A stretch of 64,000 bases of DNA from a virus. The stretch covers positions 186,001 to 250,000 of the IMG/VR virus record IMGVR_UViG_3300042482_001138; one strand, 5' to 3'. The position numbers and the translations under genes were made by a program. The notes under the pieces were generated by a model. That model saw nothing but the letters and a program-made list of their open reading frames with translations. It was not told the origin of the DNA and searched no databases. The first letter of the stretch is position 1. Every line of letters begins with the position of its first letter. This document shows positions 1 to 64,000 of this stretch, in pieces.

Positions 1-174
1 TGGGGATGGGGTGGAAACAAAGACATAGAACAATCTGAAGTTGATAGGTATTACAGAGTCTTCAAAAACCAAGGGGCAACAATTATAGAACCACCTATAG
101 GTAAAGTTTCGGACCCACACGGTGATTTATCTGTTTATGGTGAAATAGGTAAAAACATCGATTCCAAACTATGA
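1..174 (+). CDS. Unknown protein, 3' end only
   Basis: An open frame runs in from the left edge and stops at TGA 172-174, leaving 57 residues (WGWGGNKDIEQSEV...IGKNIDSKL). The stop overlaps the next ATG as ATGA, the coupling used throughout this window, which supports it being a real gene end. I do not recognise the family, and the N-terminus lies outside the window. Confidence 0.7.
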   Translation, partial: WGWGGNKDIEQSEVDRYYRVFKNQGATIIEPPIGKVSDPHGDLSVYGEIGKNIDSKL

Positions 175-641
175 AAAAACCTAATGTAAAAATGTTGATA
201 GAAAATCGGAATATTTACGACTATCAGTTCGGATTTTGTCATTACTTCGCCACAAATATTAAAGATAAGTTACAGGAAATTCTTTCACATAAAAAAGTTA
301 CTTATTATTTGATTGTTTCCGAAGAACTGGTAATTGACACCAATGAAATTATTGAATATCATCTAATTCACGTTTATTTAAAAGTAGATGAATATTTTTT
401 AGATTCAAAAGGAATACACGGATATGATGATGTTATTTCCAAAATAGAAAAATATGAAATGGAAGCGATTAAATATCTTCCTGACTTCATGGAACTTACA
501 ATAAAAGAAGGTGAATCAGATATCATACCCAATTTATTTTTTGATGACAACGAATGTGATCAAGTACAGGTAAAAAAAGACGTTGAAGAATTTATGTCTA
601 ATCCTGAAATAAAAAAATTCATAAAACAAATGAAATCATAA
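171..641 (+). CDS. Possible papain-like fold protein
   Basis: 156 residues, translationally coupled (ATGA) to the gene upstream. Three spaced motifs suggest a papain- or transglutaminase-like Cys-His-Asp arrangement: GFCHYFA near residue 22, LIHVYLKV near residue 65 and FLDSKG near residue 77. Small phage proteins with a C...H-V-Y...D-x-x-G layout are common, but activity is not established. The C-terminal 70 residues are acidic and helical. No leader peptide is present. The fold is an inference from motif spacing. Confidence 0.6.
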   Translation: MKKPNVKMLIENRNIYDYQFGFCHYFATNIKDKLQEILSHKKVTYYLIVSEELVIDTNEIIEYHLIHVYLKVDEYFLDSKGIHGYDDVISKIEKYEMEAIKYLPDFMELTIKEGESDIIPNLFFDDNECDQVQVKKDVEEFMSNPEIKKFIKQMKS

Positions 642-1019
642 GTCGTACTGATCACTAATTTCAACTAAACATTTATCTAAGTCTAAAAAATTGAATTGTC
701 TTCTAAACATCCTAACAAATTGGGATGATATTTTTGATTTTTCGAATTTCCAATAACTTGACCGACAACAAACTTTTATAGTTAGTTTAGTATCAATTTC
801 TCTGCCTGAATGAGTAACATCTCCATAACCAAAAAAATCATCAATTTCGTAAAAAAAAGTTTTTTGTTGAAATCTTTCAATATTAATCGATTCGATGCCT
901 ACAATATCACCAAAAGTAATTTCTTTTAAAAAAATATTGAAAATTGGAAAACAGTTCAAAATTTTATCTACGTTATCGCCAATATACTTATCATGACTTG
1001 AGGATATAAGATTACACAT
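636..1019 (-). CDS. Unknown 127-aa protein
   Basis: Lies 9 nt downstream of the 84-aa gene at 1029-1283 on the same strand, so the two probably form one transcript from the host-type promoter at 1288-1317. The sequence is a mixed alpha/beta soluble protein (SINIERFQQKTFFYEIDDFFG) without signal peptide or leader. It converges with the plus-strand gene 171-641 (6-nt overlap). Function unknown. Confidence 0.65.
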   Translation of the reverse strand: MCNLISSSHDKYIGDNVDKILNCFPIFNIFLKEITFGDIVGIESINIERFQQKTFFYEIDDFFGYGDVTHSGREIDTKLTIKVCCRSSYWKFEKSKISSQFVRMFRRQFNFLDLDKCLVEISDQYDL

Positions 1020-1028
1020 TTGTTAATT

Positions 1029-1283
1029 TTACATATTTTTTATCACAGCCTCAAGTATTCCTATAGATTCTAAATCTTTTTTAGTCTTCAATTTTTTACT
1101 TTTCAAAAATAAAAGAGACTCCATAAGTTCATCTTTTTTTGTTCGTTTACCTGAGCTACAAGTGTAATCGGCATCGTTTGATTTTTTTGTATCATCTGAA
1201 TAAACTATTTTCAAAACCTTGTTGGTTTTTTTTTCACATTTAGTCAAATGTAAAACGATCATTCTAAATAGTTCCTTATCCAT
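1029..1283 (-). CDS. Small lysine-rich protein, early type
   Basis: 84 residues with about one quarter Lys/Arg (KCEKKTNKVLK, KKLKTKKDLES). The ATG is only 4 nt from the end of a TATCTTTG element, so the transcript would be almost leaderless. A host-consensus promoter and a small basic product fit an early host-takeover protein, but this is inference and no family was recognised. Confidence 0.7.
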   Translation of the reverse strand: MDKELFRMIVLHLTKCEKKTNKVLKIVYSDDTKKSNDADYTCSSGKRTKKDELMESLLFLKSKKLKTKKDLESIGILEAVIKNM

Positions 1284-1287
1284 ACTA

Positions 1288-1317
1288 CAAAGATAACGAA
1301 AATACTCTGTAATACAA
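1288..1317 (-). promoter_or_regulatory. Host-type promoter TTG-N19-TATCTTTG
   Basis: Minus strand: TTG (1317-1315), 19 nt, TATCTTTG (1295-1288), then TAGT and the ATG at 1283. Exact Bacteroidetes consensus; the mRNA would be almost leaderless. Confidence 0.68.
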
Positions 1318-1343
1318 AAAAATCCACCTTACGATGGATTTTT
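1318..1343. terminator. Bidirectional terminator
   Basis: AAAAATCCA / TGGATTTTT with loop CCTTACGA; overlaps the stop of the 42-aa gene and the -33 region of the next promoter. Confidence 0.65.
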
Positions 1344-1457
1344 AATTTGATCGTAGAAGAACTTTAACAACCTATCATTATCTTTTATTAACTTCAAAGT
1401 TTTGTTAATGCTTTTTCTACTTTTCTTTTTTTTACCTTCCTTTTTTGCTTTTGCCAT
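1329..1457 (-). CDS. 42-aa strongly basic peptide
   Basis: Short frame (MAKAKKEGKKKKSRKS...FYDQIKNPS) whose stop sits inside the terminator hairpin at 1318-1343, a typical gene-terminator arrangement. The first 20 residues are mostly Lys/Arg, so it may bind nucleic acid. No clear promoter motif was seen upstream. Size makes the call moderate. Confidence 0.55.
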   Translation of the reverse strand: MAKAKKEGKKKKSRKSINKTLKLIKDNDRLLKFFYDQIKNPS

Positions 1458-1515
1458 TTTGATTGTTTAAAAGGATTTATGAGTAAAAACACAGTGATAA
1501 ATATATTCCTTATGG

Positions 1516-1523
1516 TATTTATA
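1516..1523 (+). promoter_or_regulatory. TATTTATA late promoter motif
   Basis: Exact TATTTATA ending 5 nt before the ATG at 1529. Confidence 0.5.
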
Positions 1524-1528
1524 TTATT

Positions 1529-1903
1529 ATGAAAGTTCTGATAATGGAAAATCAACTAATATCTACAGTTCAAGGAATGGTAGATAATACAATTGACGAG
1601 TTCACAAAAGATTGTGAAAATATAGACGCTGAAAATGGGCCACCATATTTATCATTTGATGACTGTGATTTATTGGATAGTCTCGAAGAACTTGAAATTG
1701 TAGAAGTAACAAAAAGTGATCAAAATAAAGGTAAGTACTTACTTTTCGACGCAAAGGTTAATGTTTATTATAGGAATGTTTTTGAATATCAGGACTATAG
1801 TAATTTTTTACATAGTTTAAGATTAAGAATAAAAGAAAAATATAAAATAACTGTGATGTTTACTGTTGCTGATGAAGTAAATAATCAACCAAGAGAATGG
1901 TAA
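1529..1903 (+). CDS. Leader-type small unknown protein
   Basis: 124 residues beginning MKVLIMENQL, a variant of the MKIIITExQ leader class in this window. An acidic helical part (DNTIDEFTKDCENID) is followed by a beta-rich part (KYLLFDAKVNVYYRNV). The ATG lies 5 nt after TATTTATA (1516-1523). First gene of a coupled trio: its TAA overlaps the next ATG as TAATG. Function unknown. Confidence 0.7.
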   Translation: MKVLIMENQLISTVQGMVDNTIDEFTKDCENIDAENGPPYLSFDDCDLLDSLEELEIVEVTKSDQNKGKYLLFDAKVNVYYRNVFEYQDYSNFLHSLRLRIKEKYKITVMFTVADEVNNQPREW

Positions 1904-2520
1904 TGAAAGGTATTATTAGACAAATATTGAATAACGAAATTAAGAATAATTTATATGAAGGAAAACCTTCAAATTATAAAAATATAGAACAACTTAAAAG
2001 ATTTTTTTATAACAAATGGGATAAAGAAAAAAATGAAGGAAAAACACCATCAATTGGGGATATATCCAAATTAGGGTTGAATAGGGCTAAAGATCAAATA
2101 ATTTCCTTATATGTTGAATATATGGGTTATGATTCTGAAATTAGTAAAATCACCGCTATTAAAAAATATTTGACATCGAATATTTTCACTGAAAAAGACA
2201 TTACAGAAATGGATAATTTTAGTGAAGGTAAAATAACTGTAAAATTTGATAAAGTTGATTTTTCCGAATATGAAAGTGATCGTGACAATGTTATGGATTT
2301 AGATGTTAGTTTTATAGTTCTTAATGGATCCTTCTATAATAGTGAAGAAGACGAAATATATAACTTTTCAACTGGAAATAACCCATTTGATGACTTTGTT
2401 ACATATTTTGAGTTTAAAGAAGAAATTGAACAGATTGTGGAAAGTTTTGTTCACAGAACAATAGAAAATTTTGGATTAGATATAAACCGTAATTTTGATT
2501 ATATAAGTGTTAAGTGGTAA
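1903..2520 (+). CDS. Leader protein with predicted cut after E19
   Basis: 205 residues. I chose the ATG inside TAATG (1903) rather than 1897 because it gives the standard opening MKGIIRQILN. The leader contains L17-Y18-E19 followed by G20, an exact match to the (I/L)-x-E consensus with a small residue after it. The rest is a helical region followed by a beta-rich C-terminal half (KITVKFDKVDFSEYE). The C-terminal layout resembles the VGG-family proteins at 2520 and 6342. Function unknown. Confidence 0.75.
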   Translation: MKGIIRQILNNEIKNNLYEGKPSNYKNIEQLKRFFYNKWDKEKNEGKTPSIGDISKLGLNRAKDQIISLYVEYMGYDSEISKITAIKKYLTSNIFTEKDITEMDNFSEGKITVKFDKVDFSEYESDRDNVMDLDVSFIVLNGSFYNSEEDEIYNFSTGNNPFDDFVTYFEFKEEIEQIVESFVHRTIENFGLDINRNFDYISVKW

Positions 2521-3020
2521 TGAAAAAAATCATAAGAAATATACTACATGAAGAAAATAAAAATAGTCGTTTATTATCTGATATGATAGAAAATGAAGGT
2601 CTTCTTATGACATGTAAAAAAGTTGGTGGTATAGAAAGGTTATCAAAAATTTTAGGTGTAAGAGATTATAAAATAGTTGAAAATTATTTTGTTGGAAGAC
2701 AAATATCAACAAATAATTTTGAATTTCCATTAGAAGTTGGGGGATATGATTTTGTTTTTGAAGTAACCCATGTTAATTATGACTTAACTGACGATTTTAT
2801 GGAAATAAGATTCAAAATAGTAGAAGGGGAAGTCACACTTATAATGACAACGGATGAAACTTATGATCTTTTAGGTGATGATCTAAAAGAAAATGAATAT
2901 TTGGTTTGGGAAATAAGATATGAAGTTAGGGAGGTTGTACGTGAATATTTCAAACTATATTTTGAATATATTAGATATAGATTATTTAGCGGTTTAGATG
3001 TTGAAGTAACAAATATGTAA
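2520..3020 (+). CDS. Leader protein, VGG family
   Basis: 166 residues, starting in TAATG at 2520 (MKKIIRNILHEE). Predicted cut after E11 (L-H-E). Residues about 23-50 carry the VGG motif (CKKVGGIERLSKILGV), also found at 6342 and 13832, which looks like a short helix-turn-helix-like segment. A beta-rich domain follows (YDFVFEVTHVNYDLTDDF). Last gene of the trio; a 27-bp palindrome lies just downstream. No function assigned. Confidence 0.75.
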   Translation: MKKIIRNILHEENKNSRLLSDMIENEGLLMTCKKVGGIERLSKILGVRDYKIVENYFVGRQISTNNFEFPLEVGGYDFVFEVTHVNYDLTDDFMEIRFKIVEGEVTLIMTTDETYDLLGDDLKENEYLVWEIRYEVREVVREYFKLYFEYIRYRLFSGLDVEVTNM

Positions 3021-3025
3021 AATAA

Positions 3026-3052
3026 GTTTACAGTAAACTGTTTACTGTAAAC
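3026..3052. repeat. 27-bp double palindrome, possible operator
   Basis: Reads GTTTACAGTAAAC, T, GTTTACTGTAAAC. Each 13-mer is itself palindromic around its central base and the two arms are exact reverse complements, giving four GTTTAC half-sites. It lies 15 nt upstream of the ATG at 3068, where no TATTTATA motif is seen. An A-run follows, but no plus-strand T-run, so an operator is more likely than a plus-strand terminator. Confidence 0.6.
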
Positions 3053-3067
3053 AAAAAAAATAGAAAT

Positions 3068-4063
3068 ATGAAAAATATTATAAGAGATATATTAAAAGAA
3101 GAAACTTTTTTAATAAGCGAGATAGATATAAAACCATCTCAAGTCGCTTTGGACAATGTATGTAAATCAAAAAAGTTTTGTAATGCTCAAGGTAAAATTA
3201 CATTTGGGCAATTAAGGGAACTTGTAGAAAAAGGTAGACTCAAAAGAATAGGAACACACATTGGAGAAGGTGGTTATAAAGCGACACTTAGGTTGATACC
3301 TTGGTTTATACCACAATTAGCACTTTTAGGTTTTGGAGCAACATGGGTTAGGGTTGCAAACAAAATATTCAGACCAGCTTTAGAAGAAACTACAGGATAT
3401 AAAACATGGTGGGGAAAAACCATAATGAAAATATTTGACATGGTAGAAGGTGAATTAAAGGCCGAAGACCCTTTGTCAAAAATATTTTTCATTTCTGATG
3501 GTTTGATGACAATGTTGGATGAAAAATATAAAGTTAAATTTGCAAATTACATTTCTCAAGTGGCTGATGAAAAACCCAACGATGAAATAGTACCTGATTA
3601 TTTTGTGGAAAATGAATTAAGAAATTGGTTAAATCAAAAGTTTCTTTTGGATCCGCCATTACAACCTAAACAAATTACAACATACGTGGATAATGATACA
3701 AAATCAGAAGTTGAATTAAAAGAAAACAAAGATTCGAATTATGATAAAAAAAATATGGCATCGAAAGTTCTTGATGAATTGAATTTATCACCATGGAAAA
3801 ATGATACCTATGGTATGGAATATTTATCAACACCAGGAAAAACAATTATTTTTTTGAATATCAAACCCGATAAGGAAGTTGTAATATTGGATACAATTTA
3901 TAAAGTCCTGAACAGGATCTTCAAAGAAGAACAGGCACTTGAAAACTTTATTTTCGAGTATATCGAATATTTTGGATTGAATGTAAGAATAGGAAGTTTT
4001 TTAACTATTTCACAAGACGTTGGTACGTTAGAAGAAGATGATGAACCATTAGACTTTGATTAA
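3068..4063 (+). CDS. Leader protein with hydrophobic segment, unknown
   Basis: 331 residues opening MKNIIRDILKEETFLISE, with possible cuts after E11 (L-K-E) or E18 (I-S-E). Near residues 78-100 a hydrophobic stretch (LIPWFIPQLALLGFGATW) could be membrane-associated. The middle is helical and the C-terminus acidic. It follows the palindrome at 3026-3052. I do not recognise the family; virion cargo is inferred from the leader only. Confidence 0.75.
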   Translation: MKNIIRDILKEETFLISEIDIKPSQVALDNVCKSKKFCNAQGKITFGQLRELVEKGRLKRIGTHIGEGGYKATLRLIPWFIPQLALLGFGATWVRVANKIFRPALEETTGYKTWWGKTIMKIFDMVEGELKAEDPLSKIFFISDGLMTMLDEKYKVKFANYISQVADEKPNDEIVPDYFVENELRNWLNQKFLLDPPLQPKQITTYVDNDTKSEVELKENKDSNYDKKNMASKVLDELNLSPWKNDTYGMEYLSTPGKTIIFLNIKPDKEVVILDTIYKVLNRIFKEEQALENFIFEYIEYFGLNVRIGSFLTISQDVGTLEEDDEPLDFD

Positions 4064-4077
4064 TTAAAAAATAATAA

Positions 4078-4085
4078 TATTTATA
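4078..4085 (+). promoter_or_regulatory. TATTTATA late promoter motif
   Basis: Exact TATTTATA ending 3 nt before the ATG at 4089. Confidence 0.5.
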
Positions 4086-4088
4086 TAT

Positions 4089-5303
4089 ATGAACCTGAAA
4101 AATGAACTATTGAGAATTGCTCAACTTTCCAAAAAAATAATTGGTGAAGGTTCATTCAAAATGACTATTATATCAGAAGATAAAAAAGATGATCTTTTAA
4201 AACAGTATGGTGAAGATTATGAATGGTTAATTGATTATTTGTATGATGAAGATCCATCCCCTTCTAAAAAATATGTTAATTGGATGGTCAAAACTTATTT
4301 AAATAACGAGTCAATTGACCAAACCAATATGGCTGGCATGATTCAATATTTTGATAAAAATCAACACAAGTTTCAAAAAAAAGATATCTATCAATACACT
4401 TATGACGAGCTAGTTAGAGCTTATGAACAAGCGTTAACAAAAATTTCGAAAAGAGAAATTTCTTCAGCTGGTGTAGAAAAACTTTATGAAGACGAAAGAT
4501 ATGTTCTGGTAAGACCCAAAAACGAAGAAGCTTCCTGTAAGTACGGTGCAAACACCAAATGGTGTATTGCATCAAGAATGAATAACTATTTTTATTCCTA
4601 CAGCGATGAAAATCTTTTCTTTTTCATAATTGACAAATTGAGACAACCAATAGAAGGAAAAAAAAAGTCTTCTAACTATTTCAAAATTGCGGTTCAATAT
4701 TCGCCTAATAAAGAACTATCTTGGGACCATGGTGGAGTGTCAGATTTTAGTAAACAAATGTTTTTGAAACAAAGTCAAAAAGGTGTTATACAATATTGGA
4801 ATTCGGTTGACGAAAATATTACAAAAAAAACTGTTGAAAAATATTTACCCGATCAACTGTTAAGAACATTTATAGATTTGATTAAAAAACATACATATCA
4901 AGTTTATTTAAATTATTACGAAAAACAATTAGCAGAAAAACAAAAATTTGATTATGATTACTTTAAAAAGTTAAAAAAATCACTTAATACCAAAAAGAAA
5001 AATTTTAAAATCTTTTCTGATAAATATTTCAGTAATCCATCTGTAATTTTTGTGTATCAAACTAATGATTTATACGAAACGTTTGTACATTTTATGAAAA
5101 GTATACAAATGGAACCAAAAACATTCGATGAACTTTTGGAGTTTAAAAAAATTAAAGAAAGATATTACAAAGAAAAAAAAATACAAACTGATTTACAAAC
5201 TCAGCTTAATGATTTATCTGAAGATGTCAAAAGGACCCAAAAAGAATATGATGAACTTCTAAAAATAGCAAAATCGTTGGAATTAAATATAGAATTCAGA
5301 TAA
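4089..5303 (+). CDS. Leader protein with 'SCKYGAxTKWC' phage domain
   Basis: 404 residues. The leader MNLKNELLRIAQ ends I18-G19-E20 before G21, matching the proposed cleavage rule. Residues about 131-240 contain YEDERYVLVRP, ASCKYGANTKWC (C150, W158, C159) and FFFIIDK. I recall this block from many tailed-phage proteins of unknown function. The C-terminal 170 residues are strongly charged and predicted coiled coil (TQLNDLSEDVKRTQKEYDE). The ATG lies 3 nt after TATTTATA. Biochemical role unknown. Confidence 0.75.
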   Translation: MNLKNELLRIAQLSKKIIGEGSFKMTIISEDKKDDLLKQYGEDYEWLIDYLYDEDPSPSKKYVNWMVKTYLNNESIDQTNMAGMIQYFDKNQHKFQKKDIYQYTYDELVRAYEQALTKISKREISSAGVEKLYEDERYVLVRPKNEEASCKYGANTKWCIASRMNNYFYSYSDENLFFFIIDKLRQPIEGKKKSSNYFKIAVQYSPNKELSWDHGGVSDFSKQMFLKQSQKGVIQYWNSVDENITKKTVEKYLPDQLLRTFIDLIKKHTYQVYLNYYEKQLAEKQKFDYDYFKKLKKSLNTKKKNFKIFSDKYFSNPSVIFVYQTNDLYETFVHFMKSIQMEPKTFDELLEFKKIKERYYKEKKIQTDLQTQLNDLSEDVKRTQKEYDELLKIAKSLELNIEFR

Positions 5304-5321
5304 CTTTTTCAGTGAAGAATA

Positions 5322-5329
5322 TATTTATT
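5322..5329 (+). promoter_or_regulatory. TATTTATT late promoter motif
   Basis: Lies 25 nt upstream of the ATG at 5355, one of the longer spacings in the set. Confidence 0.45.
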
Positions 5330-5354
5330 ATTATAAAATAAAAAAAAACAAATT

Positions 5355-5780
5355 ATGAAAAGAATAGTTAGATTAACAGAATCAGATTTGGCTCGTATCG
5401 TTAGACGAGTTATCAGGGAAGAAGCTGAAGGTCAAGGAACAGAAAACAGAGAACAATATTACGAAATGATGAGAAATGGTAAATGTCCTAACGTTGTTTT
5501 GTCATACAAAAAAGATGGTGATTGGTTTGATAATCATACAAGTACATCTTTGTTTGACATGGCTTCTCGTGTAAATGGTTTGGACTTAAGTCAAAAACAA
5601 GGAAATGGTACCCTTGGTGAGTATCTTCTTATGATGGTAAGAAAAGGGAAACATGGTTTGAAATGTGGTAGTAACGGATATTACTTTTTGAAACCTGAAG
5701 AACAAGAAGTGGCTTCTGATGAGTATGGTATCACTAAGAAACTAGAAAGAAAATTCCAAGGACAAGGTGGACCAAGATAA
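5355..5780 (+). CDS. Leader protein, RLTESDL class
   Basis: 141 residues opening MKRIVRLTESDLARIVRRVI, nearly identical to the gene at 33953. Predicted cut after E22 (I-R-E). The mature part is compact (KNGKCPNVVLSYKK, NGYYFLKPEEQEV) and has a short basic C-terminus. It stops directly against the convergent gene at 5781. I recall RLTESDL openings from uncultured environmental phages; function unknown. Confidence 0.75.
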   Translation: MKRIVRLTESDLARIVRRVIREEAEGQGTENREQYYEMMRNGKCPNVVLSYKKDGDWFDNHTSTSLFDMASRVNGLDLSQKQGNGTLGEYLLMMVRKGKHGLKCGSNGYYFLKPEEQEVASDEYGITKKLERKFQGQGGPR

Positions 5781-6257
5781 TTAGTCCACCTTTATATCAT
5801 ATTTACTAAAAACGTATAGGTTAAATTCTGATTCAAAATCCAAATTAATTTCAGTATAAGTTACTTGATCATTATTTTGGTCAATACGAATAGTTGAATA
5901 TATTTTGGAAACATTTTGGTAAATATCATTATCGTAGTAAGAAATTTCGTAAATGTTATTTTTTTCTGATACTGTTACAGAATCAAACATTACAACACTA
6001 CCATCGGAGTGAGTTACTACAACAATTTTAGATTTAAGATCAATTGTATACTTTGTATCGGTTGATCTTTTTTCGTTTAAATAAGATTTACCATCGATGT
6101 TTCTAGAATAATCAACTTCCGTGACATGTATACTTATTGTATCAATTATATTTTGAGAAACAGAAGTGTTTATAGTATTGTAAATTTTAGTTGAGTCATT
6201 CATAAATGCAAATGAAGACAAAATAAACATAAGACAGATTAAAAATAGATTTTTCAT
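5781..6257 (-). CDS. Secreted protein of unknown function, early type
   Basis: 158 residues with a clear N-terminal signal peptide (MKNLFLICLMFILSSFAF) and a beta-rich remainder (SIHVTEVDYSRNIDGKSY). Transcribed opposite to its leader-type neighbours from a full host-consensus promoter (6272-6301). Likely exported to the host periplasm or surface. No T9SS tail, lipobox or known domain was seen. A superinfection or surface role is only a guess. Confidence 0.7.
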   Translation of the reverse strand: MKNLFLICLMFILSSFAFMNDSTKIYNTINTSVSQNIIDTISIHVTEVDYSRNIDGKSYLNEKRSTDTKYTIDLKSKIVVVTHSDGSVVMFDSVTVSEKNNIYEISYYDNDIYQNVSKIYSTIRIDQNNDQVTYTEINLDFESEFNLYVFSKYDIKVD

Positions 6258-6271
6258 AAGGGTTTTTTTTA

Positions 6272-6301
6272 CAAAGATATTATTTTTATTTGGTTAATCA
6301 A
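6272..6301 (-). promoter_or_regulatory. Host-type promoter TTG-N19-TATCTTTG
   Basis: Reading the minus strand, TTG (6301-6299), 19 nt, then TATCTTTG (6279-6272), an exact match to the Bacteroidetes -33/-7 consensus, 14 nt before the ATG of the secreted protein at 6257. Confidence 0.65.
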
Positions 6302-6328
6302 ACTTTTTTTAAATAACTTTCTGATTTA

Positions 6329-6336
6329 TATTTATA
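6329..6336 (+). promoter_or_regulatory. TATTTATA late promoter motif
   Basis: Exact TATTTATA ending 5 nt before the ATG at 6342, in the divergent gap with 6257. Confidence 0.5.
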
Positions 6337-6341
6337 ATAAA

Positions 6342-6782
6342 ATGAATAAAGTAAAAAATATTGTAAAAATTATTGTCGAAAGTGTTTCATTACAAGACTC
6401 ATTAAAAAAAATGATTCGTGATTCAGGAATTGTAACAGCGGCAAAAGCTGTCGGTGGCATAAATAATGTTACAAAAATATTAGATATAGATTTTGAAAAT
6501 AAAGACGATGTTGAAATGTTGATCAAAAATTACATTTATTTTTGGAATGATAGCGATGTAGAAATTTCCTTTTTAGAAACACGAACATCAAAAAACGGAA
6601 ACAGAATAATCAATATCCACTTTAATTCAGATAGTAATGCTTCAAATATAGAAAGTTGGTTGGCAAGAACCTTGTCTGACGAAATGAATCAATTTTTTCC
6701 TTTCAGAATAGGGGTTACGTGGGAACCCTTTTTTGCATCTAGAAATGTTAAAATATTTATTGATGCAACAAAACTCAATTGA
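6342..6782 (+). CDS. Leader protein, VGG family
   Basis: 146 residues. The leader MNKVKNIVKIIVE gives I11-V12-E13 before S14. Residues 17-55 hold the fullest VGG motif (AAKAVGGINNVTKILDID), shared with 2520 and 13832. A beta-rich tail follows (NRIINIHFNSDSNASN). Single gene with its own promoter. The motif looks like a small helical DNA- or protein-binding segment; no activity can be assigned. Confidence 0.7.
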   Translation: MNKVKNIVKIIVESVSLQDSLKKMIRDSGIVTAAKAVGGINNVTKILDIDFENKDDVEMLIKNYIYFWNDSDVEISFLETRTSKNGNRIINIHFNSDSNASNIESWLARTLSDEMNQFFPFRIGVTWEPFFASRNVKIFIDATKLN

Positions 6783-6838
6783 TCTTATAATCAAATCATA
6801 AAAACTAAATGTTAAGGGAAAGTTAAGTCGTTACCTTT

Positions 6839-6872
6839 TTGTTAAGTATTGTAAATGAATTGAACTTAACAA
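6839..6872. repeat. Inverted repeat upstream of T9SS protein
   Basis: TTGTTAAGT (6839-6847) and ACTTAACAA (6864-6872) are exact reverse complements around a 16-nt spacer. Two further GTTAAG half-sites lie just upstream (near 6811 and 6822). Possible operator for the gene at 6919. Confidence 0.4.
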
Positions 6873-6918
6873 AATGGTTTACTATCTATTGTTAGATATA
6901 AACAATAAAATTAAAAAA

Positions 6919-8484
6919 ATGAAACAAATTTATCTAACAATTTTTTCTGTAATGATGACAGTTTTGTCTTATTCACAGAATTCTTTTTGGACACCTACAA
7001 CATACAGAGGTGCTTTTCCTATAACAGATAACACACCACAAACAGATTGGACTCATGGTTGGTCTAATTGGGATCCACAAAATACACAGTACCCAACAAC
7101 TCAATTGGTAATTAATACTGATGTAACTACTGATGCAACTTGGTCAGGTGTTATAAAATTACAAAACAAAGTTTATATTAAAAATGGTGCAACACTTACA
7201 ATACTTCCAGGAACTATAATTAGAGGTGATTACAATAGTCAAGGAACTCTAATTGTAACAAGAGGATCAAAAATTATTGCTGATGGAAATGTGAACCAAC
7301 CAATCGTCTTTACCTCAAACAATCCTGTCGGAAGTAGAAACGAAGGAGATTGGGGAGGTTTAGTTCTTTTGGGGCATGCCATTAATAATCAACCTGGTGG
7401 TGTTGTTAACATAGAAGGATTACCACCATCTACAAACACTCAACATGGAGGAGGTAATGATAATGATAACTCAGGAGTGTTAAGATATGTAAGAATCGAA
7501 TTTGCAGGAATTCCACTTGAACCAAACAAAGAAATTAACGGATTAACATTCGGTTCAGTTGGAAGTTTAACTACAGTGGATTATGTACAAGTAAGTTTCT
7601 GTGGAGACGACTCGTTTGAGTGGTTCGGAGGAACGGTAAACTGTAAACATTTAATTTCATATTCAACAATAGATGACGATTTTGATACTGACTTTGGATA
7701 CAGAGGTAAGGTTCAATTCGGTTTGGCGATTAGAAATGAAAATTTGTCAGACGCAGCGGGCGACTCAAATTGTTTCGAATCGGATAATGACGCACAGGGT
7801 AGCGCTTCTCAACCATTGACGGCACCTATTTTTTCTAACTTCACGATTATTGGGGCTAAGGGTGATGGGACTGTAATTCTTCCAGTGGGTGAAAAATTTG
7901 AAAAAGCTTTCAGATTAAGAAGAAATACTGCAACTTCTGTTTTCAACTCAATTGCGACAGGATGGGAAAAAGGATTATCTTTAGAGGGTGTTCCTGTTGA
8001 AAATAACATAACTTCAGGTGTTATGAACTTTAATAGTAACATACTTTCAAACTTTAATACTGGGACAGTTTGTTATACAACAACACCAAACTTTCTTTCA
8101 TCTTATTTTTCTCAAAACTTGAATGACTCAACTTTAACGAATCAAGACATCAATTGGGTTAACCCATTTGTTCAAATAGGATCAACACCTGATTTTAGAT
8201 TGAATGGGTTCTCGTTTGCGGCAATTGGTGCCAACTTCCCTTTAAACATATTTGGAAATATTGCGTCAGTCGATGAACTTAATAATGGGTACACAATTTA
8301 TCCTAACCCGGCAACCAATCAAATTACGGTTAATGAAAAAACTAATATCGAAGTTATGGATCAAAACGGGAAATTATTAGTAAGTTCTTTTGATAATCAA
8401 GTTGAATTGATAAATCTACCAAATGGAGTTTATTTTGTTAGACTAAACAACTCCAAGGTTGAAAAGTTAATAATTAGAAAATGA
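6919..8484 (+). CDS. Secreted protein with T9SS type A sorting domain
   Basis: 521 residues. I start at 6919 because it gives a signal peptide (MKQIYLTIFSVMMTVLSYSQ); a longer frame opens upstream. Residues about 80-400 look like a parallel beta-helix or beta-solenoid (VYIKNGATLTILPGTIIRG, GDWGGLVLLG). The last 75 residues are a classic T9SS type A tail: YTIYPNPATNQITV, then LINLPNGVYFVRL. Family knowledge: such tails direct export through the host type IX system and often attachment to LPS. No TATTTATA motif is present; it has its own inverted-repeat region. Probably host-derived; its role for the phage is unknown. Confidence 0.85.
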   Translation: MKQIYLTIFSVMMTVLSYSQNSFWTPTTYRGAFPITDNTPQTDWTHGWSNWDPQNTQYPTTQLVINTDVTTDATWSGVIKLQNKVYIKNGATLTILPGTIIRGDYNSQGTLIVTRGSKIIADGNVNQPIVFTSNNPVGSRNEGDWGGLVLLGHAINNQPGGVVNIEGLPPSTNTQHGGGNDNDNSGVLRYVRIEFAGIPLEPNKEINGLTFGSVGSLTTVDYVQVSFCGDDSFEWFGGTVNCKHLISYSTIDDDFDTDFGYRGKVQFGLAIRNENLSDAAGDSNCFESDNDAQGSASQPLTAPIFSNFTIIGAKGDGTVILPVGEKFEKAFRLRRNTATSVFNSIATGWEKGLSLEGVPVENNITSGVMNFNSNILSNFNTGTVCYTTTPNFLSSYFSQNLNDSTLTNQDINWVNPFVQIGSTPDFRLNGFSFAAIGANFPLNIFGNIASVDELNNGYTIYPNPATNQITVNEKTNIEVMDQNGKLLVSSFDNQVELINLPNGVYFVRLNNSKVEKLIIRK

Positions 8485-8570
8485 TTTTAACTTGGGGGTT
8501 ATTTTTGGTATTGATTATACCAAGAATAATCAAAGATAGAAAAGAATATCTCAAGTGGTCAAAAAAATAA
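8481..8570 (+). CDS. 29-aa single-span membrane peptide
   Basis: MILTWGLFLVLIIPRIIKD followed by a basic tail. It is ATGA-coupled to the T9SS gene and followed at once by a terminator. The hydrophobic segment plus positive tail is typical of small phage membrane peptides, but the length allows chance. Confidence 0.4.
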   Translation: MILTWGLFLVLIIPRIIKDRKEYLKWSKK

Positions 8571-8577
8571 TAAAAGT

Positions 8578-8602
8578 CCTCACCAACAAGGTGGGGATTT
8601 TT
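8578..8602 (+). terminator. Rho-independent terminator
   Basis: CCTCACC / GGTGGGG stem with loop AACAA, then ATTTTTG. Confidence 0.65.
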
Positions 8603-8693
8603 GTTATCATAGATCAATCAATAAATGATTTACATGTTGATTCAAAAGGCCTATTATTTCCATACGAAAATAAACCAAAAACAAATATAAAAA

Positions 8694-9236
8694 ATGACAA
8701 AACTTGTAATTGACCCGTCCCACTCTGATTTGGGTTTTAAAATCAGACACTTAATGGTATCTAATGTAAAAGGTACATTAACTAATTACTCAGGAGGTAT
8801 GACATATACCGCTGAAGATATGAGTGACGCTCAAGTAAGATTTGATGCCGAAGTAAACTCTATTTCTACAGGAAATGCTGACCGTGACGCACACTTAAAC
8901 GCTGAAGACTTCTTCAACACAGAAAGATTCCCAAGAATGTATTTTGAATCTACAATGGTAAATGTTGAAAACGGAAAGATGAAAGGTGAAATGACAATCA
9001 AAGATACAACAAAAGAAATCGAGTTGGATATTGAGTATAACGGTAAGAGTGTTGATCCATGGGGTAATACGAAACATGGGTTTGAAATTACAGGAGTAAT
9101 CAATCGTTCTGATTTTAATCTTACATGGAACGCACCTTTAGAAACAGGTGGTGTATTGTTGAGTGATGAAGTTAGATTAACACTTGATGTTCAGATGATG
9201 GAAATGGTTGAACAAACTGAAGAGCAACCCGCATAA
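8694..9236 (+). CDS. YceI-like lipocalin-fold protein
   Basis: 180 residues matching YceI proteins from end to end: opening VIDPSHSDLGFKIRHLMVSN, middle NADRDAHLNAEDFF and FPRMYFEST, then KGEMTIKDTTKEIELDIEY and GFEITGVINRSDFNL. YceI proteins are beta-barrels binding isoprenoid or other amphiphilic lipids. There is no signal peptide, so a cytoplasmic form is expected. It lies with its own terminator between the T9SS gene and the umuDC pair; no late motif is seen upstream. The family call is strong, the ligand unknown. Confidence 0.88.
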   Translation: MTKLVIDPSHSDLGFKIRHLMVSNVKGTLTNYSGGMTYTAEDMSDAQVRFDAEVNSISTGNADRDAHLNAEDFFNTERFPRMYFESTMVNVENGKMKGEMTIKDTTKEIELDIEYNGKSVDPWGNTKHGFEITGVINRSDFNLTWNAPLETGGVLLSDEVRLTLDVQMMEMVEQTEEQPA

Positions 9237-9265
9237 TATAGTTTTAGAATAACACTAAAATATAG

Positions 9266-9296
9266 AAATCCCCACCAAAAAAGTGGGGATTTTTCT
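9266..9296 (+). terminator. Rho-independent terminator
   Basis: AAATCCCCAC / GTGGGGATTT with loop CAAAAAA and a T-rich tail. Confidence 0.75.
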
Positions 9297-9330
9297 TTTT
9301 TATATCATTTACATTTACTATATTTTGTAT

Positions 9331-9648
9331 ATGTTAAGACACCAAAACCCAATTCAGATCAATTCTACAACAACAGGATTTGCTTCACCAGCGGAAACAT
9401 ACGTTGACAAACGATTAGATCTAAATGACTTGATTGTGAAAGATCACTACACAACATTTTATTTTAGATATTCAGGACCATCAGTCTTTGGAATCAATCA
9501 AGGTGATACAATAGTAATTGATCGAACTGAGAATCCAAAAGATGGGGATTTGGTAATCTTAACTGATAAGAATCATTTCAAACTTCGAGAGTTCAAAGGA
9601 CAAAAAAACTTATGGGGAAAAGTAACATGGGTATTAAAGAAAATGTAA
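9331..9648 (+). CDS. umuD: UmuD'-like protein, probably non-cleaving
   Basis: 105 residues from the ATG at 9331. GFASPAETYVDKRLDLNDL matches the UmuD core after its cleavage site (E. coli GFPSPAADYV). E. coli UmuD is 139 aa and the cleaved form 115, so this form is already short. The cleavage dipeptide is T15-G16 instead of Cys-Gly. The catalytic Ser is kept (SGPS, S51), but by my alignment the catalytic Lys position is Arg (HFKLREF, R86; K84 is two residues away). Family knowledge: UmuD' activates UmuC. It overlaps umuC by 22 nt. Confidence 0.85.
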   Translation: MLRHQNPIQINSTTTGFASPAETYVDKRLDLNDLIVKDHYTTFYFRYSGPSVFGINQGDTIVIDRTENPKDGDLVILTDKNHFKLREFKGQKNLWGKVTWVLKKM

Positions 9649-10844
9649 AAAAGATTGGAATAATTGATTGTAACAACTTCTATGTTAGTTGTGAAAGATT
9701 ATTTAATCCTGAATCTATTGGAAGACCAACCGTTGTATTATCAAACAATGACGGATGTGTAATTGCCAGATCACAAGAAGCAAAAGACCTTGGAATTAAA
9801 ATGGGGGAACCATTCTTTAAGAGTCGAGAGTTCATGGACCAACATAGATTTTGTGTATACTCATCAAACTACAACCTGTATGGTGATATGTCAGATAGGG
9901 TTATGAAAGTAATCTCGGAGTTTGGAAATGATATTGAGGTATATTCAATTGATGAAGCGTTTGTTGATTTTTCAAACATACCTTTAGAAGATCTCACAGA
10001 AACATTAATAGCAATTAAAGAAGAAGTTAGAAAGAAAGTTGGAATTCCTGTATCAATTGGTGTTGGCCCAAACAAAACTTTAGCTAAACTAACATCCTTT
10101 TTAGCTAAACAACAGCTAAACTATAATGGTGTATGTTCATATTGGGACTTACCAAACTTTAGAAATATGTCTTATGGGATTAATGTTGATGAGGTTTGGG
10201 GTATTGGTAGAAAGTGGGCAAAAAAACTAAAAAACATTGGGGTAGAATCAGTAGGTCAGTTTATTAACACAAACGAATATACTGTTAGAAAGTTGATGAA
10301 TATCAATGGAGTAAAAACTCAATTGGAGTTAAAAGAAATGTATTGTTTTTTAATTCAAAAGAAGTCCAAACCAAAAAAAAATATTGCATCTACTCGTTCT
10401 TTTGGAAAAGATGTACAGGACTTTGATCAACTGGGTGAAGCGATGTATACATACATTAAAAACGGTGTGAAGAAATTAAGTCAAAACAAGTTGTTTGCAA
10501 ATAAAGTAACTATATTTGTTTCAGGAAATTATCATAAAGGTGATAAGTATTACCATTCTAAAACAATCAAACTTCAAAATCCAACTAGAGATCCTGACCT
10601 TATTTGGTCACAGATTCACGAACAATATAAAGTTCTTTGTGACAAATCTGAAAAGTATAAAAAGTGTGGAATAGTATTTAATGAACTTACTCCTGATACA
10701 ATTATCCAAACTTCTTTATTTAGTGACGATGTTAAAGTTGTAAACGCCCCACAGAATGAAAACCATGAGTGGGAAATGAAACAAGACTATATTACTCAAA
10801 AGTACACAACATCATGGAATGAGTTACCACTTGTTTTTGTTTGA
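9627..10844 (+). CDS. umuC: Y-family DNA polymerase, UmuC-like
   Basis: 405 residues, close to E. coli UmuC (422). Y-family motifs are clear: IIDCNNFYVSCERLF at the start, VVLSNNDGCVIARS, EVYSIDEAFVDF with the catalytic acidic pair, SIGVGPNKTLAKLTS and VWGIGRKWAKKL. Near the C-terminus QTSLFSDD fits a beta-clamp-binding motif, as in E. coli UmuC (QLNLFDDN). I start at 9627, though 9612 is also possible. It overlaps umuD, so the pair is co-translated. Role: error-prone synthesis past lesions in phage DNA. Confidence 0.93.
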   Translation: MGIKENVKKIGIIDCNNFYVSCERLFNPESIGRPTVVLSNNDGCVIARSQEAKDLGIKMGEPFFKSREFMDQHRFCVYSSNYNLYGDMSDRVMKVISEFGNDIEVYSIDEAFVDFSNIPLEDLTETLIAIKEEVRKKVGIPVSIGVGPNKTLAKLTSFLAKQQLNYNGVCSYWDLPNFRNMSYGINVDEVWGIGRKWAKKLKNIGVESVGQFINTNEYTVRKLMNINGVKTQLELKEMYCFLIQKKSKPKKNIASTRSFGKDVQDFDQLGEAMYTYIKNGVKKLSQNKLFANKVTIFVSGNYHKGDKYYHSKTIKLQNPTRDPDLIWSQIHEQYKVLCDKSEKYKKCGIVFNELTPDTIIQTSLFSDDVKVVNAPQNENHEWEMKQDYITQKYTTSWNELPLVFV

Positions 10845-10849
10845 CGTAG

Positions 10850-10857
10850 TATTTATA
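10850..10857 (+). promoter_or_regulatory. TATTTATA late promoter motif
   Basis: Exact TATTTATA ending 4 nt before the ATG at 10862. Confidence 0.5.
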
Positions 10858-10861
10858 GTTA

Positions 10862-11803
10862 ATGAAAAATTTAATTAGATCAATACTAAATGAAGAATTA
10901 CACCGTGAAGTTATACATGAATGTACTATAGCTGCGGTAAGACTCGAAGATGGTGTTGTTTTGGCGAAAAATAGAGATCGTGGATATAAAGCAAGAGTTG
11001 AAATCATTCATGAAATAGTCAATGATGTTGAAATGGTTTATTGGAGAGATGTTGACACTGATTGGAGTGAAGGAATGAATGAATTTGGTATCGGGATTGT
11101 AAATTCAAGTTTATTAGTCGTTCAAGACGAAAAGGAAGGTAAAGGGGTTGAAAAAGAAAGAAAATCTGATGGAAAAGATAAGGACAAACCAGCAAAAAAA
11201 AGATTCGCGGCTGACGGTGGTAAAATTAGAAAGGCTCTAACTTATAAAACTTTACCTAAAGTTATCAAATCAATTATTTCTTTCAGAGGTGAAGATAAAA
11301 AAGATGTTGGCCTCAAAGGGGAAACAATAGTGTCCAATAATGAAAATGTTTACGTAGTTGAAATGACCGCAAAACATTCCCCTGTGATCAAAAAATTGAA
11401 AAAAGAATCAAAATTAGTTGTCAGAACTAATCACGGCATTTATCAGAAAAGTGCTGGTTATACCAGTGGTAAAAAAAGAAAATCTTCAGTTTCAAGGATG
11501 AAATTGGCTCAGGATCATCTCAAAGATGTAAAAAATGATATGGATGTTATTGATGCTATGAAAAAGAAATACAAAAAAGATCCATTTTTGAATCCATACA
11601 GAACAAAAAATATGTATCACATGCAAACAACGGGACAAATTATGATGAATCTTGATAAAAAACTTGTTGTTGTAAGAATGGATAATGAAATGGGTGAATT
11701 TGTTGGAATAGAAAACAAACTTCCTAAAGATTATGAACCCAAAATCAAAATCAAAGTCGAAAGTGAAAAAACACATGATAACGGTAAAAAACTACCAACT
11801 TAA
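10862..11803 (+). CDS. Leader-bearing Ntn hydrolase (C45/C69-like)
   Basis: 313 residues. The leader MKNLIRSILNEELHREVIHE ends I18-H19-E20, directly followed by C21. C21 opens an Ntn-hydrolase-like stretch: CTIAAVRLEDGVVLAKNRD (compare C...G-R-N-x-D in choloylglycine hydrolase and acyltransferase families), then EGMNEFGIGIVNSS near 70-83 and RTNHG near 188-192. In these enzymes Cys must be N-terminal to act as nucleophile, so cutting at the leader site would create the active enzyme. Lys-rich insert near 92-115. Substrate (amide or acyl bond) unknown. The family is inferred from motifs. Confidence 0.7.
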   Translation: MKNLIRSILNEELHREVIHECTIAAVRLEDGVVLAKNRDRGYKARVEIIHEIVNDVEMVYWRDVDTDWSEGMNEFGIGIVNSSLLVVQDEKEGKGVEKERKSDGKDKDKPAKKRFAADGGKIRKALTYKTLPKVIKSIISFRGEDKKDVGLKGETIVSNNENVYVVEMTAKHSPVIKKLKKESKLVVRTNHGIYQKSAGYTSGKKRKSSVSRMKLAQDHLKDVKNDMDVIDAMKKKYKKDPFLNPYRTKNMYHMQTTGQIMMNLDKKLVVVRMDNEMGEFVGIENKLPKDYEPKIKIKVESEKTHDNGKKLPT

Positions 11804-11817
11804 TTTTTGAAACATTC

Positions 11818-11847
11818 TTGTTTTTTAATTTTTTATTCTTATCTTTG
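11818..11847 (+). promoter_or_regulatory. Host-type promoter TTG-N19-TATCTTTG
   Basis: TTG at 11818-11820, 19 nt, TATCTTTG at 11840-11847; the ATG at 11856 follows 8 nt later. Exact Bacteroidetes housekeeping consensus. Confidence 0.65.
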
Positions 11848-11855
11848 TCAAACTT

Positions 11856-12002
11856 ATGGAAACACAATTTGAAGATTTAGAAAAAAAAATACGTGAAAAA
11901 TTTGCTGAAAGACAAAAAAATGTCCCTAGAGTTGTTGACCGTTATTTAAGAATCAAATTCAAACAAAAACTTAAACAGTTTACAGGAATAAAACTGAAAT
12001 AA
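11856..12002 (+). CDS. 48-aa charged helical peptide, early type
   Basis: METQFEDLEKKIREKFAERQ continues into a basic tail (KFKQKLKQFTGIKLK). It sits exactly between a host-consensus promoter and a strong terminator, so it is a complete monocistronic unit, which supports it despite its size. Likely a small helical host-acting or nucleic-acid-binding protein; function unknown. Confidence 0.65.
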   Translation: METQFEDLEKKIREKFAERQKNVPRVVDRYLRIKFKQKLKQFTGIKLK

Positions 12003-12003
12003 C

Positions 12004-12031
12004 AAAACCCCACCATCTTGTGGGGTTTTTT
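12004..12031 (+). terminator. Rho-independent terminator
   Basis: AAAACCCCAC / GTGGGGTTTT with loop CATCTT and a T-tail. Confidence 0.75.
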
Positions 12032-12042
12032 ATTTACTCTAA

Positions 12043-12050
12043 TATTTATC
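12043..12050 (+). promoter_or_regulatory. TATTTATC late promoter motif
   Basis: Ends 3 nt before the ATG at 12054. Confidence 0.5.
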
Positions 12051-12053
12051 ATT

Positions 12054-12941
12054 ATGGGATTAAATGAATCAATATATAGAATAATTAGAGAAGAAACTGA
12101 AACCGATAAAAATATTGATGGTGGTAAATTAAAAGTTTGTTCTCGTAACCCAATTACAGGTTTTTATAGAGATGGATACTGTAGAACAGGTGATGATGAT
12201 AAAGGTAGTCACACGGTATGTTCTAAGGTGACAAAAGAATTTCTTAAATTTACAAAGTCACAGGGAAATAATCTTGATATGTTACAACCTGGTGACAAGT
12301 GGTGTTTGTGTGCAAAAAGATGGGAAGAAGCAAATGAAAATGGGGTAGCTCCAAAAATTATCAGAAGTTCCACCAATATTAAAACTTTAGATATTATTAA
12401 TAGTGTAGACGAAGAATTGGATGAATATGCAAGAACCTTAAAAAATGCTAGAAGACAAGGTGTTGGTATAAGATTTCCACAATCCGCAATCAAAAGTAAT
12501 CCAAGTAGATTTAGACCTTCAGTTAGAAAATCAATTTCAGAAATCTACGACAACTTTAGCTTATTAAGAAGATTAAATAGATCAATTGATGACACAACGA
12601 TAAAAAGGTTAGTAAAACAAAAAATGTATGACCTTGAACCCACTGAATATAATTCCAAATATGGTTACGCGGATGATGTTATTTTTTATGTTACTGATGA
12701 ATTTATCAAACCTTCAGATGATCCACAATACAGTAAAATTTACGATATTTTATACGAATATATTAGAATGAATTTTTCTAATATCATTTATAATTATTGG
12801 ACGGAAAATCAGTTGGAAAATGATGACGAGTTATATGAAAACAAAGAAATAACAGAAAGATGTTGGAAGGGATACACTCAAAAAGGTATGAAAACTATGT
12901 TTGGTAAAAAGTATCCTAATTGTGTAAAAATAAAGAAATGA
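12054..12941 (+). CDS. Leader - DUF2237 - LLRR module fusion
   Basis: 295 residues. Leader MGLNESIYRIIREE (I-R-E, cut after E13). Residues about 24-117 match DUF2237: VCSRNPITGFYRDGYCRTG, SHTVCSKVTKEFL, QPGDKWCLCAKRW, with conserved Cys 29, 43, 56, 84, 86. A second (I/L)-x-E site (I161-S162-E163) precedes an LLRR module (SLLRRLNRSIDD), so it may be cut in two. The C-terminus carries a tag, CWKGYTQKGMKTMFGKKYPN plus CVKIKK, of a kind I recall in environmental phage proteins. Heads a chain of overlapping genes. Confidence 0.75.
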   Translation: MGLNESIYRIIREETETDKNIDGGKLKVCSRNPITGFYRDGYCRTGDDDKGSHTVCSKVTKEFLKFTKSQGNNLDMLQPGDKWCLCAKRWEEANENGVAPKIIRSSTNIKTLDIINSVDEELDEYARTLKNARRQGVGIRFPQSAIKSNPSRFRPSVRKSISEIYDNFSLLRRLNRSIDDTTIKRLVKQKMYDLEPTEYNSKYGYADDVIFYVTDEFIKPSDDPQYSKIYDILYEYIRMNFSNIIYNYWTENQLENDDELYENKEITERCWKGYTQKGMKTMFGKKYPNCVKIKK

Positions 12942-12942
12942 A

Positions 12943-13353
12943 ATGAACCTACAAGAAAACATACAAAGAATCAAAGAAATGATGAAAATAAATCATTCAT
13001 TTTTGAACGAATCGCAAAGTTTAGGAGTTACCAAAATTTTGGGTAGACCATTCCAATTAGTTAAAACTGAAGTACCTTACAAATTTGAAATCCAAGATAA
13101 CAAAAATGACATGATTAAAATGCAAATAACCGCACCTAATGGTTCTTTTATTAATATAGATGAAGTTGACCATGTTTTGGAAGAAACTGACGGTGGTGGA
13201 AAAAAATTGATTGGTTATAATTTCAAGGGTAAGAGCGGAACTGTAAAGTTGATAGATGTTCCAAATGTTAAAAGAATTATTGAGTTTGTTGATAATTCAG
13301 AAAAAAAATCAATAACAATTTCTTTTGTGACATTCGAAAAAGTACTTGAATAA
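12943..13353 (+). CDS. MNLQENI-leader unknown protein
   Basis: 136 residues. Opens MNLQENIQRIKEMMK; predicted cut after E23 (L-N-E, then S). The mature part is beta-rich (KFEIQDNKNDMIKMQITAPN). First of seven genes in 4 kb that share the MNLQEN/MNLQES start at both protein and DNA level. Its TAATG stop couples it to 13353. Not recognised. Confidence 0.72.
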   Translation: MNLQENIQRIKEMMKINHSFLNESQSLGVTKILGRPFQLVKTEVPYKFEIQDNKNDMIKMQITAPNGSFINIDEVDHVLEETDGGGKKLIGYNFKGKSGTVKLIDVPNVKRIIEFVDNSEKKSITISFVTFEKVLE

Positions 13354-13835
13354 TGAACCTACAAGAAAACATACAAAGGATAAAAGAAATGATGGGAATA
13401 ATAGTTGAAAATTACTATGACCCAAAAAAGTTGTATGTTGACATGGGTGGAGTTTTATTCAAAAAAATGGGTGCCGATGAAGGTGGATCAGGTAATGAAA
13501 CTGATTATATAGGGAGCGAATTATGGGAAAGTATTAAAAAATATTACCCAATAATTCTTACTTCCACAGGATCCAAAAATATAGAAAATTCAGAAAAAAT
13601 AAAAACCAAACAAGTTCAAGACTATTTAAACCCAATTCCAAAAATTGAATTTGTTGTCTTTGGGGCTGATAAAAAAACTTTTGCCACCACAACTCAAGAC
13701 GATTTAGTTTATCCAAATATTTTAATAGATGATTCTGAAACAAACATAAACGGATGGGTAAACAATGGAGGTATTGGAATACTTCATAAAAATAATCAAA
13801 CAACTTTGGAACAATTAAAAAGTTATATCAAATGA
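13353..13835 (+). CDS. Leader HAD-like protein lacking the second motif-I Asp
   Basis: 160 residues. Leader MNLQENIQRIKEMMGIIVE (I-V-E, cut after E19). The mature domain is HAD-like, closest in look to 5'-nucleotidases: motif I LYVDMGGVLF, motif II IILTSTG, motif III GADKKTF, motif IV ILIDDSETNI. In motif I the usual D-x-D-G is D30-M-G32-G: the nucleophile is kept but the acid/base Asp is Gly. Some HAD enzymes with other chemistry lack this Asp, so an altered activity or binding role is possible. Coupled on both sides. Confidence 0.72.
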   Translation: MNLQENIQRIKEMMGIIVENYYDPKKLYVDMGGVLFKKMGADEGGSGNETDYIGSELWESIKKYYPIILTSTGSKNIENSEKIKTKQVQDYLNPIPKIEFVVFGADKKTFATTTQDDLVYPNILIDDSETNINGWVNNGGIGILHKNNQTTLEQLKSYIK

Positions 13836-14587
13836 ACCTACAAGAAAACATACCGGTACATATAAAAAGAAGAATTCATTTAATTGATAAGGTAATAGAT
13901 AATTTGTTACCCAATATGTATCCGTGTGATTATAATTCTTATGACCATTTTGTGGAAGGAGTATTAGATGAAATTAGATGGTTTTTAATTGATGTAGAAG
14001 AATTACAACGTATTGAAAGATCGGATATTGAAAACTACATTCTTGATTACAAATATGATGAATTAACTGAATACTTCAATGAAAGGTGTATTGTTTTAAA
14101 AAATGATAAACTACAAGAAAACATAAGAAGACTTTCAAGAGAAAATTCACTAAAGAATGATTTGATGAATCTAATTGATAATGTTGGTTTAAAAAAAGCG
14201 TCAAAGGCTGTGGGAGGGATGGTTAGATTATTAAAAATATTAGATCTTGATCAACAAGAAATTAATAATTTTATTTACCAGTATCTAAAAGAAGAGTTTT
14301 ATCCTGATTATAATTGGGGACCTGAAATACATGATTTTTATAAAAAAGAAATTGAACAGTATGGTATATATGATTTTTTGATTAATGATGATCCGGCATA
14401 TTCATATTTAGGTGAGTGGGATGGATATGAATATCTATACACACTATCAATTGGTAAACTTGTCAGGGATGAACTTACAAAACTGTTTGGGGATAAGTGG
14501 ATTCCAATTTTTAAGAAATGGTTTGAAGAAAACTCAGGTCTTGAAGTAAGAGAAATAGACTTAAATAATAAATTTTTAGTGTATTGA
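13832..14587 (+). CDS. Fusion: leader + LLRR-type module + internal leader + VGG module
   Basis: 251 residues. A shortened leader (MNLQENIP) runs into an LLRR-type module (HIKRRIHLIDKVIDN, MYPCDYNSYDHF). At residues 92-108 a second leader-like stretch appears inside the protein (NDKLQENIRRLSRENS), encoded by DNA resembling the other leaders, followed by a VGG module (KKASKAVGGMVRLLKILDLD). This looks like two formerly separate leader genes joined in frame. No enzymatic motif seen. Confidence 0.72.
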   Translation: MNLQENIPVHIKRRIHLIDKVIDNLLPNMYPCDYNSYDHFVEGVLDEIRWFLIDVEELQRIERSDIENYILDYKYDELTEYFNERCIVLKNDKLQENIRRLSRENSLKNDLMNLIDNVGLKKASKAVGGMVRLLKILDLDQQEINNFIYQYLKEEFYPDYNWGPEIHDFYKKEIEQYGIYDFLINDDPAYSYLGEWDGYEYLYTLSIGKLVRDELTKLFGDKWIPIFKKWFEENSGLEVREIDLNNKFLVY

Positions 14588-14934
14588 TTGAGGTGAACAA
14601 AAAAGAATTTATAAAAAGACTATTAAGGGAAAATAATTCAAATCCAATTAATCCAATTTTAAGAAGATTGGATGTCGTTGATTGGTTGGTTGAGTTTTCA
14701 GTAAGAGAAATAGAAAGACAATATAATGGTATATGTAAAGTAAGAACCCCTGAAAACTTTTTGGAAATTGTAATAGAAAAGACTGGGGATGGAATGTATT
14801 GGGATTATTTTTCTGACACACTAGATGATGATTCAGAAGAGTGGGCGGAAATGTATAGATTCATATCCATATATGTGTATAATAAATTTGGTGATAAGTT
14901 AAGAGAACATTTTCACACACAGTGTGGAGATTAA
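14584..14934 (+). CDS. Leader protein with one LLRR-type module
   Basis: 116 residues from a TTG start overlapping the previous stop (TTGA). A GTG at 14593 is an alternative that gives MNKKEFIKRLLRE, closer to other leaders. Predicted cut after L-R-E (E16), then a module beginning PILRRLDVVDWLVEF and ending in an acidic, aromatic stretch (EEWAEMYRFISIYVYNKFG). Function unknown. Confidence 0.7.
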   Translation: MIEVNKKEFIKRLLRENNSNPINPILRRLDVVDWLVEFSVREIERQYNGICKVRTPENFLEIVIEKTGDGMYWDYFSDTLDDDSEEWAEMYRFISIYVYNKFGDKLREHFHTQCGD

Positions 14935-14948
14935 CATAATTATATAAT

Positions 14949-15731
14949 ATGAACCTACAGGAAAACATATTAAGAATTAAACAAATGATGGGACTTGTTA
15001 CAGAAGTTACTAATCCATACAAAGTTGAATGGTTGGAACCTACACAAGAATACTTTACACAAGAGTTAAGTGAGTTATTGGGCAATCCTATTAGGTTTAC
15101 AGACAAAGAGTTTTTCAACCCTGAAAACTATGATACGGTTTATAACATTATGCCACACACATTCAAAACGATTGCTGAATTTTCTAAAGGTGAATATGTG
15201 GAAGGCGAAGATAAAATTAAGGACATACTTCTAAATCAAAATATAATATCTCTTTTAAAAGAAGAAGAAAGATGGAATGAATTGAAAAACATTTTAATGA
15301 ATGACCCGCAATCAATCCAAGAAGGTTATGATTTCTTCAGTCGTGGTCAAATGACGATATGGAAAGGAACTAACCCTGAAACAGGTGAACATATTGATAA
15401 TGTAAACAACACTGATTACATGGGTGAATTAACAAGTTTTCTTGAACCATTAAAAAAAACCGTATCTTCCAAAATGTCATCACATTTGAAAAAAGTTGGT
15501 GACGGAGAAGGTAATAAAGATTTACACGCTTTTGCAGGAAACATCGACCAATATAGAGAATTTGCAAAGAAAAGTGAAACAAGAAAATTACCAGCACCAT
15601 TTGTTGTTAAATACTACACAAAGAAAAATGATAAAGATTATGTTTTAATAGGTGGATTCAAAAGAAGTTCAATCGCATTACAAATGGGTATTGAACCAAT
15701 AAAAGTTTGGTTAATAGATTTAACAATATGA
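14949..15731 (+). CDS. MNLQENI-leader protein with ParB/Srx-like C-terminus
   Basis: 260 residues. Leader MNLQENILRIKQMMGLVTE (V-T-E, a variant site). The C-terminal segment YVLIGGFKRSSIALQMGIEP then IKVWLID resembles the end of a ParB/sulfiredoxin-like fold, where a G-x-x-(K/R)-R loop is followed by a helix and strand. The helical middle (EEERWNELKNILMND) is unassigned. ATGA-coupled to 15728. Weak fold call. Confidence 0.7.
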   Translation: MNLQENILRIKQMMGLVTEVTNPYKVEWLEPTQEYFTQELSELLGNPIRFTDKEFFNPENYDTVYNIMPHTFKTIAEFSKGEYVEGEDKIKDILLNQNIISLLKEEERWNELKNILMNDPQSIQEGYDFFSRGQMTIWKGTNPETGEHIDNVNNTDYMGELTSFLEPLKKTVSSKMSSHLKKVGDGEGNKDLHAFAGNIDQYREFAKKSETRKLPAPFVVKYYTKKNDKDYVLIGGFKRSSIALQMGIEPIKVWLIDLTI

Positions 15732-16477
15732 ACCTACAAGAAAACATACAAAGGATTAAACAAATGATGGGGATCATTAACGAGAATATAGATGATGTTC
15801 TTGACAAAATGAGCCGAGGTGAAGAATTGTCACAGGAAGATAAAAATAAAATGTCAGTATTTCAAAAACATCTTTTTTCAGGAAAAAAAGAAAATGATTT
15901 CAAATATCACAGAGTATCTGAGTTAAATATTGCAGAACCTAATTCAGAAAATCATGTAAATGAATCACAAATTCTTGTACACTACGATTCTAATACTAAT
16001 ATCAAACCAGAATACATGGTAAAAAAAATTGCACTTATTTTAAATAAATCAAACATTGATTGTGTAGTTGGGTATTCTTTTAGATTGTTTACATTTGCCA
16101 ATGGGTATTTTGTTAAGGTAAATGAGTACCAAGTCGAAAACGCAATTTATGTTTTGAATAAAAACGGGTTTAGTACGGAAATGAATCCAATGTATGATCT
16201 TTCAAATAACTATGACACAAAAAGTAACCGAGAAGAAAAACTACAAAACTTTTCTGAAAATTCAGATATAATAATTTTGAGTGACTCTGAAATTTATCAA
16301 AATTTAAATCTTACTGATACACAATTTAATGATAGATTAGAAAAACTGTTAAAAAAATTTGGTATAAATAACTTCTTTATAACAAAAAATAAAATAACCA
16401 TTTCTGATAAATCAAAAATTGACGATGTGATTAATTATTTGAATACCAAAGGATACAACACAAGAAGATCAAGATAA
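15728..16477 (+). CDS. MNLQENI-leader unknown protein
   Basis: 249 residues. The ATG at 15728 (inside ATGA) is chosen because it restores the standard leader MNLQENIQRIKQMMGIINE (I-N-E, cut after E19). The remainder alternates strands and helices (CVVGYSFRLFTFANGYFVKV). A near-repeat, 'ALILNKSNIDCVV' versus 'LLKKFGINNFFI', suggests two related subdomains. No family recognised. Confidence 0.72.
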   Translation: MNLQENIQRIKQMMGIINENIDDVLDKMSRGEELSQEDKNKMSVFQKHLFSGKKENDFKYHRVSELNIAEPNSENHVNESQILVHYDSNTNIKPEYMVKKIALILNKSNIDCVVGYSFRLFTFANGYFVKVNEYQVENAIYVLNKNGFSTEMNPMYDLSNNYDTKSNREEKLQNFSENSDIIILSDSEIYQNLNLTDTQFNDRLEKLLKKFGINNFFITKNKITISDKSKIDDVINYLNTKGYNTRRSR

Positions 16478-16478
16478 T

Positions 16479-16886
16479 ATGAATTTACAAGAAAACATAT
16501 CAAGGATTAAACAAATGATGGGACTTCTTACAGAAGGACTTCATGACACATATTGGCAAAATGAAGATGGTGACAAAATAACTCTAATTGATTTATTAAA
16601 TGCAACACAAGACATACCTGTAGAAGAATTTTCCGTAGAAGAATTAAAACCGCATCTATTAACTTGGGATGGGGATGAAGATGAGGTTAAAAAAATAGAA
16701 AGTGCCAATTTACAATACCCAATATTAATATTCGTAAATGACGATGGTGAATTTATATCAATTATAGATGGTCATCACCGAGCACAAAAAGCGGTGAGAA
16801 AAGGGTTAGAAACAATTAAGGCGAAGGTAATACCAATTAATTCTTTACCTAAAAACATAAGAAGAGTATTTTCACATATGAACTAA
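16479..16886 (+). CDS. Leader protein with ParB/sulfiredoxin-like domain
   Basis: 135 residues. Leader MNLQENISRIKQMMGLLTE then G20 (L-T-E/G, the ideal site). Residues about 76-120 carry LQYPILIFVNDDGEFISIID, then GHHRAQKAVRKGL and IKAKVIPI, matching the ParB-like nuclease/Srx fold signature G-x-x-R (G98-H-H-R101). Such domains bind nucleotides (CTP in ParB) or act as small nucleases or kinases. DNA partitioning is unlikely for a single packaged domain; exact role unknown. Confidence 0.75.
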   Translation: MNLQENISRIKQMMGLLTEGLHDTYWQNEDGDKITLIDLLNATQDIPVEEFSVEELKPHLLTWDGDEDEVKKIESANLQYPILIFVNDDGEFISIIDGHHRAQKAVRKGLETIKAKVIPINSLPKNIRRVFSHMN

Positions 16887-16887
16887 T

Positions 16888-18168
16888 ATGAACCTACAAG
16901 AATCCATAAGAAGAATATTAAGGGAAGATTTGTTAAATAAATCAAAATTCTTTCTAAGAAGAATTAATTTAGATGAGGTTAAAAAATTACTTCCAATCAA
17001 CGCAGAACAAGTACATGGTGAAACAAAAAGTTATGAGCAATTCAAGTATGAATTAACTTTAAGAGCCGTGGAGGCAATTATGTGGAATGATTATGAACTC
17101 GGGTGGGAAGATCTACCAGAACAAGAGGAAATAGAATTTGTTAATGAAGTTTCCAACATGTTTAATAAAACAATCAAAAAGTTATATAATTCTTATAGTG
17201 GAAGAATATTAAGGGAAGAAGATTATTCTCCGGCGGGTAAAGAAATAATACCAAATAAAATTGTGATCCACAAGTCCAATCCGATCTTCAGAAATAAGAT
17301 AATGGAAAATGGTCTTAAAGTAAGGGCAGGAGAATGTTACAAAATATATGTTGGTTATGGTGTTAAGTGTAAACCTGCAATTTTTGCAACCAACTCAACG
17401 AACAAAAGAGCATGGTTTGATTCAACATACGACGATGATATATGGGAAATAAATACAGAAATGATTCCTGATGTAAAGTGGTATAAAGATAGACACTTTG
17501 AGTCAAGGTCAAAACATATTGTTACGTTTCAAGACATACCAAAAGAAGCAATAACTTTAAAATATGAAGGAAGTGGAAGTGGAGATGTAGAAAAGTGGGA
17601 TAAAGATTCGCCAAACATAGTTAGAGAATCCCAAATAGACCCTTATCTTCTAAGAAGATTTCATGAGTTCGACGACACTTTCAAATTGGTATCATCAAAT
17701 GTTTATCCATGTGATTTCAGACATCCACAACATTATTGGAATTACACGATAGAAAGAGTACTGGAAGCTATTTATTTTAATTTTTTCTATGAAACTAAAT
17801 CCGAATTAAATTGGGAGTCCCTTTCTGATGAAATTCTTTATCTTCTAAATAGAACATATTATGATGAATTAGTTTCAGACTGGGAATCCAAGTGTAATAA
17901 TAATATTCATGAAGATTTTTCACCTGAGTTTTTAAGAAGAATAACTATAATTGATACGTTAATTGACGCAACCCTTTCTTCTATGTACCCATGTGAATAT
18001 AGTTCTGAAAAAGCTTTTCTTCGTGGTTTATACGACGAATTATATTGGTCATTTATAGGGGAAGACTTAAAAATTATTGACTATTCAGATATTATTGATT
18101 TTATAGAAGAAAACAGAAAAGAAGACATATATGATTATTGGGACGAATATTGTGTTCGATTATCATAA
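16888..18168 (+). CDS. Candidate packaged polyprotein: three LLRR modules plus ART-like domain
   Basis: 426 residues with four (I/L/V)-x-E sites, each in front of a domain: E13 (L-R-E) before FFLRRINLDE; E110 (L-R-E) before a domain at about 120-225 (KIVIHKSNPIFRNKIMENGL, PAIFATNS, SKHIVTFQDIP) that resembles ADP-ribosyltransferase-like folds; E247 (V-R-E) before YLLRRFHEFDD; E342 (I-H-E) before FLRRITIIDTLID. The two C-terminal modules share the VYPCDF/MYPCEY motif. Cleavage would release four products. The ART call is weak and I saw no full catalytic triad. Confidence 0.75.
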   Translation: MNLQESIRRILREDLLNKSKFFLRRINLDEVKKLLPINAEQVHGETKSYEQFKYELTLRAVEAIMWNDYELGWEDLPEQEEIEFVNEVSNMFNKTIKKLYNSYSGRILREEDYSPAGKEIIPNKIVIHKSNPIFRNKIMENGLKVRAGECYKIYVGYGVKCKPAIFATNSTNKRAWFDSTYDDDIWEINTEMIPDVKWYKDRHFESRSKHIVTFQDIPKEAITLKYEGSGSGDVEKWDKDSPNIVRESQIDPYLLRRFHEFDDTFKLVSSNVYPCDFRHPQHYWNYTIERVLEAIYFNFFYETKSELNWESLSDEILYLLNRTYYDELVSDWESKCNNNIHEDFSPEFLRRITIIDTLIDATLSSMYPCEYSSEKAFLRGLYDELYWSFIGEDLKIIDYSDIIDFIEENRKEDIYDYWDEYCVRLS

Positions 18169-18169
18169 T

Positions 18170-18247
18170 TAACTATGGTTTTCAATTACTCGGTTCATAG
18201 TCCTTCACTTCGTTCGGAATTCACCTCATAATTTAATACCATAGTTA
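18170..18247. ncRNA. Possible structured element closed by a 10-bp stem
   Basis: TAACTATGGT (18170-18179) pairs exactly with ACCATAGTTA (18238-18247) around a 58-nt interior that contains smaller hairpin potential (TCCTTCACTTCGTTCGGA). It lies in the only sizeable gap of this gene run, overlapping the 5' edge of the TATTTATT motif. Terminator, attenuator or small RNA are all possible; there is no T-run. Confidence 0.4.
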
Positions 18248-18255
18248 TATTTATT
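18248..18255 (+). promoter_or_regulatory. TATTTATT late promoter motif
   Basis: 32 nt before the ATG at 18288, the longest spacing in the set. Confidence 0.4.
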
Positions 18256-18287
18256 ATACATAAAGGATAACAAATCAAAAGACAACA

Positions 18288-18611
18288 ATGTCACTTAAAA
18301 AAATAATTAGAAAAGTATTGATTCAAGAATCGGGAAACATAGATCCTTACATACTTCGAAGACTTGATTTAGATAAGTTCAATGATCTCTTAGATAAAGG
18401 AAAAGTATATATGTTTTATGAATCCAATTCATTAGAAGAATTCAAATGGAAGTTAGTTACGGCAACATTAGAAAACTATCATTACTACAAGTATGAAACT
18501 GATATAGATACAAGTGATGGATATTTCGATCAAACAATACAAAGTCTTATCAACTTATTTGAGCCCAAGTTAGAAACTATTTATAACAGATTAAAAAATG
18601 AAAGAGGATGA
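18288..18611 (+). CDS. Leader protein with one LLRR module
   Basis: 107 residues. Leader MSLKKIIRKVLIQE (I-Q-E, cut after E14, then S), followed 8 residues later by YILRRLDLDKFNDLLDK, the module start. It ends LETIYNRLKNERG. ATGA-coupled to 18608. It is the simplest leader-plus-module gene in the window. Confidence 0.72.
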   Translation: MSLKKIIRKVLIQESGNIDPYILRRLDLDKFNDLLDKGKVYMFYESNSLEEFKWKLVTATLENYHYYKYETDIDTSDGYFDQTIQSLINLFEPKLETIYNRLKNERG

Positions 18612-19231
18612 ACAAACAATTAAATCCATTTTTGTTACGTAGAGTTGATCCTAAAGTGTTAGACGCCGAATTTGAGGATTGTTTAGATACTGCCACAAAC
18701 ATGTACAACAGGGGAAAAGACAAAAGTTCGGTATCATTACCTCAGTTTAGAAATAGAGTCATATCCATGTTGATAGACTCAATTCACTATGATATACATA
18801 GCTCTGTTCCAGAAGAACTTCAGTGGTATGATGATGTCTTTTATATGTTAAAAGATTATTATGGGGGTAAGATTAAAAAAAGATTAGATCAATTAAATTC
18901 CAAAACTATAAATGAATCCAAGTTACAAATTTATATGTTAAGAAGAATAGATGTTGTTGAACATTACCTTAACAATTTAAGTTCAAAAGATGTTTGTATA
19001 CACTGGTCAGACGATGAGGCTTTAGAATATTCTAGTCAAATACTTTCAGACATGTCAAGAATTATTATTGATGAACTACACTATGTTGATTCAGAATCAT
19101 ATGTAGACAAGTATGATGAAATATATCAATTTTTAATTGATCTTGATTATCCGAAAAGAATAGTAGACTTCTTTTATGATTCATTAAAAACTTGTGAAGA
19201 TAGACATAGATATAAATTTAGAAAACCATAA
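18608..19231 (+). CDS. Two-module LLRR protein without N-terminal leader
   Basis: 207 residues. Begins directly at a module (MNKQLNPFLLRRVDPKVLD), as if already mature, and holds a second copy from residue about 107 (IYMLRRIDVVEHYLNN). The second copy is preceded by TINE at 100-103 (I-N-E, then S), so it may be cut into two. Coupled to the leader gene 18288. Function unknown. Confidence 0.7.
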   Translation: MNKQLNPFLLRRVDPKVLDAEFEDCLDTATNMYNRGKDKSSVSLPQFRNRVISMLIDSIHYDIHSSVPEELQWYDDVFYMLKDYYGGKIKKRLDQLNSKTINESKLQIYMLRRIDVVEHYLNNLSSKDVCIHWSDDEALEYSSQILSDMSRIIIDELHYVDSESYVDKYDEIYQFLIDLDYPKRIVDFFYDSLKTCEDRHRYKFRKP

Positions 19232-19257
19232 AATAATATAACACATTCACTCATTAC

Positions 19258-19287
19258 AAAGGGGACCTCAATCGGTTCCCTTTTTCA
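19258..19287 (+). terminator. Rho-independent terminator
   Basis: AAAGGGGACC / GGTTCCCTTT stem and T-tail, ending the 18.3-19.2 kb gene pair. Confidence 0.7.
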
Positions 19288-19381
19288 TTCACTCATATGT
19301 TATACTATTTTATAAAACTATAATCCCCCCATTTAGTTAAGTCCTAATATATTGTCCCCCCATTTAAGTTGACCAATGATT

Positions 19382-19405
19382 ACACATTTTGCGTAACACA
19401 TTTTG
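19382..19405. repeat. Direct repeat ACACATTTTG x2
   Basis: Copies at 19382-19391 and 19396-19405, 14-bp period, like a helical-phase binding site. Confidence 0.45.
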
Positions 19406-19433
19406 TATAATGTTATGGTACAACTATCAAGAC

Positions 19434-19450
19434 AACTTTGTACCAAAGTT
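19434..19450. repeat. 17-bp dyad
   Basis: AACTTTG / CAAAGTT around TAC; exact arms. Possible protein-binding site in the control region. Confidence 0.45.
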
Positions 19451-19539
19451 ATATTTTAGTGTTGTACTTGTATTATATTTTGGTGTGGTGATTAGTTACT
19501 AAATGAATGTGTATATGAAAAGGGTATAAACATACCCAC

Positions 19540-19571
19540 TTATTACCACTTATTAGAAGTTATTACCACTT
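19540..19571. repeat. Direct repeat TTATTACCACTT x2
   Basis: Copies at 19540-19551 and 19560-19571, 20-bp spacing, with a related TTATTAGAAG between them. Confidence 0.45.
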
Positions 19572-19957
19572 TACTATGTGTTATTAGTTGTGTAGATTTT
19601 AGTGGTCAGGATGTTGAAAAACCCACTAAAGTGGTCGTTGAAGTTATCTATTTAATGATCTATAAGTGATCTACTAACGACATAAATGTCTGTCCACGGC
19701 AACAGTACCATTAATATATGTTTTTCGCTGGAGAATAGACATAGTGAAAAAAGTGGTTCTGTAGGGGTCAAGAAGGGGGATTTTTTAGGTCTGTAGATAG
19801 CAACAGGTACAATTTCGGTGGTAGAAAGTGGGAAGTATAGAGTGGGGAAAAGTGGTAGAAAACCCGTAAAGAGATTGTGTCGTGTGTAACGCTCGACTGA
19901 CATTTTGACAAAAACAAGTTTTTTAACATAATTATTTATTAACAATTCCCCCTGGTG

Positions 19958-20251
19958 ATGGAGATATTAAAAGTTTTCAACAAAGTAATTGACAAAAGTG
20001 GTGATACCATAACCCTGACATATTGTCACCAAAACTATTCTGGTACATGTGTGTATAAAGAACATAACTTGGTTGGTAAAAATAAACCTATCAGACAAAG
20101 GTTCTACACCCTTGAGTCATCAGACATGGGGGATGTATTAGAATATCTATTTACACAGGGACATATTAAAGATGGGGACTTCAATACCATTGGTCCCCAA
20201 CTACAAGACTATTCATTAGGTCTTATATATGATCATCCATTTGATCAATAA
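19958..20251 (+). CDS. Unknown 97-aa protein in control region
   Basis: Begins MEILKVFNKVIDKSGDTITL and ends YSLGLIYDHPFDQ. Mixed alpha/beta with two Cys, no leader, no late motif. It is isolated between two non-coding stretches. Codon use is less AT-biased than that of its neighbours, so it may have been acquired separately or be tied to the control region. Start at ATG 19958; GTG 19955 is possible. Confidence 0.5.
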   Translation: MEILKVFNKVIDKSGDTITLTYCHQNYSGTCVYKEHNLVGKNKPIRQRFYTLESSDMGDVLEYLFTQGHIKDGDFNTIGPQLQDYSLGLIYDHPFDQ

Positions 20252-20912
20252 TATAACGACGAATAAAGTTAGTTATATTTGACGTGGGGAAGTAGTCCAA
20301 AAAGAAAGCACACACTGTAAGACCAAACAGAAATAACAACGTGATTACAACATAGACCATAAGAAACATTTCCATAACAGAATAATAACACACACCATTC
20401 ACCTTTTCAAGATCATTAGTATATTTATTATTAGAAGTTCATTTTCCCCACAGTAGGGAATTAGTTGTTCAAGACCCAGGCGGTCTGTAAAGTTCAAGAT
20501 GAAGTTGACAACATAATTTTCTTAAGGATCCCTATTCGGTGATGGGGAATTTTTTATGCTCCCTTATTTTTTTTATAAGGCATCCTGCCTCTGATTGAGC
20601 TCCACGGGTTGTTCCCCCGAGCCCGACTTAACCTTATCATCAGTGTCAATACAAAGGTACGGGATTAATTTGACACTACCAAATTTTCCCCCATGTTTAT
20701 TTGATCAAAAGTTATTAACACCACTATAGTCGTTTACTAAGTTATCAACATGACAGTGTGTCACATGGGGGACCAATAGAGTTTGGCATACCCCTACCAT
20801 AGGGGGATCCACAAGAATTACCCCCTCCCCCCTCCCGTATGCCCCCTTATATGACATATTGTCAGGGGAAAAAGGGGGGTCAATCCCAAATATAACATAT
20901 TCGTAAAAAAAA

Positions 20913-20928
20913 TTCTGGAAAAATTTTT
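20913..20928. repeat. 16-bp repeat TTCTGGAAAAATTTTT, copy 1
   Basis: Identical copy at 21386-21401. Both lie 29-46 bp upstream of TATTTAT motifs (20974 and 21430), suggesting a shared activator or upstream element. Confidence 0.5.
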
Positions 20929-20973
20929 GGGAAAATTTGGAAACTATACTATCCCATATTATACAGTAAAGTA

Positions 20974-20981
20974 TATTTATC
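20974..20981 (+). promoter_or_regulatory. TATTTATC late promoter motif
   Basis: Ends 3 nt before the ATG at 20985. Confidence 0.5.
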
Positions 20982-20984
20982 AAT

Positions 20985-21290
20985 ATGGAAGAAGGTTTAA
21001 GATGGTTTTTAAGAAGAACAAATGATCCTGAAATAATAAATCACATCGAGGAACTTGTGGAAGAGGGTTTTGATTATGAAGACGTTTGTGATTACATCGG
21101 TAGGAAAAGAGAATATGTTAGGGAAATAGTTCGTGGGTCAACTATTACTTTTATAAATTCTTATGATGGATTAGATAAACTAAATGAGTCAAGTGTGTTA
21201 AGGATTTATAATTTTATTATGTCCAGATTTCTTGAGTTAATTACGGACCATTATGACTCTAATATCGAAGATTGTGATGGATTCTTATAA
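20985..21290 (+). CDS. LLRR-like module protein, no leader
   Basis: 101 residues: MEEGLRWFLRRTNDPEIINH starts with the F-L-R-R signature of the module family and has the same length and acidic, aromatic end (FLELITDHYDSNIEDCDGF). As in 18608 and 24906 it begins at the module itself. The middle (YEDVCDYIGRKREYVREIV) could be a helix-turn-helix. Function unknown. Confidence 0.62.
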   Translation: MEEGLRWFLRRTNDPEIINHIEELVEEGFDYEDVCDYIGRKREYVREIVRGSTITFINSYDGLDKLNESSVLRIYNFIMSRFLELITDHYDSNIEDCDGFL

Positions 21291-21292
21291 TG

Positions 21293-21361
21293 TGTAAAGT
21301 AAAACCCTTACAATCTGTAAAGTGAAACCCTTATAATCTGTAAAGTCGACCCCTTTTTAAT
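21293..21361. repeat. Three tandem 23-bp iteron-like repeats
   Basis: Units start TGTAAAGT at 21293, 21316 and 21339, exactly 23 bp apart; units 1 and 2 read TGTAAAGTRAAACCCTTAYA + ATC, and unit 3 diverges after TGTAAAGT. A fourth core lies at 20486. Period and A/T-rich flank fit replication iterons or a regulator array. Confidence 0.65.
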
Positions 21362-21385
21362 TTACCTTCAAATACTAAAAAAAAT

Positions 21386-21401
21386 TTCTGGAAAAATTTT
21401 T
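21386..21401. repeat. 16-bp repeat TTCTGGAAAAATTTTT, copy 2
   Basis: Identical to 20913-20928; lies 29 bp upstream of the TATTTATT at 21430. Confidence 0.5.
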
Positions 21402-21429
21402 CAAAAATATAGGTTTTAGACATTCTACA

Positions 21430-21437
21430 TATTTATT
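21430..21437 (+). promoter_or_regulatory. TATTTATT late promoter motif
   Basis: 12 nt before the ATG at 21450. Confidence 0.45.
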
Positions 21438-21449
21438 GGAAAATACATT

Positions 21450-22163
21450 ATGGAACTAAATAGATTTAAACAATTATTGGAATCAAGCTTGGGGGATGTT
21501 AGACCACTTATATCTGAACAAGAAGTAAAAGATTTTTCAGCTCAGATTTTTGAAGAACTAAAAACAAACGGATTTACAATATCAAATGTAAACGCCAATC
21601 TTGTTCAAGCGTCAAAGGCGTCACTTACACTTTTATTTCAAGTACAGGTTGATAAGCAACAACAGAAATATTATAGACTAATTGAAATAGATTATATGTT
21701 GGCGGTTGATCCAAATAATGAAGGGATTTCACCTGAGTTATTAAAAACATTTACAGGTGTGGGTGCCAGTGGGGAGTACATTGGTCCTGTTTATTCTAAA
21801 CCAACAGAAGAAGATAAAGAGTTTTTAAAAACTTTATCCAACAAAGATAGGAACATGATGACCAATAGTGGACCTACAGAAAAAAGAGCAGGTTTTAAAA
21901 TGTGGAAATCTAATCTTGGGGGTCTTGATCTTACGACTTTGGGACAATCAAAAGAAACCACAAGTATATACAAGTACATGAAAGATTTTTATGCTTTGGG
22001 TGTTACCGCACAAAAATATCAAAACTTTAATAGTGCTAATTTTGCAGGTCAAGTTAAGATTGTTGGTCAGGAATTAAAATCGGCAGCCGCTCCTATGGTT
22101 GACAAGGCTAAACAAGGAATACAAAATCTGGCATCTAAGGTCAAAGGAAAACTACAACGTTAA
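21450..22163 (+). CDS. Leader protein, NRFKQLLES class
   Basis: 237 residues. Opening MELNRFKQLLESSLGDVRPL then ISE (cut after E23, then Q). The opening is shared with the paralogue at 25261. The mature part has a beta-rich front (KASLTLLFQVQVDKQQQKYY) and an amphipathic helical tail (AAPMVDKAKQGIQNLASKVK) that could bind membranes. Ends at a strong terminator. Function unknown. Confidence 0.75.
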   Translation: MELNRFKQLLESSLGDVRPLISEQEVKDFSAQIFEELKTNGFTISNVNANLVQASKASLTLLFQVQVDKQQQKYYRLIEIDYMLAVDPNNEGISPELLKTFTGVGASGEYIGPVYSKPTEEDKEFLKTLSNKDRNMMTNSGPTEKRAGFKMWKSNLGGLDLTTLGQSKETTSIYKYMKDFYALGVTAQKYQNFNSANFAGQVKIVGQELKSAAAPMVDKAKQGIQNLASKVKGKLQR

Positions 22164-22180
22164 AAATTAATAAAAATAGA

Positions 22181-22208
22181 AACCCTACCTCATCGGTGGG
22201 GTTTTTTG
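22181..22208 (+). terminator. Rho-independent terminator
   Basis: AACCCTACC / GGTGGGGTT, loop TCATC, then a T-run. Confidence 0.75.
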
Positions 22209-22233
22209 TTATTGACAGTAGTATTTATTTTTG
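22206..22233 (+). promoter_or_regulatory. Mixed promoter region of the lipoprotein gene
   Basis: TTG (22206-22208), 17 nt, then TATTTTTG (22226-22233), a near host-type promoter. It overlaps TATTTATT (22222-22229), so early and late initiation are both possible for the gene at 22274. Confidence 0.4.
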
Positions 22234-22273
22234 TTAATATTATTTAACAAATAAACTTATAATTTAACTTACC

Positions 22274-22444
22274 ATGAAAAGTTTAACTTTGATGGGTCTT
22301 TTGTTAAGTTTTTCGTTGATGGTATCATCATGTAATTCTAAAAAAGAAGAAACAACTACAAACAATGTTTCTACTGAAAATGTTGGAACTGATAGTACTA
22401 CAACCGAAAACGTATCAAATGATTCCTTGACTGTTATTAAGTAA
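22274..22444 (+). CDS. Small phage lipoprotein
   Basis: 56 residues: a signal peptide (MKSLTLMGLLLSFSLM) with lipobox VSSC (lipidated Cys at residue 20), then a Ser/Thr/Asn/Glu-rich low-complexity tail (KKEETTTNNVSTENVGTD). Flanked by terminators on both sides, so monocistronic. Small lipoproteins of this design are often superinfection-exclusion proteins in other phages; that is inference. Confidence 0.75.
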   Translation: MKSLTLMGLLLSFSLMVSSCNSKKEETTTNNVSTENVGTDSTTTENVSNDSLTVIK

Positions 22445-22474
22445 AAAATAATTTATAATCTGTGAATTATTTAT

Positions 22475-22502
22475 CCCCCACTTTTATCGGTGGGGTTTTT
22501 TG
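22475..22502 (+). terminator. Rho-independent terminator
   Basis: CCCCAC / GTGGGG with loop TTTTATCG, then TTTTTTG. Confidence 0.75.
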
Positions 22503-22512
22503 TTTTACATTA

Positions 22513-22520
22513 TATTTATT
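22513..22520 (+). promoter_or_regulatory. TATTTATT late promoter motif
   Basis: Ends 3 nt before the ATG at 22524. Confidence 0.5.
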
Positions 22521-22523
22521 GAT

Positions 22524-22850
22524 ATGAAAATTATTATAACGGAAAGACAATATAATAAAGTAATTGTTCTAAGAAGAATTAATGAAATAATGCATGAAGC
22601 CTTGTTAATGATTAGGGATGATGGGGCTTTTTATGGTGACGTAAACTTTTGTTATCATTACCCCACATTTGAAGGTTTTATGGAAGATATGGTTGAGGAA
22701 ATTATTCGCAATTATGAATATTTTAATAATTTCGACATATCGGATTTTATCTATGATGAAGTTGGTTTTGAAAACTTTATTAACATATTGATTGATGTTC
22801 ACGGTGATGAGATTAGAGAGTTCTATAACTCAAAAACAGAAGATTGTTAA
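22524..22850 (+). CDS. MKIIITE-class LLRR-type module protein
   Basis: 108 residues. Start chosen at 22524 to give MKIIITERQY. A module follows at once (VIVLRRINEIMHEALL ... GFMEDMVEEIIRNYEYF ... EIREFYNSKTEDC). The sister gene 22852 begins 1 nt after its stop. An acidic helical protein of unknown function; possible cut at I-T-E near residue 7. Confidence 0.68.
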   Translation: MKIIITERQYNKVIVLRRINEIMHEALLMIRDDGAFYGDVNFCYHYPTFEGFMEDMVEEIIRNYEYFNNFDISDFIYDEVGFENFINILIDVHGDEIREFYNSKTEDC

Positions 22851-22851
22851 C

Positions 22852-23181
22852 ATGAAAATCATTATCACAGAAAATCAACTATTTCTTATTAGACGGCTAC
22901 AACAATTTGTTGATCTTGTTGAAGATCAGATTGATGGGTACGAAAGAAATGAAGATGGTGCTTGGTGGTGTAAATATAATACCCCCGATTCTTTTTTAGA
23001 AAATTTTAGAGATAGATGTATCGAGGAGTTTGTTAATAACAATTGGGAATTCTTTCATGATAACAGTGAAAATGGGGGATCTAATATGGATATAAGTTTA
23101 TTATATAATATTGTTGATCAAGATTACGGGAACTATATTAAAAATCTTTTTGTTCGTAAGTGTAATTATTATCGTTATTAG
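22852..23181 (+). CDS. MKIIITE-class LLRR-type module protein
   Basis: 109 residues, opening MKIIITENQLFLIRRLQQFV; paralogue of 22524 with the same order (acidic Trp-rich centre GAWWCKYNTPDSFLENF, C-terminal FVRKCNYYRY). Followed by a hairpin-rich GC segment. Function unknown. Confidence 0.68.
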   Translation: MKIIITENQLFLIRRLQQFVDLVEDQIDGYERNEDGAWWCKYNTPDSFLENFRDRCIEEFVNNNWEFFHDNSENGGSNMDISLLYNIVDQDYGNYIKNLFVRKCNYYRY

Positions 23182-23199
23182 TAAAATTCTTCCTTTTTA

Positions 23200-23270
23200 T
23201 TGGGGGCCGGATACCGCGGGTCCCGACTTCGTCGGAAAAATCGACCGACCGAACCCTTCGGGTTTTTAAT
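23200..23270 (+). ncRNA. GC-rich multi-hairpin segment ending in a terminator
   Basis: Much richer in G+C than its surroundings. Hairpins: CCGAC-TTC-GTCGG (23223-23235) and AACCC-TTC-GGGTT (23252-23264) followed by TTTTT, which should terminate transcription. The first part (GGGGGCCGGATACCGCGGG) can pair locally. A small structured RNA or an elaborate terminator. Confidence 0.45.
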
Positions 23271-23374
23271 AGTTCATATTATATCTTACTTAAGTGAATC
23301 TTTCAGAAAAAGGTGGTTTCCCTACTTGACTTAATGGTATTTACTGTTTATAATTTTATACACAAAAAAAAGTT

Positions 23375-23809
23375 ATGACAATTAAACAAGCACTGAAACA
23401 AAAAAATAAACTGATCAAACAGATCGGTGAAAATACAAAGTTGATGCAAGAGTACAACTCAATTGAAGTTGGAAATGAAAGACCATATAGCTCAAACGAA
23501 CTATTGGTTGAAATAACTAAAGACACAAAGGAGTTGGCAAAGTTAAAAACAAAAATTCACATTGCAAACACACCAGTGTTAGAAGACATCTTTTTTATGT
23601 CGGAGTTAAAATCAATGACTCAATCACTTAAAAAAATGGATTGTACCGAAGGGAAGTCAAATAGAGATAGGTACCGATTGGAAAGTGAAAGTATTAAAAC
23701 CTCAGAAATATCTTTGGTTAAACGAAATGAAACAATCAAAGAGTTGGAAGCTCGAATTGAAGAAATCCAAGATCGATTGGATATATTCAACGCAACCACT
23801 CAAATTTAA
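23375..23809 (+). CDS. DIP1984-like helical protein
   Basis: 144 residues, nearly all helical: MTIKQALKQKNKLIKQIGEN, PYSSNELLVEITKDTKELAK, IHIANTP, DRYRLESESIKT and KELEARIEEIQDRLD. The order (start helix, E-L-L-x-E-I, I-x-x-x-N, terminal coiled coil) resembles the DIP1984/DUF6847 family of unknown function. No leader. Monocistronic, with a weak TATTTACT-like sequence upstream. Confidence 0.65.
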   Translation: MTIKQALKQKNKLIKQIGENTKLMQEYNSIEVGNERPYSSNELLVEITKDTKELAKLKTKIHIANTPVLEDIFFMSELKSMTQSLKKMDCTEGKSNRDRYRLESESIKTSEISLVKRNETIKELEARIEEIQDRLDIFNATTQI

Positions 23810-23987
23810 TATGGTTTGTGGGTAGGGTCAAAATGATATGTGTTCTACAATTAGAGACTGAATAGTCAGATAATTGATCGTGATAAAGTAATGGTCCCAA
23901 ACTCATTATTCAAAGACTCAAAAGTCATTTGATTAAAATTTAAAACTCTTGATGACATAATTTTAATCCTCGAAACAAACTATATGG

Positions 23988-24016
23988 AACCCTCACAGAA
24001 ATGTGGGGGTTTTTTA
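23988..24016 (+). terminator. Rho-independent terminator
   Basis: CCCTCAC / GTGGGGG with loop AGAAAT, then TTTTTT. Confidence 0.75.
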
Positions 24017-24025
24017 GTTGTAAGA

Positions 24026-24033
24026 TATTTATT
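24026..24033 (+). promoter_or_regulatory. TATTTATT late promoter motif
   Basis: Ends 4 nt before the ATG at 24038. Confidence 0.5.
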
Positions 24034-24037
24034 TCAT

Positions 24038-24658
24038 ATGAAAATCATTGTTACCGAATCACAGTTAAGACGATACCTTGTTAAAGAATCTACAGAAGAA
24101 TCTGTTGATTTGGAAATGAATCAATCAATAGACACAACAATAAATGAACTACACCCCAACGTTATTCCAAAATTCCAAAAATTAGTAAACGCGTGGAAAG
24201 CTAAGGGATACAAATTTAAAATTACCGACGGATTTAGAACATTTGATGAACAAGAAAACGAATTCCAAAAAGGAACTAGTAAAGCTCGTGGTGGTCTTGG
24301 GATTCACAATTATGGTCATGCGATTGATGTTTATATGTGGAATGGAAAAAATTGGGATAAACCATCTGACGCAATGTTAAAAGTTGCCGTGAACAATGGT
24401 TTTGAATCATACGGTCTTTCTTGGGGTTGGGATTTTTATCACGTACAATATACAAAAGAATTCACAGGTCAAAAAGGTGGTGATGCTAATTTCATAAAAA
24501 AATACGGAAAACAATTAATCGATTCTTATTCCAAAATTTCATCTGAAGACAAAAAGAAAATGAAAAAAAATATTGACGCTAAATTTAAACAGGGGAATGG
24601 CGGTTACAAAGATTTAATTAATAAATGGTTGGACTTATATAGCCCCTTCAAAGATTAA
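24038..24658 (+). CDS. Leader-bearing M15 peptidoglycan peptidase
   Basis: 206 residues. Leader MKIIVTESQLRRYLVKE (V-K-E, cut after E17, then S). The rest is an M15 (VanY/L-Ala-D-Glu endopeptidase-type) zinc peptidase: TDGFRTFDEQ (R67), GIHNYGHAIDV with H90 and D97 as zinc ligands, and WDFYHVQY with D132 and H135. Family knowledge: these cut peptidoglycan stem peptides. The leader suggests a virion-packaged enzyme used at entry rather than only lysis. Single-gene transcript. Confidence 0.85.
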   Translation: MKIIVTESQLRRYLVKESTEESVDLEMNQSIDTTINELHPNVIPKFQKLVNAWKAKGYKFKITDGFRTFDEQENEFQKGTSKARGGLGIHNYGHAIDVYMWNGKNWDKPSDAMLKVAVNNGFESYGLSWGWDFYHVQYTKEFTGQKGGDANFIKKYGKQLIDSYSKISSEDKKKMKKNIDAKFKQGNGGYKDLINKWLDLYSPFKD

Positions 24659-24705
24659 AATTTTTTTGACAAATATTTTTTTTATCATTAATTTTAAATT
24701 TGAAG

Positions 24706-24855
24706 ATGAAAAATTTAGGATTGTTTATTGCAGGAATTGTTACCGCAATTTTGGCTTTGTTATATTTACCACCATTTATAATTTATCTTATTGGTTGTTT
24801 TCAGATTGGGTCATGGATTGGATCTTATATTCAAAACAAAAGATTTGAAGATTAA
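24706..24855 (+). CDS. 49-aa membrane peptide
   Basis: MKNLGLFIAGIVTAILALLY LPPFIIYLIGCFQIGS and a charged end (YIQNKRFED): one or two membrane spans in a good frame. I prefer it to an overlapping frame in another register. Small phage membrane protein, unknown role. Confidence 0.5.
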   Translation: MKNLGLFIAGIVTAILALLYLPPFIIYLIGCFQIGSWIGSYIQNKRFED

Positions 24856-24893
24856 TTAATAATTGGTAACTTATACTGTTTTTATTTCACAAA

Positions 24894-24901
24894 TATTTAT
24901 T
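24894..24901 (+). promoter_or_regulatory. TATTTATT late promoter motif
   Basis: Ends 4 nt before the ATG at 24906. Confidence 0.5.
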
Positions 24902-24905
24902 TTAT

Positions 24906-25205
24906 ATGGTGAATATACCCACATTTTTACTCAGAAGATTTGACGGTCACAAGATAGAAAAGACGATGAAAAAAATTGCCGGTCAAGTTTATTTTGGTAC
25001 TGACAACAAACAAGAATTCAAAGATGAACTTGTTTATAGAACTCTTTCTAATTATTTTTGGACAAAATATAATTTCGATATTACACAACTCAGTGACGAT
25101 GAATTGATATCTATGAATGAATTAATTTTTAAAATCTTTGAACCACTTATGAATGTATATTATTCAGGTCTTAAAAAAAATTACCCGAGTCCAAAAACAA
25201 ATTAA
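24906..25205 (+). CDS. LLRR module protein, leaderless form
   Basis: 99 residues beginning MVNIPTFLLRRFDGHKIEKT; this is the module alone, close in layout to the module in 18288 (NKQEFKDELVYRTLSNYFW, FEPLMNVYYSGL). It shows the natural unit size (about 95 residues). Function unknown. Confidence 0.7.
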   Translation: MVNIPTFLLRRFDGHKIEKTMKKIAGQVYFGTDNKQEFKDELVYRTLSNYFWTKYNFDITQLSDDELISMNELIFKIFEPLMNVYYSGLKKNYPSPKTN

Positions 25206-25240
25206 TTTTATTTTATTAAAAAATTTTTGAAATTCATAAA

Positions 25241-25248
25241 TATTTATA
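25241..25248 (+). promoter_or_regulatory. TATTTATA late promoter motif
   Basis: 12 nt before the ATG at 25261; a second TATTTAT overlaps the start codon. Confidence 0.5.
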
Positions 25249-25260
25249 ATAAAAATATTT

Positions 25261-25767
25261 ATGGAAACAAATAGATTTAAACAACTTTTAGAATCAACTC
25301 TTGGAAATGTTAAACCATTAATTTCTGAACAAAGAGTAAACCAATCATCAATTCAAACAGTTGAACAATATGTTGTAAAATGTCTTACAGACATTAACAA
25401 TTTCATTTTAAAAACAAACAAGGAACAAAAGAAAAATGTACCAATAATTAAATATACCGTTAAAAGAATGAATGTTGCCGCTGATCCATCATACGGGACA
25501 AGACAAACTGTAGAAGTTCCTCAATATACCTTGATGATAAACGGAGTACAGGCACCCGCACAATTAGATTTTGGTGTTTATTTAAATAACCCAAATACTT
25601 TTTTTAGAATTTGGAAAGATACTTTAGGTAATACAGATTGGTTATTGAAAAACATCAAAGATACGCAAATTCTTCCTATAATACAAAATATAGATAAAAA
25701 ATACTACGATTTATCTTTTAGAGCAACGCAGCAAGGTAACAAACAATCCCCTGTAAAAAAACCATAA
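25261..25767 (+). CDS. Leader protein, NRFKQLLES class
   Basis: 168 residues opening METNRFKQLLESTLGNVKPL then ISE (cut after E23, then Q), a near copy of the 21450 leader. The mature parts differ (KRMNVAADPSYGTRQTVEVP here), so the leader was kept while the cargo diverged. Ends at a strong terminator. Function unknown. Confidence 0.73.
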   Translation: METNRFKQLLESTLGNVKPLISEQRVNQSSIQTVEQYVVKCLTDINNFILKTNKEQKKNVPIIKYTVKRMNVAADPSYGTRQTVEVPQYTLMINGVQAPAQLDFGVYLNNPNTFFRIWKDTLGNTDWLLKNIKDTQILPIIQNIDKKYYDLSFRATQQGNKQSPVKKP

Positions 25768-25790
25768 GACACATAAAGTTACTTACAGAA

Positions 25791-25820
25791 AAACCTCATC
25801 TTCAAAAGATGAGGTTTTTT
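25791..25820 (+). terminator. Rho-independent terminator
   Basis: AAACCTCATC / GATGAGGTTT with loop TTCAAAA and a T-run. Confidence 0.8.
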
Positions 25821-25832
25821 ATTTTCTTTATG

Positions 25833-25840
25833 TATTTATA
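25833..25840 (+). promoter_or_regulatory. TATTTATA late promoter motif
   Basis: 15 nt before the ATG at 25856. Confidence 0.45.
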
Positions 25841-25855
25841 ACGTATATATTAATT

Positions 25856-26038
25856 ATGACAAACGAACAAAAAGCACAAAAGTATAACGAACTAATGTAC
25901 GAATATACTAGAACACAGAACAAAATTTCATCAATCAAAGGTGAATCATTGGAATTAAATCAAAAACAAATCCATGAAGTAAGATTATTGGAAGACAAGT
26001 TAAGGTTTTTGATGCAAATGGCAGCGAAACTTCATTAA
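25856..26038 (+). CDS. 60-aa coiled-coil protein
   Basis: MTNEQKAQKYNELMYEYTRT ... EVRLLEDKLRFLMQMAAKLH; fully helical and charged, likely a short coiled coil. No leader, though it has a late-type promoter. Not recognised. Confidence 0.65.
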   Translation: MTNEQKAQKYNELMYEYTRTQNKISSIKGESLELNQKQIHEVRLLEDKLRFLMQMAAKLH

Positions 26039-26056
26039 TTTTTATTTTTTTTATTG

Positions 26057-26064
26057 TATTTATA
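26057..26064 (+). promoter_or_regulatory. TATTTATA late promoter motif
   Basis: 27 nt before the ATG at 26092. Confidence 0.45.
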
Positions 26065-26091
26065 ATAAAAATAAATTACCAAATAAAAAAA

Positions 26092-26730
26092 ATGAAAAAC
26101 TTTATAATAACTGAATCAGAAAAACAAAGAATTTTAGAAATGCACCAAAGTGCAACGTCAAGACAATATTTAAAAGAAAATGAAGATGAATGGATAGACA
26201 TGTCAAATGATATGGAAACAGAATCAGATTTTTCAATGATAGATTTAAAAAATGACAGAAATTTCAAAAGATTGGTTTCATTTCTTAAAAGAAATCCTGA
26301 TGCCGCTATGGATATCAAAAATTCTTTAGAAATGAATATCAATGAGGCTCAAAAATACTATGATTATAGTGATGATCGTGGAAAAAAAGAAATTACTAGA
26401 AATCAGTATCTTAAAAGAAAACTAATTAATTATGGTATATTTGGATTATTAGGGGCTGCAATTGGTGCAACAATGGGAGCCATGGCTGGTGACCAAGTTT
26501 TAGAAGCCGCTCTTCTTATGGCTGGAATGGGTGGTACCGTGGGAGCGGAACTTGCTGGTCAGATTGGTAGAGAAAGAGTCAAAGACGAACCACCAACAGA
26601 CGAAACTTCGATAGAAGATGACGAAACATTAAGTGAACGTTGGTCACAAAAATACAAAAGATCAATAGATTGTAATAACCCAAAGGGTTTTTCACAAAAA
26701 GCCCATTGTCAAGGTAGAAAAAAAAGATAA
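26092..26730 (+). CDS. Leader protein with glycine-zipper membrane segment and C-terminal tag
   Basis: 212 residues. Leader MKNFIITESEKQRILEMHQS then YLKE (cut after E29). Residues about 115-165 are a Gly/Ala-rich hydrophobic stretch (FGLLGAAIGATMGAMAGDQV, LLMAGMGGTVGAELAG), typical of membrane-inserting glycine zippers. The C-terminus carries the tag DCNNPKGFSQKAHCQGRKKR. A packaged membrane-penetrating protein would fit, as inference. Confidence 0.74.
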   Translation: MKNFIITESEKQRILEMHQSATSRQYLKENEDEWIDMSNDMETESDFSMIDLKNDRNFKRLVSFLKRNPDAAMDIKNSLEMNINEAQKYYDYSDDRGKKEITRNQYLKRKLINYGIFGLLGAAIGATMGAMAGDQVLEAALLMAGMGGTVGAELAGQIGRERVKDEPPTDETSIEDDETLSERWSQKYKRSIDCNNPKGFSQKAHCQGRKKR

Positions 26731-26733
26731 ACC

Positions 26734-26760
26734 AAACCCCGCGTTAATGTGGGGTTTTAT
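26734..26760 (+). terminator. Rho-independent terminator
   Basis: AAACCCCGC / GTGGGGTTT with loop GTTAAT and a short T-run. Confidence 0.7.
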
Positions 26761-26770
26761 TTTTATGTAA

Positions 26771-26778
26771 TATTTATA
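26771..26778 (+). promoter_or_regulatory. TATTTATA late promoter motif
   Basis: 12 nt before the ATG at 26791. Confidence 0.5.
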
Positions 26779-26790
26779 AAATAAAAAATT

Positions 26791-27693
26791 ATGAAAAAAG
26801 TATTTAAAAAAATTAGTAAGTTGTTTTCCAAAAACAAAACGGTATCGGTAGATCCAAATACAATCGAAGGTGTGATTGTAAGCACACTTAACACAATTAT
26901 TCAATCACCACAAGTACAGGACATGACATTCAAAGTGTCTTCGTCTTGTGATAAAACATCTGTTTTAAACGACATTGAATTTTGTAACGAAGTTTATGTT
27001 CACGATAAATATACTTGGAGTGTTGTTGATGATGCTTGTATTGATGCTTGTAATGTGGCATATGACATTTGTCATGGCGGATGCTCTGCGATAGATTGGA
27101 CATGTAATAACTGTTGTACTAAAGAATGTAAACAAGGAAGAGATGCTTGTAAAAGTCTTTGTGGTTATTTAGATATGACAGGAGGTTACGAGTTCAGACT
27201 TATGAACATAAAAGGTGTTGGTGGTATTCAAGTAACAAATGTATATGATATGATACCAAAGTCTGATGTAGATAACGTATTTAGTATTACTATGGATTTA
27301 AATGTTCCAAAAGTTACCGCTCAGGCATATTATAAGATTTGGCAAGACCCTATTCCTGCTATGACTGGAACAATTCCTGTGGTTGCATCTAATGTTACAG
27401 GAAAAGCAACCGGAACTTTAATTATTTCTTGTGATGAAAATAATCCTTCTGAATCAGGTTACTATTTACATATTGACACAATAGAAATTAACATACCTAA
27501 AAATGTATTTGATTCAAATATTTTATTAACTGCGGTGTCTATCTTTGGAATGGACATTCAATACTTAACAGGTGGTATTGTTGATCTTGATCAAATGTTG
27601 TTAGATTTAGCGGACGGTGAGTTGGCAGATGTTGTTGTTGATGTCTTAAACGATATTTTGGATGATTATAAATTAATGGATGCAAATTGTTGA
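26791..27693 (+). CDS. Cysteine-rich protein with regular Cx3C-x6 helical array
   Basis: 300 residues. Residues 53-124 contain 12 cysteines, with regular spacing from C83: C-x3-C-x6-C-x3-C-x6-C-x2-CC-x3-C-x6-C-x3-C (ACIDACNVAYDICHGGC, TCNNCCTKECKQGRDAC). In a helix these would line one face, fitting metal binding or stacked disulfides. The remainder is beta-rich (FSITMDLNVPKVTAQAYYKI) with an acidic C-terminus (VVDVLNDILDDYKLMD). The basic start (MKKVFKKISKLFSK) is not a standard leader. Not recognised. Confidence 0.7.
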   Translation: MKKVFKKISKLFSKNKTVSVDPNTIEGVIVSTLNTIIQSPQVQDMTFKVSSSCDKTSVLNDIEFCNEVYVHDKYTWSVVDDACIDACNVAYDICHGGCSAIDWTCNNCCTKECKQGRDACKSLCGYLDMTGGYEFRLMNIKGVGGIQVTNVYDMIPKSDVDNVFSITMDLNVPKVTAQAYYKIWQDPIPAMTGTIPVVASNVTGKATGTLIISCDENNPSESGYYLHIDTIEINIPKNVFDSNILLTAVSIFGMDIQYLTGGIVDLDQMLLDLADGELADVVVDVLNDILDDYKLMDANC

Positions 27694-27696
27694 TAA

Positions 27697-28185
27697 ATGA
27701 AATCCAAATTAGAAAGTCTAAATGATACTAGTTTATCAAGATATCTTAATTATGTAAAAAACGCATTATCTAATGTTGTTGATATTGAAACGATAGAATT
27801 CACTGAATTTTATGAAAAATTAACTTATGATCTTGATTTAGAAAGAAAAATTTTTTCCCCAATAAGAGGTGGTGATAGGTATGATGTAGAATACATCTTT
27901 GCATGTTTTTCATTAAATAATTACGGAAATAATAATTTCGACCCGAATGATTTAATGAGACCTGATCAGAAAGGGTTTACAGTTAACTATATGCTAGATG
28001 AAAGAGAATTAACTAGACGAACCTACAGGATAAAGATGGAAACTTATCTTACGCGAAGAGATTTTGACACATCATATCTTTGGCAACTTAAAAATGAAGA
28101 CGAAATCGATCCATGGTCATGGGAACATGTTGACACAGATTATTTGGATAGTGATTTTGTGGATGATGATTTTGATATACATTAA
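27697..28185 (+). CDS. Unknown acidic protein
   Basis: 162 residues, 3 nt after the Cys-rich gene. Starts MKSKLESLNDTSLSRYLNYV and ends with an acidic Trp-rich tail (PWSWEHVDTDYLDSDFVDDD). The layout (helical front, strand-rich middle) recalls the VGG-type C-terminal domains. No leader of the common classes. Confidence 0.65.
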   Translation: MKSKLESLNDTSLSRYLNYVKNALSNVVDIETIEFTEFYEKLTYDLDLERKIFSPIRGGDRYDVEYIFACFSLNNYGNNNFDPNDLMRPDQKGFTVNYMLDERELTRRTYRIKMETYLTRRDFDTSYLWQLKNEDEIDPWSWEHVDTDYLDSDFVDDDFDIH

Positions 28186-28196
28186 AATTTTATATT

Positions 28197-28748
28197 ATGA
28201 AGTTTATTATAAATGAAAACCAATTTGCCGGATTAAGACAGAAACTTAGAAATTCAATTGAAACGGTAGGTGTATACGAAACTTTGAGAAGGTATAATAT
28301 TACATTAAATATTTTATCGGTAATCTTCGATGGGAACATGCCTGACACATCTTGTTATGATTTGTATGAATTAATTAGAGTATATCTAAGACAAAAAAAG
28401 TTCAAAGAAAAAACTTATAAAAATTTGACATTTAAGTTTAGCTTCGATTCTATGGGTGGGGTTTTAGAATTTGAATGTGAAGATAAAATAAAAAATGATT
28501 TTGTAACAGCGTTTGCTACACCATATTGGGATGGAGAGTGTCACCTTCCAATAGATTTTCAATATTTTGGTTTTATTGGTGGAGGACCAGAATCCGAATT
28601 TGAAATAAGTGGTGATTATTTCTACATTGAAGATTTACCAAATAAATTTAACAGTTTCAACGATGTAATAAAATGGCTAAATGAAGACTATTTAATAATA
28701 CTTTACGATAAGTGTAAAGAAGTTTTTGAATATATGAGAGAACAATGA
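28197..28748 (+). CDS. MKFIINENQ-class protein, VGG-related
   Basis: 183 residues. Opening MKFIINENQFAGLRQKLRNS then IETVGVYETLRRYNITLNIL, the position where VGG-family proteins carry their helix-turn-helix-like segment. A beta-rich domain follows (LTFKFSFDSMGGVLEFEC). ATGA-coupled to 28745. Function unknown. Confidence 0.68.
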   Translation: MKFIINENQFAGLRQKLRNSIETVGVYETLRRYNITLNILSVIFDGNMPDTSCYDLYELIRVYLRQKKFKEKTYKNLTFKFSFDSMGGVLEFECEDKIKNDFVTAFATPYWDGECHLPIDFQYFGFIGGGPESEFEISGDYFYIEDLPNKFNSFNDVIKWLNEDYLIILYDKCKEVFEYMREQ

Positions 28749-29602
28749 AAATAATAATTTCTGAAAAACAATATAGAGCACTTAAGAGTAAATTTCTAAA
28801 CGAAAATGAAGAACTCAATCAGTATGGATTAACTGACAGTGAAATGCGTGAAGTTGAAAAGGTTGCCGAAGAAGAAACTAATGATAGTATTGAAAGATTA
28901 AAAAATAATATAAAAGAGTTGGAGGATGAGGTTAAATTCTATTCAAATTATGACTTTTCTAATATTGATGATGAAAAAGTTAAAGAACATATTATTAAAA
29001 ACTGGATTGAGCCAAAGAAAAAAGAGTTAGTAAAATTAAAAAAGAGTCTTGATGAATTTAATTTTGAAGATTGGAAACAAAGAGTTATGCAGTGGCATTT
29101 ATATAGTGCTGGAGGTGTGGGATATTCTTTTAGATATGAAAGATATAAGAACGAGGCTTTAAATAGAAATTTAACTAAAGAAGATATAATTGATCTATTT
29201 GTTACCGCATTAGAAGGTGGATCTAACTATTGGTATTATATGGACTTACCTGACAACATAAAAAGTTATGGTCAGTATATATCTGAAGCCGTAGGTGAAT
29301 ACATTCTACAGGGAGGTAAAATATATTTTTACGATGATGAATTAAGGTCTGAAGTAATGTATAACTTAAGAAAGGGCGAGTATAAGATAGAAGGAGATAT
29401 AATTGACCAAAAAAGATTTGATGAAGACATAGAAGAAACATATTTAGGATATGTTGATATGGATAAAATTTTAGATGCAATATCTCTAATAAAAAAAGAA
29501 TATCCAAACATTTGGGAAAATATATTATTAGAACAAAGTGATGCGGGTGACGCTGACGTTTTTTTACAACTTAGTGTTATGGGTGAAGTGGTTTTTGGGT
29601 GA
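28745..29602 (+). CDS. Leader protein with 'ALEGGSNYW' phage domain
   Basis: 285 residues. Leader MKIIISEKQYRALKSKFLNE (cut after E20). Then a coiled coil (SIERLKNNIKELEDEVKFY). From about residue 130, TALEGGSNYWYYMDL and GEYILQGGKIYFYDDE match a phage/plasmid family I recall only as hypothetical ('ALEGGSNYW' proteins). Last of a three-gene chain. Confidence 0.72.
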   Translation: MKIIISEKQYRALKSKFLNENEELNQYGLTDSEMREVEKVAEEETNDSIERLKNNIKELEDEVKFYSNYDFSNIDDEKVKEHIIKNWIEPKKKELVKLKKSLDEFNFEDWKQRVMQWHLYSAGGVGYSFRYERYKNEALNRNLTKEDIIDLFVTALEGGSNYWYYMDLPDNIKSYGQYISEAVGEYILQGGKIYFYDDELRSEVMYNLRKGEYKIEGDIIDQKRFDEDIEETYLGYVDMDKILDAISLIKKEYPNIWENILLEQSDAGDADVFLQLSVMGEVVFG

Positions 29603-29658
29603 TAAAAACCATTAAAAAATTAATTTGTGTTTGAAATTATTTTATTTTAAACATTCAA

Positions 29659-29666
29659 TATTTATA
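29659..29666 (+). promoter_or_regulatory. TATTTATA late promoter motif
   Basis: 12 nt before the ATG at 29679. Confidence 0.5.
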
Positions 29667-29678
29667 AATAAAACATCT

Positions 29679-30710
29679 ATGAAAAGATTACTGATAAACG
29701 AACAGGAAAAACTAAGGATATTAAATCTTTATGGTACATCAAAAAATATAATAAAAGAAGAAGTTGTAATCCCATTTTCACAACAATCTGTTTATGATTC
29801 AGGTTCATCCGATCCTGCAAAATTTATAAATGACTTTGTAACAAACTTAATAAAAAAAATTGACGCAGACCCAACGGCAAAAACAATGAGATTAAGTGGT
29901 CAAATGGTATTAAGTCGAGGTACTTTTGCCGCAGGTGCAAGTAATTCTTGGGGTAAGTCCGCAACGGGTTTTGATAGAACGAATGACATGAAACCGGCAA
30001 AACCAAGTGAAACGGTTTTGTATCAAAAAAATTATGATTTGGCATTAGAAAGGGCTAATAAATTTGAAGAAGCTTTATGGCCAATATTAGACAAATATAA
30101 AATAAAAAAATCAACCGATCTTTCTGAAGTTAAAACACTGGCATATGTTGTTGACACTGGAGGAAAAAGTGATTCTGCTAGAGACACCACCAAATACCCA
30201 AATCCAGGTCAAAAAATAAATGTAAACTTAGTTTTTGAATATTCACAAAAACTTGAAGAAAATAAAGACGCAACTAAGATCACATCTTTGAATCAATTTA
30301 GAAAAAACTTTGTTTTAACTGGTTCTTACTACTGTAATGGTAAAAATGGTCTTGGTGTTAGTGCAAATGTTGATACTTATTCTAACCAATGTGCCAAACT
30401 ACCAGCAAACCTAAAAGATGGGAACCACATTTCCGCATGGGAAATAAAATGGAATCCAAACGTAATGAAAAATCCATATACTGTACCTCTATATCGATGG
30501 AATTTTTATTGGGGTGCTGACGGAAAAATAAAATCTATAGTTGGACAACAATTCAATAACGAAGCAAAATATCCGGTAAATAAAATATTTCCACCATCAC
30601 AAAATGTTTCTAAAGATGACAAAACACTATTATATATGATGGGACTAAATGATAATCAAACGGCGACTGGCGGTGCTTTATATACTAAATTGATAAAACC
30701 TTACATTTAA
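29679..30710 (+). CDS. Leader protein, weak OmpA-like domain
   Basis: 343 residues. Start at 29679 gives MKRLLINEQEKLRILNLYGT then NIIKE (cut after E27). Residues about 60-195 have features of an OmpA-like peptidoglycan-binding fold: MRLSGQMVLSRGTF, NYDLALERANKFEEALWPIL and a final strand INVNLVFEY. This is a weak similarity. A Trp-rich C-terminal half (WEIKWNPNVM, YRWNFYWGADGK) is unassigned. Confidence 0.7.
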   Translation: MKRLLINEQEKLRILNLYGTSKNIIKEEVVIPFSQQSVYDSGSSDPAKFINDFVTNLIKKIDADPTAKTMRLSGQMVLSRGTFAAGASNSWGKSATGFDRTNDMKPAKPSETVLYQKNYDLALERANKFEEALWPILDKYKIKKSTDLSEVKTLAYVVDTGGKSDSARDTTKYPNPGQKINVNLVFEYSQKLEENKDATKITSLNQFRKNFVLTGSYYCNGKNGLGVSANVDTYSNQCAKLPANLKDGNHISAWEIKWNPNVMKNPYTVPLYRWNFYWGADGKIKSIVGQQFNNEAKYPVNKIFPPSQNVSKDDKTLLYMMGLNDNQTATGGALYTKLIKPYI

Positions 30711-31273
30711 AAGTAACCTACAGTAACAAAATTTACTGTTGTGTATATTTTATTTGATTTAGACTTTTTTACTGAACAACTTATCATACCTGAAAATCCA
30801 TTCGGATCTTTAAACATTGATTCGATTGTTAATTTGTGATTCTTTGAGGATAACCAACCGTTAAAAATTGATTTTGACAAATCATCATAAGTCAAAAAAT
30901 TACCTTCGGCCATTGAAATTATTTCTGCCGATTGATCGATGAAAAGTATACTCGGATTTTTTGAACCACATTTCCCATTTGTAAAATTAAATAATTCTGA
31001 GTACAACATTGTGTTCAATCCTTCGTTATTCACATCCATTTCCAAATGAAAGGGACTATCTTGTTTAGAATTCAAAGTTGAAGTTTTATCAGAAACACTG
31101 TCTCTAAGAGTTTTGGATGAATAAAGTTCACAAAGACCAAGTGATTTTCTATATGTATTAATTTGATAAAGTACTTTTGTTTCTAACAAGGTGAAATTGA
31201 AATTATTGTAGTCAATTTTTTGTGATAAAGTTGTAAATGATAATAAAAAACAAAATAACAAGATCGACTTCAT
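30707..31273 (-). CDS. Secreted CAP-domain (SCP/PR-1) protein
   Basis: 188 residues. Signal peptide MKSILLFCFLLSFTTLSQ, then a CAP-like domain: QINTYRKSLGLCELYSSKTL at the front, AEIISMAEGNFLTYDDL, then FNGWLSSKNHKLTIES and IYTTVNFVTVGYF at the end, matching the usual N-x-W-x-x-S-x-x-H ... T-V-N-F pattern. Exported to the host periplasm or surface. It has a TATCTTTG element upstream; a paralogue lies at 33331 on the same strand. The CAP role in phages is unknown. Confidence 0.75.
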   Translation of the reverse strand: MKSILLFCFLLSFTTLSQKIDYNNFNFTLLETKVLYQINTYRKSLGLCELYSSKTLRDSVSDKTSTLNSKQDSPFHLEMDVNNEGLNTMLYSELFNFTNGKCGSKNPSILFIDQSAEIISMAEGNFLTYDDLSKSIFNGWLSSKNHKLTIESMFKDPNGFSGMISCSVKKSKSNKIYTTVNFVTVGYF

Positions 31274-31290
31274 AACAATTTTAATATATA

Positions 31291-31298
31291 CAAAGATA
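31291..31298 (-). promoter_or_regulatory. Host-type -7 element TATCTTTG
   Basis: Minus-strand TATCTTTG 17 nt before the ATG of the CAP protein at 31273; no good TTG at -33. Confidence 0.45.
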
Positions 31299-31363
31299 GT
31301 GTTTTTTAATATCGCTAACTAATTATAACTAAAAAAATATACAGATTTTTTTCTGTTGGTTGA

Positions 31364-31371
31364 TATTTATA
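31364..31371 (+). promoter_or_regulatory. TATTTATA late promoter motif
   Basis: 14 nt before the ATG at 31386. Confidence 0.5.
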
Positions 31372-31385
31372 ATAAAAATAATTTT

Positions 31386-33302
31386 ATGAACAAAAGTTAT
31401 AGCAAGATTAGGCACATCCAAGAATTAAACCGAAGACTGGATGAAAGTCGTAATGAAAAAAATGAAGAAAAATATTTGTTTGAAAGTTTTGGAACAAAAA
31501 ACGAAAAAAACATATATCTTGATCTAATAGAAAAACAAAGAATTTTGGAAGAAAATTTAAAATTTGGTAATAAAAATTTTTTATTTGAAGCCGAAGAAGA
31601 AATTGATGTCGAAGATGAAAATTTAGATGACGAGTCTGGTTTGGAAACTGAAGCAGATTATGACGAAATGATTAAATTATATCCTAATGAATTTAAAGAG
31701 TTTTTACAAGATTTTATAAAACAAGTTGAAGCTTCGCCTGAAGCTAATGAACCAGAATCTTTGTCTGAATCATTACTCGATGATAATCAAGCTTTATTAA
31801 TTTTGGAAAGGTGTTGTGCGTTTGGTGATAACTGTTATTTGGCAGACTGTTTCAAAAAAAATACCAAATTCAAAAGATGGATGAGAAGGCAAAAAAGTGA
31901 TCTAAGACAATTTAACACGAGACTCAAAAGAAAATTCAGAGATTGGATGCGTAATATTAAAGACATAGACTTAGATATTGAATTCAAAAAACATAAAAAA
32001 AGAAAGAAAAAGAAATCCCGAATACAAAGTAAGAGACCAAAAAGTTTACAAAAAACATGGGCAAAAAACAAAAGAGGTACCATCAAAATAGGAAGGGCCA
32101 GATGGTTAACATTTGGTAAAGGAAAAGGTTCTGAATATGAAGAATTTGATTCTGAAGAAAGTCAAGAACCATCAATTCCTGAAGAACAATGGGCAAGCTA
32201 TTTACAAGAAAATGACGGAAAAATGGTAAGTCTTATGACAAAAGTTTCGAAACAAAATTGGAATACATTAAAAACTGATCCTGATGATATTGGATATGCA
32301 GTTGCCGTTTTAGAAAGATTCAATGACACTTATGAAGAAAAGAAATGGAAAAAAGTAGGGGTTGGTTTGGATGTAAATACTTTCAAACAAGAAATTGAAC
32401 AGGATCCAATAATAAGTGATATTGAAGGTGAAACACAAGATTATCCTTACCAAACTTTTGACTTTCCATTTGATATGGCTGCAGAACCAAATTTATTTGT
32501 TAATAACCAATGGACAGAACAATATGCCACAGTATTTTCACAACAAGTTGATACATTAGTTAGTCAGGTTAGTGAAGTATTAAAAGGTTTGAACCCACCA
32601 GAAGGTAAACCTAAAGGTTATATTAAGGCATTATATTTAGAGTCTTCAGCGTCAAGATTCAGAAATGGTGGTTTGGCTAGTGATCTTTCTTTTTTAGAGT
32701 TATCAAATAAAAGATTAGATACCGCAAAACAAATCATTTATAATAAATTGAATGCAGTTGGTGTTGGGTCAGATGCCCAAACATTAGTAAGTTTCAAACC
32801 GGAAGGTGCTAATGGGGATGGTTCATCTGGACCAAATCCACCATTGAAATATGGTTATGTACCTAAAGGAAATGTAAAAATGGAACCTTTTTGTGCTAGT
32901 GGAAAACAAGAATGTACAATAGGTGGAAAGGTTGTTAAAAGAAATGAACTTGGAGAACCACACGCCACCGAAAAAGAGTACGATAAATACAAATATATCA
33001 GAGGTACTATCGTAATAGTCTTTAACGATACGGTTAAAAAAGATCCTGATGTCACGCCACCAAAACAAGATCCGAAGGAATTTGAGCCTGATTTTGAAAT
33101 AATTGAAACAGATACTTATCCAATTTATTTCTACGCACCTGGTAAAAAACCTTTTAGGATACCAATTCCAGGTATCAGAATTAAATGGAAGAAGTTATTT
33201 GAAAAAAGATCATTCGTGAGACGTGGTATACCAACTTACGGACCACCTAATAAAAAACCAGGATCAACGAAATGTGAATTTTTTGGTGAAAACGGAAGAT
33301 AA
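31386..33302 (+). CDS. Large leader protein, basic centre and OmpA-like C-terminal region
   Basis: 638 residues. Leader MNKSYSKIRHIQELNRRLDE (cut after E20, then S). An acidic segment near 75-105 is followed by a very basic one near 155-215 (KKHKKRKKKKSRIQSKRPKS) that could bind DNA. From about 410, YLESSASRFRNGGLASDLSF and LELSNKRLDTAKQIIYNKL recall OmpA-type domains, as does KYIRGTIVIVF later. The C-terminus is Pro/Lys-rich. Packaged DNA-associated or wall-binding protein is a guess. Confidence 0.72.
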   Translation: MNKSYSKIRHIQELNRRLDESRNEKNEEKYLFESFGTKNEKNIYLDLIEKQRILEENLKFGNKNFLFEAEEEIDVEDENLDDESGLETEADYDEMIKLYPNEFKEFLQDFIKQVEASPEANEPESLSESLLDDNQALLILERCCAFGDNCYLADCFKKNTKFKRWMRRQKSDLRQFNTRLKRKFRDWMRNIKDIDLDIEFKKHKKRKKKKSRIQSKRPKSLQKTWAKNKRGTIKIGRARWLTFGKGKGSEYEEFDSEESQEPSIPEEQWASYLQENDGKMVSLMTKVSKQNWNTLKTDPDDIGYAVAVLERFNDTYEEKKWKKVGVGLDVNTFKQEIEQDPIISDIEGETQDYPYQTFDFPFDMAAEPNLFVNNQWTEQYATVFSQQVDTLVSQVSEVLKGLNPPEGKPKGYIKALYLESSASRFRNGGLASDLSFLELSNKRLDTAKQIIYNKLNAVGVGSDAQTLVSFKPEGANGDGSSGPNPPLKYGYVPKGNVKMEPFCASGKQECTIGGKVVKRNELGEPHATEKEYDKYKYIRGTIVIVFNDTVKKDPDVTPPKQDPKEFEPDFEIIETDTYPIYFYAPGKKPFRIPIPGIRIKWKKLFEKRSFVRRGIPTYGPPNKKPGSTKCEFFGENGR

Positions 33303-33307
33303 AAAAT

Positions 33308-33332
33308 AAAAGGGGACTAAGTCCCCTTTTTT
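33308..33332 (+). terminator. Rho-independent terminator
   Basis: AAAAGGGGAC / GTCCCCTTTT with loop TAA; can work in both directions between convergent genes. Confidence 0.8.
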
Positions 33333-33882
33333 ATTTAGTAGATCTAATACAGATATTAAATGAAGATTTATTTTGATAAACCCCAAATCCGTAAGTTGTA
33401 TGTTCACTATTTAACAACATATTCATGTGGGAATCAGAACTAATAAAGATATCAAAAATACAATCAGCGATTACTTTGTTTACATCGGTACTATTGTAGT
33501 CAATTTTACTAATTAAAATAAAATTAATAGTTGCAATTACCTCATCTTCGTTTTCTGATAAATTCACATCATGACAAAAACTTTCAGAAAGTTTTTTTGC
33601 GTAAGATTTTGATTGTTTTGTCATTTCTTTATTTTCAGTAACAGATGGCTTACCATAATCAGATCTGAAATTATTAAATGATGTCAAAAGATAACCATTA
33701 ATTTTTAATGTATCAATTTTAGATAACATTTCTGATGATGGGTAAGAAAAATTTCCACCATTTATTGGTGTTATTCTTTTTGTGGTTTTTGAAAAAGACC
33801 AAACATTAGAATACAAATCAAATGTTTGTGAAAAACAGTTAAAGTAAAAAATTAAGGAAAATAAAATAGAAAAAAATTTCAT
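33331..33882 (-). CDS. Secreted CAP-domain-like protein
   Basis: 183 residues, paralogue of 30707. Signal peptide MKFFSILFSLIFYFNCFSQ, then LLTSFNNFRSDYGKPSVTEN, SYAKKLSESFCHDVNL (CAP-type His), SDSHMNMLLNSEHTTYGFGV and a final SFNICIRS strand. The S-x-S-H-x-x-x-L-L block matches the CAP signature. Minus strand with a TATATTTG upstream. Probably exported and folded outside the cytoplasm. Confidence 0.72.
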   Translation of the reverse strand: MKFFSILFSLIFYFNCFSQTFDLYSNVWSFSKTTKRITPINGGNFSYPSSEMLSKIDTLKINGYLLTSFNNFRSDYGKPSVTENKEMTKQSKSYAKKLSESFCHDVNLSENEDEVIATINFILISKIDYNSTDVNKVIADCIFDIFISSDSHMNMLLNSEHTTYGFGVYQNKSSFNICIRSTK

Positions 33883-33905
33883 TTTGTTTTTTTTTGGTTA
33901 TAACA

Positions 33906-33913
33906 CAAATATA
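33906..33913 (-). promoter_or_regulatory. Host-type -7 element TATATTTG
   Basis: Minus-strand TAnnTTTG match 23 nt before the ATG at 33882; the -33 position has TTA instead of TTG. Confidence 0.4.
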
Positions 33914-33926
33914 CAAGATTTTATGA

Positions 33927-33934
33927 TATTTATA
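33927..33934 (+). promoter_or_regulatory. TATTTATA late promoter motif
   Basis: 18 nt before the ATG at 33953. Confidence 0.45.
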
Positions 33935-33952
33935 ATAAAAAACAAAAAAATT

Positions 33953-34273
33953 ATGAAAAGAATAGTTAGATTGACAGAATCAGACCTTACAAGAATTGTA
34001 AGAAGAGTGATTTCAGAACAAGAAGAAGCCTTTATCGAACAAATTGATTCGGAATTAGATTCTGTTCCTGAAGAAGGGGAAGATCCTGGTTTATTAGAAA
34101 GAATTATAAATAAAATTCAAGATGCCGGTCACGATGTGGAAATGATTATTAGAAGATTGAAAAGAAACGGTAGAAAATTCAAAAAACACATTTCTAGACA
34201 TTTCCAACAAGAAATGATACAAGGTAAAAAAATGTGGAGAAGAATCAGAAAGAAATTAAATAGAATGTTTTAA
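33953..34273 (+). CDS. Leader protein, RLTESDL class, basic C-terminus
   Basis: 106 residues opening MKRIVRLTESDLTRIVRRVI then SEQ (cut after E22). Start moved to 33953 to give this leader. After an acidic linker (SELDSVPEEGEDPG) the protein is highly basic (RRLKRNGRKFKKHISRHFQQ), suggesting binding to packaged DNA, like the internal proteins of T4-type heads. Inference from composition. Confidence 0.73.
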   Translation: MKRIVRLTESDLTRIVRRVISEQEEAFIEQIDSELDSVPEEGEDPGLLERIINKIQDAGHDVEMIIRRLKRNGRKFKKHISRHFQQEMIQGKKMWRRIRKKLNRMF

Positions 34274-34308
34274 GTTCCGAAGTATAATTCCATTATACAT
34301 CCACTACT

Positions 34309-34335
34309 AAACCCCAATTTTTTTGGGGTTTTTTT
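34309..34335 (+). terminator. Rho-independent terminator
   Basis: AAACCCCAA / TTGGGGTTT and T-run. Confidence 0.78.
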
Positions 34336-34345
34336 GTTTAATTTA

Positions 34346-34353
34346 TATTTATA
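34346..34353 (+). promoter_or_regulatory. TATTTATA late promoter motif
   Basis: Ends 5 nt before the ATG at 34359. Confidence 0.5.
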
Positions 34354-34358
34354 AGAAT

Positions 34359-35018
34359 ATGGAAAAAAGAATTTCAGATAAAAAAAGTAGAAACTTTATA
34401 TTCAGAAGATATGGGTACATTAGACCAATAATCGATAGGGAAAAAAAAGACCAAGAACCTTGTTATTATAAAGATAAATATGGTGAGTTTGAAGGGTTCA
34501 AATACTACATGGAAACCGTTTCCACATCGGTTGTTGAGTTTATAATGTATTCTTTACCTGACTTTCATGATATGGATTCTGATGAAGAAGAAAATATGGT
34601 TGATAGTCTTTTAGGAGCCTTTGACGATATGTTTTTTAATGAAATCGAAGAATATTATTTTAATTTTGATTGTGGTGAATATTTTCAAAACTTGTCCACA
34701 ATATACGAATCGGTTTCACATCAAGTTTTAAGAAGACTTAGAAGGATCCAAGAAGTTAGAGACACAATAGAATTCCAAATGGAAATCCAAGACCCGTGTG
34801 ATTTTGAAGATAGTGAAGAATTTGCCGATTTTTGTATTGGTGAAGGCCTAAGTTTTTTTTATGGTGATGAAAACTATGAAAGAGAAGATGATATATTTGC
34901 AGATGAAAATGATAATGAAGATAGTGGTAGGGAAGAAATAGAACAAATGATGTATGAAGAATATTTTGACAAATTAGTTAAGTTTTGGGATGAAATTGTT
35001 AAATACGGTAACTGTTAA
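34359..35018 (+). CDS. Two-module LLRR protein
   Basis: 219 residues. Module 1 from residue about 12 (NFIFRRYGYIRPIIDREK, then YGEFEGFKYYMETVS), module 2 from about 121 (QVLRRLRRIQEVRDTIEF). Between them I115-Y116-E117, then S, is an (I/L)-x-E site, in the same position relative to LRR as in 16888 and 18608. Strongly acidic C-terminus. A single-module paralogue (35021) follows 2 nt later. Confidence 0.7.
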   Translation: MEKRISDKKSRNFIFRRYGYIRPIIDREKKDQEPCYYKDKYGEFEGFKYYMETVSTSVVEFIMYSLPDFHDMDSDEEENMVDSLLGAFDDMFFNEIEEYYFNFDCGEYFQNLSTIYESVSHQVLRRLRRIQEVRDTIEFQMEIQDPCDFEDSEEFADFCIGEGLSFFYGDENYEREDDIFADENDNEDSGREEIEQMMYEEYFDKLVKFWDEIVKYGNC

Positions 35019-35020
35019 TT

Positions 35021-35305
35021 ATGAAAATGGATCCACAACTTTTACGAAGATATGTTTTGATTAAAGAATTAATTGATAATTCATATGATGTCTTAAGATC
35101 CGAAGTTTGTGATTATGCTTTTTCTGATTTTTTAGAAGAAGTTTGTTGGCAAGTTTCAGACCATTTGGATTTAGAAACTGTTGACTCAATTGAAAAAATA
35201 CATAGATGGGTTAGAAATAATTTTAACGACTACATTAGAGAAAATTTCAATAATTTATTAAATGAAGAAAATTGTGATGATGATTTCTATGATGATGTAG
35301 ATTGA
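35021..35305 (+). CDS. LLRR module protein, leaderless form
   Basis: 94 residues: MKMDPQLLRRYVLIKELIDN ... FSDFLEEVCWQVSDHLDLET ... acidic C-terminus (NEENCDDDFYDDVD). A single module, contiguous with the two-module gene at 34359. Unknown function. Confidence 0.7.
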   Translation: MKMDPQLLRRYVLIKELIDNSYDVLRSEVCDYAFSDFLEEVCWQVSDHLDLETVDSIEKIHRWVRNNFNDYIRENFNNLLNEENCDDDFYDDVD

Positions 35306-35398
35306 TTATTCATCATTATTTTTTTTTGTATTTAAAAAACAAAAACCAATTATCAACCAACCAACAACTAAAGTAAAAACTAATTTGAATATCATCAT
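35306..35398 (-). CDS. 30-aa membrane peptide
   Basis: MMIFKLVFTLVVGWLIIGFC then a polar tail (FLNTKKNNDE), in the gap between two plus-strand genes. One membrane span with a positive N-terminus. No promoter identified; could be chance. Confidence 0.35.
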   Translation of the reverse strand: MMIFKLVFTLVVGWLIIGFCFLNTKKNNDE

Positions 35399-35405
35399 CT
35401 AAGTA

Positions 35406-35413
35406 TATTTATA
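35406..35413 (+). promoter_or_regulatory. TATTTATA late promoter motif
   Basis: Ends 5 nt before the ATG at 35419. Confidence 0.5.
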
Positions 35414-35418
35414 AGTAT

Positions 35419-35874
35419 ATGTTAACAAAAAAACAAATTCAAGGATTCAAAATTCTCAATAATATTGTATGTACTGAATTTCCATACATAAAAAAAGTTG
35501 AGCCAGTACTTTCAGAAATTGATAGATATCAATTTTCTTTAAATGTTTTAGTGCATGTTGATGTTTTTGAAGTCAAAGATACTTTGAATTTAGAATTTAG
35601 ATCGGACTTATCAGATAAAAAAAAGGAAAATCTTGTAGAATATATTTTAAGTATGAATGATTGGGGATATAATTATTTATTTACTATTTTTGATAAAAAG
35701 TTTGAAGAAAAAACCAATCGAAACTTCAATATCAAAATTGAAACCTTTATGAATAGAGTGTACCATCAATTACCAAAAGATATGGTAGTTTTGGAAGACT
35801 ATGAGTCTCTATTAAAAATTAAAGAACCTAAAGATCTTGAAATTAAAACTCTTATTTTTGTAGTCAAAAAATAA
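35419..35874 (+). CDS. Unknown 151-aa protein
   Basis: Opens MLTKKQIQGFKILNNIVCTE, with strands in the middle (VLVHVDVFEVKDTLNLEF) and a helical end. The opening is not one of the clear leader classes, but it has the late promoter motif. Layout recalls other alpha-then-beta small proteins here. No family recognised. Confidence 0.65.
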   Translation: MLTKKQIQGFKILNNIVCTEFPYIKKVEPVLSEIDRYQFSLNVLVHVDVFEVKDTLNLEFRSDLSDKKKENLVEYILSMNDWGYNYLFTIFDKKFEEKTNRNFNIKIETFMNRVYHQLPKDMVVLEDYESLLKIKEPKDLEIKTLIFVVKK

Positions 35875-35891
35875 TTTTATTCTTTTTTTGA

Positions 35892-35899
35892 TATTTATA
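35892..35899 (+). promoter_or_regulatory. TATTTATA late promoter motif
   Basis: 15 nt before the ATG at 35915. Confidence 0.45.
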
Positions 35900-35914
35900 A
35901 AGAAACATTTTTAT

Positions 35915-36652
35915 ATGAAAAGAATTATTATTTCTGAAGAAGAAAGAAATCATATTTTAAAATCCCATGGTTTGAACGAATCATTGCCAGAACTTGATGT
36001 TTTTCCAATTCAGGGTGGTAAGTATAATATTGGATACGACCCAAAATGGGACGACTTCAACAACCCTATGGGTACCGCAAACAGTGACTACTCAAGACAA
36101 GCAACCCATGCTGGCGCTGGTGGACATTTACATGGTCATATAGGGGTAGATATTTTTGGACCCAAAGGTACACCTATTTTAGCGCCTGTTGATGGTAAAG
36201 TTAAATATGGTGGTAACGGTTTAACTGTGATAATAGAAGATCCCGAAACAGGATATTCACATTGGTTAGGTCACTTGGATACACGTACAGTAAATGAAGG
36301 TGATTTTGTATTTGCAGGTCAACAAGTGGGTACTTTAGGTAATACAGGAAACGCACAGGGAACAGCACCTCACCTACATTACAATATTTACAGTACTAAC
36401 GCAGGATTTTATTCAGGCGAAGATCCTTTAAACATATTAAAAGGGGCGATCAATAAGACACCCAAAAAACCACAAGAAGTAGAGTATGAAGATTTAGGTA
36501 CGAAATTTAAAAGCGCCTTCAAAAAAATATTTGGATCCGAAGAAAAAGATGAAAAAGGAAACGTCAAAGCTGAAGATGAACATGATCTTTGGGATAAAAT
36601 GAAAATTGCTGGAAGTGTTTTCTTTGATAAAATTAAAAATATCTTTGATTAG
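35915..36652 (+). CDS. Leader-bearing M23 (LytM-type) peptidase
   Basis: 245 residues; start 35915 gives MKRIIISEEERNHILKSHGL then NE (L-N-E, cut after E22, then S). The M23 domain is complete: H75 and D79 in GHIGVDIF, H120 in HWLGHLD, and H153-L-H155 in TAPHLHYNIY. Such zinc endopeptidases cut peptidoglycan cross-bridges. Followed by a charged C-terminal tail. Together with 24038 and 36938 it forms a set of packaged wall hydrolases. The M23 call is strong; packaging is inferred. Confidence 0.9.
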   Translation: MKRIIISEEERNHILKSHGLNESLPELDVFPIQGGKYNIGYDPKWDDFNNPMGTANSDYSRQATHAGAGGHLHGHIGVDIFGPKGTPILAPVDGKVKYGGNGLTVIIEDPETGYSHWLGHLDTRTVNEGDFVFAGQQVGTLGNTGNAQGTAPHLHYNIYSTNAGFYSGEDPLNILKGAINKTPKKPQEVEYEDLGTKFKSAFKKIFGSEEKDEKGNVKAEDEHDLWDKMKIAGSVFFDKIKNIFD

Positions 36653-36653
36653 T

Positions 36654-36941
36654 ATGGGACATATTAGAATTTCTGAAAGAGAACTTATAAATACAATCAA
36701 AAAAATTATAAATGAAAATAGTGATTTTGTTACAGGTATTTCTGCATCAGAAAGAGCTGAATTAGTTGACGATGTTATAAACAGAATAAATGAATTTGGG
36801 GACGAGTATATTATTGCGTTGAATAAATTGAATTATGAATTTCAACCAAAAAGAATTAAAAGAATGGAAAGACCTAGATCTATGGACGATGTAGAACTAC
36901 CTAAAGGAATAAAAATTAGTAAAAGTATTTTTCCACGGTGA
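36654..36941 (+). CDS. Small leader protein
   Basis: 95 residues. Start 36654 gives MGHIRISERELINTIKKIIN then EN (I-N-E, cut after E21). The remainder is helical (AELVDDVINRINEFGDEY) with a basic C-terminal segment (PKRIKRMERPRSMDDVEL). Between the two wall hydrolases, and coupled (GTGA) to the NlpC gene, so possibly a partner. Unknown function. Confidence 0.68.
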   Translation: MGHIRISERELINTIKKIINENSDFVTGISASERAELVDDVINRINEFGDEYIIALNKLNYEFQPKRIKRMERPRSMDDVELPKGIKISKSIFPR

Positions 36942-37621
36942 AAAAAGAACAATTCAACATATTAGAAATTGAAAAAAGAAGGATTCTTGAAATGCATAAT
37001 TTCAAAGGGAGTTACATTTCTGAAGAAAAAAAACCTACTTTTTTGGTTTTGGAACAAGAAGAAGAAAATCCTGTTACAACTAACACAACAAGTATACCAC
37101 CCGAAGTAAATCTCAACTCAAACAATGAAGATTTACCTACTATGGAGCCACTTAAACCTGAAAAAATAGATGTCACTCTACCATCACCGGAAATTGTGGA
37201 AATTGGTAAACAGTATTTAGGTAAACCATATGTCTATGGTGCCCAAGGACCAAATAAATTTGATTGTAGTGGTTATGTAAGATATTTACTATCCAAAACG
37301 GGTTTATTGACAGATATAAACGACACATCTAAACTTCCTAGAACTGCTTCAGGAATGTATTCATCACCATCATTAACCAAAGTTAGTATGGAGGAAATAA
37401 AACCCGGTGACTTAGTTTTTTTTAAATCAGGATCAAAAATTAGTCACGTAGGTTTGATTTCCAAAGTCGATCAGGATGAAAAAAATGAAAAAATATTTCA
37501 TATGTTACACGCGTCTTCATCATCGGGAACCCAAGATACAGAACAAACTCAATATACAAAAAAAGGTGTAAATAAAACCCCATATTGGGCACCAAAGATC
37601 GCCGGTTTCGGAAGAGTTTAA
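36938..37621 (+). CDS. Leader-bearing NlpC/P60 peptidase
   Basis: 227 residues from GTG 36938, overlapping the previous TGA. Leader MKKEQFNILEIEKRRILEMH then GSYISE (I-S-E, cut after E29). After a Pro/Thr/Asn-rich linker, the NlpC/P60 domain spans about 85-227 with C110 (KFDCSGY), H170 (KISHVGL) and H191 (MLHASSS) as likely catalytic residues. Family role: cuts gamma-D-Glu-diaminoacid links in peptidoglycan. Strong family call. Confidence 0.9.
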   Translation: MKKEQFNILEIEKRRILEMHNFKGSYISEEKKPTFLVLEQEEENPVTTNTTSIPPEVNLNSNNEDLPTMEPLKPEKIDVTLPSPEIVEIGKQYLGKPYVYGAQGPNKFDCSGYVRYLLSKTGLLTDINDTSKLPRTASGMYSSPSLTKVSMEEIKPGDLVFFKSGSKISHVGLISKVDQDEKNEKIFHMLHASSSSGTQDTEQTQYTKKGVNKTPYWAPKIAGFGRV

Positions 37622-37624
37622 ACT

Positions 37625-37939
37625 ATGAAAAAATTGTTTATAAATAGAATTTTAAAAGAGTATGTAATGACCGAGTCATTAATTTACGATGATAATTCGT
37701 TTATTGATGAAATTGATCAGATAAAAAGACTTTCTGAACAAGATCCTGAATTTGAAAACAAACTTGATAAAATTTGGAACACTTTAGAAATTAAAGTTAA
37801 AAAAAGTGGTGGTGATATGTCAAACATTAAAACAAGCGTGAATACTTTGTTAAAAATGTTCGTTGAAAAACTAAAAGATAAAAGTAAAAATCCAGCTGTT
37901 TGGATAAGGAGATATAATGTTTGTAAATTATGGAAATGA
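37625..37939 (+). CDS. Small leader protein
   Basis: 104 residues. Leader MKKLFINRILKEYVMTE, then S (M-T-E, a variant site). Helical remainder with a Lys-rich stretch (NTLEIKVKKSGGDMSNI) and a C-terminal NVCKLWK. ATGA-coupled to 37936. Not recognised. Confidence 0.65.
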   Translation: MKKLFINRILKEYVMTESLIYDDNSFIDEIDQIKRLSEQDPEFENKLDKIWNTLEIKVKKSGGDMSNIKTSVNTLLKMFVEKLKDKSKNPAVWIRRYNVCKLWK

Positions 37940-38451
37940 CCAAAAATGTAAATGTTGATAATATTTATTCTGACAGTTTGGAAAGAATCAAATTGTTGTA
38001 TTCTGAATTCAAGAACTCTAAGGCAATAGTGTATGAATATTATCGTAGATTACACTTAGACATAACAAATAGTACTTTTGGTAAAGTTAGAAAAGAACTT
38101 ATAGAAATTATAGATAACGCCAAATCAGGAATTGTTGATTTAAAAACTGAAATAGTTAAGTACTTTAAAAAAAATAAAAGTTTAGTAACTAAATATTCTT
38201 TTGAAAGTGCATTTTCATTCGTAAAAAAAATTGATTATATAAAAAACCAAAATGCTAAAACCTTGTTACCATCAATAAACAAGGTTATAGTTAGATTAAC
38301 TAATTTAGAATTTGCAGATAAAAACAAATTTAAAAAACTGATAAATAAATTTTATTTTATTTTGAATAACTATATCAAAATATTAGTACCATCAGATAAA
38401 AGTGATTTTTTGATGGGATGGGTACTTGGAAAAGTTAATCCCCAAAATTAA
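37936..38451 (+). CDS. Unknown helical protein
   Basis: 171 residues from the ATG in ATGA (37936). Almost entirely helical and Lys-rich (LHLDITNSTFGKVRKELIEI; NKFKKLINKFYFILNNYIK). No leader; it may be a partner of 37625. Stops just before a terminator facing the FKBP gene. Confidence 0.65.
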   Translation: MTKNVNVDNIYSDSLERIKLLYSEFKNSKAIVYEYYRRLHLDITNSTFGKVRKELIEIIDNAKSGIVDLKTEIVKYFKKNKSLVTKYSFESAFSFVKKIDYIKNQNAKTLLPSINKVIVRLTNLEFADKNKFKKLINKFYFILNNYIKILVPSDKSDFLMGWVLGKVNPQN

Positions 38452-38465
38452 TTGGGGATTTTTTT
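38437..38465. terminator. Bidirectional terminator
   Basis: AATCCCCAA / TTGGGGATT with T-run on the plus side, between convergent 37936 and the FKBP gene. Confidence 0.75.
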
Positions 38466-38889
38466 AATTAACTTCCAAAACTTCAAGATCAAAGATTAAT
38501 TTTTTACCCGCTAATGGGTGATTACCATCCAATTTAACATTTTCATCACCAACCTCAATAACTCTAAAATTTATTGGACCCATTGGTGTATTTGCTTGTA
38601 ACATGTGACCAACAACAACACCTTCAGGGACTTTGTCTTTAGGAACTTCTTGAATCATATTTTCGTTGTATTGACCATAAGCCATATCGGACTCAATTTC
38701 AATTGTTTTCTTGTGACCAACTTCCATGTCGATCAAACCGTCTTCGAACCCTTTTATAAGTTGTCCTTGACCTAAAGTGACCGTCAATGGATCTCTTCCT
38801 TCATTTAAAGAAGAATCGAATACGGTACCGTCTTCTAATTTACCCGTGTAGTTTACAGTCACGGTGCTGTTGTTTGTAATTTTTACCAT
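38464..38889 (-). CDS. FKBP-type peptidyl-prolyl isomerase, SlyD-like
   Basis: 141 residues. FKBP core: VTVNYTGKLEDGTVFDSSL, LIKGFEDGLIDMEVGHKKTI, and an insert-in-flap region typical of SlyD (VVGHMLQANTPMGPINFRVI, HPLAGKKLIFDLEV). SlyD proteins are proline isomerases and chaperones. It lacks the His-rich metal tail of E. coli SlyD. It may help fold virion proteins; phage copies are uncommon. Upstream a TTG-N18-TACATTTC resembles a host promoter. Confidence 0.92.
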   Translation of the reverse strand: MVKITNNSTVTVNYTGKLEDGTVFDSSLNEGRDPLTVTLGQGQLIKGFEDGLIDMEVGHKKTIEIESDMAYGQYNENMIQEVPKDKVPEGVVVGHMLQANTPMGPINFRVIEVGDENVKLDGNHPLAGKKLIFDLEVLEVN

Positions 38890-38934
38890 AATTTTTTTCT
38901 TTTAAAAATAATTAAATGAAATCGAAATGTAAAA

Positions 38935-39105
38935 TCAAAAAAACAGCAACAATATAAAAAACACGATATTTACTAAAATTCTTATTATATATAACCAAAG
39001 AAATAACCCCATAAACTTGAATATGATGTCTTCTTTTTTAAATTTTAATAGGTCAAATAAAAAATTTTTTATTGACGGCCAATATGACTTGATTAAGTTT
39101 AACAT
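38935..39105 (-). CDS. 56-aa membrane protein upstream of FKBP gene
   Basis: MLNLIKSYWPSIKNFLFDLL, a charged bridge (KFKKEDIIFKF), then a long hydrophobic end (MGLFLWLYIIRILVNIVFFI). It lies 45 nt upstream of the FKBP gene on the same strand, probably co-transcribed. One or two spans; unknown role. Confidence 0.55.
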   Translation of the reverse strand: MLNLIKSYWPSIKNFLFDLLKFKKEDIIFKFMGLFLWLYIIRILVNIVFFILLLFF

Positions 39106-39141
39106 AACCAAATTATATTATTTTTTTTTTATTAATCAATA

Positions 39142-39149
39142 TATTTATA
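39142..39149 (+). promoter_or_regulatory. TATTTATA late promoter motif
   Basis: Ends 6 nt before the ATG at 39156. Confidence 0.5.
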
Positions 39150-39155
39150 AGTAAT

Positions 39156-39791
39156 ATGAAAAAAGTTATCTCAGAAGAATTGAATTATATCAAATATTTG
39201 TTTGATTATAAAAAAGGTGTTGTTATTTCAGAACAATCGGTAGTCACTGATACTACAACTTTAGACCCAAGTAATAAAACTAAATCAACGATAAATCAAA
39301 CAAAATCTGCTAATTTACCTGTGGTTGACGAGCCAGAACCAAGTCCTTCAAAACCAACAATTTCAACAACACAAACAGTTTCAACTACTAATGTTAATAC
39401 TGTTGAACTTGAATCACAAAAAAAACAATTAGAAACGCAACTAAGTAGTATCCAATCAAGTTTGGACGTACTTAATAGAAAAAATGAAACTGAAGAAAGA
39501 CAAAGAATAGAATCTTCAATTATTAAAAAAATAGAAGACTTAGACACTTATCTTAGATCAAACTGTGGAAAGAAAATGACAAAACTCTGTAAAGAATACT
39601 TGAAAGAAAAAAATTCATATAACCAACAAATGGCAACCCTTAGAAATCTTACAACAAAAGAAGGTCCAGGTATGGAAAAAAATGAAAAGGATGCCGCGGA
39701 CAAAACACAAAAATGGATTACAGTAGTTAACAATATCATTGGGTTATTTACAAGTGCAATCGCAGCAACAAAATTGACTAAAACACAGTAA
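39156..39791 (+). CDS. Leader protein with Pro/Thr linker and coiled coil
   Basis: 211 residues. Leader MKKVISEELNYIKYLFDYKK then GVVISE (I-S-E, cut after E26, then Q). A Ser/Thr/Pro-rich linker spans about 27-85; a coiled coil at 88-130 (ESQKKQLETQLSSIQSSLDV) and a C-terminal hydrophobic helix (KWITVVNNIIGLFTSAIAAT) follow. Looks like a rod with a membrane-active end. Function unknown. Confidence 0.7.
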   Translation: MKKVISEELNYIKYLFDYKKGVVISEQSVVTDTTTLDPSNKTKSTINQTKSANLPVVDEPEPSPSKPTISTTQTVSTTNVNTVELESQKKQLETQLSSIQSSLDVLNRKNETEERQRIESSIIKKIEDLDTYLRSNCGKKMTKLCKEYLKEKNSYNQQMATLRNLTTKEGPGMEKNEKDAADKTQKWITVVNNIIGLFTSAIAATKLTKTQ

Positions 39792-39794
39792 ATT

Positions 39795-40007
39795 ATGAAA
39801 TTTCTTAAGTTTCTAATAATTGAGCTTATGAATAAGTATGGTTCGTTTATGTGGTTTGGAACTCATTTATCTATGACTCAAACAGATTGGCACTATCTAC
39901 TTGAAACTTTTTTATGTCTTTTAGTTAACCTTTTAGTTATTTTTTCCTTATATTTGCAATACAAAGAAAAGGAAGATGAAAAATTACAAAAAACTAATAA
40001 TACCTAA
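39795..40007 (+). CDS. Small membrane protein
   Basis: 70 residues: MKFLKFLIIELMNKYGSFMW, then a span at about 38-58 (TFLCLLVNLLVIFSLYLQYK) and a charged tail. 3 nt after 39156 and overlapping the start of 39976. Possibly membrane-anchored accessory; no homologue recognised. Confidence 0.6.
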   Translation: MKFLKFLIIELMNKYGSFMWFGTHLSMTQTDWHYLLETFLCLLVNLLVIFSLYLQYKEKEDEKLQKTNNT

Positions 40008-40566
40008 AGATTCTGCATGGAATAGGAAAGGAATCTTACCATTATTATGGCGAAACACACATTGGAGATTAAGATACTTTCTTGGAGGTATTAAAAACAT
40101 TTTCAGATGGATGCCAACTTTATATAAAGATAAAGATTGGGATGATTGGTACATATTCACAATTCTTCAGAAAAAAATAGAATTTCAGCGTAAGGAAATA
40201 ATCTACGCTAATCGCCATATGGAGGTTGATCGTGATAATCGTGATATGACTATAGTTTTAAATTTAATAGAAAGAGTTAAAGAAGAATATTATGGTACTG
40301 AATATCTTGACTATTCAGAAACTAAATTCAGGTTTGAACCTATTGAGGGGGATGATGATCATTATTCATTAGAACAAGATTTAATTTCAGAAAATTACGA
40401 TGAGTATCTAAGAAAGTACCCGTCAAGTGTTCGTAAAGTATCAAAAGAAAAACCTGATTTAAATAAAAGAGATTTATGTTTTTGGGTTGCAAAACATAAC
40501 GAAGAAAAGGCACATAATTTATTGTTCAGAATTTTAAAAGAAAGAATGAGATGGTGGTGGGATTAA
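39976..40566 (+). CDS. Conserved phage protein ('DRDWD...WWWD' type)
   Basis: 196 residues. IKNIFRWMPTLYKDKDWDDW, then ILQKKIEFQRKEII and a C-terminal ILKERMRWWWD. I recall this arrangement (R-W-x-P-x-x-(W/Y)-K-D-(R/K)-D-W-D, then a C-terminal RWWWD) as a widespread phage family of unknown function. A TATATTTG element lies 19 nt upstream, without a -33 TTG. Soluble, no leader. Confidence 0.75.
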   Translation: MKNYKKLIIPKDSAWNRKGILPLLWRNTHWRLRYFLGGIKNIFRWMPTLYKDKDWDDWYIFTILQKKIEFQRKEIIYANRHMEVDRDNRDMTIVLNLIERVKEEYYGTEYLDYSETKFRFEPIEGDDDHYSLEQDLISENYDEYLRKYPSSVRKVSKEKPDLNKRDLCFWVAKHNEEKAHNLLFRILKERMRWWWD

Positions 40567-40745
40567 AAGTCTATAAAGTAAAAGATAAAGAAACGTATAA
40601 TCACTTACATACTGTTCTTTCTGGTTGGTGTTTTTTTAGAAATGAAAATCAAAATTATTATATCAAAGCTCCCGTTAACAAAACAATTCTTAATTTGATT
40701 GAAATGGGGCTTATTCAGGAAGAAGATCAAAAGAAGATTGAATAA
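40551..40745 (+). CDS. Unknown 64-aa protein
   Basis: Overlaps the end of 39976 (start MVVGLKVYKVKDKETYNHLH), then strands (GWCFFRNENQNYYIKAPVN) and a short helix. Its end overlaps the convergent minus gene at 40711 by 35 nt. Small accessory of 39976; unknown. Confidence 0.6.
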   Translation: MVVGLKVYKVKDKETYNHLHTVLSGWCFFRNENQNYYIKAPVNKTILNLIEMGLIQEEDQKKIE

Positions 40746-40992
40746 TAATTTCTTTTCTTGAACCAACAACACTCCAAGCCATTTTTATCAATGAATTCAA
40801 TGAAGTGGGGTACAAAATTTCAAAATCATCAAGACTAGATACAAACAAAGTAACGTTCAATAAATAGGAGTCTTTACTTCTAATGTAACTTATATTGTTT
40901 ATTGATATTTTACTATTTTTTCCAAACATTTCAGATAAGTCTTTTTTTAGTTGGGTGTCTAAAAACATTTGTAAAATTTCCTTTCTGTTCAT
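40711..40992 (-). CDS. Unknown 93-aa protein
   Basis: I start at the in-frame ATG 40992 (MNRKEILQMFLDTQLKKDLS); upstream only a TTG is available. A beta-rich second half (SYLLNVTLFVSSLDDFEILY). Divergent from the SprB-like gene, with a 14-bp palindrome in the gap. Not recognised. Confidence 0.55.
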   Translation of the reverse strand: MNRKEILQMFLDTQLKKDLSEMFGKNSKISINNISYIRSKDSYLLNVTLFVSSLDDFEILYPTSLNSLIKMAWSVVGSRKEIIIQSSFDLLPE

Positions 40993-41020
40993 ACGATAAA
41001 AAATAGTTATTGTATACTCA

Positions 41021-41034
41021 TTTGACAAGTCAAA
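41021..41034. repeat. 14-bp palindrome in divergent gap
   Basis: TTTGAC-AA-GTCAAA, exact arms, between the minus gene (ATG 40992) and the T9SS gene (ATG 41073). Possible shared operator. Confidence 0.4.
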
Positions 41035-41060
41035 GTATAGACATAACCAATAATTATTAC

Positions 41061-41068
41061 TATTTATT
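41061..41068 (+). promoter_or_regulatory. TATTTATT late promoter motif
   Basis: Ends 4 nt before the ATG of the T9SS type B gene at 41073, placing this host-like gene in the phage late set. Confidence 0.5.
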
Positions 41069-41072
41069 TTAT

Positions 41073-43529
41073 ATGAAAAAAATATTTTTAATTTTTATAC
41101 TTTTAGTTAACTTTGTGTATTCACAATATTGTCCTTATATTGGACCGGATTTAACCTTACCTTGTGGTGTCAACTCAACAACTTTGACCGCTGATCTATC
41201 ACAATGTGGTCAAGGAGCACTTCCTCAAGGAACCTCTAATTATGGAGTTACTAACATACCTTATGTTGCTCAAGTAAATAACGGAACATTGGTTCAACTT
41301 GGGGACGATTCACAATCTGGTGTATTTAATATTGGTTTTACTTTTTGTTATTACGGATCAACTTACACACAGTTTCGTATAGGATCTAACGGATGGGTTT
41401 CGTTAGGTGCAGGTGCTCAACCAACAACGTTCACATCTGCGGCAATTCCAAATGCAGGATTTAACATACCTAAAAATTGTATTATGGGCCCATGGCAAGA
41501 TTGGAACCCTGGAATTGGAGGTCAAATTAGATATCAAGTACAAGGAACAGCTCCGTGTCGTAAATTAGTAGTTAGTTGGATAGGTGTTCCTATGTTTTCT
41601 TGTACAAACCTTCAGGGCACTTTTCATATTATACTTTATGAATCCACAAATGTTATAGAAAATCATATTGCAAATAAACCAAACTGTCTTCAATGGGCTG
41701 GAGGAACTGCAGTACAGGGTATACATAACCTTTTAGGAAACGCTGCCGTAACAGTTGTAGGACGAAACTCAACTCAATGGACTACTGTTAACAATGCTTA
41801 TCGTTGGACACCAAACGGTGGAGTGATCCAACCAACTTGGACATGGTATCAGGTAGGAAATCCAAACCCAATTGGTACAGGATTGAGTATCACTGTCAAT
41901 CCCCCCATCGGAGGAGCCTATTATACCTGTCAACCAGTATTCCCTTCTTGTAACGCAGGATGGGCAACATGTAATATTGGTGGTGGTAATTTAGGTCCCG
42001 ACACCATTTTAGTAACACCAACACCAAATTTACCACCACCCACAGTTACTCCAACAGATCCTTTATGTAATAATGGTTGTAATGGATCAATAGTTGTGAC
42101 TCCTGTTGGTGGATTAGCCCCTTATGTTATTAATTGGGCTAATGGATCAAACACTCTAACTTTAAATAACTTGTGTTCAGGGACATATAATTTTTCTTTA
42201 ACCGATGCAAATGGGTGTGTGTACAATGGAACTTCCACTTTATTGAACCCACCACCATTACAATTACCAATAGTAACGTCAACTAACCCAACTTGTTTTG
42301 GTTATTGTGACGGATCATCAATTGTCAATCCTATAGATGGACTTGCACCATACACATACCTTTGGAATGATGGTCAAACCACTCAAACGGCAACTAATTT
42401 ATGTTCGGGAAACTATTCTGTAACTGTTACAGACGCAAATAACTGTCCTGCAACTCAAACTACAACGTTAGTTGATCCTCCACTTGTAACAATCAACCCG
42501 ATTACAGGATCAGACACAGTTTGTTTTAACTCTACAGGTAATTTATACAATGTTTCAAGTGTTTTTCCTAACCTAAACTACGTATGGACTAATACGATAG
42601 GAAATATCTCGTCAGGACAAGGTACAAATCAAATAAACTTGGACGTAACTGGCGTGAATAATGGTCTTTACACTAATACTTTATCGGTTATTGGTGTAAA
42701 TCAGGTAGGTTGTCAGTCACAACCTCAAACTTTTTCTATAGTTGTGTTAAATATTTTTCCTGTGATCACACCAGTTGGACCTTTTTGCGAATACGACAAC
42801 TGTATCAACCTAATTGCGACTCCTCCTAACGGTAGTTTTAGTGGATCTAACGTAATTGGTGATCAATATTGTCCAAGTAATGGTTATATTGGTCTTGATG
42901 AGGTTACGTATACTTATATTCAGTCAGGATGTTTGTTTGATACCTCAATATTTGTTCAAACTTACTCAAGACCATCAATAATTCCTGTCACAAATGGTAT
43001 TGTAGGTGAAAATACTGAGTATCATCAGATATGTGAAGGAGATACGGTACAAGATTCCTTCACGTTGAACACACCGAGTGGTGGTTTTAACGAATGGTAT
43101 GTGTTTGGTGACACAACACAGACACAAAACCTGTCAATTACATGGAATATTGATGGAATCTACACATTTCAAGGGGTAAGATGGGACAATGGATGTGTTT
43201 CTAACCCCCAAACGTTCACTGTAACGTTAGAATTGTGTCCAAATGACATATTTTACATACCAAACGCCTTTACACCCGATGGAGACGAAAAAAACAACGT
43301 ATTTAAACCCATAATTACATCAGGAGTTGACATTTTTAACTACAGTTTTGTTATATTCAACCGTTGGGGACAGATAATATGGGAATCAATGAACACAAAT
43401 ACAGGTTGGGACGGTACATATGACAACAAACCATGTCAAGATGGAGTTTATACGTGGAAATTGAAGTATAAAAATCCTAAAAATGATGAAATTCGTGAGT
43501 TTTATGGAAATTTCTCATTAATTAAGTAA
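41073..43529 (+). CDS. SprB-repeat adhesin with T9SS type B sorting domain
   Basis: 818 residues. Start 41073 gives a signal peptide (MKKIFLIFILLVNFVYSQ). Residues about 20-260 are a beta-sandwich-like domain (FRIGSNGWVSLGAGAQPT). Two SprB-type repeats follow (CNGSIVVTPVGGLAPYVINW and CDGSSIVNPIDGLAPYTYLW, each ending TDANGC/TDANNC). The last 90 residues are a T9SS type B tail: YIPNAFTPDGDEKNNVFKP, VIFNRWGQIIWES, DGVYTWKLKY. SprB is a Flavobacterium gliding adhesin. Export through the host T9SS to the cell surface is expected; why a phage makes it is unknown. Confidence 0.88.
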   Translation: MKKIFLIFILLVNFVYSQYCPYIGPDLTLPCGVNSTTLTADLSQCGQGALPQGTSNYGVTNIPYVAQVNNGTLVQLGDDSQSGVFNIGFTFCYYGSTYTQFRIGSNGWVSLGAGAQPTTFTSAAIPNAGFNIPKNCIMGPWQDWNPGIGGQIRYQVQGTAPCRKLVVSWIGVPMFSCTNLQGTFHIILYESTNVIENHIANKPNCLQWAGGTAVQGIHNLLGNAAVTVVGRNSTQWTTVNNAYRWTPNGGVIQPTWTWYQVGNPNPIGTGLSITVNPPIGGAYYTCQPVFPSCNAGWATCNIGGGNLGPDTILVTPTPNLPPPTVTPTDPLCNNGCNGSIVVTPVGGLAPYVINWANGSNTLTLNNLCSGTYNFSLTDANGCVYNGTSTLLNPPPLQLPIVTSTNPTCFGYCDGSSIVNPIDGLAPYTYLWNDGQTTQTATNLCSGNYSVTVTDANNCPATQTTTLVDPPLVTINPITGSDTVCFNSTGNLYNVSSVFPNLNYVWTNTIGNISSGQGTNQINLDVTGVNNGLYTNTLSVIGVNQVGCQSQPQTFSIVVLNIFPVITPVGPFCEYDNCINLIATPPNGSFSGSNVIGDQYCPSNGYIGLDEVTYTYIQSGCLFDTSIFVQTYSRPSIIPVTNGIVGENTEYHQICEGDTVQDSFTLNTPSGGFNEWYVFGDTTQTQNLSITWNIDGIYTFQGVRWDNGCVSNPQTFTVTLELCPNDIFYIPNAFTPDGDEKNNVFKPIITSGVDIFNYSFVIFNRWGQIIWESMNTNTGWDGTYDNKPCQDGVYTWKLKYKNPKNDEIREFYGNFSLIK

Positions 43530-43585
43530 ATAAATTGACTTTTTTAAAAAAAAATAGTATTAATTAGTATAAAATTATAAAAATT

Positions 43586-43816
43586 ATGTTATTAAACGCA
43601 CTTTTAATCATTTTTACACTAGTTTTGATCGTAATTGCGGTCGGAATGGTCATTTGGTGGAAAAAATTTGGTAAATCTTTCTTTGAAATGTCAAAAAATC
43701 TTTCAAAAATGAACCAAAACATGTTAAAAAACCAAAAAATAGGTAATTTGGGGGATTTTACCAAAGATTTTGATGAACAAATGAAGATAATTCAACAATT
43801 TATGAAGAAAAAGTAA
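43586..43816 (+). CDS. Small N-anchored membrane protein
   Basis: 76 residues: an N-terminal span (LIIFTLVLIVIAVGMVIWW), then a Met/Asn/Lys-rich helix (SKNLSKMNQNMLKNQKIG). The topology would suit an inner-membrane anchor with a soluble helical domain, for example spanin-like or an assembly protein. No late motif or lipobox partner seen, so the call stays open. Confidence 0.65.
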   Translation: MLLNALLIIFTLVLIVIAVGMVIWWKKFGKSFFEMSKNLSKMNQNMLKNQKIGNLGDFTKDFDEQMKIIQQFMKKK

Positions 43817-43840
43817 CAAATTACTATCAAAAATGCGACA

Positions 43841-43867
43841 AAAAAGGGTATTATTTACCCTTTTTTT
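43841..43867. terminator. Bidirectional terminator
   Basis: AAAAAGGGTA / TACCCTTTTT between convergent genes; the minus-strand stop codon at 43851 lies in the loop. Confidence 0.75.
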
Positions 43868-44003
43868 GTTTAATTTCGACTTCATATGGACCTGTAGTTG
43901 TCTTATGGTTATCGTATTTCCATATTACAATACAATCTTCATGATCAACAATTCTTTCATATTTCTTTCGTTCTGGTAGTTTTTTTTCTTTTTTACTTGA
44001 CAT
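43851..44003 (-). CDS. 50-aa basic protein, early type
   Basis: MSSKKEKKLPERKKYERIVD then a beta segment (CIVIWKYDNHKTTTGPYEVE). It has a full host-type promoter (44010-44040) only 6 nt from the ATG and a terminator at its end, forming a complete small transcription unit. Likely a small early host-acting protein; function unknown. Confidence 0.65.
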   Translation of the reverse strand: MSSKKEKKLPERKKYERIVDHEDCIVIWKYDNHKTTTGPYEVEIKQKKGK

Positions 44004-44009
44004 ATTTTA

Positions 44010-44040
44010 CAAATATAGTCTTTTTATCAGTAATTTACAA
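44010..44040 (-). promoter_or_regulatory. Host-type promoter TTG-N20-TATATTTG
   Basis: Minus strand: TTG (44040-44038), 20 nt, TATATTTG (44017-44010). Confidence 0.6.
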
Positions 44041-44100
44041 ATTTTTTTATCTAACTATCAAAAATAATTACACAAATTACTAAAAAGTTATTTTGATATT

Positions 44101-44130
44101 AAATAAAAACCCCACTTTTCAAGGTGGGGC
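44101..44130 (-). terminator. Terminator of the holin-like gene
   Basis: On the minus strand CCCCACC...GTGGGG then TTTTTATTT. Confidence 0.72.
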
Positions 44131-44156
44131 TAGTAAAAAATTTAAAAAAATGAAAA

Positions 44157-44420
44157 TTAACCTTCTGTAATTTCTTCAGAATCTGAACCGTGTTTTTTGT
44201 GAATAAATTTATCAACAGAACCTATCGCGAATGACCCTAAAACCAATATTAAAAATGAATTGAATATAAATTCATTAATTACTAATGGTGCCCCCATAAA
44301 TCCTGTTACAATATCCGCACAAGCAAATATACACATCATAATAAATGCGATAAAACCAACAACAGATTTTTCATTGATAGAATTGTTGTCACAAAATAGT
44401 TCTTTTAAAAATTTTTTCAT
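44157..44420 (-). CDS. Holin-like membrane protein
   Basis: 87 residues: charged N-terminus (MKKFLKELFCDNNSINEKSV), two spans (FIAFIMMCIFACADIVTGFM and FIFNSFLILVLGSFAIGSVD), and a charged C-terminus (KFIHKKHGSDSEEITEG). Size and two-span topology fit small phage holins, and it is one of few minus-strand genes with the late motif. No lysozyme is adjacent, so the holin call is tentative. Confidence 0.65.
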   Translation of the reverse strand: MKKFLKELFCDNNSINEKSVVGFIAFIMMCIFACADIVTGFMGAPLVINEFIFNSFLILVLGSFAIGSVDKFIHKKHGSDSEEITEG

Positions 44421-44436
44421 AATTAATTGTTTTTTA

Positions 44437-44444
44437 TATAAATA
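44437..44444 (-). promoter_or_regulatory. TATTTATA late promoter motif
   Basis: On the minus strand, 16 nt before the ATG at 44420. Confidence 0.5.
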
Positions 44445-44504
44445 TTTAATAAAAAGTAAAAAAACTATTTACTTTTTTTATTTGTATACATTGTGTTTGT
44501 AGAC

Positions 44505-44540
44505 CAAAAAAAAAAAGGGACAGTAGCGAATTGTCCCTTT
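44505..44540 (-). terminator. Terminator of the 45109 gene
   Basis: Minus strand AAAGGGACA / TGTCCCTTT then an 11-nt T-run. A second hairpin GTTACC-AATAAC-GGTAAC (44545-44562) precedes it. Confidence 0.72.
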
Positions 44541-44578
44541 CATTGTTACCAATAACGGTAACGATCCTAAGCAAAAAT

Positions 44579-45109
44579 TTATTGGCCCTTAACCAAATTA
44601 ATACATTGTTTTAGATATTCTTTAGCTCTTGGTGACGGAGTATATTCGTCTTCCCTAGTTTGAAGATTTAAAACTCTTTCGATATCTTTGACAAGTTCCG
44701 TACCATGTTCATTTTCTTTATATAATTCTATTATTTTGTCCATAGCTCGGTGACAATCACCAGTAGTTTCATCGTAATAGTTTTTGTTTCGAAACCTATT
44801 CAAATTGTTCATCATTTCATATGCCAAATGTGAACCACCATCTTTGATATCTTTAAAAAGTCTCAGATTATTTAATATACCTAAAGTATCTACCATAGAG
44901 TTAACCCCTGATTGTCTTTTTGTAATACCAGGTGAATATTTTCCATATTCTTCAGCTCTACCTACTATTTCATCAAGAGGGATCATATTTTCTCGAACAC
45001 ATCTTGGTTTCACTTCACCTTTTTTTCTTTTTGTTTCTGAATCCTCCTCATTTAAAACTTTTCTTGCAATTCTTCTAATGTCTGATTCTGAAATTTTAAA
45101 CACTTTCAT
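44579..45109 (-). CDS. Leader protein, SESD class, minus strand
   Basis: 176 residues opening MKVFKISESDIRRIARKVLN then EE (L-N-E, cut after E21), a variant of the RLTESDL class. The remainder is helical and charged (AMDKIIELYKENEHGTELVK) with three Cys. It shows that the leader system is not limited to the plus strand. Has its own late motif and terminator. Confidence 0.72.
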   Translation of the reverse strand: MKVFKISESDIRRIARKVLNEEDSETKRKKGEVKPRCVRENMIPLDEIVGRAEEYGKYSPGITKRQSGVNSMVDTLGILNNLRLFKDIKDGGSHLAYEMMNNLNRFRNKNYYDETTGDCHRAMDKIIELYKENEHGTELVKDIERVLNLQTREDEYTPSPRAKEYLKQCINLVKGQ

Positions 45110-45124
45110 ATTTTTTATTTTTTA

Positions 45125-45132
45125 GATAAATA
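45125..45132 (-). promoter_or_regulatory. TATTTATC late promoter motif
   Basis: On the minus strand, 15 nt before the ATG at 45109. Confidence 0.48.
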
Positions 45133-45156
45133 TATTAAAATAAGTGAATTTTCACA

Positions 45157-45164
45157 TATTTATA
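45157..45164 (+). promoter_or_regulatory. TATTTATA late promoter motif
   Basis: 19 nt before the ATG at 45184. Confidence 0.45.
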
Positions 45165-45183
45165 CTAATAAATATCAACTACC

Positions 45184-45558
45184 ATGATCAACGAATCAAC
45201 TATAAAAAAATTAATACATAAAATTATAAATGAAGAGTTTAATAATTTTATATATCGTGACATTTATGGATCAGTAGAAAATGCTGATTTTATATTAGAA
45301 GCAGAATATCAAGGACGAAAAGTCCAACTTGGTAAAATAATGCAAGGTGATATTAAAAAATTTAAAGTTTATGTTAAAAATGACAAAGGAAAGGTTGTTA
45401 AAGTAAACTTTGGTTTTGGTGGAAAATCTGCAAAAGGTAAAAGGATGGTTATAAAGAAAAATAACCCCGAAAGAAGAAGATCTTTCAGGGCAAGACATAA
45501 TTGTGACAATCCTGGCCCAAGATGGAAACCGAGATATTGGGCTTGTAGAACTTGGTAA
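45184..45558 (+). CDS. Leader protein with Cys-Arg-Trp C-terminal tag
   Basis: 124 residues. Leader MINESTIKKLIHKIINE (I-N-E, cut after E17). A basic middle (VNFGFGGKSAKGKRMVIKKN) and a C-terminal tag, RRRSFRARHNC, then PGPRWKPRYWACRTW. I recall very similar S-F-R-A-R-H-N-C...Y-W-(A/S)-C-(R/K) endings in marine phage proteins, including prohead-protease-related ones. Likely virion component; function unknown. Confidence 0.73.
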   Translation: MINESTIKKLIHKIINEEFNNFIYRDIYGSVENADFILEAEYQGRKVQLGKIMQGDIKKFKVYVKNDKGKVVKVNFGFGGKSAKGKRMVIKKNNPERRRSFRARHNCDNPGPRWKPRYWACRTW

Positions 45559-46524
45559 TTATTTGATAACAAATTTAACGGAATTCAAACAATTTAAATT
45601 ACTCGGGTTAGAACCTGCGTATGATATTGCACTTTGTAAAGATTCTTCTATTTCAACAAGTTTCGAAAAAATTGACAAATCCTTGTATTCAACTAATTTT
45701 TTAATACCCTCAATTCGGTTTGTTTTTCCTGATTGAGATGAAGATGCACTTCCCCAAAATTCCTTGTACCAAGAATTGTCTATCATGTTTTTAACCTTTT
45801 TACCTGGAGATTCCTGATAACCCGATAACATACCGCCAACCATAACCATCGAAGCTCCTAAAACTAAACTTTTTACAATATCACAATGTTGTTTAATTGA
45901 TCCATCGGCAATTATAGGTACTTTTGAAACTTCAACACAGTTTCTTATCATAGACGCCTGCCAACCCCTATTACCAAAACCTGTTGAGTGATATGTAGTA
46001 CAGGCAGATCCACCGCCAATACCACATTTGATTGCATCACATCCCCATTCAGTTAGATCGGTTACCGCTTCAGGTGTACAAACATTACCTCCAATTAAAA
46101 AAACATCTGGCATTCTGTTTTTAACGTAATTAACCATTTTTTTCATTTTGATTGAATGTCCGTGAGCAATATCTATTGTGATAAAGTTAGGGATGTAGTT
46201 TTTTGTCACCAACTCGTCTATAAGTTGGTATGAATCTTCGTTAACTCCGATTGAAATTGACAACATTAGGTCCAAATCAATTATTTTTTTACAGAAATTA
46301 ATTATGTCAATGTTAAATCTGTGCATAATATAAAAATAACCTTTTTCTGCCAACTTGATTGCAAGATCTTCGTCAATAATACTTTCCATGTTGGCGGGTA
46401 CAATTGGTAGGTTGAATTTAAATTTACCAAATTTACAAGATGCGTCACATTCAGACCTACTATTAGCGTAACTAAAAGTTGGTAAAAGAGTTATATCGTC
46501 AAAATCAAAAACTTTATTGTTCAT
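45559..46524 (-). CDS. guaC: GMP reductase (IMPDH/GMPR family)
   Basis: 321 residues. FDFDDITLLPTFSYANSRSE at the start, DIAHGHS near 119, IGGNVCTPEAV, KCGIGGGSACTT with catalytic C175, GNRGWQASMIRNC, PIIADGSI and EESPG...YKEFWGSAS. The short length (no CBS domains) and TGFG/GWQ/EESPG elements fit GMP reductase of the Gram-positive type rather than IMPDH. Reaction: GMP + NADPH to IMP. It would shift the purine pool during infection. Overlaps the thioesterase gene by 11 nt, so one operon. Confidence 0.85.
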   Translation of the reverse strand: MNNKVFDFDDITLLPTFSYANSRSECDASCKFGKFKFNLPIVPANMESIIDEDLAIKLAEKGYFYIMHRFNIDIINFCKKIIDLDLMLSISIGVNEDSYQLIDELVTKNYIPNFITIDIAHGHSIKMKKMVNYVKNRMPDVFLIGGNVCTPEAVTDLTEWGCDAIKCGIGGGSACTTYHSTGFGNRGWQASMIRNCVEVSKVPIIADGSIKQHCDIVKSLVLGASMVMVGGMLSGYQESPGKKVKNMIDNSWYKEFWGSASSSQSGKTNRIEGIKKLVEYKDLSIFSKLVEIEESLQSAISYAGSNPSNLNCLNSVKFVIK

Positions 46525-46927
46525 ATTCTATTGTTTCTATTAGTGTTGTTATTCTACGTTTAGCTTTTTCACCTAAAGGTATTGGATTTCCTCCTTCATC
46601 GATTTGTACAAATGTGATTTGGGTTTTTAATACCAAGTCTTGTTTTCCAGTATAAACATTATGAGCTCGAGCTTCCATATATAAAGTCATTGATGTGTTC
46701 CCAACTTTTGTTGGTTTACCATAAATTTTTAATAACTGACTTTCTTTTGCCGGTCTTTCAAAATTACATTTATCTATTGATACTGTAACCATTCTTGGTG
46801 TATCACATAATTGCATTGAATATCCGGCCGCTGAAGCATCTATCCATGCAAGTAATTTACCACCAAATAAATTACCGTGGAAACCTAAATCAGATTTTTT
46901 GATTGGGTGGGTATTTAATAAATCCAT
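46514..46927 (-). CDS. Hotdog-fold acyl-CoA thioesterase, YciA-like
   Basis: 137 residues. HGNLFGGKLLAWIDASAAGY matches the catalytic helix region of YciA/BFIT-type thioesterases, followed by VTVSIDKCNFERPAKESQLL and the usual strands (SMTLYMEARAHN). Such enzymes hydrolyse acyl-CoA. Placed upstream of guaC in a two-gene minus-strand operon with no leader peptides: metabolic auxiliary genes. Substrate unknown. Confidence 0.88.
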   Translation of the reverse strand: MDLLNTHPIKKSDLGFHGNLFGGKLLAWIDASAAGYSMQLCDTPRMVTVSIDKCNFERPAKESQLLKIYGKPTKVGNTSMTLYMEARAHNVYTGKQDLVLKTQITFVQIDEGGNPIPLGEKAKRRITTLIETIEYEQ

Positions 46928-46980
46928 TTCTTTAACTTTTTAAAAAAAATACATATTATTGAAAATACAATCAATACTAA

Positions 46981-46988
46981 TATTTATC
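46981..46988 (+). promoter_or_regulatory. TATTTATC late promoter motif
   Basis: Ends 3 nt before the ATG at 46992. Confidence 0.5.
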
Positions 46989-46991
46989 ATT

Positions 46992-47591
46992 ATGGATTTT
47001 GAGCAAATTTTGTTAGAAGACGGTAGAAGAAGACAAGTAATAAGAGCTATTGTTAGGGATATAATAACAGTTTATAAAAAAGAAGATGAAGGGGAATTTT
47101 ATTTACCAAATCACATTGAAAAAGATGATGACTATTATAATTTTACGAATTTTGACCATAATTTAATTGTAGAATTAATAATAATTGAAAACTATGACAT
47201 AGAAGACTTTATTGTTGACGCTAACTATTGGAGAGACGAAGAAATAATTGAAATTATAATTGATTACAATCCTGATCGTAAATTCGAAACTTTATACGAT
47301 TTAGTTGGTGAACTTAACCAAATTGTCGCCCACGAAATCAGACATATTGACCAAAAACATAAAGGTACACACGATCTTGATCAAGAAGAAGAGTATGACC
47401 CATTTAAGTATTACAGTCAACCACATGAAGTTGACGCTCAAGTCTTTGGTTTTAATCGACTTTCCAAACTTACAAAAAAACCGTATGAAGCCGTGGTACG
47501 AAGTTGGTTTGAAAAAAATAAAGATATTCATAGACTTAATGAAAAAGAAAAAGAAGAAATTATAAAAATTTTACTTAATTATAAAAATTAA
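46992..47591 (+). CDS. HExxH protein, putative zinc metallopeptidase
   Basis: 199 residues, start 46992 (MDFEQILLEDGRRRQVIRAI, a looser leader-like opening). IVAHEIRHIDQK carries H114-E-I-R-H118, and PHEVDAQVFGF at 144-154 offers E146 as a third ligand in the gluzincin manner. An acidic front domain (FDHNLIVELIIIENYDIEDF) precedes it. Packaged protease is possible; substrate unknown. Confidence 0.7.
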   Translation: MDFEQILLEDGRRRQVIRAIVRDIITVYKKEDEGEFYLPNHIEKDDDYYNFTNFDHNLIVELIIIENYDIEDFIVDANYWRDEEIIEIIIDYNPDRKFETLYDLVGELNQIVAHEIRHIDQKHKGTHDLDQEEEYDPFKYYSQPHEVDAQVFGFNRLSKLTKKPYEAVVRSWFEKNKDIHRLNEKEKEEIIKILLNYKN

Positions 47592-47592
47592 T

Positions 47593-47997
47593 ATGGCTAA
47601 AAGGTACCCACAAAAGTATGAAGAAAAATTATTAGTAATAAAAAAGTTAATTTCATTAAAAAGTAAGTTACTTTCGGAATACAATAGAGATTTTACAATC
47701 GAACTTGATGATTATGATTATAGTGAACAAGATGACGAATTCAACGAATTAGTTTTTGAAATCAGAATAAAAAATGTTGAATGTCCTGATTGTGATTTTG
47801 AAATCGATGGTCTGAGCCATGATTTACAAACAATAAAAGATAAAATATTGAATGGATCGTCGTTCAATTTATCCAAAAAATTAAATATAACTGCTGGTAA
47901 CTCAACTACAAGGGGTGTACTATTAGGTGAACTTGATTACAGATTTAGTTACATCCAATCAGTAGTTTTTCATCTATTTATAGATCCAGAAGGTTAA
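47593..47997 (+). CDS. Unknown small protein
   Basis: 134 residues directly after the HExxH gene. Opening MAKRYPQKYEEKLLVIKKLI then KSKLLSE (L-S-E), which may be a variant leader. Acidic strands follow (IELDDYDYSEQDDEFNELVF) with a C-x2-C pair (VECPDCDFEID). Function unknown. Confidence 0.66.
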   Translation: MAKRYPQKYEEKLLVIKKLISLKSKLLSEYNRDFTIELDDYDYSEQDDEFNELVFEIRIKNVECPDCDFEIDGLSHDLQTIKDKILNGSSFNLSKKLNITAGNSTTRGVLLGELDYRFSYIQSVVFHLFIDPEG

Positions 47998-48614
47998 GAT
48001 CTAAACCTGTCAACAATTTTTCTTACCAATTCTTTTACCATAACACCCGAAACAGTCAACGCACCAAAAGAAATTATTCTTTTAACAACATCATCTAACG
48101 CAACTTCCGAAAAATCCTTTGTGGCAATTTTGTAAATTTCAGGAAGAACTGGTATTAAAAAGGCATATGCTATCATATTACTTACTTTGTGTGTCGTAAT
48201 ACCTAAACTATCAATGAAAGAAAGAAATGTTTTTTCTAATTTTTCAGTTTTGGTTAAAACTTCGTCAAAAATTTTAACTAAACCTTTTTCTTTAATCATA
48301 ACCAATATTTTATGTAAAAACTTTTTGTTTGATGTAAAATAAGTTAAAATTATTCCAGTTAGAATCAAATCTATTTCTGTACCACTAATTTTTATGGGTT
48401 GGTTTTCAATAAAGTCAGAAATAGGTCCGATGAATCCCCCTATTGTTGTTCCCCAGGTTAATAAAAAAGTTAAGTCCAAACCGGCTTGTGTTTTTGCCGA
48501 TTTAATTATTCTAGTTACAATTGAAGATTGATCTTCTAAAGTTTTAGAAATACTTTTTTTAGATTCTTCTAATAGAATATATTTATATTGTGATTCTGTA
48601 ATTATTATATTCAT
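47994..48614 (-). CDS. Multi-span membrane protein with MxIIITESQ leader
   Basis: 206 residues. ATG 48614 gives MNIIITESQYKYILLEE (L-L-E, cut after E16); an upstream TTG is less likely. Four hydrophobic segments follow (FLLTWGTTIGGFIGPI; IDLILTGIILTYFT; VSNMIAYAFLIPVLPEIY; IISFGALTVSGVMV). It could be a packaged membrane-active protein. Convergent with 47593 (4-nt overlap). Confidence 0.7.
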   Translation of the reverse strand: MNIIITESQYKYILLEESKKSISKTLEDQSSIVTRIIKSAKTQAGLDLTFLLTWGTTIGGFIGPISDFIENQPIKISGTEIDLILTGIILTYFTSNKKFLHKILVMIKEKGLVKIFDEVLTKTEKLEKTFLSFIDSLGITTHKVSNMIAYAFLIPVLPEIYKIATKDFSEVALDDVVKRIISFGALTVSGVMVKELVRKIVDRFRS

Positions 48615-48622
48615 GATCAATT

Positions 48623-48630
48623 AATAAATA
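48623..48630 (-). promoter_or_regulatory. TATTTATT late promoter motif
   Basis: On the minus strand, 8 nt before the ATG at 48614; a plus-strand motif lies back to back at 48639. Confidence 0.48.
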
Positions 48631-48638
48631 TATTGTAA

Positions 48639-48646
48639 TATTTATT
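48639..48646 (+). promoter_or_regulatory. TATTTATT late promoter motif
   Basis: Ends 3 nt before the ATG at 48650. Confidence 0.48.
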
Positions 48647-48649
48647 TAT

Positions 48650-49354
48650 ATGGGAAAGAAAAGATTATTAAACGCTCCTTTAAAAAAGGGTGATACCGTA
48701 CAATTAATAAGTATGTCAGATCGTGATAAAGTTAGTTCCGGTATGTTTGGGACTGTAACATCTGTAAACAACATACAAGGTACAGTTTTATATGGTGTGG
48801 AATGGAGAACACCTGGTGGTAATAAGTTACGTGATTTAGCCCTGATAGATGGTATAGACCCTGAAACTAACAAAAGATTGGATCAATGGTTTAAAATTGT
48901 GGACGAAGATATGGATGATTCGGAAAATATGATGGAAAATAAATTTTTAACACTCACTAAAGGACAAATTTTAAGTGAATCTAAAAAAAAAACTCCTGAG
49001 GAATTCACAAGACTTTCAGACCTATATGATATCGCAGAAATATACAAATATTTAGAAGCTTTAAGATTATCAGGAATCATTAACATGTTTGGAGCTTCAC
49101 CTTACCTTTATATGGGTAGAGATAGAATTTACCACCAACATTATTACGAAGACTTTGGGGACGAAGAAAGGGAATCTAATTATAACTATGTTTTGGATAA
49201 TGCTGAAAAAATAAAAAACATTATGATAAGTGGGGCTTATTCTTCATTAGGTGGTGATAATATGAGATCCTTAGAAAGAAAAATACAAAAAGACGCAACT
49301 GATTTACTGATGTTATTTACCAAAATGAAGGGTGGTAGTAAATTTATGCGTTGA
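48650..49354 (+). CDS. SH3/KOW-like domain protein with internal cleavage-type site
   Basis: 234 residues. N-terminal SH3-like barrel (LKKGDTVQLISMSDRD, GMFGTVTSVNNIQGTVLYGV), then at about 99-112 a leader-like stretch LTLTKGQILSE, then S (L-S-E), before a helical C-terminal domain (YDIAEIYKYLEALRLSGI). The internal site would free the C-terminal domain. No known function. Confidence 0.68.
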   Translation: MGKKRLLNAPLKKGDTVQLISMSDRDKVSSGMFGTVTSVNNIQGTVLYGVEWRTPGGNKLRDLALIDGIDPETNKRLDQWFKIVDEDMDDSENMMENKFLTLTKGQILSESKKKTPEEFTRLSDLYDIAEIYKYLEALRLSGIINMFGASPYLYMGRDRIYHQHYYEDFGDEERESNYNYVLDNAEKIKNIMISGAYSSLGGDNMRSLERKIQKDATDLLMLFTKMKGGSKFMR

Positions 49355-49359
49355 TAAAC

Positions 49360-49367
49360 TATTTATA
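49360..49367 (+). promoter_or_regulatory. TATTTATA late promoter motif
   Basis: 14 nt before the ATG at 49382. Confidence 0.48.
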
Positions 49368-49381
49368 AAAAAAATAAAAAA

Positions 49382-49831
49382 ATGGCAAATTACTTTTTAA
49401 ACATCACAAAACAAGATAAAGAAAACATTCTTAATAAACATCGTACCGTTTATGATGGATTTGTCACACAATACGGACAATCTATCAATAATCAACCACT
49501 TTATGTACAAGACTTTGCAAATGACAAAAATGGGATCACAGTATCCAATAAAGGAGTGGTTAAAAATTATACAAATGTTAATATCAACGAATCTATGATA
49601 CCTATTGACAATATTAATAGTTCAAATAAAATTACATTAGATATTAAACCTGAAAAAAAAATAGAAAGGGGTGATTGGGTAGATGAATTGATGTCAAATC
49701 AAGAAGAAGTTGACGAAATTTATAATGAGCAAGAATTTTTTGAAGGGATGGACCAAGATGATGTTTTGAATTTAGAAAATAAGTTACAAGAGTCTTTAGA
49801 TATGTTCAAAAGATTTAAAAAATACAATTAA
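49382..49831 (+). CDS. Leader-like protein, unknown
   Basis: 149 residues opening MANYFLNITKQDKENILNKH, similar in rhythm to the INEQEKLRILN leader at 29679. Then YDGFVTQYGQSINNQPLYV and an acidic helical C-terminus (NQEEVDEIYNEQEFFEGMDQ). TAATG-coupled to 49831. No recognisable domain. Confidence 0.68.
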   Translation: MANYFLNITKQDKENILNKHRTVYDGFVTQYGQSINNQPLYVQDFANDKNGITVSNKGVVKNYTNVNINESMIPIDNINSSNKITLDIKPEKKIERGDWVDELMSNQEEVDEIYNEQEFFEGMDQDDVLNLENKLQESLDMFKRFKKYN

Positions 49832-50136
49832 TGGAAATAAAAGAAATTATATCGTACTACTTTGATCAAGACACAAAACGAATAGATGTTTCATTTAGAT
49901 TAACAATTGATTCTGACGATGAAGTCAGAAGTGATATCGTTAAAGTTGAAGAAGCTAAAGAATTTGGTTATGATATAATTACTGAAGAAATTGATATTTT
50001 TGATTTTAGTGACGATGAAGATTATGAAGATGATGACGATGATTTTGTTACCGTTGATGAAGATATTTTACTTTCATATCTAAATGAATATTATATCGTT
50101 TATCCAAATAAATTACCAAAGTCAGATGTGTTTTGA
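49831..50136 (+). CDS. Small very acidic protein
   Basis: 101 residues: MEIKEIISYYFDQDTKRIDV, then a beta strand pair and an Asp/Glu run (DFSDDEDYEDDDDDFVTVDE). The acidic core could mimic DNA, but no structure can be claimed. Coupled on both sides (TAATG, TTGA). Confidence 0.65.
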   Translation: MEIKEIISYYFDQDTKRIDVSFRLTIDSDDEVRSDIVKVEEAKEFGYDIITEEIDIFDFSDDEDYEDDDDDFVTVDEDILLSYLNEYYIVYPNKLPKSDVF

Positions 50137-50372
50137 ACGAATATAATCACATAATAAAACTTATGTCAGATTTTACATTTGAAGACACAAGTAATGAAGA
50201 ACTTGGTGAACAAGACGCACCTGCTGGTGGGGGGTCCGCAGCAGCACCTTACCCTACAGTGACAAAGTGGGAAACAGGACTTACTAGAAGCGTTGCTAAT
50301 CAAATTGATAGTAAAGCAAAGTGGAAGGAATTATATAAAATAACAAGAGGAAAGGCTAACACACTTATATGA
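50133..50372 (+). CDS. Small leader protein, TTG start
   Basis: 79 residues from TTG 50133 overlapping the previous TGA; an ATG at 50163 is an alternative. MNEYNHIIKLMSDFTFEDTS then NEELGE (L-G-E, cut after E26, then Q), then an Ala/Gly/Pro-rich stretch and a helical C-terminus. ATGA-coupled to the large gene 50369; possibly its partner. Confidence 0.6.
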   Translation: MNEYNHIIKLMSDFTFEDTSNEELGEQDAPAGGGSAAAPYPTVTKWETGLTRSVANQIDSKAKWKELYKITRGKANTLI

Positions 50373-52567
50373 AAGATATTGATAATATAATTCTTAAATC
50401 GCTAAATCTAATCAGTTATGATAGGTCAAAACATGTAACAGAACAGGTTGTCCCAAAACAACCTGGATTAAACACATTTACATTTAACCCAAAAACCGGT
50501 CGTTTTGAACCACCAAAATCCCCATTTGATACTATTATTAAGACACCATCAATAGACGATTTTATAAAGAGTCAACAACCTAAAAGGGAAAAAATAAATG
50601 ATGAAGATGCAATTCCATATTCAACATTTAAAAGTGTGGTGAATAATAAAAATATTTATTTACCAAGTAGGATAGTAAAACAAAAAGGTAAGACTAAATT
50701 TGTCACACCAAACATAATTAAAAAAGTAACTACAAGTGAGTCATATGACCCCAAATTAGCAGAAGAATATTTTGGTTCACAATGTTCTAAATTATCAGGA
50801 AATCACCCAAAATATAACGTTGGGTACTATAAACAATTAGATTATTATATTGATGATTCAGGAAATCAATGTACTCCTATACCCTACAAAGTAATATCAA
50901 AAGAAGTTGTTAAAAAAGGTCAAAAAACACCAAGCGTCATAGAGACAGACGTTTGGCAAAATGATTTATCTAAACCGATAACTTTAAAAAATGGTAGTAC
51001 CATTCAAAAAAGTAAGTATAAATATCCTCAAGGTTGTAAACCAATACCTTATGATACCTGTCTTAGATATTCTTGGAAAAATTTACATTCATTTGGAGCA
51101 CAAAATGATGGAATTTTAGAGTTTGAAAAAGAAACTTATGATGGAGGTTCATCTAAAGGATCTGTTGGAGGTTTTGAGCCAACAAGAACAAATACAACCA
51201 AAATAAGTTATGGTGCTTGTTTAAGTGATGATTGGTTTCCGTGGTTATCAAATTTTGTCGGGTACTTACCAAAGACCCAAATAAAAGTACAGACAGATTC
51301 TGCCGGTAAAAAACAGATTACTAAATGTATTAGAAGAAATTATTCAACAACCGGAGTTGATTTAGTTGAAAATAATTTAAAATCATATAATTTAAGTTCG
51401 GGGGTTGGTACTCTTTTACCTGTTCCATACGATAATGTTCTTCAATTTCCATTAGATTTAGCAGTAAAAGAATCTACAGGTTCGGCATACAAAATAAATG
51501 CTAACTACATAGACTACACGATAGATTTAAATCAATGGTTTGTTTGGGGTAACGCCGACTATAAAACATATAAAGTAGATGCTAACATAGATTTCCAAGA
51601 ATACTTGAATAAAGGTGGTAGTGAAAAAGATATATATGATGATTATTTGAAAGATTTATATGGGGATAGTAAAACTTACAAATTCTTTGGAAAAGAATTT
51701 AATCTATTTGGTAAAGAAGAACTTGGTATTGACGGATTGGAAAAAATGATCAATGATGAAAAAACTGTCGATGGTTTAGAGTCAAAATACAAAGATGTAT
51801 CGGAAAGATTTATAGGTAAAGAAGATTATGTCGGGTATTTGGTGCAATTGTCCACAGATTACAATACTGAAAAGGCAAAACCAAGACCAAATGAAGTTGT
51901 AACATCTTTTTTAGAATTACAATGGAACACAACATTATCGATAATAAGAATGTCTTTAGTTTATCCAATTTACAAAAGATTGGTCCCCGATGCAACAATA
52001 GATGAATTTACGATTTCTTACCTTTCATATTTATTTGGCATAATATCCGATGATAATGCGGCGAAAGAAAGTGTTAAAACATCACGAACCACCCCAAGTT
52101 TTCTAAGTAAAACGGCTATTGGAATAAACAAACAATTGAATCCTTCGAATGATTCTGAAACGGCAAAAACTAATGATTATTACGCGTCTTTTTTGATGAA
52201 CGAAAAAGGAATATGGGAAACTATTAAAAAGTATCCACTTATGGTCCCAAGTGATTATGCACAATACAACAAAAAAAATGTTAAACCTGTCACAATTCTT
52301 GACGCCAAAGACAGGGCAAAATCTGACGGTAAAACTAATGGTTATTTATGGAATACACAAACTGTACAAGACGTACAAGCGGGAACTCCGGTTGAAATGA
52401 ATAATTTTTTATATAAAAGTTTATACTCAGATGGATCTCAATCTCAGTCAAGTGGTAGTGGTGAATTAAGTGACGCGGACATTCAAACCATGATAGATGC
52501 TTATGAATCTTTTGACAAACAAATAGAATCTATAATAAAAAATACAATTGTTTTAATGGGTAGATAA
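50369..52567 (+). CDS. Giant leader protein 1 (732 aa), unknown
   Basis: Opens MKDIDNIILKSLNLISYDRS then KHVTEQ (V-T-E, cut after E25). Several Cys-containing segments (FGSQCSKLSGNHPKYNVGYY, QGCKPIPYDTCLRY) and a Tyr/Asn-rich beta-looking middle; the C-terminus is Gly/Ser-rich and then helical. No recognisable enzyme domain. First of four consecutive very large leader proteins, arranged as a likely operon, suggesting a virion or ejection module. Confidence 0.7.
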   Translation: MKDIDNIILKSLNLISYDRSKHVTEQVVPKQPGLNTFTFNPKTGRFEPPKSPFDTIIKTPSIDDFIKSQQPKREKINDEDAIPYSTFKSVVNNKNIYLPSRIVKQKGKTKFVTPNIIKKVTTSESYDPKLAEEYFGSQCSKLSGNHPKYNVGYYKQLDYYIDDSGNQCTPIPYKVISKEVVKKGQKTPSVIETDVWQNDLSKPITLKNGSTIQKSKYKYPQGCKPIPYDTCLRYSWKNLHSFGAQNDGILEFEKETYDGGSSKGSVGGFEPTRTNTTKISYGACLSDDWFPWLSNFVGYLPKTQIKVQTDSAGKKQITKCIRRNYSTTGVDLVENNLKSYNLSSGVGTLLPVPYDNVLQFPLDLAVKESTGSAYKINANYIDYTIDLNQWFVWGNADYKTYKVDANIDFQEYLNKGGSEKDIYDDYLKDLYGDSKTYKFFGKEFNLFGKEELGIDGLEKMINDEKTVDGLESKYKDVSERFIGKEDYVGYLVQLSTDYNTEKAKPRPNEVVTSFLELQWNTTLSIIRMSLVYPIYKRLVPDATIDEFTISYLSYLFGIISDDNAAKESVKTSRTTPSFLSKTAIGINKQLNPSNDSETAKTNDYYASFLMNEKGIWETIKKYPLMVPSDYAQYNKKNVKPVTILDAKDRAKSDGKTNGYLWNTQTVQDVQAGTPVEMNNFLYKSLYSDGSQSQSSGSGELSDADIQTMIDAYESFDKQIESIIKNTIVLMGR

Positions 52568-52568
52568 A

Positions 52569-55076
52569 ATGAAGAATAGTTTAGAACTAAAAATATTGAA
52601 AGAAAATAAACAAGCCATCAACGAAATTGCTCCATTAGTTTGGGGCGCAATAGTTGTAGGTGGCGCATTGGCGAGTTATTTGGGATATAATGCGGCGACA
52701 AAAAGTCATGAAGATCAGGAAATGATAAAAAATGACAAAGGTTTTTTTGTTGATGAAATGTGGGTTGGTGAAAATTTTAAGATAACATATTATACAGGAA
52801 GTGAAGAACCATATCAGTTAATGAGTTTCCCACCAAACGTTAAGGGTTGGGAAGTTTTTGGTGATGATTATGGGACTTATATAAAGATAAAAGGTAGTTC
52901 ACCAAATGCGGAGAATGATCTAAGAGTATATCTTCCAAAAAAAGAATGGTTTAATCAATTTAAGGGTAAAATTAAAACTATTACAGATTACAAAGCAGGA
53001 TCAGAAGAATCAAACACTTACAGTCTTTGTTTTTATCTGAAGAACCCACAAAAAGCAATTAAAACCAAGGTTTTGAGACCAGATGGGTCAACATTTTTTG
53101 GTCCACCTGACGAAGCTTTAAATATTAGTAAAACAGAAAGTATTGACGATCCAAGTCGTGGTTGGGCGGTATTAGAAACATATAAACAAAGTGGTTACTT
53201 TTCTATGAAAGGTGATGTTTTTTCTGATTTGGCAGAATCAAAAACCCCTCCCAACAATTTAGTGACTGAATCAAATATTTTTGAAGAAACTGGTTCTGTC
53301 TCATATTATTCCGCCTTTCCAGAAAAATATCAAGAAAAGAAAGATAAAGAAGCACGTGAATCTTATTCGAATTCTTTAAAACAAAAACTTACTGATTTGT
53401 CGGCTAATCCACCAAGTGGACTACAGGAATATCAATGGAATACATATGGTCAAAAATACGCTGGAAGTGAATTTGATAATTGGTATGATAGTTCATCAGG
53501 CACTTTTGTTGTAATTGGTATGCAAATTTGTGCTTCTATCGCATTTGCCCCATTGGCCGAATATTTTGCCTTAAGAGCAACAAGTGCTGCGGCATATGCC
53601 GCTTGGAACATAGGTGTTCAAGTGGCCGGTGAATTAATATTTAGTGTGTGGGAAGCGATATATCTGTACAATCGTGGTTTAACAAGTCAAGCGGGGCTGA
53701 TCATGTTTTGTTGTTTACTTCCCGTTTTTTCAGAAAGCATGATGTTTGGTAAATTAATAGGAAGACCACCAGGATTTGATGACGCTATAAAAGATTTGGC
53801 CTATAAATTTGGATCAGGTTCTTTTAGTAGTCCAGCAGACTTCAAAAGGTGGTTCAAAGCTTTAGATCCGGCTTTACAGAAAGAATTACAAATGTCTATG
53901 ACATTAGCGTCACAATATTATAGTAAAGCAAGTACTAAAAGTATTGCAAAACAACTTGGTGAATCCATGGCTAAGGCGATTGACGACATTGAAAAAACAG
54001 GTATAAAAGGGGAAGTAGATTTAATGAAAAATTGGGACATAGGTCTTAGTGGTGTTGAGTTATTAAAAAAGAACCCAACTATAAAAAAATATTTAGTAGC
54101 AAAATCATCATTGAAGGATCTTAAGAATTTAGCCGCTATAGTTGGAGGATATTCAAAAGGAAAAAATTTATTATTAAAAGGTTTAGGTTTGAACTTATTA
54201 ATGGTTGGTGGTGTTATATTTCCAATATGTACATTTGCAATAAAAGACAATGAAGAATTTATAAAAGATCCACAAGGTATATTAAATGGTGCTGAAATGG
54301 GTATTGCGTCTTTCAAGAATCAAAGCCCTAAAAACGCTAAGAAATTTGAAGATCAAGTCACTGCATTTGTTAATAAAATGAAAGATGAAAAAGATGTTGA
54401 CAAGGCTTTACAATACGCAAAAGAATACATCCAAATTTTGGTAGAATTAGATTTCATAAGTAAAAACGGTAGTTGGGGTGATAAAAAGAAACAATATCAC
54501 AAATTTATTGAAAATTATAAAAAGGTTGTTTTGGCTGAAAATCAGGCATTATACTACCAAGGTTTACAAGAAAATAATCGTGATAAAACAGTTAATTCAT
54601 TAAAGGTTTTAGAAAATATTAGTGTTGACACAAAAAATAAAACTGTTCTTGCAATAATTAATGGAACACCAAGTTCTTATAAAAAAGTACAAAGTGGTTA
54701 TATAGATTCAGAAGGTGTAAATCACGTACCAAACAATGATGAACTTATAAAGTTTTTTGAATGGTTTTCAGGGTACAATATTAAAACCAAATCAATAACT
54801 AATTCAAACCCATATCAAGTTTCAAACAACGTAACATTTACTGCAAAATTCACTTTTCAAAAACCTGACGGTACTCCCATGGAAAAAACAAGGGAATTCA
54901 ATAACCAACTTCTGATCAATATGTGTCAGTCGTCATTTAATAACCCAACCCCTGGTTTTAATTTAGATGTGAACTTTGGTGATCCAGCGTCTAGTAATTA
55001 TTGGGGTAATATATATTTTGTTAGAAAAATTTTTACAGACTATTATGATGATTATTTGTTAAGTAAAAAAAAGTAG
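52569..55076 (+). CDS. Giant leader protein 2 (835 aa), membrane-associated
   Basis: Leader MKNSLELKILKENKQAINE (I-N-E, cut after E19), immediately followed by a hydrophobic segment (IAPLVWGAIVVGGALASYLG). Further hydrophobic stretches near 315-400 (VVIGMQICASIAFAPLAEYF; LIMFCCLLPVFSESMM) and 535-560 (LNLLMVGGVIFPICTFA). The remainder is helical or beta with no recognised motif. The pattern fits a packaged protein inserting in the host membrane, as inference. Confidence 0.7.
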   Translation: MKNSLELKILKENKQAINEIAPLVWGAIVVGGALASYLGYNAATKSHEDQEMIKNDKGFFVDEMWVGENFKITYYTGSEEPYQLMSFPPNVKGWEVFGDDYGTYIKIKGSSPNAENDLRVYLPKKEWFNQFKGKIKTITDYKAGSEESNTYSLCFYLKNPQKAIKTKVLRPDGSTFFGPPDEALNISKTESIDDPSRGWAVLETYKQSGYFSMKGDVFSDLAESKTPPNNLVTESNIFEETGSVSYYSAFPEKYQEKKDKEARESYSNSLKQKLTDLSANPPSGLQEYQWNTYGQKYAGSEFDNWYDSSSGTFVVIGMQICASIAFAPLAEYFALRATSAAAYAAWNIGVQVAGELIFSVWEAIYLYNRGLTSQAGLIMFCCLLPVFSESMMFGKLIGRPPGFDDAIKDLAYKFGSGSFSSPADFKRWFKALDPALQKELQMSMTLASQYYSKASTKSIAKQLGESMAKAIDDIEKTGIKGEVDLMKNWDIGLSGVELLKKNPTIKKYLVAKSSLKDLKNLAAIVGGYSKGKNLLLKGLGLNLLMVGGVIFPICTFAIKDNEEFIKDPQGILNGAEMGIASFKNQSPKNAKKFEDQVTAFVNKMKDEKDVDKALQYAKEYIQILVELDFISKNGSWGDKKKQYHKFIENYKKVVLAENQALYYQGLQENNRDKTVNSLKVLENISVDTKNKTVLAIINGTPSSYKKVQSGYIDSEGVNHVPNNDELIKFFEWFSGYNIKTKSITNSNPYQVSNNVTFTAKFTFQKPDGTPMEKTREFNNQLLINMCQSSFNNPTPGFNLDVNFGDPASSNYWGNIYFVRKIFTDYYDDYLLSKKK

Positions 55077-55102
55077 CCTACAAATAAACCATATTTAAGA
55101 TA

Positions 55103-55110
55103 TATTTATT
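55103..55110 (+). promoter_or_regulatory. TATTTATT late promoter motif
   Basis: 12 nt before the ATG at 55123, inside the run of giant genes. Confidence 0.45.
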
Positions 55111-55122
55111 TAAAAAAAAAAG

Positions 55123-57216
55123 ATGGAAAACAAAGCTTTAGAAATTTTAAAAATTAAAAAACTGATGGGTCTTACATCGAAACTAAATGAAGGTTTTTAT
55201 GGGACCAACAAATTACTATTGATGGAAGAAACTGGTTATGGTGAAGCCATGGATATATATAAAAGATTACTTAGAAAAACCACACAAGCACTTTCAGAAG
55301 AAGAAAAAAGATATCTAAAATCACTTATAGATGAATATAACGCAAGATTTGCAGATGAAGCCGGAAGTATCAATTTCGAAGGTAAAATGACACCTGACAT
55401 CAGACTAAGATTAAATGGGTTTTTGGCTGCTGAAACTTCAGACATGATTACAAATGTGTTTGATGGTGCCATAAGAAGAGCTGAAAGACAACTTGTAAGT
55501 CAAAATGCTATTGATCAGATGAAACTAGCAAATGATTTTTACGAAGACATTATGGGAAGACCGATAAGTGACGATGTATTGAATGCTGATGGATCACCAA
55601 TAAGCATATTAGATACTTTAAAATTTATTTATCAAAAAGGTGGGGTTAGAAACTCATCGCTACCCTTAGACTTTCAAACAATACTAAGAAATGAATTGGC
55701 AGCAATTTCCCCTATGTTGGATGAAGTTACGCCTGTAAGAAAGTATGTCGATGATGTAATTGATCAAATTGATGAAATAGAAGATCCATCAACTGTAAGA
55801 TTGGCTCCGGCAGAAGAAATTGCCGTTATTACTAATAACATAAGCGGAATCAAAAACTCATTAGAAAATCCAATTGAGCAAGTTACATTAGATTTAACAG
55901 ATGATTGGAGAATATCGTTTGACGAGGATGACCTTGGTTTAGGAAGAACACCTAACGAAGTAAGGAAACAAGCAATTGATGCTGTCATGAGAGACATGGA
56001 ATCCAAATGTAAAGTAGGATTTTGTAAAACTATGGTCGCTTATTATAAAAAAGACAGTAAAAAATTTAATGATATGTGGGCTTACATATATCAAAAACTT
56101 GAGAGTGGGATTAAACCAGTTGCAAGAGCGGAATTCGAAGCGGGTGCACCTGCGGCTTTGATAAACGAATATGAACTTATTTTAAAACAATTCGAAAAAC
56201 TTGACACACCTTTAACACCTAATGATTATATTAAGTTAGGTGAAGAAATTTATACTAAAATGAAAGAGACTGGACAGTTGGGTGTTTTCGGTGGTACTTT
56301 TTCACCTCTAACATCAGATATAAGGGTTTTTACGAGTAAAGACATGTTATATCGAACTCTTGGATATGTTACATTAGGATCAGACCCATTTAAGGGTGGG
56401 TGGACTTTCCAAGGGATGTGGTCCAGATGGTGGAAAATGAACCTTATATGGTTCCCAATAATATTTACAAAAAATTTAATCGATGCTGGTAAAGGTAGTG
56501 ATGATCCTACAGAAACTGCGTTAGAACAGTTTGGTGAATTACTTTTGAATACCGCCAAAAACACGGCATTATTAGGTTTAGCACCAGGACCAAGAGTATT
56601 TTTTGAAGGCACAATATATTTCTTAAATCAAAAAATGAAGGGTTCAAAATACGTTGATTACCCAACTCTTGTTGATTATTTAAACAAACAACATGGTTGG
56701 ACTGAAAATCAAGTTTATGATAATTTAATTAATAAAGGGTTAGTTAGGACATTCAGAGATAGAACTCCAGCTTACACACAAATTAGTGGGGCAACGGATG
56801 TATATGCTGTTGCTAATGGGAAATATGAAATTGTTAATGAAACATATGTTGGCGGAATCATAAATCCAAAAATTGTATTTACACCTGAAGGTCAATTAAC
56901 ACCAAAAAAAGAAGAAAAAACCGCAAAAATTGATAGAGAGGCAAGAACAGAAATAAAAGAACTAATTGCAAATGAATCATTCATATCTGATTCCATAGGT
57001 TTAACATTACTTAAAAAGAAAAATATAGATTTTGATCGTCAAGAAACTGTTGATGATGGAGGAACCAAAGTAACAATTTTAGTTTATAAAGCGGTAAACA
57101 CCCAAGATGCAAAGGCAGAAATTAGTATCAATTATGATGCTTGGATTGCAGCTCAAAAACCAGAAATTAAAACTGAAGAAAATTTCAATAAATACGTCAA
57201 GATAAAATTAATATAA
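55123..57216 (+). CDS. Giant leader protein 3 (697 aa), unknown
   Basis: Leader MENKALEILKIKKLMGLTSK then LNEG (L-N-E/G, ideal site, cut after E23). A second candidate L-M-E occurs near residue 36. Largely helical first half (YKRLLRKTTQALSEEEKRYL), hydrophobic segment near 450 (WWKMNLIWFPIIFTKNLI), beta-rich C-terminus. TAATG-coupled to 57216. Not recognised. Confidence 0.7.
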   Translation: MENKALEILKIKKLMGLTSKLNEGFYGTNKLLLMEETGYGEAMDIYKRLLRKTTQALSEEEKRYLKSLIDEYNARFADEAGSINFEGKMTPDIRLRLNGFLAAETSDMITNVFDGAIRRAERQLVSQNAIDQMKLANDFYEDIMGRPISDDVLNADGSPISILDTLKFIYQKGGVRNSSLPLDFQTILRNELAAISPMLDEVTPVRKYVDDVIDQIDEIEDPSTVRLAPAEEIAVITNNISGIKNSLENPIEQVTLDLTDDWRISFDEDDLGLGRTPNEVRKQAIDAVMRDMESKCKVGFCKTMVAYYKKDSKKFNDMWAYIYQKLESGIKPVARAEFEAGAPAALINEYELILKQFEKLDTPLTPNDYIKLGEEIYTKMKETGQLGVFGGTFSPLTSDIRVFTSKDMLYRTLGYVTLGSDPFKGGWTFQGMWSRWWKMNLIWFPIIFTKNLIDAGKGSDDPTETALEQFGELLLNTAKNTALLGLAPGPRVFFEGTIYFLNQKMKGSKYVDYPTLVDYLNKQHGWTENQVYDNLINKGLVRTFRDRTPAYTQISGATDVYAVANGKYEIVNETYVGGIINPKIVFTPEGQLTPKKEEKTAKIDREARTEIKELIANESFISDSIGLTLLKKKNIDFDRQETVDDGGTKVTILVYKAVNTQDAKAEISINYDAWIAAQKPEIKTEENFNKYVKIKLI

Positions 57217-58742
57217 TGTCATCATTTAAACTTTCCAAATTGATACTCGAAAGAGATGCTAAACAAAAACCAAGTACTTGTGGATCAAATGCTGCCGTAG
57301 AAACCAATCAGACAAATTTTGGTACTTACCAGATGAAATCAACAGAGTATATTACATGGAAAGAAAATGAAGGATTTACTGTTTATTACTATTATTGTAA
57401 AAAACCATCAGGTTCTAATCCACCTGTAGTACCACCTGTAGTACCACCTGCGGGTGAAAAATGTCCAGAAGACGAAGGTTATGTTACAAAAGAATTTCAA
57501 GAATGGGTATGGAAAGTTAAAAATGGATTTTTAGAAACTGATAAAAAAAAGACAAAACTTTGTGGAGGCGCAAAATGTGACTATAAAACTGCGGTTGATG
57601 GTGATTGTGGTCCTAGTACAAAAACACTATGGAAAGATGAAACGTTAAAACAGGAATTTATTTCTTACAAAAAACAAAATCCTGTCATAACACCTGACCC
57701 AATCGTACAACCAAATACTGAAGAACAAAAAATCGCCGCATGTAAAACTAAAAATTTAGAATACGATAAAGCAACCGATCAATGTGTTGTCCCAAAACAA
57801 GAATTAGATCCTGATGCACAACTATTAAAAGATCAGATGCAAATTTATAGAAATATTCTTAATAGATTTACTGACTCAAAAGGATGGACTAATGTGGATT
57901 CTTTATCACCGGGAAAATATATACCGGCTAATTTAGATATTAACATGTTGGAACAAATAACAAACCAAATTGTTTCATTAATCAAAAGAAAATCACGGTC
58001 AAAAGATTATGGTTTGTTTAAAAAATTAATGTCATCTCTATCAACGGCTTATAATGTTGAAAAGTACAAAGATTTCTTTTCAAAACAAATTGATCCTGAA
58101 TCAACAGGTGATGTTTTTGAAAAAATTAAAGGATTTATCGCTAAAATTGATACACAAGCTCAAGAAACCCAAGACGCATATAATTTTGATCCATTAACAA
58201 ATCCTGAAGAAGTTGATGTTAGAAATTTTATTTATACAGGACAATTTTTAAGCGTTTACAAAGTTGGATCATTAAATCTTATGATGATGGTTTATTTCTA
58301 TAATAGCGATCAACGTGTAAAAGGTAGTAAGGTCGGTTTTGACAAACTGTGGCAACCAAAAGAAGATTATTGGAATGAAAAACCTGAAGTTTTGAAAAAG
58401 GTTTATGATATTTATAAAACAGTACATGGTAGTTATACTTTTGATAATTGTAAAAAAATATTGGGGGCTTACAAAGATACTATAAACAGTATTGAAGATA
58501 GAAAATTATATTCTGAATCACCAAGACTAAAAGAACATGTTAAATATGAAATTCAAAAATGTTGGTGTGGTGATCAATACAAAGAATTGGGTAAATTGGG
58601 TGTAAAAAACATGTTTGACGTTGAAATGAAAAAAGATAGAAAAGAACTTATAAAATTTTTGAATTCGTTAGGTGGAGCAACATGGGGAGATTTTGGTATA
58701 GATTTTTCAACTGCCTGTGGTGAGTTTGAAGATTACAAGTAA
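57216..58742 (+). CDS. Giant leader protein 4 (508 aa) with possible PG-binding domain
   Basis: Leader MSSFKLSKLILE (I-L-E, cut after E12). A Pro-rich linker (SNPPVVPPVVPPAGEKC) leads to FQEWVWKVKNGFLETDK and AVDGDCGPSTKTLWKD, which resembles PG_binding_1 repeats (F-Q...N-G...D-G-x-x-G-P-x-T). The C-terminal 250 residues are helical with Cys pairs (YEIQKCWCGDQYKELG). Could bind peptidoglycan during entry; fold call is moderate. Confidence 0.7.
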   Translation: MSSFKLSKLILERDAKQKPSTCGSNAAVETNQTNFGTYQMKSTEYITWKENEGFTVYYYYCKKPSGSNPPVVPPVVPPAGEKCPEDEGYVTKEFQEWVWKVKNGFLETDKKKTKLCGGAKCDYKTAVDGDCGPSTKTLWKDETLKQEFISYKKQNPVITPDPIVQPNTEEQKIAACKTKNLEYDKATDQCVVPKQELDPDAQLLKDQMQIYRNILNRFTDSKGWTNVDSLSPGKYIPANLDINMLEQITNQIVSLIKRKSRSKDYGLFKKLMSSLSTAYNVEKYKDFFSKQIDPESTGDVFEKIKGFIAKIDTQAQETQDAYNFDPLTNPEEVDVRNFIYTGQFLSVYKVGSLNLMMMVYFYNSDQRVKGSKVGFDKLWQPKEDYWNEKPEVLKKVYDIYKTVHGSYTFDNCKKILGAYKDTINSIEDRKLYSESPRLKEHVKYEIQKCWCGDQYKELGKLGVKNMFDVEMKKDRKELIKFLNSLGGATWGDFGIDFSTACGEFEDYK

Positions 58743-58817
58743 TGAAGATACTTATCGATCGTAGTTGATCGGTAGGGATAAACCATCTAAAGAAAGGGGA
58801 GGTGTTCATTATCTAGC

Positions 58818-58848
58818 AAAATGGGAACTTAGGTTCCCATTTTGTTTT
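58818..58848 (+). terminator. Rho-independent terminator
   Basis: AAAATGGGAAC / GTTCCCATTTT with loop TTAG; a smaller CGATC-GATCG hairpin lies near 58755. Confidence 0.78.
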
Positions 58849-58854
58849 GTTGTA

Positions 58855-58862
58855 TATTTATA
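58855..58862 (+). promoter_or_regulatory. TATTTATA late promoter motif
   Basis: 14 nt before the ATG at 58877, first gene of the glycosyltransferase cassette. Confidence 0.48.
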
Positions 58863-58876
58863 ATTAAATAATTTTT

Positions 58877-59557
58877 ATGAAACACATCATTGTTACAAGA
58901 TGTAAATTTGGAAATGACGAAAGTTTTCAAAAATATTTCCAAGTTATGAAAAAAACCTATATTCCATCTATAAATTCACAAACAAACAAGAACTTTTCAA
59001 TTGCTCTTATAGTCAATCCCAAACACTATGATTTAATTAGAAATGAAATAAACAAGGATATTGAAATTGTTAAATTTACAAGTCAAAATGAAGAATATAA
59101 AGATTTGGAAATAAGACAAAAAATAGATTTAATTCCATTTTCAGATACAAAAAAAGATTACAGGGATTATGTAATTAAAAACAATATTACAATACAAACA
59201 AGACATGATTGTGATGATATAATGTTACCAAATTACGTCAATAAAATTCAAAAGCTTTATTCTGAAAATAAAAACAAACATGACGATTTTATTTTAAATT
59301 TTCACCCAACCAAACTTATTGTAGAATCAGGTAAAGAGTATACCCATAGTAGAGATTATAGTAGAGTATGTTCTATGTTTTCAACATTAGTACAAAAAAA
59401 AGTAAAACATGGGATCATGGATGTTATGCATGATCATTTAGTAAGAATAACAAAAAATGTGATTTATATTCCTGAAACATTTGTTAAATTAGGAATACAT
59501 GGTAATAACACAACATCTAAACTTAGGGAAACTGATAAATTAATAAGAAATTCATGA
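58877..59557 (+). CDS. Putative rhamnosyltransferase-like glycosyltransferase
   Basis: 226 residues: HIIVTRCKFGNDESFQKYF at the start, TRHDCDDIMLPNYVNKIQ in the middle with a D-x-D-D metal-site-like motif, and HGIMDVMHDHLVRITK. The layout (...TR-N...TR-x-D-x-D-D...) resembles the 'putative rhamnosyltransferase' family. ATGA-coupled to 59554. Would modify a glycan on virion or host surface. Confidence 0.7.
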   Translation: MKHIIVTRCKFGNDESFQKYFQVMKKTYIPSINSQTNKNFSIALIVNPKHYDLIRNEINKDIEIVKFTSQNEEYKDLEIRQKIDLIPFSDTKKDYRDYVIKNNITIQTRHDCDDIMLPNYVNKIQKLYSENKNKHDDFILNFHPTKLIVESGKEYTHSRDYSRVCSMFSTLVQKKVKHGIMDVMHDHLVRITKNVIYIPETFVKLGIHGNNTTSKLRETDKLIRNS

Positions 59558-60306
59558 TCAAAAATTATACTTTAAAAGAAATTCAACAGGAAATAAAAAA
59601 AAACTACAAGTTTGGTGATACCATAGACATTTGTATTGTAACATTCAATAGATTGGAATACTTAAAAAAATGTGTTACAAGTATTATTGCATCCACATCA
59701 ATTAAATTTCGAATTTTTGTAATTGATGATGGATCAACTGACGGAACTAAGGAATGGTTACAGAAACAAAAAAAAAGAGGATTAATTTTTGATATAATAC
59801 TAAATAAAAAAAATTTAGGAACGGCAACAAACTTTAATCTTGTAATTGACAAGAGTGATAGTCCATTTTTTGTGATGTGTAATGACGATATGTATTTTCA
59901 CAGATATTGGGACTTTGCAATTATGGATATTATAAATAAATTTGACGATTGCGGTATAGTTTCATTTTATGATTACACAAGATATGGTCTTGACGAAGGT
60001 GTTTCAACTATTGACGATACAACAATTAAAGTTCCAAGAACTGGTTTGGGAGCTGCGGCGATTAACAGAGAACTATTCAATTTATCAGGAAAATTTATAC
60101 TACCTGAAGGTGCAAAGATGGGATTTTTTGCGACCCCATTTTGTTCAAGATGTTATAACACAAATATAAAAAGAAATACACATTATGCGACAGTACCCAA
60201 TTATGTTACAAATATGGATGTGTCTTATTGTAAATTAAACGAGAATGACAATTTACAAGAATATGGGTTAATGAGGAAAAAAGAAAAACGAGGCTGGGGT
60301 AAATAA
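59554..60306 (+). CDS. GT2-family glycosyltransferase
   Basis: 250 residues. GT-A fold signature: DICIVTFNRLEYLKKCVTSI, FVIDDGSTDGTKEW, NLGTATNFNLVI, and VMCNDDMYFH, a D-x-D equivalent. Family knowledge: inverting transferases using nucleotide sugars. The C-terminus is basic (MRKKEKRGWGK). Second in the cassette. Confidence 0.85.
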   Translation: MIKNYTLKEIQQEIKKNYKFGDTIDICIVTFNRLEYLKKCVTSIIASTSIKFRIFVIDDGSTDGTKEWLQKQKKRGLIFDIILNKKNLGTATNFNLVIDKSDSPFFVMCNDDMYFHRYWDFAIMDIINKFDDCGIVSFYDYTRYGLDEGVSTIDDTTIKVPRTGLGAAAINRELFNLSGKFILPEGAKMGFFATPFCSRCYNTNIKRNTHYATVPNYVTNMDVSYCKLNENDNLQEYGLMRKKEKRGWGK

Positions 60307-60324
60307 ATTAAAAAAAAAATAATT

Positions 60325-60918
60325 ATGTTGTTAAACGAGCTGGCAAAAAAATATGGTACAGATAAAAAAATTCCAGATGGTATAAAATGTCAAAATGGTC
60401 TTTTAGGTCATGGATACACCGTACACTACGAAAAAATATTAAAAAACAGAAACATCAAAACTATGTTAGAAATAGGGGTTTCTTTTGGTGGATCTATTAA
60501 AATGTGGAATGAATACTTCAAAGGGAAATGTCACATTACAGGAATTGATATTAACGAGAAAAGATTTAGAAAAAAAGACTTAGAAAATAAGAACATAAGG
60601 ATCAAACTTGGTAGTCAAAACGATGTTAAATTTTTGAAGTCGTTATGTGATATTAAATATGATTTTATAGTTGATGATGGAAGTCATAAAAGTGGGGATC
60701 AAATAATATCCTTTAATAATTTATTTAACAATATGAATAGTGGTGGTGTCTATATTATCGAAGATCTTCATGTTGCAAAAAAAACGGAACATATTTTTGA
60801 ATCTATTAACACTAACGATGAATTTTATAAATTACATTTAGATGAAACAGTAATAAAAAATATTAAATCTGTTGAATTTTATGAATCAAATAAATTGTGT
60901 GTTATTTATAGGAAATGA
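60325..60918 (+). CDS. SAM-dependent methyltransferase (MycE/CmcI-like)
   Basis: 197 residues. LNELAKKYGTDKK and HGYTVHYEKILKN are typical N-terminal elements; TMLEIGVSFGGSIKMWNEYF is the SAM-binding motif; FIVDDGSHKSGDQIISF and GGVYIIEDLH follow. This family methylates sugar hydroxyls. Within a glycosyltransferase cassette it probably caps a glycan. ATGA-coupled to 60915. Confidence 0.85.
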   Translation: MLLNELAKKYGTDKKIPDGIKCQNGLLGHGYTVHYEKILKNRNIKTMLEIGVSFGGSIKMWNEYFKGKCHITGIDINEKRFRKKDLENKNIRIKLGSQNDVKFLKSLCDIKYDFIVDDGSHKSGDQIISFNNLFNNMNSGGVYIIEDLHVAKKTEHIFESINTNDEFYKLHLDETVIKNIKSVEFYESNKLCVIYRK

Positions 60919-61976
60919 TATCAATAATAGTCACCGCATATAATAATAAAAATTACATTCATGAATGTTTACAAAGCATTATAGAATCTTGTGGTGATGT
61001 AGATTTTGAAATTTTGTTGGGTATTGATAATTGTACATCAACTTTGAAATCCGTGTTTCAAAAACACAAAAAATACAAAAATTTAAAAATACTCTTTTTC
61101 AAAAATAGAGTCGGAACTTACATTATAAGAAATAGTCTTGTGCCAATTTCAAAGTATGATAATATTTTATTTTTTGATTCTGATGACATCATGAAAAAAA
61201 ATATGATTAATGATTTATTGTATAATATAAAAAAATATGACTGTGTTAAACCTATGTTTTCTGGATTTAAAGATGGAGATGATATTACTTTACCCAAATT
61301 TAACACACAAAAAAACACATTTGGTGAAGGGGTATTTGCAATAAAGAAAAATGTTTTTAACGAAATGAACGGGTTTGAGCCATGGGTCTGTGCGGCAGAT
61401 TCAGAGTTCAATTGGAGGTTGAGAATGAACAACAAAACTTTTAAATACATAGAAAGGGTTTGTTTTTATTATAGAAGACATTCTACAAGTTTAACAACAA
61501 ATCAAGAAACTGGAATGAGATCTAAATTGAGAATGAAATATCATATTTTAACTAAAAACAAAAAAAATACTAAATCATTCTCACCATTGGATGAGATGGT
61601 TGTTTCGAAATTCATAGAAATAACTAACCATAATATTGATAATTTTTTAATAGACCAATTAAACCCTTCATTTGAAATACCTGAAGATAAAGGTCCCTTA
61701 GATGTTAACAATAATGAAAATGTAATTTCATTGATTTTTAATAAAACACCCAAGAAAGTTGTAGAACCAAATAAAAAACCAAAAGTTCAAATAGTTTCTA
61801 ATAATCCAATAAATAATATATTAGTTAGAAAACCGAAAGTTGTTGATAAAGATAAAATCACTAAACAAAGACAAAATATTATTAACATAAAACAAAAAAC
61901 TAATAGAGAAGTTTTTAACGAAATACACCCATCAAAACCAAACCGAAGATTGGATCTTCCAAATATTAGGTTATAA
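60915..61976 (+). CDS. GT2-family glycosyltransferase with C-terminal extension
   Basis: 353 residues. MISIIVTAYNNKNYIHECLQ, EILLGIDNCTS, NILFFDSDDIMKKNM (DxD-like), GEGVFAIKKNVFNEMNGFEP and ADSEFNWRLRMNNKTF, all GT2 hallmarks; residues about 1-215 form the catalytic domain. The last 100 residues are Asn/Lys/Pro-rich and disordered-looking (VVEPNKKPKVQIVSNNP), possibly for docking. End of the cassette. Confidence 0.85.
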   Translation: MISIIVTAYNNKNYIHECLQSIIESCGDVDFEILLGIDNCTSTLKSVFQKHKKYKNLKILFFKNRVGTYIIRNSLVPISKYDNILFFDSDDIMKKNMINDLLYNIKKYDCVKPMFSGFKDGDDITLPKFNTQKNTFGEGVFAIKKNVFNEMNGFEPWVCAADSEFNWRLRMNNKTFKYIERVCFYYRRHSTSLTTNQETGMRSKLRMKYHILTKNKKNTKSFSPLDEMVVSKFIEITNHNIDNFLIDQLNPSFEIPEDKGPLDVNNNENVISLIFNKTPKKVVEPNKKPKVQIVSNNPINNILVRKPKVVDKDKITKQRQNIINIKQKTNREVFNEIHPSKPNRRLDLPNIRL

Positions 61977-62018
61977 ATTTACATTTTGATTTTTATTTTT
62001 TATTTTTAAAATAAAAAA

Positions 62019-62198
62019 ATGTACGTTATAATCAAACATGTTAAAATGTCCGATAATAAAAAAAGGATACCTGTGATAATTCTTGATAGCCAAAATGAAA
62101 TTTGGGAGTTTGAAGATTATGAAGAAGCTAAAAAAATGAAAGATATTTTTGAAACTAATTCTGATTCTGGTCACATATATGAAGTAAAAAAAATATAA
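62019..62198 (+). CDS. 59-aa small phage protein
   Basis: MYVIIKHVKMSDNKKRIPVI, then LDSQNEIWEFEDYEEAKKMK and HIYEVKKI. The plan (a strand, 'D-S-x-x-E-x-W-E-F' and a helix) resembles small phage proteins I recall that describe a displayed parameter, but no function is known. Followed after 1 nt by 62200. Confidence 0.65.
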   Translation: MYVIIKHVKMSDNKKRIPVIILDSQNEIWEFEDYEEAKKMKDIFETNSDSGHIYEVKKI

Positions 62199-62199
62199 A

Positions 62200-62316
62200 A
62201 TGGAAGATATTCTATATGAAATACATAATGAATTTGTAAATTCTGAAGATTTTGACAAAATGTTATATGAAATGTTAATTTATTCAGAAAAGTATTGTCA
62301 ATTAAAAAAAGATTAG
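62200..62316 (+). CDS. 38-aa acidic peptide
   Basis: MEDILYEIHNEFVNSEDFDK ... YSEKYCQLKKD, TAG stop at 62316, directly after 62019. Acidic helix with a basic end. Its last codons carry the -33 part of the tRNA promoter. Confidence 0.5.
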   Translation: MEDILYEIHNEFVNSEDFDKMLYEMLIYSEKYCQLKKD

Positions 62317-62324
62317 TATATTTG
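62295..62324 (+). promoter_or_regulatory. Host-type promoter TTG-N19-TATATTTG of the tRNA array
   Basis: TTG (62295-62297), exactly 19 nt, TATATTTG (62317-62324). Reads into 62370 and the tRNA cluster. Confidence 0.65.
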
Positions 62325-62369
62325 TAAAGGAATTAGAACTTTTTAAAAAAACTGTATAATTATAATAAA

Positions 62370-62477
62370 ATGAAAAATACACTCAGACATATGGTCATTT
62401 GTAACAAGCCGAGCAATCAGTGGTCGTTTAGCTATATTACGCGTAATCAGTCAAGGGTATTTTCACTTATGAGTTAA
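62370..62477 (+). CDS. Possible 35-aa peptide
   Basis: MKNTLRHMVICNKPSNQWSF ... YITRNQSRVFSLMS lies between the host-type promoter and a terminator. The less AT-rich sequence could instead be a small RNA. Low confidence. Confidence 0.3.
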   Translation: MKNTLRHMVICNKPSNQWSFSYITRNQSRVFSLMS

Positions 62478-62510
62478 AAACGTTTAACTAACATAATAGA
62501 AGGAATGTAA

Positions 62511-62541
62511 AACCCGAGACTTAAAAATCTCGGGTTTTTTG
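62511..62541 (+). terminator. Rho-independent terminator before the tRNA array
   Basis: AACCCGAGA / TCTCGGGTT, loop CTTAAAAA, then TTTTTT. Confidence 0.75.
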
Positions 62542-62551
62542 TTTTATATTA

Positions 62552-62623
62552 GCTCTGTAAGCATTGTTGGAGATGCGCCTGACTTGTAATCAGGAGAAAT
62601 CAGTTCGATTCTGGTACGGAGCT
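62552..62623 (+). tRNA. tRNA-Thr (TGT)
   Basis: Acceptor GCTCTGT/ACGGAGC; anticodon loop CTTGTAA with TGT in stem CCTGA/TCAGG; T-loop TTCGATT. No encoded CCA. Confidence 0.9.
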
Positions 62624-62656
62624 CAAAAAGGTTCTTTGACATATTGGTCTTTATAG

Positions 62657-62727
62657 TGTTCCCTCGTCTAATGGCAGGACACGCGGTTTTGGTCCGTGGA
62701 ATTGGGGTTCGAGTCCCTGGGGAACAA
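62657..62727 (+). tRNA. tRNA-Gln (TTG)
   Basis: Acceptor TGTTCCC/GGGAACA; anticodon loop TTTTGGT in stem CGCGG/CCGTG; T-loop TTCGAGT. Confidence 0.9.
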
Positions 62728-62733
62728 CAATAA

Positions 62734-62817
62734 GGAAGAGTAATCACAACGGCTTGTGACTCCGTCTTGAAAACGGCAGGTACTGAAAGGTATGGGGATC
62801 GACACCTCACTCTTCCT
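62734..62817 (+). tRNA. tRNA-Ser (TGA)
   Basis: Acceptor GGAAGAG/CTCTTCC; D-arm TCACA/TGTGA; anticodon loop CTTGAAA; long variable arm. T-loop is ATCGACA, with A at position 54 in place of T. Confidence 0.85.
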
Positions 62818-62826
62818 CAACAATAA

Positions 62827-62899
62827 CTAGGTGTAGCTCAGATGGTAGAGCGGGTGGTTTGGGACCATCAGGCCGCAGGTTCGATCCCTGTCACTTAGA
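62827..62899 (+). tRNA. tRNA-Pro (TGG)
   Basis: Acceptor CTAGGTG/CACTTAG (one G-T); anticodon loop TTTGGGA; T-loop TTCGATC. Confidence 0.9.
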
Positions 62900-62903
62900 C
62901 AAC

Positions 62904-62979
62904 GTCTTCGTAGCTCAGTTGGTTTTAGAGCACCTCACTTTTAATGAGGGGGTCACAGGTTCGAGCCCTGTCGGGGACA
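62904..62979 (+). tRNA. tRNA-Lys (TTT)
   Basis: Acceptor GTCTTCG/CGGGGAC; anticodon loop CTTTTAA in stem CCTCA/TGAGG; T-loop TTCGAGC. Confidence 0.92.
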
Positions 62980-63021
62980 CAAAAATTTAGTAAAACTGAG
63001 CGATTTATACCAAAAAATGGT

Positions 63022-63029
63022 TATATTTG
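63022..63029 (+). promoter_or_regulatory. Possible internal promoter element TATATTTG in tRNA array
   Basis: Host-type -7 match 17 nt upstream of tRNA-Val, after an ACCA-AAAAA-TGGT hairpin; no -33 TTG seen. Confidence 0.35.
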
Positions 63030-63046
63030 CGTAAATAAACTAAAAA

Positions 63047-63120
63047 ACACTCTTAGCTCAGATGGTAGTAGCGGTTGTCTTACATACAACAGGTCACAGG
63101 TTCGATCCCTGTAGGGTGTA
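63047..63120 (+). tRNA. tRNA-Val (TAC)
   Basis: Acceptor ACACTCT/AGGGTGT; anticodon loop CTTACAT in stem GTTGT/ACAAC; T-loop TTCGATC. Confidence 0.9.
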
Positions 63121-63126
63121 CAATAA

Positions 63127-63212
63127 GGGAGAGTTGAGCAATTGGTTGGCTCAGCAGACTGTAAATCTGTCGTCGTAAGACCTTGGGGGTTCGAGTCCCT
63201 CCTCTCCCACCA
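63127..63212 (+). tRNA. tRNA-Tyr (GTA)
   Basis: Acceptor GGGAGAG/CTCTCCC; anticodon loop CTGTAAA in stem CAGA/TCTG; long variable arm; T-loop TTCGAGT. The only gene here with CCA directly encoded after the discriminator. Confidence 0.9.
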
Positions 63213-63218
63213 CAAAAA

Positions 63219-63291
63219 GGACAAGTAGCTCAATTGGTAGAGCACCGCACTGTTAATGCGGGGGTTACAGGATCGTACCCTGTCTTGTCCG
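63219..63291 (+). tRNA. tRNA-Asn (GTT) with inverted 54-58 pair
   Basis: Acceptor GGACAAG/CTTGTCC; anticodon loop CTGTTAA in stem CCGCA/TGCGG; T-stem ACAGG/CCTGT. T-loop is ATCGTAC: A54 and T58 instead of the universal T54 and A58. Confidence 0.9.
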
Positions 63292-63297
63292 CAATAA

Positions 63298-63370
63298 GTT
63301 CACGTAGCTCAATTGGTAGAGCGCCGATCTGATACGTCGGAGGTAATGGGATCGTAACCCGTCGTGAACA
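63298..63370 (+). tRNA. tRNA-Ile (GAT) with inverted 54-58 pair
   Basis: Acceptor GTTCACG/CGTGAAC; anticodon loop CTGATAC in stem CCGAT/GTCGG; T-stem ATGGG/CCCGT. T-loop ATCGTAA: A54 and T58, as in the adjacent tRNA-Asn. Confidence 0.9.
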
Positions 63371-63373
63371 CTA

Positions 63374-63459
63374 CGGAAGATAAACCTTGATGGCGATAGG
63401 GTCCGCCTGCTAAGCGAGATGTACCTTTGGGTATTTGGTTCGATTCCAATGTCTTCCGC
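63374..63459 (+). tRNA. tRNA-Ser (GCT)
   Basis: Acceptor CGGAAGA/TCTTCCG; anticodon loop CTGCTAA; long variable arm; T-loop TTCGATT. Confidence 0.85.
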
Positions 63460-63464
63460 AAAAC

Positions 63465-63534
63465 GCCGATAGGAAAGGTTTCCGATCCGGGCTCATATCC
63501 TGGATGTCATTGGGTTCGATACCCTTTATCGGTA
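63465..63534 (+). tRNA. tRNA-Met-type (CAT)
   Basis: Acceptor GCCGATA/TATCGGT (terminal G-T); anticodon loop CTCATAT in stem CCGGG/CCTGG; T-loop TTCGATA. Could also be tRNA-Ile read via lysidine at C34; this cannot be told by eye. Confidence 0.82.
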
Positions 63535-63541
63535 CTACATG

Positions 63542-63614
63542 GTGTATGTAGCTCAGTTGGCAGAGTGCTTGATTGTGGTTCAAGAGGTCATGGGTTCGAC
63601 CCCCATCATACACA
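63542..63614 (+). tRNA. tRNA-His (GTG)
   Basis: Acceptor GTGTATG/CATACAC preceded by an encoded G (position -1); anticodon loop TTGTGGT in stem CTTGA/TCAAG; T-loop TTCGACC. Confidence 0.92.
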
Positions 63615-63615
63615 C

Positions 63616-63712
63616 AAATAGTTCACAACGGACAAGGCTTAGGCTCAAAGTGTGAGGTTATAATTCCTTATATTCCCTGAGGTGGGTGGCGAGTGGTTGA
63701 CCAGAACTATTT
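63616..63712 (+). ncRNA. Structured RNA element 1 in tRNA array
   Basis: AAATAGTTC (63616-63624) pairs exactly with GAACTATTT (63704-63712); inside, CTTAGG pairs with CCTGAG. It fills the space between tRNA-His and tRNA-Arg but lacks a T-loop TTCGA, so it is not a standard tRNA. ACAACGGACA (63625-63634) recurs in element 2. Highly diverged tRNA or a new small RNA. Confidence 0.55.
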
Positions 63713-63714
63713 AT

Positions 63715-63786
63715 ACCTTCGTAGCTTAATGGAAAAGCCTCAGAATACGAATCTGATGATTGGGAGTTCGACCCTCTCCGAAGGTA
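63715..63786 (+). tRNA. tRNA-Arg (ACG)
   Basis: Acceptor ACCTTCG/CGAAGGT; anticodon loop ATACGAA in stem TCAGA/TCTGA; T-loop TTCGACC. A34 would need host TadA to become inosine. Confidence 0.9.
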
Positions 63787-63787
63787 C

Positions 63788-63920
63788 AAAAGATGATAGG
63801 AAGCGTAGAACAACGGACACGGAGGGGTGTTCGCAAGGGTACACACTAAGAATATATTTCTCTCTAAGGGTGTGTGAAGTCATACGATGGGATTCCTGAT
63901 AAAGTTGTTCATCATCTTTT
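63788..63920 (+). ncRNA. Structured RNA element 2 in tRNA array
   Basis: AAAAGATGAT (63788-63797) pairs exactly with ATCATCTTTT (63911-63920). Inner helices are possible: AGGAA/TTCCT, GAACAAC/GTTGTTC and ACACAC/GTGTGT. It shares ACAACGGACA (63810-63819) with element 1 and fills the gap between two tRNA-Arg genes. No ORF or standard tRNA fold fits. Confidence 0.5.
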
Positions 63921-63924
63921 ATTT

Positions 63925-63996
63925 ACCCCTTTCGTATAATGGAAGTACAACACTCTTCTAAGGTGTCAGGTTGGAGTTCGAATCTCTGAGGGGGTA
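63925..63996 (+). tRNA. tRNA-Arg (TCT)
   Basis: Acceptor ACCCCTT/AGGGGGT; anticodon loop CTTCTAA in stem ACACT/GGTGT; T-loop TTCGAAT. The array probably continues past the window. Confidence 0.9.
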
Positions 63997-64000
63997 CAAC

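Follow-up and report, generated by a model that had tools for sequence, protein, structure and literature searches.

Forty genes in a 64,000-nucleotide stretch of viral DNA (IMG/VR record IMGVR_UViG_3300042482_001138; hereafter the window, whose numbering is used for all plain coordinates) encode proteins that begin with short leaders, and this observation is confirmed far above chance. We conclude that the leaders are very probably capsid-targeting propeptides of the kind used by phage T4, which are cut off by an S77 protease after (I/L/V)-x-E; core binding, cleavage, presence in the virion and ejection are all inferred. Our best reading is that this large T4-like virus of bacteria uses T4-style targeting that has become expanded and modular, with some cargos arranged as polyproteins. 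Specifically, a leader, predicted from its sequence to form an amphipathic helix in most cases, would bind the prohead core during head assembly, and the S77 prohead protease would then cut after (I/L/V)-x-E to leave mature cargo in the head, from which it presumably would be ejected along with the DNA. Leaders that load proteins into the head and are then removed would thus mark virion proteins that are bound for the host. The function of most huge-phage genes is not known, and if a leader predicts head cargo, then hundreds of orphan genes become candidates for early effectors, anti-defence proteins included. The arrangement also suggests that injected cargo evolves in phages by module exchange, and the leaders would offer naturally occurring tags with which proteins could be loaded into phage heads. 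In T4, IPI inhibits a restriction enzyme, and E. coli ECOR17 is a host on which IPIII is required (PMC9391042).

Thirty of the 40 genes match a leader profile at 20 bits or more and fall into five recurring sequence classes, abbreviated MNLQENIxRIKxMMGLxTE (class A), MKxIIRxILxEE (class B), MKxxIITExEKxRILxMH...LKE (class C), MKRIVRLTESDLxRIVRRVIxE (class D) and MKIIITESQxxxL (class E); the other ten were added by eye. All 40 carry (I/L/V/M)-x-E within the first 36 residues, and 38 carry (I/L)-x-E. In five of these genes, the start codon was placed manually so as to coincide with the leader. An initial annotation had claimed at least 33 such proteins, plus four with V/M-x-E, on both strands; our list bears this out, with two members (44579-45109 and 47994-48614) on the minus strand. 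That annotation did not mention that the leaders form classes, that they are swapped between cargos, that proposed cut sites also lie inside proteins and ahead of C-terminal modules, or that leaders extend across hundreds of related viral genes. Viewed by eye, the leaders are charged amphipathic stretches that differ from the signal-peptide-like starts of other window genes. Counted over the whole record, there are 54 leader genes (44 by profile, 10 by eye). Proteins g278, g288, g216 and g285 are weak members with one plain site apiece, as is g226, whose sole site is L-Q-E at residue 5.

The motif was compared with chance in window proteins of at least 70 amino acids, which leaves shorter genes out. 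At residues 8-32, (I/L)-x-E is present in 47 of 77 proteins versus 24.8 +/- 3.7 in within-protein shuffles, and in 28% of internal windows. The possibility that shuffled controls would show the motif equally often at these positions had been named in advance as a refutation, and none of 1000 shuffles matched the observed count. At these residues of window proteins, the control motifs (I/L)-x-D, -K and -N occur at chance frequency, and (F/Y/W)-x-E and (A/S/T)-x-E lie below it. The rest of the genome exhibits only a marginal excess (64 of 204 proteins versus 54.0; 52 of 1000 shuffles). An unsupervised comparison of 247 proteins, from which genes under 100 amino acids were left out, finds 54 pairs alike in their first 45 residues, versus 9 such pairs when residues 46-90 are compared and 11 when the last 45 are; only 3 of the 54 match elsewhere too, and a few reflect signal peptides or paralogy instead of leaders. 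Per class, the profiles match at most one of 204 internal windows and at most four of 3200 shuffled N-termini. Because they were hand-seeded from this same genome, counts there are partly circular, a concern only partly answered by a leave-one-out test in which 40 of the 44 genome-wide profile leaders reached at least 8 bits on a profile made without them.

The cargos behind the leaders are diverse. In the following, features lie on the plus strand unless stated otherwise, and a slash marks the proposed cut. Class B leaders precede an unknown cargo (1897..2520, MVMKGIIRQILNNEIKNNLYE; weak, since the first (I/L)-x-E does not come before residue 21), two cargos without a Pfam match (2520..3020, MKKIIRNILHE/E; 3068..4063, MKNIIRDILKE/E), an AAT/Ntn-hydrolase-like cargo (10862..11803, MKNLIRSILNE; Pfam AAT at 22.5 bits, slightly below the cut-off of 23.2), a DUF2237 cargo (12054..12941, MGLNESIYRIIRE/E) for which profile position 1 aligns with residue 19, past the leader, and LRRxD-type cargos at 14593..14934 and 18288..18611 (MSLKKIIRKVLIQE/S). 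Class A leaders begin the proteins at 12943..13353 (end FLNE/S), 13353..13835 (MNLQENIQRIKEMMGIIVE, with a HAD deoxyribonucleotidase-like cargo that matches PHROG 2643 at E 1.2e-15 and gives no Pfam match), 13832..14587 (start MNLQENIP), 14949..15731 (end LVTE, cargo TNPYKVEWLEP...), 15728..16477 (end IINE; start shifted upstream), 16479..16886 (MNLQENISRIKQMMGLLTE/GLHDT, with a ParB/sulfiredoxin-like cargo for which Foldseek matches are weak) and 16888..18168 (MNLQESIRRILRE/D).

Class C leaders are found at 26092..26730 (end QYLKE/NEDEWID; its relative in locus L180 has a class D leader instead) and 29679..30710 (end NIIKE/E), ahead of an M23 peptidase at 35915..36652 (end GLNE/S; Pfam M23 begins at residue 74, E 1.8e-21) and an NlpC/P60 protein at 36938..37621 (end SYISE/E; GTG start, shifted upstream; Pfam NLPC_P60 begins at residue 95, E 1.3e-17), and in a weaker, class C-like form at 37625..37939. 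Class D is represented at 5355..5780 (MKRIVRLTESDLARIVRRVIRE/E), 33953..34273 (MKRIVRLTESDLTRIVRRVISE/Q), 36654..36941 (MGHIRISERELINTIKKIINE/N), 44579..45109 on the minus strand (MKVFKISESDIRRIARKVLNE/E; L210 and L213 carry other leaders) and 45184..45558 (MINESTIKKLIHKIINE/E; relatives carry class B and E leaders). Class E leaders occur at 22524..22850 (MKIIITERQ), 22852..23181 (MKIIITENQ; start shifted downstream), 24038..24658 (MKIIVTESQLRRYLVKE/S; start shifted downstream), where the VanY/M15 peptidase match in Pfam begins at residue 37, 28197..28748 (MKFIINENQ), 28745..29602 (MKIIISEKQYRALKSKFLNE/N) and, on the minus strand, 47994..48614 (MNIIITESQYKYILLE/E).

Leaders assigned by eye are those at 4089..5303 (MNLKNELLRIAQLSKKIIGE; no Pfam match), 6342..6782 (MNKVKNIVKIIVE; cargo homologous to an ORF in locus L284 that starts MKKLIRHTLKE), 21450..22163 (MELNRFKQLLESSLGDVRPLISE/Q) and 25261..25767 (METNRFKQLLESTLGNVKPLISE/Q), which have their start in common, 39156..39791 (MKKVISEELNYIKYLFDYKKGVVISE/Q) and 46992..47591 (MDFEQILLE/D, the weakest). 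Four large proteins complete this set: 50369..52567 (leader end HVTE/Q), 52569..55076 (MKNSLELKILKE/NKQAINE/I) and 57216..58742 (MSSFKLSKLILE/R), all without a Pfam match, and 55123..57216 (MENKALEILKIKKLMGLTSKLNE/G), which reaches merely 8.4 bits on the class A profile. Cargos reach 835 amino acids, which is large for ejection and counts against our best reading.

Related viral contigs reveal how sharply the conserved part is bounded. Among the matches listed, class D ORFs, which were collected with a search pattern that left residues 13-22 free, have I, V or L at residue 20 in 98%, a variable residue 21 (entropy 2.7 bits) and E22 in 93% (0.4 bits); past E22, the entropy rises to 3.1 bits at residue 23 and about 4 by residue 27. 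After removal of duplicates by the first 80 residues (class D 154 to 137, among the matches listed; class A 81 to 56), (I/L)-x-E is present at residues 17-25 in 128 of 137 class D ORFs among the matches listed versus 5% of control windows, and at residues 15-25 in 52 of 56 class A ORFs versus 11% in controls. The motif is missing from its expected place in 9 of the 137 class D ORFs (among the matches listed) and 4 of the 56 class A ORFs, a shortfall that speaks against the targeting interpretation. When incomplete or short ORFs are excluded, class D cargos form 88 clusters from 126 ORFs (among the matches listed) and class A cargos 29 clusters from 50 ORFs. In total, 602 leader-bearing ORFs, not deduplicated, were collected from 205 related loci, and 530 have (I/L/V)-x-E at the profile end versus 21% of controls; most of these loci were found via leader patterns or a sheath search, and they are therefore no random sample.

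In 27 cargo families, compared without proteins under 75 amino acids, leader class varies among the members. The protein at 16479..16886, for example, has its leader swapped relative to L234, and in one family the invariant columns start at E19 G20 L21 H22 D23, besides M1 and N2. The leaders thus recur as an exchangeable module, conserved as far as (I/L/V)-x-E, and cargo in the swapped families starts at about this same motif. Exact matches to the patterns of two of the five leader classes number zero in 84,980 bacterial and archaeal species genomes, so the leader may mark this kind of virus fairly cleanly. A tblastn search of GenBank phages with two 24-residue leaders and a 697-aa protein returned nothing; the short queries are perhaps below the reach of the tool, and this null result is not evidence of absence.

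If a T4-type protease removes the leaders, then its gene should be present in the same phage. A family search of the window's own record (G000) gave no prohead protease, capsid or portal family, and PHROG comparisons of 20 likely structural or replication proteins from it returned matches to connector, baseplate, UvsX, helicase and ssDNA-binding families, with none for a capsid protein, portal, terminase or prohead protease. This record lacks the head module. Two longer records (G001 and G002) are identical to it in the proteins compared, with 100% identity for both the 697-aa protein and the sheath, and each contains a portal and a T4-type S77 prohead protease (Peptidase_S77, PF03420, 80.7 bits against a cut-off of 27; 80.9 for the L102 protein). 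The absence of a prohead protease from the genome had also been named in advance as a refutation, and it is not borne out. The longer record examined further has a gp23 capsid protein (Pfam 248.3 bits) and the head gene order terminase, portal, core-like protein, protease, scaffold, capsid protein. Its capsid protein reads I-N-E/A at the maturation site, and in 12 distinct capsid proteins, picked by pattern from 23 loci, the aligned site is (I/V)-x-E in 12 of 12 (I-N-E in 10, V-S-E in 1, V-T-E in 1). We take this site to be the T4 cleavage position. The motif EL(N/D)HP is present in all 15 aligned proteases (from 17 loci); these were chosen on the motif SSRG, and the presence of SSRG itself is by selection.

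The scaffold ranks first of 194 proteins for excess of (I/L)-x-E (18 versus 8.3, z 4.0), and five of its 18 sites lie within a tandem acidic repeat. An excess is also evident in the capsid protein (z 2.9) and the 240-aa core-like protein (z 2.6), and is absent from the portal (z -1.3) and terminase (z -0.7). Head proteins of 438, 448 and 155 amino acids have no excess in this whole-length ranking, from which proteins under 150 amino acids other than those of the head module were excluded; third and fourth place go to g290 and the GMP-reductase-like g276, neither of which is expected as a substrate. Like the marginal excess in the rest of the genome and the scaffold sites in the repeat, these points count against our best reading. 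A 358-aa head protein (L102 14576-15652) has a leader-like C-terminal end that three relatives (L103, L119, L128) do not share, and we make no claim for it. Gene order, capsid maturation site and scaffold all fit the T4-style interpretation put forward in the initial annotation, which gains support accordingly; packaging and processing remain inference. Among the matches listed, T4-type gp23 and S77 are found in 13 of 15 large leader-bearing records (over 200 kb, not counting G001 and G002), and the two without S77 also lack gp23 above cut-off. Every T4-like phage would be expected to encode S77, so this co-occurrence is weak support, a point against our best reading.

We considered whether the leaders might direct proteins to the virion, or another site made by the phage, without being cut, in which case (I/L/V)-x-E would merely mark where a binding helix stops. 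The sequences TES, TEN and SEE are typical helix caps, and in an AlphaFold2 model of the 16479..16886 protein, the one leader modelled, residues 3-18 form a helix, at low confidence (pLDDT below 50 for residues 1-20, with a folded cargo thereafter, a layout that also agrees with our best reading). A helix end, however, does not need I/V-x-E at the capsid protein site or in excess in the scaffold, and at the leader end itself conservation covers the I/V/L and the E but skips the variable residue that separates them. We consider an uncut helix unlikely. It is very improbable that the leaders sort proteins elsewhere, for example to the envelope of the host or a compartment in which the phage replicates. 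Three cargos of the peptidoglycan hydrolase kind (M15/VanY, M23, NlpC/P60) would suit the envelope, but other window proteins have ordinary signal peptides by eye, two of them with T9SS tails, and 13 of the 15 large leader-bearing records listed have a T4-type gp23 and S77.

The remaining two explanations give the peptide no role of its own. Recent copying of gene 5' ends by gene conversion or duplication could account for the nearly identical starts of adjacent genes at 12943-16886, but it is barely plausible for a set in which residues are kept while codons vary at at least 110 class D loci and 48 class A loci, and in which leader class changes inside cargo families. An mRNA-level element, for example one for ribosome loading, with the peptide incidental, would agree with the position at gene 5' ends, and is close to untenable: the third base of codons for conserved residues is variable (T8 of class D, among the matches listed, is ACA in 80, ACT in 39, ACC in 10 and ACG in 8), and a leader stretch also lies inside protein g296. 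Several synonymous codons at conserved class D residues indicate selection on the peptide; at some class A positions there is little codon variation (ATA encodes I7 in 54 of 56).

Under capsid targeting as in T4, several cargos in one gene, separated by further leaders or (I/L)-x-E, would be cut into pieces. Candidates for such polyproteins are g296, 13832-14587, 16888-18168, g045 and proteins with C-terminal CWKGY modules. The internal leader of g296 (residues 106-124, 17.9 bits) is the sole standout of an internal scan. With a threshold of 6 bits, that scan gives a single match each for classes D, C and A and none for B and E, and matches are equally rare in shuffled proteomes; in L270 and L177 the second cargo of g296 follows an N-terminal leader. 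The other internal leaders are inferred from homology of the cargo that comes after them. Within 13832..14587, which has two cargo stretches, KLQENIRRLSRE at 14108..14143 scores at noise level (6.9 bits) ahead of the second stretch, and a cargo similar by eye follows an N-terminal leader in 6342-6782 and L284. Within 16888..18168, which has more than one cargo stretch, RILREE at 17203..17220 precedes a DYSPAGKE cargo that comes right after N-terminal leaders in L225, L239 and L247. In g045, a superoxide dismutase domain is flanked by leader or (I/L)-x-E sites. C-terminal modules follow ITE at 12858..12938 (RCWKGYTQKGMKTMFGKKYPNCV...) and LSE at 26638..26727 (RWSQKYKRSIDCNNPKGFSQKAHCQGRKK), and for CWKGY modules (I/L)-x-E ends one residue ahead of the C in 11 of 11 contexts. 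CGR...YPKC modules do not fit as additional C-terminal units, with the motif ahead in 0 of 8. Whether huge T4-like phages have a delivery code, in which dozens of injected proteins are sorted by a few interchangeable leaders, plus polyproteins joined by leaders or (I/L)-x-E and cut in the head, is in our judgement evenly balanced; if true, the injected proteome of uncultured phages could be read from sequence alone.

The T4 model, with its L/I-X-E specificity and a 10-residue IPIII signal, is described in the accessible parts of PMC9026906; there and in excerpts of PMC3012670, the T4 capsid-targeting sequence is a 10-19-residue N-terminal propeptide on IPI-III and Alt, which S77-type gp21 cuts after L/I-X-E. 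The window proteins likewise carry a short N-terminal stretch ending in L/I-X-E on unrelated cargos, judged by pattern only. T4 has a handful by these excerpts, whereas one record here has 54 genes; in addition, there are five classes that are swapped among cargos, a leader inside a protein, and cut motifs ahead of C-terminal modules. In excerpts of PMC9026906 and PMC5694885, 201phi2-1 has 19 head proteins processed after glutamate by a gp21-like protease and SPN3US has 8 of about 50; phiKZ and these phages thus resemble our system in having many glutamate-processed head proteins and ejection proteins in the head. Unlike the T4 propeptides, those of phiKZ-type phages are often far longer, several exceeding 100 residues, the phiKZ motif is S/A-X-E, and leader families on unrelated cargos are not described in the same excerpts, although the first 15 residues of the SPN3US paralogues gp53 and gp54 are identical. 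The nearest motif here, (A/S/T)-x-E, is below chance at leader positions (11 versus 18.1). For P1 DarB, the available text of PMC9024508 reports that the first 30 residues are enough for delivery of a reporter into the capsid, which likewise constitutes an N-terminal packaging signal; this is a single protein, and no (I/L)-x-E cut site is mentioned in that text.

By eye, and without formal comparison, the window leader classes presumably have no close likeness to the T4 signal. Of four cyanophage regions viewed, S-SM2 and Bellamy have proteins with T4-like starts and the other two do not. An S-SM2 protein that starts MKTLKQFLKE, which we take to resemble the T4 signal, carries a module present in the window too, and in Bellamy a module of the type at 26638..26727 stands alone behind MKSFKQFQE. 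The residues ahead of the shared module are F-R-E (S-SM2), F-Q-E (Bellamy) and A-K-E (S-CAM9) rather than I/L-x-E, and the F-x-E in two cyanophages counts against our best reading.

Our searches of open-licence PMC texts gave no description of leader sets of this kind, whether in Bacteroidota or in huge T4-like phages, and no virion proteomics or mass spectrometry for such proteins. Flavobacterium phage immuto, whose host is Flavobacterium sp. LMO8, is a cultured relative, which makes the leader hypothesis testable; leader families are recognizable in it by eye, and its whole genome exhibits a modest enrichment of (I/L)-x-E (61 of 191 versus 46.4 +/- 5.4).

On sequence evidence, the leader-bearing proteins of the window are well supported as belonging to a capsid-targeting and processing system of the T4 style, as the initial annotation had proposed; this system is expanded and modular, and the presence of these proteins in virions, their cleavage and their ejection are inferred. 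The system is a known, T4-type kind in a new form, whose likeness to T4 in working has good support, whereas formal membership stands without two wet-lab criteria.

A simple coding-score caller yielded 320 genes in G000, the 274,138-base virus record in which the window occupies bases 186001-250000. Between residues 8 and 32, (I/L)-x-E is present in 47 of the 77 window proteins of at least 70 amino acids, versus 24.8 ± 3.7 in shuffled sequences (0 of 1000 shuffles reach 47). In the same test on window proteins, (I/L)-x-D, -K and -N occur about as often as chance predicts, whereas (F/Y/W)-x-E and (A/S/T)-x-E occur less often than that. Among the other 204 G000 proteins the motif is found in 64, against 54.0 expected (52 of 1000 shuffles), and from this difference we conclude that the leaders are concentrated in the window. 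Profile-matched leaders elsewhere in the record number 14, five of them no more than 7 kb from the window's left edge.

A comparison of 247 G000 proteins that makes no use of the motif finds 54 similar pairs by the first 45 residues, versus 9 and 11 for other parts. Five leader classes (A-E) take in 44 G000 genes (30 in the window), and leave-one-out profiles recover 40 of the 44 at 8 bits or more, class B being weakest (5 of 8); ten further window genes were added by eye. Because several window genes have no leader, including GMP-reductase-like, FKBP-like, UmuC-like and thioesterase-like genes, the leader is not a general property of the gene neighbourhood. Glycosyltransferase-like genes after position 58877 also lack it, as judged by eye. 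Close to their starts, the members of a family of small proteins at 14584-21290 carry a stretch resembling LRR(x)D, with a leader on some members and not on others (by eye), and these offer natural comparison pairs.

When 5065 ORFs of related viruses, not deduplicated, were scanned with the five profiles, 602 carried leaders at the 10-bit threshold, versus 11 matches in 1761 internal windows, and the profile match ended in (I/L/V)-x-E in 530 of the 602, versus 21% of control windows. The 642 leader-bearing proteins compared fall into 383 cargo families. Multi-member families number 128, and in 27 of them the leaders belong to more than one class, although some assignments (A versus B, for example) are soft. 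In one such swap, the window has MNLQENISRIKQMMGLLTE before the proposed cut and GLHDTYW after it, versus MNIIISESQYNKLFEYKTIRLQKE and GLHDTSW at L234, a locus in a related record. Across five aligned sequences of this cargo family, the first invariant residue, M1 and N2 excepted, is the E before the proposed cut. Its AlphaFold2 model has pLDDT below 50 at residues 1-20 and then a mostly confident fold (overall mean 78.4), with only weak PDB matches, nearest to ParB and sulfiredoxin (best E 1.8e-3). In the protein at 12054-12941, the first position of the DUF2237 profile aligns with residue 19.

The same boundary is evident across viral contigs. At least 119 stretches there matched a class D pattern in which only the first 12 residues are specified, and 65 matched a class A pattern; neither pattern has an exact match among 84,980 species genomes from bacteria and archaea. 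The 137 distinct class D ORFs among the matches listed carry I, V or L at residue 20 in 98% of cases and E at residue 22 in 93%, with a variable residue 21 between the two. Among these listed matches, entropy rises from 0.44 bits at residue 22 to 3.13 at residue 23 and reaches about 4 by residue 27, and (I/L)-x-E falls at residues 17-25 in 128 of the 137 ORFs, versus 5% of control windows. For class A, the motif lies at residues 15-25 in 52 of 56 ORFs (11% in controls). The cargos form 88 clusters from 126 complete class D ORFs, again among the matches listed, and 29 from 50 class A ORFs. Several codons are used at conserved class D residues, and few at some class A residues.

Some genes appear to hold several cargos, and that their products are cut apart is an inference. 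In g296, residues 106-124 form a further class D leader (17.9 bits), and the cargo downstream of it also occurs behind an N-terminal leader in the related loci L270 and L177. In 16888-18168, RILREE precedes a domain found directly behind N-terminal leaders in loci L225, L239 and L247; 13832-14587 is a weaker case. In g045, an Fe/Mn superoxide dismutase lies between such sites, which were identified by eye. A 710-residue protein at L003:13403-15535 (minus strand) includes Fe/Mn superoxide dismutase domains at residues 167-355, flanked by other stretches and by (I/L)-x-E sites. Small, basic, Cys-containing C-terminal modules are encoded at 12858-12938 and 26638-26727, one common to unrelated proteins of relatives and the other to cyanophages (S-SM2, Bellamy). 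In 11 of 11 contexts, a single residue separates a C-terminal CWKGY module from an (I/L)-x-E upstream of it. The SIDCNNPKGFSQ module stands behind LSE and the proposed cut in 26092-26730, and it recurs in cyanophage proteins starting MKTLKQFLKE (S-SM2) and MKSFKQFQE (Bellamy), but there it is preceded by F-R-E and F-Q-E, respectively.

G000 encodes UvsX-like, replicative-helicase, ssDNA-binding, connector and baseplate proteins, and its sheath is 29-36% identical to those of T4-like phages in GenBank among the matches listed. Family searches of G000 gave no match to the S77 prohead protease, portal or gp23 capsid families. S77 and portal are encoded in each of two longer records, of 290,887 and 290,710 bases, in which the window's 697-aa protein has a 100% match. 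In L102, the head locus of the 290,887-base record, the order is terminase, portal, a 240-aa protein, a 155-aa protein, S77 protease, an acidic 585-aa protein and gp23, placing the acidic protein in the scaffold position between protease and capsid protein. Among the matches listed, 15 leader-bearing records exceed 200 kb; S77 is present in 13, with gp23 above cut-off in the same 13, and one of the other two shows a sub-threshold gp23 match (12.1 bits).

Evidence from the head proteins is independent of the leaders. When the 12 distinct capsid proteins collected are aligned, every one shows (I/V)-x-E at a single site that precedes the conserved core: INE in 10, VSE in 1 and VTE in 1. Of 194 proteins ranked by whole-protein (I/L)-x-E excess, the scaffold is first (18 versus 8.3, five of the 18 within a tandem repeat), the capsid protein fifth, a 358-aa head protein seventh and the 240-aa core-like protein ninth, and portal and terminase show no enrichment. 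In T4, processing fragments the scaffold and core proteins and leaves the portal intact (PMC9026906, PMC5694885). However, two genes, g290 and the GMP-reductase-like g276, rank third and fourth, and the motif is not in excess in three head proteins (438, 448 and 155 aa), which counts against this line of evidence. Record G016 (268,739 bases, holding L225) carries S77 protease and gp23 twice, in pairs some 200 kb from each other, one of which is more like that of Flavobacterium phage immuto; either two phages were joined in assembly or there are two head modules.

Among cultured phages, the nearest relatives by capsid protein are a Microcystis phage (43%) and immuto (41%). In immuto (NC_055915), S77 and gp23 are annotated and the capsid site is IVSE before the proposed cut. 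By eye, it has repeated starts of its own (e.g., MENFDLKKFLVENKLTxNSKxLKE and MKKQILSEQFxRMQxLAGIITES), many at 102-126 kb near the head genes; its genome-wide motif enrichment is modest. Immuto is the practical test system for the leader hypothesis.

Two secreted window proteins (6922-8484 and 41073-43529) carry C-terminal sorting tails for type IX secretion, one of type A (TIGR04183, 38.7 bits) and one of type B (TIGR04131, 47.9 bits). Both scores exceed the cut-off, and so the phage seems to exploit this secretion route, which is known from Bacteroidota. Together with the capsid relatives, these domains lead us to infer a probable host within the Bacteroidota. A GMP-reductase-like protein, encoded at 45559-46524 (minus strand; PRK05458, 396.6 bits, above cut-off), adjoins a thioesterase-like gene, and eleven tRNA genes lie in a row at the window's right end (62552-63997).
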